Shown: piece after piece, positions 1 to 64,000 of the stretch | Numbering within the stretch: the stretch's first letter is position 1 | Layout of the letters: each line of letters starts with the position of its first letter | NCBI RefSeq assembly: GCF_947623445.1 | Contig: NC_135244.1 | Location: 19,840,860 to 19,904,859, forward strand | Origin: Clavelina lepadiformis | Lineage: Eukaryota; Chordata; Ascidiacea; Aplousobranchia; Clavelinidae | DNA length: 64,000 bases | Direction: 5' to 3' | Notes under the pieces: model-generated | Database searches by the model: none | Seen by the model: only the letters and a program-made list of their open reading frames with translations | What the model was told of the DNA's origin: nothing | Made by a program: the position numbers and the translations under genes

Positions 1-31
1 CGAGGCCCCGTTTAATTCCTAAGCAGCTTAC

Positions 32-11339
<11,308 letters not shown>

Positions 11340-12402
11340 TGTTTTGCTGTTGTCCACTAAACTAATGTGATGTTTCTGAAATGAGTTTCAGATGGTCAAT
11401 CTGTTGTTCAACTGGTAAATTGCTCATGGATTTCTGGCACACGTAGTCTTCAGCATATCAAAAGCAACAAGGAAACCTCACTCACATTAAAACTATGAAA
11501 GTTATACTGATTTCAATGTCCTGTATTTAAAAAACAAATGTAACGTAAGGGAATGAGGCAGTGTTGATACAAACGAACCATATATCAAAGAAGGACCCGC
11601 TGGTAAAAGAAAAATACCGAATAAAGGATTGTCATAAAATAATAAGTAGTAAAGCAAATACGGCCAAAATATGAAGCAAAATTGCAACATATTATGATGT
11701 GGATGGCTACAATGACAAATTCGCAAAGTAAAATCAAATTGTATGACAGTCAGAGTTTTTTTTTTCAAATATAAGTGTGAGGCAGTTAGCCTTACGGTAT
11801 GCGTTTATACTAAAATGAATAGTATTAAACTAGTTTTTATTTTACAGCAATTGAAATCCTATGCAGTTGATTTGCTCAATTTGATGCCACAGTACATGGT
11901 CAGCATGCAACCAAAACGTTTGCATGGTGTAAGTTGCGCGTAACTTGCATTTAGAGTAAAGTTTACAATAATAAAGGTTAGTATAAGATGCAAACTTAGT
12001 TACTATATTCAGAAATGTTTATTAAACAGAAAAGCTAGGCAATGTCGCAGTATTGTATTTTCTTACAATTTTATCTCTATTGCATAAACAAATACATCTG
12101 CTACTCAGCTTAGTTATGAGCACCTATGACTCAAAAAATCGCGGCCGTAACTCGAAAACGATTTGTTGTCTAAATCTACTGAGCAAACGACATCACGAGA
12201 TACCAAGACAGGAAACCGTCATTTTTAAGCCAAGCCTGATAAAGTTTCCACCAACTTTCAAACCGAATCCCGCTATAAGAGCTGACCATACATGGTACAG
12301 CTACACATACTACTCACGCATATCTAGTTTAACAGCTTTCAAACTACACCTTTCCCACCGCCATACGTTTGGCAGACTGGGGGATCACCAGGATCATGAA
12401 TC
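11340..12402. other. Region upstream of MTR, no gene seen
   Basis: It holds the 5' flank and promoter of MTR (transcribed leftward). No TATA box or second gene was recognised. A short open frame near 12053-12412 has no recognisable family. In the MTR sense a TTTAG lies 21 nt before the start codon and could be a splice or trans-splice acceptor. Confidence 0.5.
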
Positions 12403-12497
12403 GGCTATATAGTATTTACTTAATTCATTAGAGCGGAACAAACAGCTGATGTATAGAAATCATAGTTACGTTCCAGAAATCATACAAATCACATTAA

Positions 12498-13241
12498 AAA
12501 AATTATATTGGCTACTTGTAAATGTTTGTTTCACAGTACTGTATTTAGCGCCAAACCGTAAAGAATCTAGAATTAAATATGACGTAACTATTGCTTCACA
12601 GAGTAAATAAACTGTTTTAACCGGTTTACTACAAATTCTACAATTGCAATTATTATGGATCGAAATCTATGACTTCGATACAGGTTGTTTTTGTTTTTCA
12701 GAATAATATTATTATTATTATTACTTCTCGAATCATCTTCGGTAGAAAAATTGAATCGCCAATTTGAAGATTTAAAACATTTTTAGGACGAATGTTTCAG
12801 CATGTGTGACATTGTAACTATGCACATTGCAGCGGATGAGAACGATCTATCGCCTGGTGCAAGGATTTCTGACTCAGTGATGCACTTCGTCCTCTAGTGG
12901 CAAAAAACTTATAAATTTTACGACGAGCCATATCTTTGTATTGTGTGCAGGTTTGGACTCAACACTTGGAGGGTTTGAGCACATTGACGTGCTCTATCAC
13001 ATCAAGTGGATCTCCGATGGGGAATCATATCGCTCTCTAGTGGCGGAAGAAGAAAAACAATTGAATATTTTTAAAACGTTTAGTTTTGTTTGGATGGTTT
13101 AGTAACTTTGCATATTAAAGCGTATGGCTAAAATCCTTCACCATGAGGACAGAATATTGAAGGAGTTTATCGTATCGCACTGTAATAATGGAAATGTAAC
13201 ATTACGAATAACTTAAAATCAAGTAATTTCTTTGCACTGAA
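12498..13241. other. Left-arm-only 744-bp segment bordered by TTAA
   Basis: The right arm runs straight from the bases before 12498 into those after 13241 at one TTAA. The left arm has TTAA at both borders. It may be a TTAA-targeting insertion, or sequence lost from the right arm. The CTCTAGTGGC motif occurs twice inside (about 12892 and 13033). No inverted ends or coding sequence were seen. Confidence 0.55.
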
Positions 13242-14835
13242 TTTAATGATGATGCTTGACAGCAACTAGATAAAGGAGCCATTTTGCATTATCTATGATA
13301 AGAATGCTTTCTAGTGGCGAGAAAGGTTTTTATAGAATAAAATTGTTTCCAAGGGAATCTCTTGGGATTGTGCTAATTGTCATAATTAGTCCGTATTCCT
13401 ACGAATTCCGGTGCAGATCTGATGATAATATAATGTTATTAGGGTTTTATTTCGTGCTTTTAACAATAAGCACTGGGCTATATTTTTGTCGTGTTCAGTA
13501 TTTTATTTCAAACCAACATTAAAATGTTTTTTATGTTTGATACTTTTCTCCGATTTCAATCCATATCGAGATTGACTCAATGTCTCGTTTACTATTATAA
13601 TGCCCTTTTGGTCAGTGTTTAACAGAGCTGTTGTGACCAGAGACTGGGTTCTTGTACGTTTAACTTGAATGATATCCAAATTGAAAAAACTAATGTTTAT
13701 ATTTTCCATAAATGGTTTGTTTCGAACGTTTAAGAAGTGAATAGAGCGACTACACTACAGTGACTAGCCGTTATAGCAAGAAGTTTCCCAGACATAGGAA
13801 TTTAGCGTGACAATTGCGCTGAAAAACTGCGACCTTGCACAGATTTCGAAGCGAGCATCATGCGGCGGTTTGCTAAAAGTAAATCTTTTTATTCATAACT
13901 GCCATTGATCACAAATTCCCACGCCATGATAGCTGAGAGTGTGCTCATATCGCTACCGATAATATGTTGAAAGTACAGTTAAATGGCCGGAAAATTGTTC
14001 TTCGTTTGTCTAGTTCCGGTGATTTAAAAGCGCTTAGTGATGTACAACATTGCCATCGGTCAATATTTGCAAAAACAAGTAAAACAAGTTTAGTTTATTG
14101 AAGTAGAAAAATGAAGTTTGTATAACGTTTATTGAATTATTATGATAAAATTTTACTTCTATGTAATGCAGCATAATGAAGTTTTAATTGTTCTTGTAAT
14201 ACCTTTGATGCTACAAAACAAAGTTAGTGTTTTAAAAGTTATGCTGATAAATGCAAATAACTTCTATATAACTACATTAACATGCGTCGCCATACTTCTG
14301 AAACGGAGTTGGTTTGCGAATTGTCACAAATATTGACGTTTCGTCACCTATACTTGTTCTACAACTTATCGAATATCAGAAAAAGATTGCTATGTACAAA
14401 CTGCAAATATAGACTGTAGTTTATGAGTAAGAATCAGAGCAAATGGCCTATACAGGCGTCATTTACTACACGAAGTCGTTTTCTTCAATATAAGAAACGA
14501 TCCGTTAAGAAATATGAATGGGTGACTTTGCTACCTGAACCAAGCAATATATCGTGATTTATATAAAATATTTTCATCTATACGTAGAAGATAGGAATAT
14601 AAGAACTAAAACAGTTTTCTTTTCTTTGTCATAGTTTCTTAGTTTCATAGAAATTCTTTCCTTAATCAATGGTGTGGTCCCATATTGTACATCCAGTATT
14701 TTCAAAGCACTTGGAAACCAACGATGCGATATATTTCATTTAGTTTGAATATTGTTGCAGATTTCGTTTGTTCCCAGATCTTTGATGTTTGTTTTAGTAC
14801 GAAATTAAGTCGTTTTCTTCTTGGTACATTCTTAG
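13242..14835. other. 5' flank of gene A, no gene seen
   Basis: Non-coding, shared with the right arm at about 41555-43500. About 900 bases before the gene A start (13855-13935) it holds a block repeated upstream of A' (about 42520-42605) and of gene C (about 28507-28590). No clear TATA box. Confidence 0.5.
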
Positions 14836-17709
14836 ATGCATTACTCAAAGGGTGCTGCAGTTATTTTGATCACATTCTGGATATTACTGCTAATTAGTTT
14901 ACAGCCAAGTTACATGGGATTTAAACGGAAAACAGCGGCTCGTAAAAAAGAATCTGCACTAGTCATGCACCACAAATATCCTCTTTCAACATCATCGCCA
15001 ACATCAAATGAGATGTTTTCATCTTCAATATCCATCGGGAATGAAAGAACGTTCATGATGGGAACTGGACAAAGTTGGACCTCGTCAGCTCAAGTGATGC
15101 AACAGGAAACGTACGAATTGAGATGCAAAGGTAAGTTAAACAACACAATTATTCTGTCAATACAACTTTATTTAACTTTATTGCAATTAAGATTTTTTAA
15201 ATTTTTTCCATCTTGTTTTGACTACAGCCTATTATTTTCTCTTAGTACATTTTAAGTACATTATTACCATATTTTTAAATGCATTTTTACTTTTTTTGTG
15301 TAAGATGTTTCAGAGAATTCGTTTTGCTTTCTTCAATACACAGAAGCTCTATTTATTTGTTAACGATTTGGTTTTATAAATAAGCAGCTACATTTAAAAC
15401 AGCGTGTTACATATTAGTTATAGCAGCACACTCACTTTTGTATATTAGCTTTACAAAATCATTTTAAGTAAATTATGAGGGAAATATAGTTTAACTGAAT
15501 AGACATTTAATATTGATTTGAGATTGTTTTTTGCCCTGTTTTGTTTGCAGTGCGTTATTTGGGCTGCTTTTGTGAGAAGAAACCAGAAAAGTTTTTTAAA
15601 AAGCAATCGATTTATTTGATGGACAACAAAAATCCAAAAGATTGTTTCAAGATTTGTTCTCAAAAGTAAAACATTGAAGCAACTTAATTGTTTTTTATAA
15701 TAAGTAATATTAAGTAAATCTACTATATTTCCAACTTTAATATTATAACTCAGTAATTAATATTTGTTTACCTTTTTGTAAAGATTAACAAATTTTTAAA
15801 ATTTTTTTGCAGTTTATTTTAACATTTTTTATAGGCACTCAAAACTTGTAGCAAGGACACCAATAAAATGTATTTGTGGAAATATGCTTATTCAGTATAA
15901 AGCCCTAAGCCCTAGCAACAAGTGTAAAAACAATATCTTGACTAATCCAAAAGTAACCTGTGCCAGAAACGATGTAGCAGCCGAAATTTATCTTATAACA
16001 AAATTCTGTGAGAACGGTAAAACATTTCATTTTGGTTTCAAAAAGTTTGTAACTAACAATTATACTTCTTTTGTTCTGTATAACGGTTGCTGCCTTCTGA
16101 TGCATTTCAGAAACCTTAACCATGGAAAGCATCTCAAGCAACTTTATCGGTCTTTTCAAGGAGCCTTCAAATTTTCATGAAACAACAATATCTGAGCCTA
16201 TTTCTGACGATTCAGAGCTCACACCAGTTTGGTGTTATTTGTATTGTGAGAGAAAGGAGCAAACCTTGTCGATGGTAACCGCTGCAAAGAAGTGTCACTG
16301 CGGGCATACTACTGACCAGTGAGTAAACATATGAATATATATAAGACAACGTTATTATTTCCTTGCGTACAACGATGTAAATGTATTCAAATTGTTATGA
16401 ACTTTTTGTTGTATTGCTGGTCAACGATGACTATGTTTTCTCTTTGAAGATTTCGACTCAACAATACACTGGAGTCAAAATCAAATCCAGTTATTAGATC
16501 TGACACGGTGGCAGTATGGCGCACTGCAGCGCAAGATTTCCGTTGTGATCTCCGGATATTTCTACCTCCACAAACGTCGGAAACAATTTTTCTTCGCAGT
16601 GTTCCGGGCTCTGGAAATACGTGGTTGAGACATTTAATTGAAAGCGCAACTGGTGTATTTACAGGGAGTGTTTACCACGACCAAGTTTTGGCTTCGGGAG
16701 GTATTACAAAATTAAATATTGCAAAACAATTCTTTTAAAAGATTAAAAGCTATATAAGTACTTGTAAAAAACACTACATGGCACAATTGTTAGTTAGTTT
16801 GCCTCTTTTCCGAAGTTGTACGTTCATTTAGAAGAAACAAGTATTAAAAATCCAGTTGGCATTTACATAAATAGCCGTCCATCATACAGTATTAATCTTG
16901 ACTGCTCATTATTAAAGACTGTGAAAACTTGCCAGGGTTTCTTGGAGAACTTGATAACACTTCTAGTGGAAGAACTTCAGTTATCAAAGCTCACGCTGCT
17001 GGAAACAGCAATTCCAAGAACATCGTCTTAATTCGAAACCCGTTTGATGCTATTCTTGCTGAGTACACCAGGCGACGCTCCCATTCACATACAGGACTAG
17101 GAAACATCAAGATATTTGACAAACCAGGTTTATAATTACGCTTTCGCTTCACCAGTATATAACTTCTCTTAAAAGTATGAATTTTCAGTTTAAGTTTGTT
17201 CAACTAACTTATAAATTGCAATCATTATATAGGCCTAATTGTTTTATACTTTAACATTTTATGTAAACCAAAACATAACAAAAATTTGTACCAAGATTTT
17301 AAAGCTAATAAGTTATCAGTTTTTTTTTGTACAAATTTTAGATTGGACGCAAAGTGTCAAAAGTTTGGCCAAAAACTGGTTATCACGAAATATTGCTTAC
17401 TTAAAAAGTGGGAAGATTTCCCTTCTCCTTGTGGTCTATTACGAAGATGTTAAACAAGATCATGTCAGAGAATTACGACGGATCGTGGACTTCACTGGAT
17501 TCAAGGTAAACAAATTGGAAGAACGTTTGCTCTGCTTGCAACTGGAGAGCACCGGATTGTTCAAGAGGCCGCCAAGGAAAGATGGTTTCAATCCCTACTC
17601 AAGAGACCAAATTAAATTAATTAACGATACCATTGCAACTCTGAGGAGTTACATTGAAAAGGACGCAAAATCTCTACCTCCGCTCCCAAACTACGAAAAA
17701 CAACTCTAA
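14836..17709 (+). CDS. Gene A: WSC-domain sulfotransferase-like type II membrane protein (WSCD1/2-like), 536 aa
   Basis: Seven exons: 14836-15130, 15551-15665, 15835-16016, 16111-16318, 16450-16700, 16936-17127, 17342-17709; 1611 nt, open throughout. Residues about 8-27 form one membrane segment after a short N-terminus (type II Golgi topology). Exons 2-4 hold cysteine-rich WSC-type sequence ([19 protein letters not shown], then [16 protein letters not shown] and CHCGH). Exons 5-7 hold a sulfotransferase fold: [14 protein letters not shown] (PAPS 5'-phosphate loop), [15 protein letters not shown] (3'-phosphate strand and helix), and [10 protein letters not shown] with EERLLCLQ near the end. 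The human WSCD proteins (about 570 aa) share this order; members have been linked to glycan sulfation, but the substrate here is inferred only. AATAAA lies at 17827-17832. Confidence 0.9.
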
Positions 17710-17826
17710 CATGTATAAGAATGTGGTAAAATCCACAATTTGTTTCATCTTATAATGTTCTGTTTATTTGATCTTGTTTGTTTCATTTGGTCGCTTACTT
17801 ATTCATCCAATCAGTTATAAAGATGG

Positions 17827-17832
17827 AATAAA
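17827..17832 (+). terminator. Poly(A) signal of gene A
   Basis: AATAAA lies 118 bases after the gene A stop codon. Confidence 0.6.
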
Positions 17833-18682
17833 ATTCTTTGACCGTAGTTACTGCAATTAACAATCGCTGTCTTTGTGCGTCTCCGAATATATTTCTGCAA
17901 GAAAAGACGAAACAAAATTTTTGCATTTCATTCCTGACTAAATTGTATCATCAAAATCAATAGACGACATGGCCATGTTTGAAAGCGTCATGTGATTTTA
18001 TGCAGAGTCGTAATGATTCACGTCAGTGACTTGAGCTATTTTGACTTGACCCCGAGTCTCATTCTCAGAATTTACATAAATGACTTGACTTGGTTAAAGT
18101 CAGTTCTTGTTAATATTAGGTTTTAAGGTAAAACAAATGGTGGAAAGTGATCTGTTATTTTTATTGATGTAATATTGCAAATAATGTTCGATAAAATCGA
18201 AAGAAACAGTTTTAGATGAATTGCAGATCACTTTTTTCCAAATAAATCAAGAAATTTTATGCGCCTCAAATGAAAAAGCTAAATTCAAACATAAAAATAC
18301 CTGAACTGAACCCAAAGTGCAACATGGCATGACAAAGTATAAACTAAATAGTAGGTTATCTTGAAATGTTATGTTAAAAGTATGCATAACAAATTGGTAC
18401 AAAAATACATAAAAACAAAAAACAATTGATAAAATGTAGAGAACAAACATGCCAAATATGCAAAAGACGCATGAATGGTGTGAACAACAGCACACACCTG
18501 ATTTCGACAACGTAAAAAGGTCGTAAATTTCAAACAAGCGTTTTACATTTTTTTGTGTATACCGAATAGTTTGGTTTAAGTTCTTCTGCATAATAGCTTG
18601 TATACAATGAGTAATGTAATGGTTTTGTTATATCACAATGCTGTCTGTTGTGACACAATAATAGCGTCTGGACAATTTTTGA
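17833..18682. other. Convergent intergenic region A / left FAXC-like
   Basis: Non-coding. It is matched in the right arm (about 39771-40560), where the MULE has entered. It contains TGACTTGACY motifs at 18030-18105 that recur elsewhere in the window. Confidence 0.5.
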
Positions 18683-20031
18683 TCAGCCGCATTGCTGTTG
18701 CATTTCATCCCAGGATGTTGTCCCTTCTGGAATACACAGTTTATCCCAATCCGGCCAATACATTTGCTTCATTCTCTCAACATATGCGACTAAATTGGGA
18801 TGATTTTCCGTTACGTCTTTTGCAGAGACAGAGTTGGATCCAGTGAATATGATTAACCCGACAAATCCGAAGATGACGGCATCTACTTCGCTTGGTTGGG
18901 AGCCCATGAAAAATTCCTTCTCACCCAAGAAATCGGCGATGGCTCCTAAATCCAACTTTGCAATTTTCAGTATCTCTTCCTCGCTGTGCCTTCCTATGCC
19001 CTGCCCCTAAGTGTATGTAATATAGTGGTTACGAGTAAATTAATAATGAAATTGAAATGTCAATCAGAGCTTAAATAAATTAAATTGTTCAACAACACAT
19101 AAGCTACTGTATATTTGAAGCTTTCTTTATCAATAAAAAACCTTAGATTTACCCTCATGTTTTTTCTTAGATCTGGTCTTAGTTTCAAAGACGTATACCA
19201 TGAAAACAATTTCGTGGCGAATCTGTTTGGAAATGGTATTAAGTCCAAAATGCTATCATCCATCAACCACCGTTGGTATGCTAAGGTCCAGTAGAGATTG
19301 TCTTCGACAAGTCTTTGAAAGGACAAGGCGATTGCTTTCTCAGCTGGGGTCAAATGTGCGTTTAGGTCTTTTTTATATTCAGAATTTAGATACTGGATAA
19401 TAAACGAGCTGTCTTCCACGATTTTTCCATTGTGTTCAATATACGGAATTTTGCCTTTCGACGGCATTTTGGTGGTAAACCAAGGCTGTAAAAAACAAAA
19501 CTGGGGTTAAATATTTCCGTCAAAAATAAACATAAATGTCTACAAAAAGTCAGCTGTTTTACTAATATGTTTACCTTATACTTTATATCAGTCATTCTTA
19601 AGTATGTTTGAAGTTTCAGATTAAATGGAGACAAGCATGGCCCCAAGAACGATTTTCCAAACCCAAAGACAGTGATTTCATCCTTAACGACGTTTCTGCA
19701 ACAGAAGCACGTATTTACATCGTGCATAGCATAACGCTGACAAAGTGCGCTATGCTATATATATGCCTTGCTCTCAAGTGTATGCATAAACTGTGTTATA
19801 CCGCATTTGCTGCAAAAGCTGTAAAACGTGACACTATTTTATCTCAAGCCGGCAAACAACTTGATTGCTCCAAGCGCAGTGAACAATTGCAGAAAGAAGA
19901 CAATACGAAAAATACTCAAACTGTGGGTGCTTGATTGATATCAGTACCGTACAGTTTGACGATAAAACCGTTCAATTAAAATATTGTACTTTGACTTACC
20001 CGCTTGACTGCGCTTCCATTTTTCTTGACAT
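18683..20031 (-). CDS. FAXC-like / glutathione S-transferase-fold protein, left-arm copy, 269 aa
   Basis: Four exons on the minus strand: 20031-20000, 19695-19575, 19485-19153, 19006-18683; 810 nt, open. The thioredoxin-like N half reads VFGFGKSFLGPCLSPFNLK, QTYLRM, then KGKIPYIEHNGKIVEDSSFI; the helical GST C half holds YWTLAYQRW and GQGIGRHSEEEI, FFMGSQPSEVDAVIFG and YWPDWDKL. This matches the failed axon connections (FAXC)/metaxin-like branch of the GST superfamily. It lacks an obvious catalytic GST signature, so enzymatic activity is unknown. The start chosen is the first ATG after a TATA box at 20172-20179; that reading joins exon 2 in frame. It is almost identical to the right-arm copy at 35642. 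Confidence 0.9.
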
Positions 20032-20171
20032 TGGTCTTTTCTGTCTGCTTGAGTATTCAGAAATAGCAACAACAATAACACAACTAATACGAATTTTTTC
20101 GAGGTAATAGTCAGTAATCGGTATTCGTTTGCTTCTCAATATGTTTTGAACCGAACTCTGTGCGCCAGGCT

Positions 20172-20179
20172 TATTTATA
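20172..20179 (-). promoter_or_regulatory. TATA box of the left FAXC-like gene
   Basis: TATAAATA on the minus strand, about 140 bases before the chosen start codon. The same box precedes the mirror copy at 35495. A start of transcription near 20147 is inferred. Confidence 0.65.
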
Positions 20180-21833
20180 CACACTTCTACTCAAGGACAC
20201 GTCTTGCCTTGCAGCAAAGTTGCGTCATTACGCGCTTTGTAATCACTGTCAGCTGACCGGATAAGCCGTGACTAGTGTGACTAAAATTTTTCGTTTAGTA
20301 TACATTACAGGCATCTCACGATCACGGTTTGGCGTGATATATGACACAACTGTAATCAGGGGAAAAGCCGTCATATTTTACTGTAAAGTAAACCAATTAT
20401 CTTCAGTTTGCAGAATCCTTACTCTTCCTTAAGTTAAGTTACGCAAGTCTTACGGTGCTGCTCACTCTTGCATGTCAAGGTACGCAACTATTTCTGTAGT
20501 TACGAAAGGGGTGAACTTACCTACAGCAAACCTAAATTTGGGGTTTTAAGTAAATTAGTAAAAATTAATTTATCTTTAGCATAAATATATAATTTTAATA
20601 ACCGAAAACTACCAAGAAATGTGGTATAAGGTTACGATTAAAATGGCATTGTTGCTAGCTAAGTGCATGTATCTGTGCCTTTAAGCGTTTTTTAAGCACA
20701 CGGCAATGAATTAAGTTTACCGAATAGTGTTTTTAATACCTGTCACACCAAGGCATTACTACTGTACAACGGGACCACGCAAGTAACAGCAAAGCGTTGA
20801 AAAATCATACACAAACCTACAGTACATCAGAAATAACAATCTTATTGTCGGATCAGTCGTTCTTAAAGTATGTTGCGTCGTCGTACTATGTTTCTTGGCT
20901 GTATTTTGTTTTCTTTTTTAGCAATAAATTTTATTGCGACATTATATTGCAAATTGAAGTGTAAAAGAAGCTTGCAGTGAAGATAACGGAAAAGTTACTG
21001 AACCGTAACGCGAAGGACAAGCTACCAGTTTTTTTTTAAAAACAGAGAAGAATTTTAAAAGTAGTTTTAAAGGAGTGAACAATGTAACTTAAGAAAATGC
21101 AAGTGTCGAACAGAAGAACAAGCCCACTATAGTTTATCATCATGACGTGTTAGTTTTAAACTTTAGGTTTATTTTTATCTTTATCGTAATTATTAGAATG
21201 ATTTTATCCATACAGTTCTTGTTATGGCTTACAGTCACGCAAACATGATTAGCTTGGAGAATTCAATTTATGGAATTTTTACCGTGTCTTTACGCAAATA
21301 CTTTTGAAAAAAAGTATATTTTTGGTATAGGGTTTTTATAGTCACGTGACCAGTGTCGGTTAAAAAAATTTGATATCATGACGTCTAAAAGCCTGACGTA
21401 TAACATGCATGCATATAACTATGTCATGCATTTAACCACAGACATGCGTAAACATTTCCAGTTTAACAAAGCACTTTACAGTTCTTAAGCTTAGGTCACG
21501 ATGAACGGAGTGGACTTTGTACTGGAACAGTTTGAGAACAGTTCACCACACTGGCCGACAACTAAAATCAGTGAAAGAATCGTCTCATTAAATTGATATG
21601 CATTTCATGCTGGCCAAGCGAAATACACCCTCATACACACTAAAAAAAGAATCGTATAGGCTATATACTTTGAGAAAAAGTATTACAAAATTATATTCTG
21701 CAATTTCTCTCTTTACGTCATACACTCTTCATTTAGTACTCGATGAATGAACACCAGGCGCGTTTAACACAAACAACTTGAAGCCGAACTGCTTGTGAGG
21801 TTCAGTTATCTCTTCACGGCCCACTGTTAGCGC

Positions 21834-21998
21834 CATTGGCGTAGCCAGAAAAAAAATTGGGAGTCCAAATATTTCATGAGTTCAAGGGAACTACAAAGTG
21901 CTTGTTTTAAGACACCGCCACCTGATGTATAAGCCTATGGACACAAAACTTGGGGGGGGGGGGCATGGCCCCTTTTGCTCTCCCTGGCTACGCCTATG
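21834..21998. mobile_element. 165-bp hAT-type MITE, left-arm copy
   Basis: Inverted termini CATTGGCGTAGCCAG and CATAGGCGTAGCCAG (reverse-complemented right end) are flanked by an 8-bp target duplication GTTAGCGC (21826-21833, 21999-22006). The mirror position in the right arm carries the same element, so it predates the duplication. Confidence 0.85.
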
Positions 21999-22299
21999 GT
22001 TAGCGCATAAATGGGTGGCAATGCAAGCAAGATAGCATAACCTACTGCTTGTGGCTTTTTCATTTATCAACGGTGTTGTGCATTATTGTGCGTTTCTCAC
22101 AATATTATTCCGATAAACTTATCATGGCGATATAATCTGTGCATGTACAACTAAATGTTATCAATCGTTAGTCACATTGTCACATTGTCACATGTTAACA
22201 TCATCAGTTTCAATTCTGAGAGTACAGCTGGCCCCAAAGGAATTGCGACTTGTACGGGTTAAAGAGGAGGTGTGCGTTTACATTCAACTGCAGGTGTTA

Positions 22300-23076
22300 C
22301 AGTCGAATCCGATTAATTGCATTCTGGATAATCGCATAATCCGTTTTATCGCATGAAGAGCGCAAATCCCAAACCATAGTCTATTATTTGTAAAGATAAT
22401 ACTTCGGTTTATCGCATAACGGTTTATTGCATAATCCGCTTAATTGAATAAAAATGAAGGTAATTTATTCGATTATTCAAAAGTTTTTAAAAGGTAAAAT
22501 TGAAAACAACGCGCACTGGAAGCGCAGTGCGCACACGCAATGAATGAGCTTTGTGACTTGAAGTGCGCTGTGTAACTGTGTTACGAAACAATCAAAAGCA
22601 CAGCAGCACACAGCAAAAGACGACAGAAAGAGAAAAAAGACGACATTAACGAAGAAAGCTCTGCTGACGCAATCGCTGCGACTGCACCAAAAAATAAAGA
22701 AGTTCTGCATGCACTTGATACAATTCGCCAACGACTACAGTTTGAAGGGGCGGACATGGCCACATTTGTTCGTTTAGATTTAGAAACACAAATGCAAGAA
22801 AGCATGCAAAATAAAATTAAATAAACAACAATCACGCAGTATTTTTCTTGATTAAACAATAAATGTCAGAGTATTTTGTTTTGTTTGAATGAATTCATGA
22901 TCGCAACACACAATAAATGTTAGTGGATTGCGTGTGCGGGCGTGTTGATGTCGTTACACGTGACTAGCTTCGCACGTCAAGTAAGAAAATAAGTGGAATT
23001 TGCACTTTCGGATAAACGCATAATTCGTTTAATCGCATAAAAAGGCTTGGCAATTTGACTATGCAATTAACCGGAT
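22300..23076 (+). mobile_element. Pogo/Tigger-like element with transposase C-terminal remnant, left arm only
   Basis: The left end CAGTCGAATCCGATTAATTG follows TA; the right end carries the inverted counterpart, slightly eroded (ATGCAATTAACCGGAT). The unit AATCGCATAA recurs inside both ends. On the plus strand about 22620-22824 encodes an acidic-to-helical tail (VLHALDTIRQRLQFEGADMA, then FVRLDLETQMQ) ending in a stop. It resembles the C-terminus of Tigger/jerky-type transposases. The right arm has the uninterrupted site near 33350-33360. Confidence 0.82.
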
Positions 23077-23632
23077 ACGCATACGAAGAAAAACAAGCAA
23101 AAGCATGAGTACACATTTTGCAAAGTCATTCACAAAATTATACTGTGTGCTAGGGAAATTTTCCTTTATTATTATTTATAACTATAATAATATTTACATT
23201 TTTAGGGATAGGCATGTAGGTACAAGTTTTTTAGGGTTGTACAAGAACAGTGAGCTAAATCACGCAATACAATACAACTAACAACAAAAACAGATAAAAA
23301 CGTGCATATCAACCCGAACTTGTTCAAAGGCCAACGCTCGGAAATCGGGGCTCGATCGATGAGAAATCATCGCCGAGATTAAATCATACAAAGACTTTGC
23401 TCAGTCCGAAGATAAAGATTACGATAAATATCATAAATGACAAATGCGCTATGCATCAGCAGGTAGTTTGAAATACCAATCAATCAGCTGCATTTAAAAT
23501 AAATACCGACATTAACCAGACATATAAATCTACTTATATATATTACATGGGTATATATATATTTGTAATTAGATCAAAGCTTACAGCTCAATAGCTATTG
23601 AAGAAAATTACTACACAACAAATAAATATATG

Positions 23633-26600
23633 TCATAATTCTCTTTCATAGTTTGGAAGCGGTGGTGCCGAGGTGACCTTTTCTTTTATATAATTTTTCA
23701 ACCTTGCAACATATTCGTTTATTAATTCTGTTTGGTCTCTTGAGTAAGGATTGAAATCATCTTTCCTGGGCGGCCTCTTGAACAATCCGGTGTTCTCCAG
23801 TTGCAAGCAGAGCAAACGTTCTTCCAAGTTGTTTACCTTAAATCCAGTGAAATCAACAACCCTTCGCATTTGTTTAACATGATCTTGTTTGAGGTCTTCA
23901 TAATAAACGACGAGAGGTTGAGATGATGCCAAGTACTTGGTATTGGCTCGTAGCCACCTTTTCGACAGCACAGTAACAATTTCATTCCATTCTAAAAATT
24001 TCATAAAAAACAGAACGTAATCAATGAGCTATAGCCTACATACAGGCATACTTTACCACACAATGGGACACTTCCATCACATGCAGTGGTAAAACTAACG
24101 AAAGAAACCATAAAATTAAGCCTACCCGTAAGTAGGCATTTTAATTTAAATTAATTCATTTCAATGCAAAAGTAAGCGCTTTGGACAAAAGCGTAAAATC
24201 ACATCATCATGGAAACGGACATATTGTTCATAATGTAATAATGTGTATCATAATAACATAATGATACAATACACAATAATGGCATAATGTACACTGATGT
24301 GCCGTAAACAATCTCTGCTATACTGTACCTGGACTTTCAAATAGCTTGGTTTTCCCAAGCGCAGTGTGAGATTTGGATTTTTGCCTGATAAATTCGGCGA
24401 CGATATTATCAAATGGGTTTCGAATAAGGACAATGTTTTTGGAAGAATTACTCATAACACGATGAGACTTGATAGTTAATACTCTTCCACTTGAAATGTC
24501 ATCAAATTCTCCAAGAAACCCTGAAAACATTTTATGGTGCTGGTAAATAAGTCTGACACCAGCAGTATATCTTTTCAAGCTTTCAGGTAGTTCGGTTGTA
24601 CCAACGCATAAAACCCTTGTTCAAAAAATATCTCAAACGCTATAGAAGGCGTATAACTCCAAAAATAAGATTTCTCTGATTTCGTTACACGTCTTACGGA
24701 GGGCTTTAAAAACCCTGTTAAGATCAATCAAAAGACAGCAGGATTGGTGCATGTTTTCTAGCTTTGGAATTCCCCTAGCATATGGCACGTTTCAAAATTC
24801 CAGGTTGTGCGGAAAATTTGGCAAGAAATTGGCAAGAAAAAGTGGGAAATATGTGTTTTTATGCCCAAAAATACACTTTTGACTTTGGACCCATGTAACG
24901 GGATATAGAGATATGGGAGTTTTGCCATATTTAAGTATGAGATAGTATCAGACAAGTTTAGTTTACATGCAAAATTTCAGGGATCCCCATGAAGCGATTT
25001 TCGGGTAATTGCGTTTTTGATAATTTTACTACATATAGATATAATCAAAGAAATTAAACCTTTTTTGAAACCCATATACCTCCTAAAAGTCATATTTGTA
25101 ATACCTCCTGCGGCCAAAAATCGATCGTTGTAACTGCTTCCTGTAAATACACCAGTTGCGCTTTCTATTAAGTATCTCATCCACGTATTTCCAGCACCAG
25201 GAAAACTTATGAGAAAGATCTGTTCCGACGTAAGTGGCGGTAAAAATATACGGAGATCACAGCGGAAATCTTGTGCTGAAGTGCGCCATACTGCCACCAT
25301 TTGAGAGTCAGTAAGTGCGGTTGCTTTTGACTCCAAAGAACACTTAAGACAAAACCTTTAAAAAAGTTGCACAACACCTTAAAGTATCAAAAGGAACGTC
25401 AACACACGGTAATAAGCCTAAAGAGAATTTTGATGCATGCTGATACTATTTGAAGGAAGTATAGCAACCTTCAAGTTTTGTGAAACATAGCAGCAAAACG
25501 AGACAGAAACGATTTTTTAATGATGTGTATCAGAGGTGAACGCGTAACTTTTGCTGCTATATGCTTGGTTTTTAAATGTCTCGACTCTTTTATAACTGCT
25601 ACTTCTGCTAACAAATTATTGAAAAAGGAGGTTTACACTCACTGGTCAGCAGTATGCCCGCAGTGACACTCATTCGCAGCGGTTACCATCGACAAGGTTT
25701 GCTCCTTTCTCTCACAATACAAATAACACCAAACTGGTGTAACCTGAGACTGACTTGCAGCCGGTGCTAAGATTGCAGTTTTAAAAAAGTCTGGTGGTAA
25801 CTTGAACATCCCTAGAAAGTGATTTGACAAGTCTTTTTTGGTTGGGGCTCCTGAAACATATAAGTTATTTTTTGTTATAATTATTTTTTGAATATAGGAC
25901 AAAATGACAACAAGCAAAATAGAAATAAATTATAGCCTTAGCAATCGATTTTTGAAAACAGGTCCGATACTGAACCTTTCTCACAGAATTTTGTGATGAG
26001 ATAAATATCGACTGATATGTCATCTCGTGGACATCTAACTTGTGGATAAACTAAAATCTTCTTCTCGCATTTGTTGCTCGGACTTAATGGTATATGATGT
26101 ACAAGTAAGTCTCCACAGCGGCAATGACTTGTTGACCAAGCTGCAAGTCGCAACTTCCTGAAAAGAAGATTACCATTCGATTACGAGATTACAATTAAAT
26201 TTAATTTTGCAAATATTTTATACTTTAACTTCAAATAAGAACCATATTTCAATTAACTTTGAAGAAATGCTGGAATGTTTTAGTATCAAGCAGCATGTAT
26301 GAAATGCTTTATAGTAGGCCTGTTGCATACAAACTGTACACAGTATGTACAAAAGTATACTTTCTACTTCTTAGAGCAAATCTCGTAGCAGTCCTGTACT
26401 CTTCGATTCCTCATCGTATAGGCCAATTCTTCTTCAAAGAATATTTCTGATTTTTTCTTACAGAAGCATCCGAGGTAACGAACTGTAGACAAGTAAATGA
26501 AATTGTCAAATCAATGAGTGAAAGTTTATTGGTTTAAAATCAAGTTGGAGGAGTTTGCAACGAAGTAGCTGGTAGGCCAGTTCCAGGCTATGAAGATGGT

Positions 26601-27917
26601 CGCAGACCTTCCGACCATCAGTTATATAAAAAGTTGTTTGTTTATGGGATCATTATGTGTATTAACTTTTACTTGTAGCTACAACGTTTGTGGTTACAAA
26701 GATTCCGTGACAATTCAAGTGACAAGCAGTTAATATTTGGCTATAGCCAAACGGAATTTCGCGAGATTTTCATATCGAGAAAAAACGTTTAAACAGTTAT
26801 AGTCAGGGTTGCCATCGGTCTCAACTCAAAAATAAGGACGACTAGGAAACGAAAGACGAATACCACCTTAAACAGTGCACAACAGGAGAAGGCAACCAAT
26901 GTTCCTAAAAAAAACAAAAACAAGACACTATCTGCATGTCCTTAATTTTGGTATCTCTTTGGTACAAAATGGTATACTAAAGGTGTCAAAATGCCCAAAA
27001 TACGAACCTCTGCCCTAAAAATAAAACAAAAATAAGGACGCAAATGAAAATAAGGACATTTCTTAGAAAAAAAGGACAAACATATTTTCTAAGACACGGA
27101 TCTTTAAAATAAGGACAAGTATTAGAAATAAGGCGGTATGGCAACCCTGGTTATAGTTTTAAGCCAAAAAGAAGAATATAAATTTGCCATGATGTGTTTG
27201 AAAGATATCGCTAAATATAATACAATTAGAATAATTAAGCATCATGGTTTCCGTTCTTGTTTCATTGCTATTCGCCTAACCACAACATTTCTTATGTCTG
27301 AGTGTTAGATTGCTCAGCCACACGTAAATCATTTTTAATTTGCATAGTAAAGCATTTTCTAAACTGGTTGCTACCATCTGTTCAAAATTAACAAAACTGG
27401 AAAGTCAAGTTTATCTCTTAACAAGCTTAAGAACGGTTTAATCAAGTTTAAGAACGATTGGGTTAATGCTAATTCATCAAAAACTTCCAAACGCTTCATG
27501 TGTCTCAGTGCTGTATATAACCGCTGAAAAGCAAAAACGGCTTCGTATAATTTCGGTTCAAAATAATTGTTTTATGTCTATGAATTGTAATGGCTATTTA
27601 CCTTCACATCTTGCCTTTAAGTTCTTTTGTTCTCGGTGTGTCGACAAAGTTGACATTTTTGTCGGTTTTAAAGGTGTACTTGCCAAGGAAGTGAATTTCG
27701 TGGGATTAACTATTCCGCTTGGCGCACTCGGCGACTTAAACAAAAAAGGCTTATCATTGTTGTGCTGAGCCGGCCTTTGTTTAAGATATGTTTGTTTAAA
27801 ATGCTTATCTTCTATTAGATTGTTCATTTTTCCGTTAAATACCAGTAATAATATTCCAAGTGCAACCAGCAGAAATACAATAATCGACTTCCGGCTTAAT
27901 GCAGTTCTGCTTATCAT
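23633..27917 (-). CDS. Gene B: WSC-domain sulfotransferase-like type II membrane protein, 540 aa
   Basis: Seven exons, minus strand: 27917-27602, 26482-26368, 26157-25976, 25850-25643, 25355-25105, 24520-24329, 23991-23633; 1623 nt, open, with exon phases identical to gene A. Residues about 11-28 ([16 protein letters not shown]) are the membrane anchor, followed by a Pro/Ser/Thr-rich stem of about 75 residues. WSC cysteines occur in [22 protein letters not shown], then [12 protein letters not shown] and CHCGH. Sulfotransferase motifs are [30 protein letters not shown] and [11 protein letters not shown]. Exons 3-7 lie in the duplicated arm or at its edge; exons 1-2 lie in the unique centre and differ most from gene C. 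The exon 2 donor (GTAGAA) and exon 5 acceptor (TTAAAG) are weak. Probable Golgi enzyme; substrate unknown. Confidence 0.88.
26804..27149. mobile_element. 346-bp hAT-type MITE in gene B intron 1
   Basis: The termini are CAGGGTTGCCATCGG and, inverted, CAGGGTTGCCATACCGCC. The 8-bp target duplication GTTATAGT is perfect (26796-26803, 27150-27157). Internally the motif AAATAAGGAC is repeated near both ends. No ORF. Confidence 0.9.
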
Positions 27918-29803
27918 TGCAATTCCTAATAAAACTTATTGTCTTACCAGATGTCGCTTAATTAGAGAATAATTTACTTTTTAAATAACAACAAACATCA
28001 ATATGTTCTATAAATAACACCAGTTTTACATCTGAAGTTTTCGGCAGATATCTTCGTTTCGATTCGAGCCATATTCTTTTACTTACGAGAATCAGCACCA
28101 AAACAACAGTTAATCAAAGTTTGACTGCGTTTTGTACTTTCAAATACAAATAAGCTATTGTCTAGGCTTGGGTTAGAAACAATTGGCTACAATACATAAG
28201 CGATAATTACGCGTACAAGCTATGTCACTTATCCTTCTGCAATTTAGCCCTGTGGTCGAAGTAATTATTACAAAACTTCTGCATATCCTATATATATGCA
28301 GCACATATTGCATATTTCTCATGTCGCTGTAGCTTATCTTTTCCTGTGTATGTAAACCTTGTAACCTTATGTACACGTTAAATTTTCGGCACAACCAGAC
28401 GAGCTTTAGCGAACTTATTAATTTAAAACGCCTCAAGCGCTATAGTTTGTCGAGTCAACTCAAGCCTAACAGTTATCCTGAAAATTACGAGTTTTTTACC
28501 GATTGTGTCGCGAGCATCATGCGTTTTAACAAAATTAAATACAGTAGTTTTACTCATAACTGTATTGACCACAAATCCCACGCCATGCTTGATCTGGACG
28601 GAACGCTCTTTATTATAACTGACGGTATATGTTGAAACTGTAGCAAACCTTGGCCAGCTTACTGTTTTTCAATTGTTCACTTCCTTTAATTTGGCGGGGG
28701 GGGGGGGGGGGGGGGGGGGAGTAGAGCTTCTCTTTCCTTCGTCCTTTAACTGCTTGATCGATTCTTCTTCAAAGTCACTGCATGATAACTATTTTGTTTC
28801 TTGATCCTGTGATTGTGTTTAGCGTTCCTCGAGTGCCTTTGGCGCTTTGTTTTGTTTCCACATATGTTACTATTGCTTGAGCTGGGTTCAGATTTGGTTT
28901 GAAGCCACCTCTAGAAACGAAGGCTGACGTGTGAAATCAAATTCTTCTACCAAAGTTGTCCCTTCGCAGGAGGCGTGCAAAATCCAAGCCAGGAAAGGTC
29001 ATGGTTAAAGCCCATGCTTTAGGCCTGCCTAAGGTTAGGTTGCCTAGGTTGTTGTTGGGTGTTGGCACCAATACGTAACACTTACTTTTCCTGAGTAGAT
29101 TTTACAATTTTCAATGTGCAGGTTAAATGAAATTGACAAAATCGAAAGGCAGTCTCCTCTTTCATTATTGTTACCAGTGCTATTTTTTTGTGAAAACGAA
29201 TAATTTCCTGTGACGCAATCTTGTCGCCAGGGCAACTTGAGTGATAATGCTTCGATTGCTTTTCATGCATTCCATGGGCAGCAGCGTTTCTATACTGAGT
29301 ACTTCCGGTGTTTAGTTTAAAAAGAATTGGTTACAAGCAAAATATAAATCTTTGCAATATGTTGGAAAGTAAGCGAAAAATAGGTAAATAAACAGGAAAA
29401 CAGTCTCCATTTTACCGGAATAGATTGTATAGTCGAGATGTGAGACTGACGAAACCAATGTAGTAATGACTTCAGTCATTGTATTGGTCTCAATCACATT
29501 TCCAAATGACTTGACTTGAGTGAAACCACGCATGAAGTGTCAGTTTAAACATTAAGGCATTTGGCAAAAAACGGATATTTTCATGACAAGTAAATTTGTC
29601 TGAAGAAAGTGACCATATTTGAAAGAAAGTGGTTTGCATTGTATCTGGACTAAGAATATTGATAACTTGAAACGGAACACTATAACTGGATAATGCATGT
29701 GCTTAATGCTTGCATGTGTGCATGTTGTTGAACTTTTTGAAAATACAGAACATTTCATCAGATATAGATCAACGTAAAATAATACATTTAATCCTGAATT
29801 GCA
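27918..29803. other. Divergent intergenic region between genes B and C (centre of the inverted duplication)
   Basis: This presumably holds both promoters. It contains the block shared with the gene A flank (28507-28590) and a run of 24 G (28696-28719). It is not itself palindromic. An 88-codon open frame at 28369-28635 overlaps the shared block and is not conserved as protein in the other copies. Confidence 0.5.
28696..28719 (+). repeat. G24 homopolymer
   Basis: Twenty-four consecutive G between genes B and C. The length is prone to assembly error and in-cell slippage. Confidence 0.9.
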
Positions 29804-32796
29804 ATGATAAAGGCTGTTGCAAGGCACTCGAAACCGGTTGTTTCTGTTCTGATTACACTTGGAATACTACTAATGTTGTACAGAAAGTCAAACAATCTAA
29901 TAGAACAAAACAAGCATTACGAAATGCAACCTAGACAGAAGCCAACTTTCTTAACCAATCTCACAGGGGACGAAGAATGGACAACAAGATGTGAAGGCAA
30001 GTGGTTAAGAACCGATTACAAATTGCAAATTGAAGTATTAATGGGGGGTATTTAGTTATTCAGTAGCAAATAATTTGATACATACATTACTGTACCACGT
30101 GTACAGCTTTTAATAGTTTTGCATGCACTATAATCCATCTCAAACTGATAGACATTTTTAGAGTAACTTTAACTTTTTATTTTGTTTGAAAACATATGAC
30201 TGTACAATCCGTTGAGTTAATAATATATGTAACATCCCAGCAGTCTTGTCAATGTAGCTGTGCTGCACCTTAACTAGCATCTCTGTCGCCTTAGAACTAG
30301 CTGGGAAAACCCTAAAACAATATTCTTGCATTGTTTCTTTTTATAATTTATACATTATTTATTTCCATGCAGTTCGCTACCTCGGATGCTTCTGTAAAGA
30401 AAAGCCACACAGTTTTTTTAAACAAGAATGGGTCTATTCGATGAGGAATAATAAAGTAAAAGACTGCTACGAGATTTGCTCGAAAAAGTAAAAGTAAATA
30501 CACAGCAATGAATTTAAAACAAGCTGGAACAAAGATCCTGTCACGTGTAAACAGTTCCTCAAATTTAATTAAAACGTATTTCCTATTTTTGAAATCATGT
30601 ATAGCGTAAATTGATTGCAAAAATAAATTCAGTCTTGCTCTCCTTTTCAGGAAGTTGCGACTTGCAGCTTGGTCAACAAGTCATTGCCGCTGTGGAGACT
30701 TACTTGTACATCATATACCATTAAGTCCGAGCAACAAATGCGAGAAGAAGATTTTAGTTTATCCACAAGTTAGATGTCCACGAGATGACATATCAGTCGA
30801 TATTTATCTCATCACAAAATTCTGTGAGAAAGGTTCAGTATCGGACCTGTTTTCAAAAATCGATTGCTAAGGCTTTAATTTATTTCTATTTTGCTTGTTG
30901 TCATCTTGTCCTCTATTCAAAAAATAATTATAACAAAAAATAACTTATATGTTTCAGGAACCCCAACCAAAAAAGACTTATCAAATCACTTTCTAGGGAT
31001 GTTCAGGTTACCACCAGACTTCTTTAAAACTGCAATCTTAGCACCGGCTGCAAGTCAGTCTCAGATTACACCAGTTTGGTGTTATTTGTATTGTGAGAGA
31101 AAGGAGCAAACCTTGTCGATGGTAACCGCTGCGAATGAGTGTCACTGCGGGCATACTGCTGATCAGTGAGTGTAAAAGAAGTTTTAAGTCATTATAATTT
31201 TATGAAATATTCTAAGAAGCGTAATTAAAGTGTGCAGGTTTTACAGTATTTCGCCTATAACGGAGTCATAAACAAATAATCAACTTCGAGTCACCAGTCA
31301 AGTCGAGTAATTTGACAAATAACACTGCGGCCAGGTCAAGTAAATTGTTATTTGAAAACTAGCTTGACGGAAAACAAAAATACCTTTTCTGTGAACATTA
31401 ACCGCGTTTAGAAGTTTTACAAAATTGCTTCGTTTTGCTTGGTCATGGTCAAAAACAAAACTTCGTTCTAAATTACATGCTTCAACATGTTTAAACAAAA
31501 ACATATTAATTATGCACAAAAGGTGATGTCGTTAATTCGAGTCTTTAATACTTTGGGCTTCGCCTTTATTATAAAAAAGTAAGATAAATACGTAGCTCCT
31601 ATAGGATTTAAAGTTTATTTTTGTTAGCACTGACTCCGTATTTTAAACATTATGGTTGTTACTGTACGTAAGTATTTTCGTTGAAGATTTCCAATCCACC
31701 ATGTCTTGGAATTAAAAGCAAAGGCACTTACTGACTCTCACACGGTGGCAGTATGGCGCACTTCAGCACAAGATTTCCGCTGTGATCTCCGGATATTTTT
31801 ACCTCCAAACACGTCGGAACAGATCTTTCTCATAAGTTTTCCTGGTGCGGGAAATACGTGGATGAGATATTTAATAGAAAGCGCAACCGGTGTATTTACA
31901 GGAAGCATTTACAACGATCAATTTTTGGCCGCAAAAGGTATTACAAATCTGACCACCGAATAACGTTTGATAATTTTTTGACTAACCTTTTTATCAGTTT
32001 TTGTATGACCAACTAAAAGCTTTAAAAGATATACTGATGGTGTCAAATTTATTTACCAGCACAATAAAATGTGTCCAGGGTTTCTTGGAGAACTTGACGA
32101 TATTTCAAGTGGAAGAAATTTAGTTATCAAATCCCATCGTGCAATGAGTAATTCCTCTAAAAGCATTGTTCTGATTCGAAATCCTTTTCATACTATTGTG
32201 GCCGAATTTACTAGAAAAAGCTATAATGAGTCGCATACATGGCTTGGAAGCGCAGCGATCTTTCACAGTTCAAGTACATAGCTTCTAGTCTGCGTATTAC
32301 TTGAAGTGCATTTCTGTTTGGTATAATCTAATATAATGTGATTTTTTACCTTTATCTTTGACTTTTGACGATGTCGGTCGTAAACGATTACACAACTAAT
32401 TTCTGCATGGTTAACTCCTTTACGCTTGATATTATAGAATGGAATCGAAAGGTCGGCAAAATGGCGTCAAAATGGTTGCAGAAAAATCTTAGCTACTTGA
32501 CATCATCTCGACCTCTCGTCGTTTATTACGAAGACCTCAAACAAGATCATGTTAAACAAATGCGAAGGGTTGTTGATTTCATAGGATTTAAGGTCACCAA
32601 CTTGGAAGAACGTTTGCTCTGCTTGCAACTGGAGAACACCGGATTGTTCAAGAGGCCGCCCAGGAAAGATGATTTCAATCCTTACTCAAGAGACCAAACA
32701 GAATTAATAAACGAATATGTTGCAAGGTTGAAAAATTATATAAAAGAAAAGGTCACCTCGGCACCACCGCTTCCAAACTATGAAAGAGAATTATGA
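29804..32796 (+). CDS. Gene C: WSC-domain sulfotransferase-like type II membrane protein, 500 aa
   Basis: Seven exons: 29804-29996, 30373-30487, 30651-30832, 30958-31165, 31687-31937, 32079-32273, 32438-32796; 1503 nt, open. Intron 1 has a GC donor in its best context (AG|GCAAGT); all others are GT-AG. The membrane anchor is at residues about 12-26 (VSVLITLGILLML); the stem is shorter than in gene B. WSC cysteines match gene B, and exon 3 is identical at protein level. Sulfotransferase motifs are [30 protein letters not shown] and [11 protein letters not shown]. The C-terminal exon is nearly identical to that of B, while exons 1, 2 and 5 differ more. Probably a Golgi sulfotransferase-like protein; substrate unknown. 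Confidence 0.88.
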
Positions 32797-35494
32797 CATA
32801 TATTTATTTGTTGCGTCGTAGATTGCTTCAATAGCTATAGAGCTGTAAGCTTTGATCTAATTACAAATATATATACACCCATATAATATATATAAGTAGA
32901 TTTTATCTGTTTGGATAATGTCGGTATTTATTTTAAATGCAGCTGATTGATTGGTATTTCAAACTACCTGCTGATGCATAGCGCATTTGTCATTTATGAT
33001 TAACCGTATAGATAATATGATATCGTAATCTTTATCTTCGGACTGAGCAAAGTCTTTGTATGATTTAAACTCGGCGATAATTTCTCATCGCTCGAGCCCG
33101 ATTTCCGAGCGTTGGCCTTTGCACAAGTTCGGGTTGATATGCACGTTTTGATCTGTTTTTGTTGTTAGTTGTATTGTATTGCCTGATTTAGCTCACTGTT
33201 CTCATACAACCCTAAAAATTGTACCTACATGCCTATCTCTAAAAATGTAAATATTATTAAAAAATAGAAATTGCCCTAGCACACAGTATAATTTTGTGAA
33301 TGACTTTGCAAAATGTGTACTACTGCTTTATGTTTGTTTTTCTTGGTATGCGTAATAACAGCTGCAGTTGCCTGTAAACGCACACCTCCTCTTTAACCCG
33401 TACAAGTCGCAATTCTTTTGGGGCCTGCTATGCTCCCAGAATTGTAACTGATGATGTTAACATGTGATAATGTGACTAACGATTGATAACATTTAGTTGT
33501 ACATGCACAAATTGTATCGCTATGATAAGTTTATGGGAATCATGTTGTCAGACTCGCACAATAATGCGCAATACCGTTGATAAATGAAAAAGCCACAAGC
33601 AGTAGGTTATGCTATCTTGCTTGCATTGCCACCCATATAGGCGCTAACCATAGGCGTAGCCAGTGGGGCAAATTGGGCCATGCTCCCCACCCCCCAATTT
33701 TTGTGTCTATAGACTTCTACATCAGGTGGCGGTGTCTTAAAACAAACACTTTCTAGTTCACTTGAACTCATGAAATATTTGGACCTTGAAATTGTTTTCT
33801 GGCTACGCCAATGGCGCTAACAGTGGGCCGTGTAGAGATAACTGAACCTCACAAGCAGTTCGGCTTCAAGTTGTTTGTGTTAAACGCGCCTGGTGTTCAT
33901 TCATCGAGTACTAATTGAAGAGTGTATGACGTAAAGAGAGAAATTGCAGAAAATAATTTTGTAATACTTTTTCTCAAAGTATATAGCCTATACTAGTGGT
34001 TCCCAACCTTTTTTAGTCCTTTTTTTCTGGTGTGTGCGAGGATGTATTTCGCTTGGCCAGCATGAAATGCATATCAATTAAATAAGACGATTCTTTCACT
34101 AATTTTAGTTGTCGGCCAGTTTGGTGAAAAAACTGTTAAAGTACAAAGTCCACTCCGTTCGTCGTGACCTAAGCTTAAGAACTGCAAAGTTCTTTGTAAA
34201 ACTGGAAATGTTTACGCATGTCTGTAGTTAAATGCATGACATAGTTATATGCATGCATGTTATACATCAGGCTTTTAGACGTCATGATATCAAAATTTTT
34301 TAACCCACACTGGTCACGTGACTATAAAAACCCTATACCAAAAATATACTTTTTTTAGAAACACGTTCAAAAGTATTTGCGTAAAGACATGGTAAAAATT
34401 CCATAAATTGAATTCTCCAAGCTAACCATGTTTATGGGTCAGTATGCCATAACGAGAACAATATCGATAAAATCATTCTAATAATTATGATAAAGATAAA
34501 ATAAACCTAAAGTTTAAAACTAATTTGTCATGATAATAAACTATAGTGTGCTTGTTCTCCTGTTCGACACTTGCATTTTCTTAAGTTACATTGTTCACTC
34601 CTTTAAAACTACTTTTAAAATTCTTCTCTGTTTTTGTAAAAAAAAACTGGTAGCTTGTCCTGCGCGTTGCGGTTCAGTAACTTTTCCGTTATCTTCACTG
34701 CAAGCTTCTTTTACACTTTAATTTATTATATTGTCGCATTAAAATTTTATTGCTAAAAAAGAAAACAAAATACAGCCAAGAAATATAGTACGACGACGCA
34801 ACATACTATAGGAACGGCTGATCCGACAATAAGATTGTTATTTCTGATGTACTGTAGGTTTGTGTATGATTTTTAAACGCTTTGCTGTTACTTGCGTGGT
34901 CCCGTTGTACAATAGTAATGCCTTGTTGTCACAGGTATTAAAATCACTATTCGGTAAACTTAATTCATTGCCGTGTACTTAACAAACGCTTAACGGCACA
35001 GATACATGCACTTAGCTAGCAAGAATGCCACTTTAATCGTAACCTTATACCACATTTCTTGGTAGTTTTCGGTTAGTAAAATTATATATTTATGCTGTAG
35101 ATAAATTAATTTTTAATAATTTACTTAAAACCCCAAATTTAGGTTTGCTGTAGGTAAGTTCACCCCTTTCGTAACTACAGAAATAGTTGCGTACCTTGAC
35201 ATGCGAGAGTGAGCAGCACCGTAAGACTTGCGTAACTTAACTTAAGGAAGAGTAAGGATTCTGCAAACTGAAGATAATTGGTTTACTTTACAGTAAAATA
35301 TGACGGCTTTTCCCCTGATTACAGTTGCGTCATGTATCACGCCAAACCGTGATCGTGAGATGTCTATAATGTATACTAAACGAAAAATTTAAGTCACGTT
35401 AGTCACGGCTTATCCGGTCAGCTGACAGTGATTACAAAGCGCGTAATGACGCAACTTTGCTGCCAGGCAAGACGTGTCCTTGAGTAGAAGTGTG
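32797..35494. other. Intergenic region between gene C and right FAXC-like gene
   Basis: Mirror of 20180-23632 without the pogo-like insertion. It carries the right-arm hAT-type MITE at 33649. A hAT-like tip (AGTGGTTCCCAACC, about 34003) has no matching second end. No gene was seen. Confidence 0.5.
33649..33813. mobile_element. 165-bp hAT-type MITE, right-arm copy
   Basis: Same length and same termini as the left-arm copy, with target duplication GCGCTAAC (33641-33648, 33814-33821) on the opposite strand. Confidence 0.85.
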
Positions 35495-35502
35495 TATAAA
35501 TA
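35495..35502 (+). promoter_or_regulatory. TATA box of the right FAXC-like gene
   Basis: TATAAATA, 140 bases before the chosen ATG, conserved with the left-arm copy. Confidence 0.65.
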
Positions 35503-35641
35503 AGTCTGGCGCACAGAGTTCGGTTCAAAACACATTAAGAAGCAAACGAATACCGACTACTGACTGTTACCTCGAAAAAATTCGTATTAGTTGTGTTATT
35601 GTTGTTGCTATTTCTGAATACTCAAGCAGACAAAAAGACAA

Positions 35642-36986
35642 ATGTCAAGCAAAATGGAAGCGCAGTCAAGCGGGTAAGTCTCAGTACAATATTTTATTGA
35701 ACGGTTTTATCGTCAAACTGTACGGTATTGATATCAACCAGGCACCCATAGTTTGAGTATTTTTGGTATTGTTTTCTATCTGCAATTGCTCACTGCGCTC
35801 GGAGCAATCAAGTTGTGTGCCGGCTTTAGATAAAATAGTGTCACGTTTTACAGCTTTTGCAGCAAATGCGGTATAACACAGTTTATGCATACACTTGAGT
35901 GCAAGGCATACATAGCATAGCGCACGTCATCAGCGTTATGCTATGCACGGTGTAAATACGTGCTTCTGTTGCAGAAACGTCGTTAAGGATGAAATCACTG
36001 TCTTTGGGTTTGGAAAATCGTTCTTGGGGCCATGCTTGTCTTCATTTAATCTGAAACTTCAAACCTACTTAAGAATGACTGATATAAAGTATAAGGTAAA
36101 CATATTAGTAAAACAGCTGACTTTTTGTAGACATTTATATTTATTTTTGACGGAAATATTTAACCACAGTTGTGTTTTTTACAGCCTTGGTTTACCACCA
36201 AAATGTCGTCGAAAGGCAAAATTCCGTATATTGAACACAATGGAAAAATCGTGGAAGACAGCTCGTTTATTATCCAGCATCTAAATTCTGAATATAAAAA
36301 AGACCTAAACGCACATTTGACCCCAGCTGAGAAAGCAATCGCCTTGTCCTTTCAAAGACTCGTCGAAGAAAATCTCTACTGGACCTTAGCATACCAACGG
36401 TGGTTGATGGATGATAGCATTTTGGACTTAATACCATTTCCAAACAGATTCGCCACGAAATTGTTTTCATGGTATACGTCTTTGAAACTAAGACCAGAAC
36501 TACGTAAAAACATGAGGGTAAATTTATGTTTTTTATTGATAAAGAAAGCTTCAAGTATACAGTAGTTTATGTGTTGTTGAACAATTTATTTTATTTAAGC
36601 TCTGATTGACATTTCAATTTCATTATTAATTTACTCGTAACAACTATATTACATACACTTAGGGGCAGGGCATAGGAAGACACAGCGAGGAAGAGATACT
36701 GAAAATTGCAAAGTTGGATTTAGGAGCCATCGCCGATTTCTTGGGTGAGAAGGAATTTTTCATGGGCTCCCAACCAAGCGAAGTAGATGCCGTCATCTTC
36801 GGATTTGTCGGGTTAATCATATTCACTGGATCCAACTCTGTCTCTGCAAAACACGTAACGGAAAATCATCCCAATTTAGTCGCGTATGTTGAGAGAATGA
36901 AGCAAATGTATTGGCCGGATTGGGATAAGCTGTGTATTCCAGAAGGGACAACATCCTGGGATGAAATGCAACAGCAATGCGGTTGA
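35642..36986 (+). CDS. FAXC-like / glutathione S-transferase-fold protein, right-arm copy, 269 aa
   Basis: Four exons: 35642-35673, 35975-36095, 36185-36517, 36663-36986; 810 nt, open, same structure as the left copy. The N half has VFGFGKSFLGPC, QTYLRM and KGKIPYIEHNGKIVED; the C half has YWTLAYQRWLMDD, GQGIGRHSEEE and YWPDWDKL. A handful of substitutions separate the copies (for example PSKGK to SSKGK, YLNSEY to HLNSEY, VEDN to VEEN). Single-base length differences before the ATG do not affect the protein. FAXC relatives are membrane- or mitochondria-associated GST-fold proteins; no catalytic role can be assigned. A MULE insertion begins about 80 bases after the stop codon. Confidence 0.9.
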
Positions 36987-37069
36987 TCAAAAATTGTCCA
37001 AACACTATCATTGTGTCAATACAGAGTTACAGACAGCATTGTGATATAACAAAACCATTACATTACTCG

Positions 37070-39760
37070 GTACTACGACACCTTATCGAAAGACACTTTA
37101 TCGAAAGACACTTTATCGAACGACACCTGATCGAAACGACAGCTGATCGAAAGACACTTTATCGAACGACAGTTAATCGAGCCGACAGTTGATCGAACGA
37201 CACTTTATCGAAACGACAGCTGATCGAACGACACTTTATCGAACCGACAGTTAATCAAAACGACAGTTGATCGAACGACACTTTATCGAACCGACAGTTC
37301 AAGCAAGATTTTTGCGTGTTTCTCAAACATTGAAACAATGAGCCATTGTGATGTGCGGTCTTTGTAATGGTGTGCATTAATGAATTGTGATGTATATATC
37401 ATAAAGTTGACGATTTATATTTTATATCTATATTTTATATTTGTATCATAAAGTGTTCGATTTCGCATGGCGGCCGGCCCGCCCACATATTAATAAGATA
37501 TCACAAGAATACGCACGAGAATTGCTAAGTACGAGATTGTCTGTACAGTAGACTAGACTAGTCATTATAGATACAAAGAGTAAGGAATTGAAGGCAAAAT
37601 TTTATAGGAAGGGGCATGTCGCTGCCTGACTTTTACACAAAGTAGCTTCTTGAAAGTAGTCTTTGTCCCAGCTTGACCGACAGCGCAAAATAAATGGCTT
37701 CGATGCTTGGTAGCACGTACACATGTGAACAAATATTTTCAACAATGAAATTCACGAAAAGCAAGCTAAGATCACGCATTTCCGACGCCTATTTAGAAAA
37801 TGTTCTGGTTCTTGCTTCATATGACTTGTCACCAGATGTTGAAAAACTTTCACAAAGCAAGCAGCATCAAGTGTCACTTTAATGCTGTGTTGTTGAAGTG
37901 TGAATACAGATATTTTGCGCTTCTTGTGATTGGTACGATTGAGATTGCAGAGTCAATGTACTGAAGTGAGTGTGAATTATTGTATTAATGAGGCATCAGG
38001 TAAGTAAATAAAGTGACTAACCGCTAGAAGGGAAAAAGTGTTACCGTAGTCTGTGATATAAATTCATAATCAACAGGAAATATTTCATTTATTTATATGT
38101 TATTATTTATTTATGAGTAGGGCAACCAAAAGTCATTATGGTCAATTTTTTTTACCTGCTCAGAATGCTATGAAACAAGCACAAAACAAATTTCAGCTTT
38201 GTACGACGTGTGGTATAGAAGTTATTAGGTCAGATAAAGTCAAAATGTTACGTTAGGTCAAAATACAGCATATAATGCTCTTTCTTCCAGCTTCCCTCGG
38301 GCAGAAATTCTCGGCTACCTTTTCCATTTTGGCCAATGTAGCTTCCGGAAAATTCAGGCTCTCTCTCTGCAGCGGTGGTTCAATGAAGATGCAGAGCACG
38401 CCCTTCGCATAAAATGCTTCCAGGCACTGGCATTCGTTCCGCCTGACGACGTTGTACAACGGTTCGAGGACTTCCTGGCCACGTTCAGTGACGACGATGA
38501 GCAGCACTTGTCTGAATACATTGACTATTTTGAAACTACTTGGATTGGACGGTTGTGTCGCAGGAATCGTCGTCAACCTCTATTTCCTATCCGGTGTTGG
38601 AATGTTTTCCACCGGGTTCAAGATGACCTTCCAAGAACGAATAATAGCATTGAAGGATGGCACAATGCGTTCAGCAAGCGTGTCTCATTATCCCATCCGA
38701 CGCTTCGAAGACTCGTCAAAAAAATTAAGCGGGAACAAGGTTCCAACGAAATGTTAATTGAGCAATTGAGTGCTGGAATCGATGGCCCACCTCGGAAGAA
38801 GCGCTACGACGCTGTCAACCAACGGCTGAAGAGCATAGTTGAAAATTATGACTCAACAAATATGGACATAAAAAGTTATCTTCGAGCAATTGCACACAAC
38901 TTGTAATTAAATGAATGCGATTGAAATGTGCACTTCGTCAGTTGTCGTGCTTTTAACAGTGCATATCGTCAGTTGTTTCGATAAATTGTGGTTCTTTTAA
39001 TAAATTGTCGTTCTTTTAACAGTGCATATCGTCAGTTGTTTCGATAAATTGTGGATCTTTTAACCCTATCCTAACCAGGCTCGCGAGTTTACTAAAAAAG
39101 CTAGGTGTGGCCAACCCCGCACACACATTTGCAATCGTTAATTACTAGAAACCTATGCGTCGTAGACTGATGAGATTATTACAGGTTAGTAGAAACATCA
39201 TCTGGCTTCCTGTATACATCATAATTGTAAAACTAAAGAAAGTGAATTTAGTGTAAATTAGGTATTTCTAAAAGTGACACATTTCTATAAATTCTTCTTG
39301 TTACGCCGCGCCCCCGCTGTGAGAAGAGAACGAAAAAGAATAGTTAGTCAAGTTATTGGTGCGTAAATGAGTAATACGTTTCAATGCGGAGAGAGAGCAA
39401 AATTATATAAATATCACAATATCTCAAAAATTACAAAATCCAACTTTATCAAACAAACATGGACAGATAGCTGAACATCACAATGACCCATTGTTTCAAT
39501 GTTTGAGAAACACGCAAAAATCTTGCTTGAACTGTCGGTTCGATAAAGTGTCGTTCGATCAACTGTCGTTTTGATTAACTGTCGGTTCGATAAAGTGTCG
39601 TTTGATCAACTTTCGGTTCGATAAAGTGTCGTTCGATCAACTGTCGTTTCGATCAGGTGTCGTTTCGATCAGGTGTCGTTCGATAAAGTGTCTTTCGATC
39701 AGGTGTCGTTCGATTAAGTGTCGTTCGATAAAGTGTCTTTCGATAAGGTGTCGCGTCACG
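37070..39760 (+). mobile_element. Mutator-like element (MULE), 2.7 kb, right arm only
   Basis: A target duplication ACATTACTCG flanks it (37060-37069, 39761-39770); the left arm has one copy of the site (ACATTACTCA). The inverted ends run about 290 bp, to 37355 and from 39473. They are built of short tandem units GACACYTTATCGAA / GACAGYTGATCGAA. About 38277-38906 is an open C-terminal transposase stretch (LFHFGQCSFRKIQAL, ALAFVPPDDVVQRFEDF, DDLPRTNNSIEGWHNAF) ending in a stop, typical of MULE transposases. The N-terminal half with the first catalytic Asp residues is missing, so it is defective. Confidence 0.93.
37694..37882 (+). mobile_element. hAT-transposase C-terminal fragment inside the MULE
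   Basis: An open frame of 62 codons reads SMLGSTYTCEQIFSTMKFTK, then SKLRSRISDAYLENVLVLAS. This is the hAT dimerisation signature seen in GTF2IRD2/ZBED-type proteins. A stop lies directly before the first Met. It is either a captured fragment or a nested, deleted hAT element. No hAT termini were seen around it. Confidence 0.8.
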
Positions 39761-39770
39761 ACATTACTCG

Positions 39771-40679
39771 TTGTATACAAGCTATTATGCAGAAGAACTT
39801 AAACCAAACTATTTTGTATACGCAAACAAATGTAAAATGCTTGTTTGAAATTTACGACCTTTTTACATTGTCGACATAAGGCGTGTGTTGTTGTTCACAC
39901 CATTCATGCGTCTTTTGCAGATTTGGCATGTTTATTCTCTGAATTTTATCGATTGTTTTTTGTTTTATGTATTTTTGTACCATTTGTTATGCATACTTTT
40001 AACATATCATTTCAAGGTAGACTACTGTTTAGTTTGTACTTTGTCATGTCATGTTGCACTTTGGGTTCAGTTCAGGTATTTTTATGTTTGCATTTAGCTT
40101 TTTCATTTGAGGCGCATAAAATGTATTGATTTATTTGGAAAAAAGTGATCTGCAATTCATCTAAAACTGTTTCTATCGAACAGTATTTTCAATATTACAT
40201 CAATTTGTAGGATTTCCAACAATAAAAAGAACCGATCACTTACCACCATTTGTTTTACCTTAAAATCTAATATTAACAAGAACTGACTTAACCAAGTTAA
40301 GTCATTTATGTAAATTCTGAGAATGAGTCTCGGGGTCAAGTCAAAATATCTCAAGTTACTGACGCGAATCATTACGACTCTGCACAAAATCACATGACGC
40401 TTTCAAACATGGCCATGTCGTCTATTGATTTTGATGATGCAATATAGTCAGGAATGAAATGCAAAAATTTTGTTTCATCATACTTTTCTTGCAGAAATAT
40501 ATTCCGAGACTCACAAAGACAGCGATTGTTAATTGCAGTAACTAAAGTCAAAGGATTTTATTCCATCTTTATAACTGCTTGGATGAATGAGTAAGCGACC
40601 AAATGAAACAAACAAGATGAAACAAATTGAACATTATAAGATGAAACAAATTGTGGATTTTACCACATTCTTATACATG
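39771..40679. other. Convergent intergenic region, right arm
   Basis: Mirror of 17710-18600. Non-coding. Confidence 0.5.
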
Positions 40680-41554
40680 TTAGAGTTGCTTTTCGTAGTT
40701 TGGAAGCGGAGGTAGAGATTTTGCGTCCTTTTCAATGTAACTCCTCAGAGTTGCAATGGTATCGTTAATTAATTTAATTTAGTCTCTTGAGTAGGGGTTG
40801 AAACCATCTTTCCTTGGCGGCCTCTTGAACAATCCGGTGCTCTCCAGTTGCAAGCAGAGCAAACGTTCTTCCAAGTTGTTTACCTATTCAGTTAAACTAT
40901 ATTTCCCTCATAATTTACTTAAAATGATTTTGTAAAGCTAATATACAAAAGTGAGTGTGCTGCTATAACTAATATGCAGCAAGCTGTTTTAAGTTTAGCT
41001 GTTTATTTGTAAAGCCAAATCGTTAACAAATAAATAGAGCTTCTGTGTATTGAAGAAAGCAAAACAAATTTTCTAAAACAGCTTACATAAATATATAGTA
41101 AAAGTGCATTTAAAAATATGATAAAAATGTACTTAAAATGTACCAAGAGCAAAGAATAAGTTGTAGTCAAAACAAGGTGAAAAAGTTAAAAAAAATCATA
41201 ATTGCAATAAAGTTAAATAAAGTTGTATTAACAGAATAATTGCGTGGTTAATTTACCTTTGCATCTCAATTCGTACTCAATTTCCTGTTGAATCACTTGA
41301 GCTGACGAGGTCCAACTTTGTCCAGTTCCTATCATGAACGTTCTTTCACTACCGATGGATATTGATGACGTAAACATCTCATTTGATGTTGGCGATGATG
41401 TTGAAAGGGGATCTTTTTGGTTCATGACTAGTGCAGATTCGTTCTTAGGAATCGCCGTTTTCCGTTTAAATCCCATGTAACTTGGCTGTAAACTAATTAG
41501 TAGTGATATCCAGAATGTGATCAAAATAACTGCAACAACCTTTGAGTAATGCAT
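40680..41554 (-). pseudogene. Gene A': deleted copy of gene A
   Basis: Exon 1 (41554-41257) is intact and encodes the same membrane anchor and stem as gene A. Intron 1 then runs for a few hundred bases and joins abruptly, at about 40885, to the 3' part of the last exon (ending at 40680). Exons 2-6 and the start of exon 7 are gone (about 2 kb; equivalent to about 15497-17505 of the left arm). The remaining last exon has a CAA-to-TAA change after NPYSRD. No sulfotransferase core is left, so a functional enzyme is excluded. Confidence 0.9.
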
Positions 41555-43608
41555 CTAAGAATGTAACAAGAAGAAAACGACTTATTTTCGTACTAAAACA
41601 AACATCAAAGATCTGGGCACAAACGAAATCTGCAACAATATACGAACCAAATGAAATATATCGCATCGTTGGTTTCCAAGTGCTTTGAAAATGCTGGATG
41701 TACAATATGGGACCACACCATTGATTAAGGAAAGAATTTCTATGAAACTAAGAAAGTATGATAACGAAAAGAACGGCTGTTTTGGCTCTTATATTCCTAT
41801 CTTCTACGTATAGATGAAAATATTATATATAAATCACGATTTATTGCTTGGTTCAGGTAGCAAAGTCACTCAACCATATTTCTTAACCGTTCGTTACTTA
41901 TATTGAAGAAAACAACTTTGTTTAGTAAATGAGGCCTGAAAATGCCATTTTCTCTGATTCTTACCCATAAACTATATACTGTGTATATTTGCAGTGTGTA
42001 CATAGCAATCTTTTTCCAATATTCGATAAGTTGTAGAACAAGTATAGGTGACGAAACTGCAATATTTGTGACAATTCACAAACTAACACCGGTTCGAAAG
42101 AATGGCGACATATGTAAATGTAGTTATATAGAAGTTATTTGCATTTATCAGCATAACTTTCAAAACACTAACTTTGTTTTGTAGCATCAAAGGTATTACA
42201 AGTACAATCAAAACTTCATTATGCTGCATTATATAGAAGTAAATTTTTATCATAATAATTCAATAAACTTTATACAAACTACATTTTTCTACTTCAATAA
42301 ACTAAACTTGTTTTTGCAAATATTGGCCGATGGCAATGTTGCACATCACTAAACGCTTTAAAATCAACGGAACTAGACAACTGAAGAACAATTTTCTGTA
42401 ACAACTGTAACAACAATTTTCTGTAACAACTGTAGTTTCAACATATTGTCAGTAGCGATGTGATGTGTAGGGATGTGATGTGTAGCGATGTGAGCCCACC
42501 CTTTAGCTATCGTGGCGTGGGAGTTTGTGATCAATGGCAGTTATGAATAAAAAGATTTACTTTTAGCAAACCGCCGCATGATGCTCGCTTCGAAATCTGT
42601 GCAAGGTCGTAGTTTTTCAGCGCAATTGTCACGCTAAATTCCTAGGTCCGGGAAACTTCTTGCTATAACGGCTAGTCACTGTAGTGTAGTCGCTCTATTC
42701 ACTTCTTAAACGTTCAAAATAAACCATTTATGGAAAATAAAAAAACGATTTTTTTCAATTTCGATATCATTCAAGTTAAACGCACAAGAACCCAGTCACT
42801 GGTCACAACAGCTCTGTTAAACACTGACCAAAAGGGCATTATAATAGTAAACGAGACATTCAGTCAATCTCGATTTGGATTAAAATCGGAGAAAAGTATC
42901 AGACATAAAAAACCTGAGGAAATTTCACCTTGATTTGAAATAAAGTTATTGCCCAAAGAAACGGTCTGCAATACAAGAAAAGTACAGATCCTACGCTAAC
43001 TGGGCTAGTTGTTGGGGTTGATTGTTGTTAATTACAGCTTGATCGATTGTTCGTTATTCTGACTCCATTGATAGCGCGTTCATTAACCTCTGATAGCCTG
43101 GTTGAGCATCACAGTACCAAACCACACTGCCAATATCTTGAATATTGATATATTATTTATTCTGAACGAAACGGTTACTCAGAGCACAAAATAGAGTTAC
43201 ATTCAATAGACTGTTAATAATCGACTGGCACTACTAAACTGAACTATTGATGACTAACGCACTGAATGCTCTAATCGGAAGTAATCAAACCCGTATACTG
43301 AACACAACCAAAATATAGAGCAGCGCTTATCGTTAAAGACAGACACCAGACTTTGTAGGAATAAGGACTAATTATGAAAATTAGCACAATCCCAAGAGAT
43401 TCTCTTGGAAACAATTTTATTTTATAAAACTCATTCTCGCCACTAGAGAGTATTGTTATCATTGATAATTTGTGACAGGACTCATTTATCTAGTTGCTGA
43501 CAAGCATGATCATTAATGTGATTTGTTTGATTTTTGGAACGTAATTATGATTTCTCTACATCAGCTGTTTGTTCCGCTCTAATGAATTAAGTAAATGCTA
43601 TATAGTAG
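41555..43608. other. 5' flank of A', no gene seen
   Basis: Mirror of the gene A flank. It includes the shared upstream block (about 42520-42605). Short local triplications at about 42400-42490 (ACAATTTTCTGTAACAACTG twice, then GATGTGATGTGTAG repeats) are absent from the left arm. Confidence 0.5.
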
Positions 43609-43650
43609 GGCTACCCAAAGAGTAGTCTAGAAAGGTTAGTAGGCCTATCT

Positions 43651-45655
43651 GACCTGTTTTCAAAAATCGATTGCTAAAAGGATATAATTTATTTCAAAAT
43701 TTGCTTGTTGTCATTTTGTTCTATATTCAAAATATAATTATAACAAAAGATAACTTATATGTTTCAGGAGCCCCAACCAAAAAAGACTTGTCAAATCACT
43801 TTCTAGGGATGTTCAAGTTACCACCAGACTTCTTTAAAACTGCAATCTTAGCACCGGCTGCAAGTCAGTCTCAGGTTACACCAGTTTGGTGTTATTTGTA
43901 TTGTGAGAGAAAGGAGCAAACCTTGTCGATGGTAACCGCTGCAAATGAGTGTCACTGCGGGCATACTACTGACCAGTGAGTGTGAAAGAAGTTTTTAGTC
44001 ATTATAATTTTATGAAATATTCTAAGACACGTAATTAAAGTGTGCAGGTTTTACATTTCGCCTATAACGGAGTCGTAAACAAATTATTAACCTCCAGTCA
44101 CCAGTCAAGTCGAGTCATTTGACAAATAACACTGTGGCCAGGTCAAGTAAATTGATATTTGAAAACTAGCTTGACGGAAAACAAAAATAACTTTTCTGTG
44201 AACATCAACCGCGTTTAGAAGTTTTACAAAATTGCTTCGTTTTGCTTCGTCATGGTCAAAAACAAAACTTCGTTCTAAATTACAAGCTTCAACATGTTTA
44301 AATAAAAAAATAACAACTATGCGCAAAAAAATGATGTCGTTAATTCGAGTCTTTAATACTCTGGACTTCGCCTTTATTATAAAAAGTAAGATAAGTACGT
44401 AGCTCCTATATAGGATTTAAAGTTTATTTTTGTTAGCACTGGTTCCGTATTTTAAACATTATGTTTGTTACTGTGCGTAAGTATTTTCGTTGAAGGTTTC
44501 CAATCCACTATGCTTTGGAATTAAAAGCAAACGCACTTACAGACTCTCACACGGTGGCAGTATGACGCACTTCAGCACAAGATTTCTGCTGTGATCTCTG
44601 GATATTTTTACCTCCCAACACGTCGGAACAAATCTTTCTCATAAGTTTTCCTGGTGCGGGAAATACGTGGATGAGATATTTAATAGAAATCGCAACTGGT
44701 GTATTTACAGGAAGCATTTATTACGACGATATTTTGGCCGCAGGAGGTATTACACACCTGACCACCAAATAGCGTTTGATAATTTTTTGACTAACCTTTT
44801 TATCAGTTTTTGTATGACTAACTAATACCTTAAATAGATATACTGATGGTGTTAAATTTATTTACCAGCACAATAAAATGTGTTCAGGGTTTCTTGGAGA
44901 ACTTGACGATATTTCAAGTGGAAGAACTTTAGTTATCAAATCCCATCGTGCAATGAGTAATTCCTCTAAAAGCATTGTTCTAATTCGAAATCCTTTTCAT
45001 ACTATTGTGGCCGAATTTACTAGAAAAAGCTATAATGAGTCGCATACATGGCTTGGAAGCGCAGCGATCTTTCACAGTTCAAGTACATAGCTTCTATAGC
45101 CTGCATATTAGTCGAAGTGCTTTTCTGTTTGGTATAATCTAATATAATGTGATTTTTTACCTTTATCTTTGAATTTTAAAGATGTAGGTTGTAAATGGTT
45201 TTTAATTTGAATTACACAACTAATTTTTACATGGCTAACTCCTTTACGCTTGATATTATAGAATGGAATCGAAAGGTTAGCAAAATGGCGTCAAAATGGT
45301 TGCAGAAAAATCTCGTCTACTTGGCATCATCTCGACCTCTCGTCGTTTATTACGAAGACCTCAAACAAGATCATGTTAAACAAATGCGAAGGGTTGTTGA
45401 CTTCATAGGATTTAAGGTCACTAACTTGGAAGAACGTTTGCTTTGCTTGCAACTGGAGAGCACCGGGTTGTTCAAGAGGTCGCCCAGGAAAGATGGTTTC
45501 AATCCTTACTCAAGAGACCAAACAGAATTAATAAACGAATATGTTGCAAGGTTAAAAAATTATATGAAAGAAAACGTCACCTCGGCACCACCGCTTCCAA
45601 ACTATGAAAGAGAATTATGACATATATTTATTTGTTGCGTCGTAGATTGCTTCAG
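43651..45655 (+). repeat. Direct partial copy of gene C (about 30847-32832)
   Basis: It begins at ACCTGTTTTCAAAAATCG, in gene C intron 3, and ends about 35 bases after the stop codon, sharing GTTGCGTCGTAGATTGCTTC with gene C but not with gene B. It therefore came from C, not B. Confidence 0.9.
43768..45620 (+). pseudogene. Gene D: 5'-truncated copy of gene C (exons 4-7)
   Basis: The exon equivalents are 43768-43975, 44496-44746, 44888-45082 and 45262-45620, with lengths equal to those of gene C. Exons 1-3, including the membrane anchor, are absent. Exon 5 has a TGG-to-TGA change in the VAVWR motif (about 44563) just before the PAPS-binding loop. Exon 7 is otherwise open and carries substitutions (RSPRKDG for RPPRKDD). 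There is no visible promoter or start exon. It could still be transcribed or donate sequence to C by conversion. Confidence 0.88.
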
Positions 45656-48600
45656 TATTGTTAGAGTTTTAAGCATTCATAGTTTAATGGCAACTTTTAG
45701 TTATAGGAATGGTATCTGAATAGTATACAGTACGAATATCTTAATGGACTTGACAGATATTTATCAATTTATGAATCGTTTATCGTTTACGCTTATCCCT
45801 TCAAAATACTCGTATTTATATTTCTGCTGTTTGTGTTCTGCTTTTACTGCCTTGTTGTACTGTTGTTACTACTGTAGTTATTATAGTATACTGTTGTTTT
45901 TACTGCCGCACATACTGTACTTGCATAGTAGTACATACTTTTTCCTTCGATTGCTAATCGTGATATATATAATATAAAAAGCACACATGATATTTTAATA
46001 AAGATCCAATCAATATCCATTTCCTTCAATTTCTAATGACGCGTGCGTGCGTTTCTGTTGACAACGGTTATACTGCCTTATTATGCATTTTCGTTTTACT
46101 TGAAACAAAGATTCAAATATCTTTTGAGATTCCAATCCTAATCGCAGATTATCCACAATGAAATCTGTTTTGAAGTGATTTCCAAAATTAACGTCCACCT
46201 GACATAGTTAATCACTTTGCCCACCAATAGTAAAGTGACATGGAAAGATAAAAATGTTTTTTAAATTGAAAGAAAATCCTTTATAAAGAAATTTATTGGT
46301 AAAAGTACTAATGCCATGAAAATATTTTAAGCAAGCTTTGTAAACAGTAGAAAAAATTTATTCGGCAATTTTCAAATTGAGGATTTTGGGTTTTTGCCTA
46401 AAAGCCACTATCTTTTACGATAACGAAAAAAAAACTATGTAAGAGGTTAAAATCTTAAATTAAAAATTTAAGAAAAAATTTAAAACTTAAAGCCGAGTGT
46501 CAGACAAAAGGTTAGACGTATAATGAAAGCGTAATAACAACAAAATGATAGGATGTTATTTTGCTGTGATTCTTATGTATTGATTTTATTATTTTAGTAT
46601 AAGCCTATATACTAGTTTATTATGGTACATTAATTTTGAGTAAACACACCATATAGCCAAAACATTAGTGAACATTTGATTAGAAAACACAATTTTTTTT
46701 TTTATTCAAACATTTTCAGTGCTCATGCTTATACTCAGCATTGCTGAGCTTTAAAAGTGTTTCGTAAAAAAACAAACGTTTGTTGTAATTATTTGTTGAC
46801 TAATGTTTACCATATATTTACTTATAATTATAAGCCGCTCTAACTGTTATGCACCGCATGTTAGTTTTAAAATTTTAGGTTTTAGTCTCATCTTTATTAT
46901 GATAAATATATCTTAAATTTTAACTCGTTCTTTTTATGGCCATGCTGTGAACAAGATCAGTGTGCTGGAGAATTTAATTCATGGAAACTGTACTAAATTT
47001 ATATTGCTGTTGGAAAATAATTTTGGGAAATAATAACATAATAAATATAAAAATATAATAATTATACAAAAGATAATAATAATAAAATAATAATTGGAAA
47101 ATAATTTGAAAATAATAAAAATTTCTCTTTGAAATCTCTTTGCATTTATGGACGGGGTTTTTGTGCGTTGCGTGGCTAATGGTTAAGAAAAATTTACGTT
47201 ATTGTTATTGTAGGACACTCGGTTTTTAAAAAACAGCAATTGTCCTTTAATAAAGATTATTATCTCCATCGAAAAAAATACGTACATATTATTAAAATGC
47301 CTGTTTTATATTACCTGTTGGTGAACGAACACTACACGGTGTGCAGTAGTTGTCAGGCAACGCAAACATTATAACCCACGCAGAAAATAACAAATCGGGA
47401 CTATTCTCTCAATATAACAAGCTTTTCTAAAACAAATTTATTCTAACAAACATATCGCAGCGATAGGTTGTGCACGTAGGCTATAGCTAGATTTTTTCCC
47501 ATCAAAGTTCGTTCAGATTTAAGCAATATTATTAGTCTCTTTTTCATGTATTATAGCATAATTAACTCAGAGATTTAGAGCGAAAAAAGGTAAATTGACT
47601 AATTTTAATTAGTAATTCGATTGAAGGTATTCTTATAACGATTATAGGCTTGTAATGTTTTAGTTCATATCCCCACTCAAAACAAAAAAATTAAACCCCA
47701 GCCATTAATAGCGCTTGCGTTCAATGGAGTGAATATCCTACTTGTCCGCTCGCTCATTTCATCACATTGGGCATAGACCCAACTGTTAGTGAGCACTAAG
47801 CAGCGCAATTGGCGTCAGAGGTTAAGTCGCATCTCTTTGCATCTACTCAAGCGGTTGACTTAGTTTATTTTCTGTAGAAAGCTGTAGAATTGTGTAATCA
47901 GTTTCAATATTGAATGTTTTGTATTTCTTCTATCCACATATTGAAGATTTTTAGTATTTCATACCAGTTGTGCGTCTTCTAGGCGGGAGAGAACGAAGTT
48001 AATTGAACCAGCAAGTAAGTTGAACCACTGCTTTCCTCGCCCTAAATTAAAAGTATTAATTACTTTCAGCGCTACCTGTACTAAGCTAAAGATAATACCT
48101 CCATCTTGTCTTTAAATCAATTTTCAGGGTTGCTGCGTGTATTGTTTGGGAAGGTAAATGTAATTTAATGTAAAAGTGACAGGAGTTTGTTTTGTTCCTA
48201 AAACAGTAGGCCTACTTGCATCAGCGGCCGATCCAATACTGGATGTGCAGTATAGGAGGTAGTCCAGTAGTTTTGATTTATATAGATTAGATGGACTGAA
48301 ATGTTAGTAATCCTTGGGTAACCATGTCATTAACCAGTAGCATCAACAAGGTCCCAGCTGAACCATAACTCACTGAAGCTACATTTAAAGGTGGTGATGA
48401 ATGTTCGTTTTTTAAATCAGATACTCTTGTCCCACACTCCCCCATCCAATAGCAGCTGATGAAACAAAGAAGATACGAGCTCTACTTATTTCCGTTTAAT
48501 TTTACAGCATAAGTTGATCGATTGGAGTAATGTTGAAGCCTGCAAACTGATTTCATGTCACTTGTCACTACAAAACTTTGCTTAATTTTGTTGTCCGTTT

Positions 48601-49743
48601 GAATTTGTTGGTTTTAGGTATTGATAGACTGTAATTTTTGCCATAATCTTTCTAAGGTTTAACTGATCCTGAACCCCGGTTCATCTGGCCCCATTGACAG
48701 GGTAACTAAACTTGAACCAGTTACGTCAGTTAAAATACAGCGTTGAGAAAAATGATATAGTCAGATTTACAGATTGATATAAACTATCACAGCTTTCTTC
48801 AATTCTATTCAGTGTACGGATGTATTGTATTCAGTATACAGTGTATTCATGACAAGCGAGGCTGTGCGTTGAATAAAAACTTCGTTTTTTTGTTTCTTCG
48901 GCGACTTTTTTTTATTTCAAAAGCAGTTAGCGTTGTGTTTATAGTTGTGGTGAATAGCTTAAAGAAATAATGCTTTCGTAACCAGTTTAAACGGTCTATG
49001 TATCGCTTTTCAACATGACATCTTTGAGTGAGTTTGTTGAGAAAAATGATGTAGTCAGATTTACAGATTGACATAAACTATCACAGCTTTCTGTTCTATT
49101 CAGTGTACGGATGGCAGCACATTAATTCAAGCAAAAAATGTAAATAGACCCATACATTTGGATATATTTTAAAATGTGCCTTCTGTGCCTTGTAGCACAT
49201 GGAAAACTATACTCAATGTGTGTTTTGACTTTCTGCTATCTGTTACATGGAAGAAAACGACCGATGTAAAGTCGATTGGTTAATTATTAACTTAAAACGC
49301 TAATGGAGCTAACCTCACCTTATTTGAAAAGCAGTTAGCGTTGTATTTACGGTTGTGGTGAATAGCTTAAAGCAATAATGCTTTTGTACATACTTTAAAT
49401 CAGAACTTATTTTAAATCCCACAGTTTTATGCGTAACTATATTGTTATGATATACAATGAGTTTCAAAACAAGTCGGTTACGACTAAGTTACATTCGGAA
49501 GCAGTATAGCACAATACGTTATATGTTTTGTGTATTTTAAAAGCTGCTTCGACATTAAGTTCAAAATTAGAGCTTGGAAGCGCGGTCACACTCATTGTCG
49601 TATACATTTCACTATAAGATATTTCAAAAATAAAACGTATGCATTGCAAGGTACAGGGTTAAATTTTATGGTATATTCTTGGACGTGAAGCACCAAGGTC
49701 TTATACAGCTATATGTATACAAGGATAGGCTGCTAGAAATAAG
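45656..49743. other. 4-kb gene-poor, AT-rich stretch
   Basis: No coding family was recognised on either strand. It contains an A/T-rich low-complexity patch (about 47020-47110), a partial tandem duplication (48749-49390) and presumably the promoter and any 5' untranslated exon of the NYN gene. Confidence 0.5.
48749..49390 (+). repeat. Diverged direct duplication
   Basis: Two blocks occur twice in the same order. The first starts GAGAAAAATGATRTAGTCAG (about 48745 and 49039). The second starts GCAGTTAGCGTTGT (about 48925 and 49331). Their spacing differs, so one unit gained or lost about 100 bases. Confidence 0.8.
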
Positions 49744-51252
49744 ATGTCGGCTGAAAATACGAAAACAAATGCTGCCACCAACACCAGTAACATGACCACA
49801 ATGTACACATCATCTCGCTCTACAGCGAAGACTGCTGCGGAAATTGATGCAGACTTTCCTCCCAAACCAAAAAGTGACAGTGGAAAGTGTTTTTTAGAAA
49901 ATCTTGGTGACGAGGAAAAAGATTTCCTTCTTATTCTTCATCAATTTGCCCAAAGTTGCCAAAGTTTTCCAATCTACAAAAAAAAAGTAGCCGGTTTGTT
50001 GCACTGTCTGTGTTTTCGTAACCTGTCTGGTGAACATTTATCTTTTCTTGAAGACTGGTACAATTCTTCTTGTAATGATTTTCATGAGCGATTTGAAGAA
50101 TTATGTGAGAAATACGGAGAGCGTGCGCAAGATTTCATCAGCCAAATGCGCAATCATAGTGTTCCCTACGAAGAAGGAGGAGTTAAGACGGAAGATATCA
50201 TTAATGATATTATTCCCGGAACAGAAAGCCTAGACGACGAAAAAAAATTGTTTTTTAATGTGTTGTGCTATCTGGCGAGAATAAGTGACGATGTCAACCA
50301 ATTTGTGTCATATCTCTTTACTTTGCCCAAACTTTTTGGTCCACCTTTAGCTTTTAGTGAATCGTTACGGCGTAACAAACCAGAGATGGAGAAATTTTTC
50401 GAGGAAAGCGGAAAAGGAACACTCGTATCTGAACGCTGGAAAGGAAAGGAATCTGAAATGTGCGATTTTTATGCCGAAATTTGCAGGGTGAAGTTTAACA
50501 AGCAACGATTAGGCTTCTTTTGGGACGTTGAGAACCTTAATAAAGGCTACAATATTGCATTGAATATTCGAAAAAAATTTTTCTTTGAATATGTTGAAGT
50601 TAGGTTTATTGGAACATATTCTCGAAACTTTGTAAAAGACTCCAAAGAAGAATCCAAATCAAACAAAGTGACAAAATATATTCACAGTGATAAAGCGATG
50701 ATAGATGCGAGGAAAATAGAAAGTGAAAAGTCAAATGCTAATGATGAAGCTCTTGTCGAGGAAATGAAAAAGTTTGCATCAGAAAATCCTCCGCCCTCGG
50801 CATTAGTTTTAATCGCTAACGATGAAGATTATGTCGATGTTGTGAAAGATCTCTCTGATAAGGGTCACGCTATGACAGTGATACTTACTCTTCGTGAGAT
50901 GTCAAAGAAGTGGAAAAATTTGCTGAAAGATAGAGACCAGATAAAGGTGTATGACTACAACGAGTTTTCTGATGCGAATGAAAAAATGATTCTTACCAAT
51001 ATACCACACAACTTGGCCGAACAAGAAGGCGCTTCCGATGGCAACACCAACGAGACTGGTAGAGTCGATAAAGTGTACGTTGAAGTCTTAGAAGGTCTTA
51101 GAGGAAAGAAGAAGAAAGTCTTAGAGGTTTCTAAGTGTGCTTTAGTTGAATGTCGGTCTAAACAGTCTGCTGGAAAAATTTACAGGAATTTAAAATTAGG
51201 ATCTAACTCCGACAAGATTGATGTATGGAAAGCCAAGCATCCAAGCCTATAA
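49744..51252 (+). CDS. NYN-domain protein (MARF1/limkain-like PIN-type RNase fold), single exon, 502 aa
   Basis: One uninterrupted frame from ATG at 49744. Residues 1-40 are Thr/Ser-rich and probably disordered. Residues about 55-240 are mostly helical, with no family I recognise. Residues about 254-390 form a NYN domain: GFFWDVENLNKGYN gives strand 1 with the first acidic residue, DEALVEEMKKFASENPPP precedes the central strand ALVLIANDEDYVDVVKDL with the conserved (N/S)D-x-D, and AMTVILTLR follows. The tail from about residue 440 is basic (GLRGKKKKVLEVSKCALVEC). NYN proteins are metal-dependent RNases; MARF1 acts in oocyte mRNA control. The missing introns, unlike all neighbours, suggest a retrocopy or lineage-specific gene. 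Likely real; function inferred from the fold only. Confidence 0.88.
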   Translation: MSAENTKTNAATNTSNMTTMYTSSRSTAKTAAEIDADFPPKPKSDSGKCFLENLGDEEKDFLLILHQFAQSCQSFPIYKKKVAGLLHCLCFRNLSGEHLSFLEDWYNSSCNDFHERFEELCEKYGERAQDFISQMRNHSVPYEEGGVKTEDIINDIIPGTESLDDEKKLFFNVLCYLARISDDVNQFVSYLFTLPKLFGPPLAFSESLRRNKPEMEKFFEESGKGTLVSERWKGKESEMCDFYAEICRVKFNKQRLGFFWDVENLNKGYNIALNIRKKFFFEYVEVRFIGTYSRNFVKDSKEESKSNKVTKYIHSDKAMIDARKIESEKSNANDEALVEEMKKFASENPPPSALVLIANDEDYVDVVKDLSDKGHAMTVILTLREMSKKWKNLLKDRDQIKVYDYNEFSDANEKMILTNIPHNLAEQEGASDGNTNETGRVDKVYVEVLEGLRGKKKKVLEVSKCALVECRSKQSAGKIYRNLKLGSNSDKIDVWKAKHPSL

Positions 51253-52974
51253 TTAACTTTCTGGCTTATTTCATGTTGTAAAAAGGAATATAAAGAAGTT
51301 TTTAATTCTGATTGATTTTTTCCAGTGTCGATGTGACACAGCCAAAACGACTCATAATTTCATTAATGTTGAGTTTAAAAATTCCGTTTTTTTCCGATTT
51401 ACTTCTAGAAAGGTTCTGTTTTTCAACAATGCTACTACCATGTACCGGTAGGTTATGGATTACTGAAGATATTGTAGTGATTTCTGGCAAAACGTTTTAT
51501 AGTGAGCTGCAGAAAAGCTCTTTGTGTGTTTTTATCAATGTCAAACGGCCTCGCCGGTCATTAGTTGAGATCGGTTATTTAAACGTGTCCCAAACGAATG
51601 GAACAGCGTGGCGTTTAAGTATCTTGCGACCTGTGTGCCTTAAGCTCTCGTCTCTTGCTTTTTGGGTAGTTACCATATCACTCAGCCAGACCGCATGTGG
51701 TTGTGACTCAGACAGTGTTCACTCACAAGTTTGAAATTACATAAGCGTATCGTTTTCGACCTTTTTGCATCTTGTTTGTACTTGTATTATCAAACAATCT
51801 TTGATTTAACTAGTTGGCATTTTAATTGAGTTCACGCAACGATCGAAAAGCTTGAAATATAACTTTCACTTTGTTTTTCGGCTTTCCTTTTCTTCTACAT
51901 ATGTTAATTGGCAAAAACCTTGGCTGTGTATTAAAAACAATATACGATATGTCAAACTATGCCAGGCAATAATTTTTTCAATAAAAACACAAAAATTCTT
52001 ATTTACCGTATATATAAACTTACTGTATTTTAGAAAATCGTTGTTCTTATACTTTATGTTGTCAAAATGTTTGTTCTTACAGAGTCGCGCTTTTTTCTAT
52101 CCACGGTTTTAACTGGTTAGCTCTCTATTGGAATGCAACTTCCGAGATTATCAAGCTGGTTAAATTTATATAACGGTATTATGAGAGAAAATCCTGTTTT
52201 CGTCCTTGTATCTCGACAACTTATTACTTCATACCGTAGTTTTGGCATTCTTGCATTCATCATTGTGAACAAAATTTGTAGCATAAGAAATTTGTTATTT
52301 TTGTCTAAGGATCAGCAAACAATACAAATCACAGAGTTAAATTTCAATTTGTTTTTGGATCTAAGTCGTGCTGCATTTTTTGTGTGTAACGTTTGTAACA
52401 GACTGGTGTATTAGTTGTGCTTAGTCTTAATATGAACGCATTCTGGGTTTGTTTTAGGTGGCGGTGCTATCCTTCCATAATTTAGCACCACTGTAATCTA
52501 CACCCTGCACTTATTTAAGCCTTCAGGACTTTGCTGCTTTTTTCCCATTCATTGATGGTTAGCGATCGTAATTCTTGTTTGGTCTTTCTATGACGATGTT
52601 AGCACCATACTTTTTACTCACCATAGTCAATGGCGAAAAGTAAATGATACGAGTACTGGTACTGACACCCAAATTAACGGATTTGCTGTGTTGAACATCT
52701 GCAAAAATTGCGTGCCTTATTAGGAAAAGATTCGTTAATCAATTTAAACCTAGACAACGTTCAAATTTGAACGTTTATTATTCGTAACCAGGCTCTTGCC
52801 CGGTATGGGGTTTCTTTTCCTATCCACTGATATGGAGCATTGAAGCAATTTTCAATCACCAATTGCTTGAATGCACCACCTGCTCGTCTCCTTAAGTTTT
52901 CGCTTTTTCAACTTATGTTTTTTGGATTTAACTAATTTTAGGTTTAGTGGCCGTGCTAGTTGTTACCAACAATT
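51253..52974. other. Region after the NYN gene, no gene recognised
   Basis: Presumably the 3' UTR (AATATAAA near 51287 as a variant poly(A) signal) and intergenic DNA. Open frames such as 51312-51734 have no recognisable family. Confidence 0.5.
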
Positions 52975-52978
52975 ATTA

Positions 52979-55006
52979 CACTGGTCAACAAAATTTTTGT
53001 TGCATTTCTACCAACACTTGTTCTTACCTAATTTGGGGGCGCTGAATCCGAATCTGACCTTATTTTTTTTCTGCAAGGTCTAGATTTTTTGCAAATTGCG
53101 ATTTTTTATTTTTTATTTACTCAATTCAAATTTTCTGAAAATTACATGATTTGTCAAATGACGTTCTTGCATATAGTCGAATAACCAACCTCAAAACAAA
53201 AATAGGTTCCCAGAAATTATTGTGTTACCACTAGCATTTGTATTTACAGACAATTAGGCACCAAATGTTTGAAAAAATGTAACAAAGAACATTTTTGCTG
53301 GTAAAATACATGTAATAAGCGATTTTTTTTTTGCAAAATGACATTAAAAAGAATGATGGCAATCCAATAACTTCTGAGTTTGTACGTTTTTTGAGTTTGC
53401 TGCTTTAATTTTATCATTTGCATAAAGCAGGGAAAGTGTAAAGAAGATGATGAAAGGAAAGGACTCGTTGTCAGGATTTAGAACTTTAACAAACTGTGTT
53501 ATGAGACCTAGTTTGATGTGCAAGGGCGGAAAAACAATTTTGTCTCTGCTTACGATTGGGTTGTGTGTTACATTAGGCATGCCAACTTGAAATGTTTCAC
53601 GTAAGGGCCGCTCCTTCTGTGTCCAATGTTTTTCACGTGCTCTGCTGTCCCACATGCATAGATAACATAGAAATTTAGTGTATCCTTTTTGCTGACCTAG
53701 GAGAAAACTAACCATTTTGAGGTTAACACAAATGATCCAGTTGTGCTCATGTTATCTGAGCAAATCCATAACAATTCTGATGTCATCATGCCGTTTCTTT
53801 AAGACAGTGGAGTGACCAACTGGAACAGCTTCATAAACATTTCCATTGTGTAAAAGGACACACTTGATGCTGCGCTTGGAACTGTCCAAAAACAATCGCC
53901 ATTGTTCTGTATCATACGAGGAGATACCCAGTTGTTCGAGAAGACCATGTATATCGTTACAATATACCAGCATATTTTCCTCTGAAAAATAGGGAAGAAA
54001 GAGTTCTTCACTTTTTCGAAAAAAGGAAACCTTTACAGATTATTCTAGAACCTGCTTTTCCTTGAGTCTGGAGACTAAGAGCTGAGCCTCTTGCTTGGAA
54101 AAATCTAAATCACGTACTAAGTCATTCAGTTCTGATTGATTAAACTGCTGAACAGCTACTCTGGTTTCACCAGAAGAGTGTTCAGATTCTGTATCTGTTC
54201 TTTTATACTCCATTTCCATAACCTCTTCCCTTTCCGATTCAGTTTCTTCATCTTCAGAAAATGTAAAACCACTAAAGACTGGAGGAGGGAATCTATCAGA
54301 GTGCGGAACAGGTCGTATAGCTGATGGTATACTTGGATAAGAAAGCATTAGTCGGCTCTTCCTGCCAACACCTTTCATATTTACCATGCAAAAGTAGCAG
54401 TCAGTCGTGTGATCTTGGGGTTCATCACGCCACACCATTGGAATGCAAAAAGGCAGACTCTTCCGCTTTCCTTTTGTTCAGTCTCTGAGCATTTGTTCGC
54501 AATTATGGCACACAATATGTGGAGACCATTTCTTATCTTGATCGCCAAGATGGATGCCAAAGTAAGCTCTGTAGGCAGGCTTCACGAACGATGTTATATT
54601 TCATCTTTGACGAAAAAAGCGTGTACACAACACTGATATAACAAAATGAATCAGGTTTATTTTTGCATTTACGAGTGTAAAATAGAGCTTATAACCTATC
54701 CTACAGCATCTGTCCGCAATACCTCACTATAATCAAACTGCTTAGCTTCTTCAAACGCCCTTAAACAGCAATAGGCTACAACTTAAAAGAGCTGAAAGCT
54801 TCTATCTGAAACACTGGTACTGTACCATACAGACAGCGCACACTAAATATGAGCCAGAAACGAAAAAATTTGAATTTTCGATTGCATAAAAACTAGAGCA
54901 TGCATAAAGAAACTGATTGCAGATTTGAAATCAGCATCCCAAGATTGTGTAGAATCAGTTAAAAAATCTCATGCAACAAAAAAAAAAAAAAATTTGTTGA
55001 CCAGTG
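52979..55006 (-). mobile_element. Decayed TIR DNA transposon (CMC/Chapaev-like, tentative), 2.03 kb
   Basis: The termini are CACTGGTCAACAAAATTTTT and, inverted, CACTGGTCAACAAATTTTTT, flanked by ATTA on both sides (52975-52978, 55007-55010). CACTG ends with 4-bp duplications fit the CMC/Chapaev group; the superfamily call is inference. The minus strand carries pieces of a protein family common in invertebrate genomes near transposons: about 54440-54040 (DCYFCMVNMKG, YPSIPSAIRPVPHSDRFPPP, FNQSELNDLVRDLDFSKQEA) and about 53990-53400 (YCNDIHGLLEQLG, EQWRLFLDSSKRSIKCVLLH, LLGQQKGYTKF, LPPLHIKLGLITQFVK in part). The frame is broken in several places and no catalytic core was identified. Confidence 0.8.
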
Positions 55007-55010
55007 ATTA

Positions 55011-56172
55011 ACGTTATTTTTCTTGACCACGTTTTAAGCCTTTTCGGCTTTGTCACTTTTTCCTGTTCATTGGCGCATGTTAGTAACAACTGGCTTGATT
55101 TTTCGTCCCCACCGCGCTTTTAATGAAACATAAATGAATACGTACACTGGACTTGTATAATTTTCTTCGTATTTTTGTTCATGAAATAAAGTAGTATCGG
55201 CAACGCATTTATCGTAACAAGCTTGTTTTTGTCATCAAATGTTAGGCAAATTAGTTTAAAATCATCTTATTGACATTTCGTTATTATTGGATAAAATAAC
55301 TTAGTTGTTATTTTCGAACTCTATTGTTCGCTGTTTGATGATTTTTCACATGTTATGACGTATGAGGCATAGGTTGGGGGATTATGGAACGATTTTACAT
55401 TGCACATAAATCCAGAAATGTTATACAGTTATATGACGTAACCGGAATCACATAACTTCAACAAAGAGAGCAAACTGCTTTGGTTAACTAAAACTATCAT
55501 ATTGGCACTGTTGTTCACTACCAGTAAATCTGCAGTTAAGCGCTTATTAAATTTACAGGAAAATTTGATTTACTTTATTTTAATACCTCTAAAAGCAAAG
55601 ATAATTTAATATCTCTAAAAGTATAAAAATTTAGGTATATCATCTTTACGATGTGGTGTAAATGTGTAATCATATAATATTTGCATAGGGTCAGTGAAAA
55701 CATCATAAATAGCAAACAACGAAATGAAAAAAACAAAAAACAAGTTTTGAAATACATTGTGTTAAAGTATGCCGACTTCAAAACACGTCATAAAAACCGC
55801 TTCTTTACCATGATGATACGATAACGCAATATCATTACATTGCCAAATAATAGTGAAGTGAATCACACATATAAGTGCATCACTAAAAACATAACATGTG
55901 TTAGTGCATATCAATCTGCCAATGGAATTTCGTTCAGGAACCAGTGCTACAGTTGATAGGTAAACATCGGAACGAGACAAAGTAGAATACCAGTGCAAAT
56001 ATAGCAATAATAATAATCAGCACATTAATGGAAGCATCTTAATAAATGAATGTAATGCAATTGATAAATTACTTTTGAAGATAATACCATAGCATAAACA
56101 CACAAAATTAATTTCAAAAGAATTTGTTTTAAGGAATTACAGGCATCACATGGGTATGTTCAAGGTGACCAA
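55011..56172. other. Intergenic, no gene seen
   Basis: Non-coding between the transposon and the 3' end of the third FAXC-like gene. No repeat family or RNA gene was recognised. Confidence 0.45.
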
Positions 56173-57288
56173 TTAAATATTTTCGGCCACTCGATCATTC
56201 CAGTCTGGCCAAAATCTTTCTCTCACTCTTTCACAATAAGTAACTAAGTTAGGTAGATTGTCCTTAACAAATCTATGAGTTCGAAAATCAGTAGCAGCAA
56301 ACATCAGAATACCAATGTGACCAAAGATACTGGCATCCACTTGACTTGGCTTCGAACCCATGAGAAACGGCTTGTCACCCAAAAAATTTGATATGCTTGT
56401 CAAATCTTTTTCAGCAATTTTAAAAATATCCTCTTTTGAATGTCGACCAATACCATGACCCTGCAGCATGTGTTAAAACGACAACCATAAGTACATGTTA
56501 GGTATTAAATAAGCCTAATGCTGGTTAACGTTTAATATAATTAATCCTGTACAACATAAACTAACGTACATGCATGTTGGCTTGAACTTTTGATTTCATT
56601 CCAAATGGAGAAGAAGTGGCCAACTTAAACATCTTCTTCTTAAAGGAGGTAAATGGTAAAATATCCACAAGATTGTTATACTTCAATATCCACCGTTCAT
56701 AAGTCAATGGCCAATTTAAATTCTCTTCAATGAGACGTTGAAAAGCAACAGAGATCCCTTTCTCAGATAAGCTAAGGTGCGCATTCAAATCGACGCTGTA
56801 CTCTTTATTCAAATATTCAACGATGAAAGAGGTATCTTCCACTTGCTTGCCTTTGTGAATTATGTATGGTATCTTTCCTTTCGATGACATCTTTAGAGAA
56901 CCTTCAAACTACAAATTACATGACATTAAAGAAGGTTAATAAATAGAAATTTGATATTTATTTACCAGTACTACCGGTAAATAAAGTATTCCTTGGGCAG
57001 ACAATAAACCAATGAGTCACCTAAGGTGACAGAAGACAGTAAGTTTAACACTTTTTAAACAATTTACCTTTTGTTATTATGTATCAGCTCTGGCTGCAAT
57101 ATTTCAATGAGAATAATTGCAATTATGGATACAACAGACTAATGCAATTTTAAAGGAAGACCTTGTATTTGATTCCAGCCATTCTCAGATAAGTCTGGAG
57201 TTTTAAGGTGAACGGCGAAAAACATGGGGCAACGAGTGACCTTCCCAGCCCATACACTGTAACATCTGCTGCACCATCCGTCTGACAA
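56173..57288 (-). CDS. Third FAXC-like / GST-fold gene, diverged, 5' exon not found
   Basis: Three exons on the minus strand: 57288-57162, 56908-56570, 56460-56173 (252 codons with the stop). Phases match the arm copies. N half: VTVYGLGRSLVAPC, FSPFTLKLQTYLRMAG, KGKIPYIIHKGKQVEDTSFI. C half: NLNWPLTYERWILK, GHGIGRHSKED, PFLMGSKPSQVDASIFGHIG, then RFWPDWND. The donor after exon 57288-57162 is GTCTTC, poor after GT. Exon 1, which must end in phase 2, could not be placed between 57289 and 58845. It is a likely functional paralogue outside the inverted duplication and the probable older relative of the arm pair. Confidence 0.82.
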
Positions 57289-58844
57289 CTGTAAAAGTGT
57301 TGAAATAATAAAACAAGATCTTGATAGCTGTGCATTGTAGCCTGTACTTTGAAAAAACTTGTCATCGAGACAACTGACACGTGTTGATCAGTGGATTAGT
57401 TGCATACTACATTCATGTGACAGAAACGTAAGGACTCAAATAGATTCGAATCACATAATTTCTGAAGTGACTTGACTCTGGTTGTTTATAAAAAAAAAGC
57501 AAAATGATTCAGCTTGACTTCAGTTGCATAATGTTTGTATGAACTACATTGAAACAAATTTCCTTGTGTGAATAAATTTAATTTTAACTGTATTGTTGCT
57601 ATGATAGCCCTTCAAAATGGGTTAACTTTAACCAAGGAGCTTTTGAACACATTTTTCACCACCAGGAAACTTATTATCTACGCCGGTTCATCTAAACAAC
57701 ACAATAATTAAGAACAACCACCTATACATGCAAAAAATGATTTGACTTGACTTGGTGTCATGAATGACTTAAGTCACTTTGATCTGGTATGGAAAATTTG
57801 TATGATGTGCTAGACACCATCAGCGTGGCAAAAGAGCAAAAATTGTTACGACACTGGCATAAATATTAGCTTCAGCTATCCTAGCGTGGCATCACAAAAT
57901 CGTGTCACAAGAAACAAGCATACAAAAGTTGTAAGTGCAAGTCAACGGCTTTCCAATCGGCTCCATTCATTAAACTGAGAGTTAGGCCTAGTAGCGGCAG
58001 AAAGTGATTACAGTTTTAATACTGGTGTGGCGTAAAACATAGGTCCTACTTTTTTGGTGTACATCTGCCTGTGTTAAAATGCAAGCTTTCCATAACCTAC
58101 TAGACTTTGATTTAACAATGACTTGACTCTAATTTGAGTTACGGTCGACTTGCTATAATGTTATGCAGAACAACTTAGTAACATAACACAAATCAAAAAG
58201 AACTTAACGGCATGCTAAACGCTTACAGTACGAAGTACATCTGGACAAAAAAAAGTTCTATTCCATGTAAAAACAATACTAGCTTTTTGAATGAAGTAGA
58301 GTTCTTAATTACCTGGACGGTGAAGTTTGTTCGGACACGGCAGTTTCATTTGACATGGTCCAGTACTCCAGTGATCACTGGTAAGACGGCAGGATTGTGA
58401 CTTGAAATGCAATATTTATCTATATTCACAGAAGCGCTCCGAAAAGCTAATATTCTCCAAACATCTGCGTAAGCAGTGGGTACTGTAGCATTAATTTTAC
58501 ACTTTCTGTAAAATGTCGCTTTCCAAAAGATTACAGGCTGCAACGACGTGCATTAACTTCAAAAGTAATGCACCGTACATTCGCAAACTTTGCCTCGTCA
58601 TGCGTTGTTATATAACGCTGTCCAGGGATGTTACATAACAAGGACTCTACATAAAAAGCCGAAAGAGCGCCATGTACAGGATACCATTTTAACTAAATCA
58701 GCTCTCTATGGGGAAACATTTCATTAATGTCAACTACTGAGCCTGTAAGAAGTTTCCTAATTAACAGAAGGATAACAAGTAACACCAAACACGTCTGTTG
58801 ATAGCATTAGTAAAAAATGATGACTCTAGCGAAAACTGAAATAA
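57289..58844. other. 5' side of the third FAXC-like gene, no exon recognised
   Basis: It should contain the first exon and promoter of the gene at 56173-57288, but no ATG with a phase-2 donor stood out. TGACTTGACT-type motifs occur at about 57465, 57740 and 58115. Confidence 0.45.
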
Positions 58845-59400
58845 CACAGGCCAACAAAAACTTTTTTTTTTCAAAAGGCATGATATGTTAGATCGATTTA
58901 GGGGTATATCAGGGGTACTGAGTCCGAAAATGCCATTACTTTTGCTGAGTTGGCTCTAGTTTTCGAGATATTGCTTCTTCCTACATATACCATGAAAAGT
59001 TAGAAATGTATGCTAGTGAGTAACATAAGTTAATAAAAACTGAAGCCATGTGAAGCAGCTAATTAGTTTTGTCGAAATGTTGAGTTGTCTGGCACAAATT
59101 CCTCACTTGGGAGGTAAATAAGGCCTTAGATTAGTTTATATCATCTCCAATCAAGCATAACCATCATCATCCCATCAAGAAACTTTCTTATACTGAGCAT
59201 AACTGGGAGATATGCGTTGATTTGAAAATGGTCAACTTTCTCTTAGGACAACAAGGCGGCTACACCAAGTATCCTGCTTTATTTGTTATTGGGATAGTCG
59301 GGATGACAACAAATGTGAAGCCAGCGAATACCGTAGTGTACGATGAAAATTCGCACTCCAGACATCCAAATGACTGGTAAGTGCCGTATAGATAACGAAT
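58845..59400. mobile_element. Fragment related to the 52979 transposon
   Basis: The left tip CACAGGCCAACAAAAAC resembles CACTGGTCAACAAAA. The following GGGGTACTGAGTCCGAAAATG matches GGGGGCGCTGAATCCGAATC near 53035. On the plus strand, about 59216-59290 encodes VDLKMVNFLLGQQGGYTKYP, the same protein family. Its orientation relative to the tip is opposite to the first element, so this copy is rearranged. No right end was found. Confidence 0.6.
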
Positions 59401-59852
59401 TATGCGTATCGACTATTTTTCTGTTCGTAAAAATTTTAATTTTGTATAAAGTAAAACAACAGGAAAATGCTCAAGCATTGTTGGTATAGCCTTTAGTGGT
59501 TTTTTTTGTAAGATAACGAAAAGTATTACAGTAGGCATATCTAACTTAATGTTGACTATTTGTCGCTACAGCGACTCCGTTATTATAATTTTTATGACCG
59601 GCATAGCTTCTCGTGACAAGCACACGTGCGGCTCCCAAATCCCAATCCAGCATTATTTTGAGTATTGCCCGAGTTAAATCGACTTGTATGAAAACCTGCC
59701 TGTGAAGCAAGGTTGTGTTGTGTGCGACTTTTGAAAATAATGATGTATTTAACTGAAGCAAGCAGTGTCTATTAACTGATGTAACAACTTTCCACAACTA
59801 ATACGGCAAAAGACGAAAACAATTACGCAGAAAATTCAAGACTTGGAGGATA

Positions 59853-59858
59853 TTTATT
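59853..59858 (-). terminator. Poly(A) signal of RPL6
   Basis: AATAAA on the minus strand, 15 bases past the stop codon; an unusually short 3' UTR is implied. Confidence 0.55.
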
Positions 59859-59873
59859 GCGCGCTAACTCATT

Positions 59874-62586
59874 TTAGAAAACCAAAGTGTGAGGGTACTG
59901 TCCAGTTTGTAAACCGAACTTAGACGCAAGATAGCCTTGCATGTAGTCCATGCCCTTCACAATGGGGACGATTTGTGAGTCCACAGCAGCTTGGTCTTGC
60001 TTCCTCTCTTCTGAGACCGTGTATTTCTGGAAAAACATGATCAACATTGCATTGCTTCCAATAAACTACAACGGATTTCTACGAATAAAGTTTAACTAGA
60101 ACCTATTTATTATGCCTCAGTAAAGGAAGTTTAATTTCATGATTTTTCAACCAAAGCTGAAACAAATAACATCACAGGCAAAAATGAAGAAAAGTTTGTA
60201 GTCAGTGACTGGCAAAATTTAAATGAAGCAACGGTGGAACTTTAATTTAGTTTTTTTTAATTTGTTAGTTTGGCTAAGTTGTCATTATTAAGTAATCGTT
60301 TTAGATGTGTTGAATTAATGAAGTTGGTGTTGAACAGCCCACAATAGACAAAAGATTTGAGACTTCAAAAATAACTCACCTCCTCGTCAGTGTCAAATAT
60401 TTCACCTTCCCCATGCTTAGGCTTGGAGAGCTTCTTCCTCCTGAAGTAAGCGTCATTCAATCTTTCCGGGATGTCTACTCCAGAAATGTCAATCTTTGTT
60501 TGGGTGGCAATCACATAGACCTGATTGATTCTGCGCAAAGGTACTCCGTTGAACTTGTAAGGCCCTACAGCAATAGATTTTGAATTAAATAAATAGCACA
60601 CAACTACATGTTTAGAATTTGTAAACAAGTATGCTTGTCAGTTGTGGATGTTGCGTCATGGAATATAGGATATAAATAAAAATATATCAGACGGCACTTC
60701 CAAACTCATCATTCAAGCATAAATCAGAGCCATTTTACGCAAGTGATGAACATCTGTTTTAGCCAACAATATTATATGTAGTCTTGGTTTCACTTTTTCG
60801 CGTCATTTATTAAGCAGTGTGATTAAACATCCCTTAATGAACTTTCCACATCACGCTTTTAGTGCATGACAACAAGTTTGATTGCTTTCTGTTATGGCTC
60901 TTGATACTGTTTTTATATTGTTTTTAATATTTGCAAAAAAAAATCGAAAGTATTATGTAATACAAAAACATATAATGTAGTTTTTTAAAGTAGAGAAATT
61001 CTGAAGTTCTGTACACCCTAATAAAGTCACACAAACTTAAGTATATACCACATAAACTAGTATGTTTCAAACAAACCGACATATAAACCTACCTATAACT
61101 TACAAACTCACCTGTAACTAAAAGGAGCCCTGTATCAAGCTGCTTAAGAAAAACAACTCGCTTGCCCTTGTGAGGCCCAGCCAAGAGAATTAAGACAGTT
61201 CCGGGAGTGATAGAAGCACGAAGTCTCCTTTTGTGCTGGCTGAAAGGCTTCTTTCCGTGGGATCTTAATTTACGAGGAACATCTTCCGTGGGATAATACC
61301 TCGGCTAAACATAAAATATTGCAATTGCACATTGCAATTAAAACCTCAAAATTTGTCATTAAGTTCTATTTCTATCGATTCGCAACCAACTGGTATAAAC
61401 TGGAATATTTTAAAAATTAAAAGACGACGGCAAACCACAGTCACAATTTTGTCCAAAGCAAAGAATTACTGAACTTATATATTTCTGTCACAATTCCTAC
61501 TACACCCATTCTGTGACAGGAAAAATCTTAAAAAATTGCAGTAGGTATTAAATCTTATTAAAAATTCCAATGTGAGAAACTTTCCTATTAAGAGAGTAAG
61601 AACAGCCTATTAATCCTAAACCTGTTATTAATCTACAATAAACTATTCTGAAGTATCACACCCTTTAAAGTGCATAACAATTTCAGGTTACTTCTGTCCT
61701 TTGCTCAGACGTGACATGCCTGGGATATCTTTCACTTTTGCAAAGGGAAAGCTTTTACCACCATGTTGTTTTAAGTCAAGAACAAACTTTAACCATTTTA
61801 CATGTTAGGTGGACCTAGTGCAGAAGTGCACAACCACAGGATGCCTTTACATGCTACACCCCAGATTCTCAAATTGGGACGTCATCTGGTTGTTCACTTC
61901 CACACTAGACGCCAACAGGTTCGGTATCATCCTACAGCAGGGGTTGTGAATCTTTTTAACTAAGGGAGCCATGAAAGCTACATATTTTTAATTGTATTTC
62001 CGTGAGAGCCATATAATATTTTTCAACACTTAAGGCAACTACCGTGTGCATTTCAAGCAAAACCAACAATTTTAGATAACGATAAACGTCTGAATTTACA
62101 CTTTAATAACATGCTTCTTACAATTATATGAAAAGTTTTATTCGTAACAGTCATGCTAAGAAATGCCAGGTTAAAATTATCTGCGAGCCAGATGCTGTCA
62201 TTAGAAGAGCAACATCTGGCTCGAGAGCCAAAGGTTCCCGACCTCTGACCTACAGTCTTAGAAAAGGTAAACCCTTCGATTGCATACAATTTCCTAAAAG
62301 ATGAATAAAATACGTCAAAAATACAGAGAATTTATTTCAGTGATATACTTTCGAAATCAAAACCTACCAATTTATTGATCCTGACCAAGCGAGTAGAGCC
62401 ATTTTTATCACCGCCAATTTGTTTTTCCTTCATTACAGATTCCCGTTTCTTTTCAATTTTAGTAACATTTTTTCGCTTTTTAAATGCATATCTCTTCGCA
62501 TACATAACAGACCGGGAATATCTGTTAATGCCGCCATCAAGTGGCTTATTTCTCGAAGAATGCTTTCGAGGAGTCTTTGCCGCCAT
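59874..62586 (-). CDS. RPL6: 60S ribosomal protein L6 (eL6), 249 aa
   Basis: Four coding exons on the minus strand: 62586-62368, 61304-61112, 60564-60380, 60026-59874; 750 nt, open. Exon 1 encodes the basic N-terminus ([37 protein letters not shown]). Exon 2 holds [33 protein letters not shown] and [11 protein letters not shown]. Exon 3 has [22 protein letters not shown] and GEIFDTDEE. Exon 4 ends with [10 protein letters not shown] and the conserved PHTLVF (human PHKLVF). The alignment with animal eL6 is continuous. It is a structural component of the large ribosomal subunit. An acceptor-like TTTTGTAG at 62607-62614 lies only 20 bases before the ATG, so the 5' UTR exon is very short or the mRNA is trans-spliced. 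Confidence 0.97.
61938..62247. mobile_element. 310-bp hAT-type MITE in RPL6 intron 1
   Basis: The termini are CAGGGGTTGTGAATCTTTTT and, inverted, CAGAGGTCGGGAACCTTTGG. The 8-bp target duplication is TCCTACAG (61930-61937) against ACCTACAG (62248-62255). The ends resemble the widespread CAGGGGTCGGCAACC hAT termini. Confidence 0.85.
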
Positions 62587-62614
62587 GGCTTACCACTTTG
62601 GAGTGTCTACAAAA

Positions 62615-64000
62615 TAAAACAGAAAACTTAACACACTTACAGTTTAGAGTTACTGTAAAGTTGGATTATGCTTACACGGTTAGCTTAGGGCCATAGTGGA
62701 AAATGTGGCGTCAGCACCCACGAGATTCTTGCATGCCAAATTTTTTTAACTTAACTCCAACTTATAGTTAAGGAAAATGTCGGTTGTTTGATCAATATAA
62801 GGGTTTGTTGTACACTGATACTTTGACTTGAAGGCCTGAATGGGATGGAGTTATTAAGGTAGGCTAAGAGAAAAGGAATTATGATGTAATGATTTATCAA
62901 TACTAGAAAGTAAGGCAGTTTTTGACAAGGACTTGTCATTCATTCTAATAAAAAAAACGTAAACTTTGGCGTGCACTTAAGCCTTCATTCAATGTTAATT
63001 TATTATAAATTGGCATTCAAGAGCTTAGCTTTTTTGTTTATTTGTTACAAACCAGGGTGAAAATTAAATTGACACACTTTCCACTAAGGTCAATATTAGA
63101 ACCTGATACTAGAGTGCAATGGTAAAGGAGACCCATATGTTACAATAAGTAAAAGAATCGAGGCTTCAGTTCATGCCGTCATAAAAATATTTCTGTCTTC
63201 GCACACCCGATTTCTTTTAGAAAATTGCCATACTTTCTAGTTGAGGGTATTTAGGATTTAATTGATAGAAATAAGTTTTATATCAGAAGAAAAGTTTAGT
63301 TACTCTGTTATGTTAAGTTCAGAAACTGTGAAAAATAACTTCGAATGTACGATTGAAATAGTGACAGTCTAAAGATCATCGAAACTTAGGTTCGATTATA
63401 TTCAACGACTATTTATACGTGCCAACGTGCAACAATACTTCCATTACAAACTTCTGTGACTATCACCATTCATACTAATACCACTCATTACTTTCTACAA
63501 GCCAAAAAAACCTTAAAAGAAAAGATTAAAAACGATTTTTAATACAATTTCACCACACAACTCACCAAGCCAAATCAGGCATCAGAAAAGAATTCATCCG
63601 GGCCATCCCGCATTGAACGTAGAGTTACGATCACAAAACAGCGCCGTTGTGTGGAACCATCGTTATTTATTATTTGATATGTTAAAGGTTTTACATCTTT
63701 TTTACATAAAGGAGATACTGGTATTATCAAAAATATTATTGCATTTCACAATTTTTTCTAGACCTTAGTAACGTTTGGAAAAATGATATTAAATCATATA
63801 TTATGTATATGACTTTGCTAAAATAGTTTCATTTGAAGGAGTGCAAATTTTGGACATTTTATAAAACAAAAACACATTTAAAAGGATAACAACTAAAATT
63901 TTCATTGAAAAAGGATTTACATTAAGGAGAAAATGTTTATTCACATAATTTCAGGTTTGGAACCAATTGATTCTAGTCCTTCCCGAAGCTACACAGCAGA
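62615..64000. other. Upstream of RPL6, no gene recognised
   Basis: Presumably the RPL6 promoter or a 5' UTR intron. No second gene, RNA or repeat was identified in this AT-rich 1.4 kb. Confidence 0.45.

Follow-up and report, generated by a model that had tools for sequence, protein, structure and literature searches.

Rearrangements of the DUP-NML-INV/DUP type are familiar mainly from human disease cohorts. At the human PLP1 locus, as described in the part of that work cited here, they consist of gains of two segments separated by unchanged DNA; in one possible form the distal segment is present twice in direct orientation, with the inverted proximal segment between the two copies, and in the PLP1 cases oppositely oriented LINEs or Alus mediate one switch, with microhomology at another (PMC6902434). 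WSCD1 and WSCD2, according to the portion of the report cited, are sialate O-sulfotransferases whose PAPS-binding motif has been mutated at the residues P..G.TW (PMC9304399).

We analysed a stretch of 64,000 nucleotides from the ascidian Clavelina lepadiformis (hereafter the window), most likely a part of its chromosome 5, and all comparisons were made on one haplotype of one species. The locus clearly exemplifies known processes of genome reshuffling and is not a new kind of system. It provides an evolutionary instance of the DUP-NML-INV/DUP type, with readable junctions, in one place, and it separates block duplication from patchy conversion, two processes that the label "recent inverted duplication" easily conflates. 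As in DUP-NML-INV/DUP, a young second copy exists of each of two segments (about 12405-23598, and 30839-32830) but not of the spacer of the head-to-head genes B and C or of the divergent interior of B; the order is C (+), inverted arm, D (+), as in the form outlined above; and the junctions carry homology or filler, the first (J1) lying in a shared CTTCA and the second (J2) consisting of short filler. In contrast to the human PLP1 cases, as far as the cited part of that work presents them, this is an assembled structure on a scale of 2-11 kb in a non-human animal genome, its inverted homology is a paralogous gene pair, and its junctions are old (6-7% divergence).

B and C also resemble the palindromic Hsp70 and Amylase pairs of Drosophila, which the excerpt cited here presents as mirror-image paralogues close together with ectopic gene conversion; compared with that account, B and C are homogenised only in some exons (3, 4 and the end of 7) and one intron, with a younger block duplication superimposed on them (PMC3924832). 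The predicted proteins share with WSCD1/WSCD2 the P..G.TW residues as well as both domains, WSC and sulfotransferase, and differ from what the cited portion reports in that one subtype is represented several times in the genome (by A, B, C, D and another at C5:2.16 Mb), alongside more distantly related genes (PMC9304399). Among the matches listed for literature on Clavelina, or on gene conversion in Ciona, no title describes this locus, and none was found for WSC-domain sulfotransferases in ascidians; both are weak negatives.

The paired arms and their genes

BLAST within the window found inverted matches of 12405-26498 against 43605-30357, at about the place where the original prediction had put an inverted duplication, and chance is excluded for the homology of the arms because BLAST reports E-values of 0 for the large blocks. 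In the left/right arm alignment, the mismatch-only identities of the six blocks are 94.6% (12405-12497/43513-43605), 85.5% (13243-13501/43295-43516), 92.2% (13502-15502/40884-42944), 94.8% (17504-18617/39761-40885), 95.25% (18609-22299/33356-37068) and 95.4% (23076-23935/32494-33354). Summed, 7452/7915 positions (94.15%) are identical and 463/7915 (5.9%) differ, a total into which a 9-bp target duplication falling in two blocks is entered twice. Within the four large blocks, identity measured in windows of 250 bp ranges from 88.4 to 98.4%, and a further block (25632-26498/30357-31176) reaches 84%.

According to BLAST, the block alignment and the informative sites, the left arm extends over 12405..23598 (inner limit approximate) and was the source of a young inverted copy; it holds gene A, FAXC1, their flanks and the 3' UTR of B. 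The right arm (32831..43605) is that copy, and its outer end adjoins gene D. A dispersed short repeat of 166 bp, corresponding to the shared MITE of the original prediction, is found in both arms (21834..21999 on the left, 33648-33813 on the right; 88% alike) and is therefore older than the duplication. Besides base differences, the two arms are set apart by indels, by a deletion of 2.0 kb, by a transposon of 2.7 kb and by further private insertions. Inverted repeats with a length of 500 bp or more and an identity of 80% or more cover 8,688 bp of the window and were found in 0/3 random 60-kb windows, a sample too small for a rate and including one satellite. The tRNA and Rfam scans of the 64-kb window gave 0 hits.

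Inverted repeats are assembly-prone and ascidians are sometimes very heterozygous. Two joined haplotypes, a possibility raised with the original prediction, or a hairpin read are nevertheless, to judge from the sequence, a very unlikely source of this structure: the arms are inverted and 5.9% apart, with the indels, deletion, transposon and private insertions just described, the window contains 0 N bases, and the outer flanks of the arms differ, with only one 39-bp match to either flank elsewhere in the window. The quality of the assembly, as given in the cited part of its description, also argues against an artefact (117x HiFi, QV 67.4, BUSCO duplication 0.6%; PMC10884593).

Gene A (14836..17709, + strand) is predicted by a splice-consistent model to be a 7-exon WSC-domain sulfotransferase of 536 aa with an intact frame and with WSC and Sulfotransfer_1 domains in Pfam. 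A, B and C all have PF01822 and PF00685 above the Pfam cut-offs, and in A a second family, PF13469, scores just under its cut-off. The PAPS-binding residues P..G.TW are present as FPGAGNTW in B and C and as VPGSGNTW in A, and the sulfotransferase gene models have, by eye, a predicted hydrophobic N-terminus, a candidate for the type II membrane anchor that, along with 8-O-sulfation of sialic acid, characterises WSCD sulfotransferases. FAXC1 (18683..20031, - strand) is a 4-exon gene model of 269 aa, and FAXC2 (35642..36986, + strand) is its copy (dS 0.044, dN 0.013). Both contain the Pfam domains GST_N_4 and GST_C_6, which we take to be marks of FAXC, and the putative FAXC-like naming rests on these domains; among solved chains the best match of the protein is a GST named StyI (9qd3), and against NCBIfam NF049950 it scores 153, below the cut-off of 300. 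These domains agree with the sulfotransferase and FAXC-like cluster that had been predicted. The arms had also been said to carry mirror-image genes, which holds for homology and fails for gene-for-gene equality, A being intact on the left and reduced on the right to A' (40680..41554, - strand), in which exon 1 (41257-41554) and the final part of exon 7 (40680-40885) survive and from which the 2.0-kb deletion has removed everything else.

The DNA transposon of the right arm (37069..39760) has repetitive inverted ends and a 9-bp target duplication, ACATTACTC, at 37060-37068 and 39761-39769; the same sequence is single in the left arm, and the insertion postdates the duplication. Near-identical copies of the element occur elsewhere in the genome, and its ORF (38238-38903) has no match in Pfam or PHROGs. 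From the 9-bp target duplication and the long inverted ends, it is presumably MULE-like.

Divergence and shared tracts of genes B and C

Gene B (23633..27917, - strand) is predicted to be a 7-exon WSC-domain sulfotransferase of 540 aa, and gene C (29804..32796, + strand), head-to-head with B, one of 7 exons and 500 aa, its first donor site being read as GC. The true centre of the locus is the spacer of 1,886 bp between their start codons (27918..29803); the centre of about 4.5 kb that had been proposed is not unique DNA, since it includes the first two exons of both B and C. The B-C dS values of exons 1-7 are 1.28, 0.58, 0, 0.10, 0.22, 1.00 and 0.17. The two genes are alike in exon 3 (182/182), intron 3 (122/125), exon 4 (202/208) and the last 196 bp of exon 7 (196/196), and diverged in exon 6 (142/192), exon 2 (92/115) and exon 1 (117/193 aligned); introns 1, 4 and 6 have 46-53% identity, and several introns are unalignable. 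We interpret B and C as an old head-to-head paralogue pair. As a warning for dating, single B/C exons give synonymous divergence from 0 to >1.

The alike parts form one patch in C from exon 3 to exon 4 (30643..31165, + strand), in which the longest exact match to B is 232 bp (30643-30874), and another in exon 7 and the 3' UTR of C (32598..32813, + strand), where 216 bp are identical to B. With 97-100% identity (from exon 3 through exon 4, and in the 3' part of exon 7), these patches bear what reads as the mark of ectopic gene conversion. B and C differ at 3/503 positions in exon 3, intron 3 and the last part of exon 7, compared with 463/7915 in the arms (Fisher p 2e-9), and the informative sites join B and C against D 7 times in intron 3 and 8 times in the last part of exon 7, versus 0 and 0 for C and D against B. 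The longest B-C identical run at polymorphic sites was reached in 0/10,000 permutations in exons 3-4 (62 sites; A, B and C) and in 0/10,000 in exon 7 (46 sites; A, B, C and D), so that by permutation the mirror-image pair has identity tracts beyond chance. A B-D run of 26 in exon 4 was also reached in 0/10,000 permutations, the C-D run test gave 58/10,000, an uneven outcome, and no pair including A stood out in this test. In exon 4, A matches B, C and D at 96-99/104 positions of the last 104 bp and at 56-57/104 of the first 104 bp; this may be a trace of conversion involving A, but some of the exon 4 similarity of the four genes may instead stem from constraint, because over 90 bp of this exon A is also 84% alike to the gene at C5:2.16 Mb.

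A single recent inverted duplication of the entire cluster, without gene conversion, would accord with the low divergence of the FAXC block (dS 0.044), but it is ruled out for practical purposes by the B/C introns 1, 4 and 6 and by the exon dS, at least 1.0 in exons 1 and 6 with exon 3 identical; the 0/10,000 permutations for the B-C runs likewise speak against it. It is also improbable that one old duplication of the whole cluster was kept alike in its outer arms by long or repeated gene conversion while the inner parts diverged. Ectopic conversion does act on the B/C patches, and arm identity is somewhat variable along its length, but the four large outer blocks average 92-95% identity across some 7.6 kb, most of it noncoding, no window falls as low as the B/C introns, and gene D and its position at the arm end are left unexplained.

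The single 13-kb duplication of the original prediction thus does not fit, there being an old B/C layer and a younger outer copy. The young layer is about 12405-23598 (gene A, the FAXC-like gene and flanks) copied inverted after C, and then a second copy of C, namely D. Near-identical coding exons with shared introns had been described; they hold for the FAXC pair and, in B and C, only in patches, with exons 1, 2 and 6 and introns 1, 4 and 6 excepted. Recent origin and continuing homogenisation, offered as alternatives, both apply, to different parts: the outer block (FAXC, A and flanks) is young, and the B/C pair is old with conversion patches.

A search for a paralogue elsewhere that might have supplied the divergent interior of B (query 23936-25631) matched the query itself, a dispersed repeat in intron 5 of B that is absent from C and D (24643..25088), and C/D exons, with no donor among the 40/442 first-look candidates scored.

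Gene D, the junctions and the origin of the arrangement

Gene D (43646..45654, + strand), absent from the original prediction, adjoins the right arm and is a truncated second copy of C, 92.8% identical to it by BLAST, which begins at about the end of exon 3 and has an in-frame TGA in exon 5. For annotation, D looks like a pseudogene and A' like a remnant. Informative sites joining C and D against B outnumber those joining B and C against D by 139:8 in intron 4, 35:6 in intron 5, 48:0 in exon 6 and 77:3 in intron 6; in exon 5 this sister signal is less clear (23:13), and in exon 4 the commonest pattern joins B and D against C (5 sites). Past position 32836 of C, up to 33350, the counts become 31, 91 and 149 for B with C versus 1, 1 and 5 for C with D, and D is unrelated there. 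C turns from D-like to B-like at J1 (32826..32830), in a CTTCA common to B, C and D, 13 bp past the 216-bp exact B/C run. At J2 (43606..43645), the arm end and D are separated by short filler, 40 bp by BLAST and perhaps about 20 by eye, without clear microhomology.

This arrangement matches DUP-NML-INV/DUP, and two template switches, the first beside the inverted B/C homology, are its best explanation; the mirror-image copy was probably made by DNA-copying machinery jumping strands. From the observed anatomy, junctions, mosaic identity and similar divergences, we infer a single replicative event for both junctions and the order of its steps. We consider it fairly probable that a B/C pair with conversion underwent one two-switch copying event that gave rise to C, the inverted arm and D. 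The old head-to-head pair would have been present at the outset, ectopic gene conversion having kept stretches of the two genes alike; copying would have run through C and left it in the 3' UTR at about 32830, switched onto the inverted, locally homologous end of B, continued outward through FAXC and A to 12405, and, at a second switch, returned to C near the end of exon 3, from where it would have passed into the old right flank. The product would be C, the inverted left-arm copy and a truncated second C (D). Later, the right arm would have gained the transposon and lost most of A', D would have decayed, and B and C would have exchanged further short tracts.

Introns 4-6 of C and D differ at 56/822 positions (6.8%) and the arms at 463/7915 (5.9%; Fisher p 0.28), and such similar divergence is what one event predicts. 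Equal divergence is also compatible with more than one event, since the insertion of the arm could have truncated an older tandem copy, leaving D. Two steps, in which an ordinary tandem pair of C and D was later broken between the genes and the repair copied the left arm from the end of B and deleted the first exons of D, would account for the truncation of D at the arm end and for the slightly, but not significantly, greater divergence of the C-D introns; we regard them as unlikely, because the near-equal ages must then be a coincidence and because the C/D sister signal ends where the B-C arm homology begins, which one event gives directly. Against the one-event account we count the outcome of the C-D run test, the uneven identity of the arms (88.4-98.4% per 250 bp, and 85.5% in one small outer block) and the J2 filler, for which it offers no explanation; the exon 4 pattern joining B and D (5 sites) is not predicted by its simple version.

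B and D are alike at 188/196 positions in the last part of exon 7 and at 94/123 at its start, a contrast which suggests that the inverted homology tract beside J1 probably predates the birth of D. More tentatively, B/C conversion in exon 7 may have come first, followed by a switch within about 20 bp of the tract end, in one germline event by which the locus acquired a FAXC gene, a partial duplicate of A and a truncated duplicate of a sulfotransferase gene, all of which persist. If true, the concerted evolution of palindromic genes would be causally tied to DUP-NML-INV/DUP formation. Between the gained segments 12405-23598 and 30839-32830 lies the older B/C similarity.

Gene content of the locus

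Clavelina lepadiformis is a colonial ascidian whose assembly, kaClaLepa1.1, is described as 210.1 Mb in 102 scaffolds (longest 28,789,166 bases), with chromosomes 1, 2, 5 and 7 of 28.79, 26.54, 24.62 (GC 36.0%) and 20.45 Mb (PMC10884593). The genome we searched comprised 209,060,895 bases in 95 contigs, and the window, C5:19840860-19904859, has a GC content of 35.96%. From left to right, it carries methionine synthase (-), two of whose ORFs match PF02574 and PF02310, the WSC-domain sulfotransferase gene A (14836..17709, +), FAXC1 (18683..20031, -), the sulfotransferase gene B (23633..27917, -), a spacer (27918..29803) and a third sulfotransferase gene, C (29804..32796, +). These are followed by FAXC2 (35642..36986, +), a transposon, a remnant copy of A named A' (40680..41554, -) and D (43646..45654, +), a truncated second copy of C. 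To the right of D lie an NYN-domain ORF (+), a third FAXC-like gene (-) and ribosomal protein L6 (-). The NYN ribonuclease-like domain is found in one 507-aa ORF (49729-51249, +). Mariner-type transposase pieces (HTH_48, Transposase_1) occupy separate frames between methionine synthase exons (7913-9083, -).

A (536 aa), B (540 aa) and C (500 aa) are predicted models with seven-exon open frames, WSC and sulfotransferase domains and, by eye, a hydrophobic N-terminus; the first donor of C is read as GC. D lacks exons 1-3 and its exon 5 carries an in-frame TGA. In domains and motif, the three predicted sulfotransferases resemble WSCD1/WSCD2, which in vertebrates are described as type II Golgi enzymes transferring sulfate to sialic acid and whose reported orthologues range across the deuterostomes, from echinoderms up to vertebrates (PMC9304399). 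The next most identical WSC-sulfotransferase lies at C5:2.16 Mb, and more remote matches occur on C1, C3, C4, C5, C6, C7, C8 and C9. FAXC1 and FAXC2 encode 269 aa each, with GST_N_4 and GST_C_6 domains; all 11 matches to FAXC2, from 12 candidates scored, are on C5 (window, 16.63 Mb and 19.95 Mb). Besides FAXC1 and FAXC2, FAXC-like genes are at 56176-57395 (-), C5:16630214-16630927 and C5:19951633-19952358, the latter two being single open stretches (323 and 336 aa), seemingly intronless, in contrast to FAXC1 and FAXC2 with their four exons. As a best guess, the duplication contributes gene dosage and not much more.

B and C as an old pair with converted patches

The inverted duplication of the original prediction is real and well resolved: the left (about 12405..23598) and right (32831..43605) arms form six colinear inverted blocks with 7452 of 7915 aligned bases identical (92.2-95.4% in the four large blocks). 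Its reading as a single duplication, however, has to be divided: B and C are an old, converted pair, and the block copy nested on them, with the extra, truncated D, is young.

The inner genes B and C are older than the outer arm block. Their dS, from exon 1 (e1) to exon 7 (e7), is 1.28, 0.58, 0, 0.10, 0.22, 1.00 and 0.17, their introns 1, 4 and 6 are unalignable (46-53% identity) and intron 3 (i3) is 97.6% identical; FAXC1-FAXC2 dS is 0.044. One B-C run spans 62 identical polymorphic sites across e3-e4 in the alignment of A, B and C, and another covers 46 sites in e7 when D is aligned as well; each length was reached by 0 of 10,000 permutations. The longest stretches without a mismatch between B and C measure 232 bp, running from e3 into i3, and 216 bp, running from e7 into the 3' UTR. 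Such identical patches amid divergent sequence are what ectopic gene conversion leaves between old paralogues in inverted orientation, a process reviewed for the palindromic Hsp70 and Amylase pairs (PMC3924832). The inverted proximity of B and C is probably what allows their mutual conversion.

Over e3, i3 and the last 196 bp of e7 (e7c), B and C differ at 3 of 503 bases (JC 0.006), and the arms at 463 of 7915 (JC 0.061; Fisher p 2e-9). D is the odd one out, with sites where B and C agree against D outnumbering those where C and D agree against B by 7 to 0 in i3 and 8 to 0 in e7c. B-C conversion would thus have continued after block copying. B-D identity in e7c (188/196) and e4 (205/208) points to homogenisation of B and C there even before D split off. 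Five e4 sites at which B equals D against C do not suit a tidy picture. Separately, A and D share 99 of 104 bases in the last 104 bp of exon 4 (16215-16318, 43872-43975) and 56 of 104 in the first, a likeness that may reflect conversion or constraint.

Junctions of the block copy

In the B, C, D alignment, C and D agree against B at 299 sites of introns 4 and 5, exon 6 and intron 6, and B and C against D at 17; exon 5 is mixed (23 and 13). Beyond 32836 and up to 33350, C groups with B, the counts being 7 and 271, and D homology has ended. This change of partner sits in CTTCA (32826-32830), common to B, C and D. At the other junction (43606..43645), D begins approximately 20-40 bp past the right arm's outer end (43605), near the end of exon 3. 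Beyond one 39-bp match, neither the outer flank of the left arm nor the flank downstream of D has a counterpart within the window. Because of this junction anatomy and these flanks, the right side is the derived one, consisting of C, an inverted left-arm copy, the partial second C copy (D) and the old right flank.

A single replicative event with two template switches would produce both junctions, the truncated D and similar divergences; C and D differ at 56 of 822 bases in introns 4-6, and the arms at 463 of 7915 (Fisher p 0.28). We regard two separate events as unlikely. The arrangement corresponds to one form of DUP-NML-INV/DUP as described in PMC6902434, in which an inverted proximal segment lies between direct copies of a distal one. 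The locus is a product of known processes.

Later changes and control stretches

A 166-bp dispersed repeat is present in both arms and is therefore older than the arm copy. The differences between the arms can be understood as changes since the copy: in the right arm, insertion of a 2.69-kb transposon with a 9-bp target duplication (37069-39760), a 2.0-kb deletion in A' with, by eye, two bases common to both sides of the joint, and stretches restricted to the left (12498-13242 and 22300-23075, ~0.75 kb each) or right arm (42945-43294, ~0.35 kb). The transposon has repetitive inverted ends of ~280 bp and a 222-aa ORF with no Pfam or PHROGs match. Its relatives elsewhere in the genome are up to 100% identical, with at least six other copies at 99-100% (five full-length, one nearly) and many partial ones among the best 40 of 1,563 candidates, so it was recently active; among the matches listed, full copies include two pairs 10-12 kb apart (C3 12.25 Mb, C4 11.25 Mb).

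Of the random controls, C2:24811873-24871872 contains a tandem cluster of genes or segments, with direct repeats 0.6-3.8 kb long that are 83-93% alike. Another, C7:8317207-8377206, is 60 kb of direct tandem repeat (period ~195 bp) with a GC content of 27.6% and may be a centromeric satellite.
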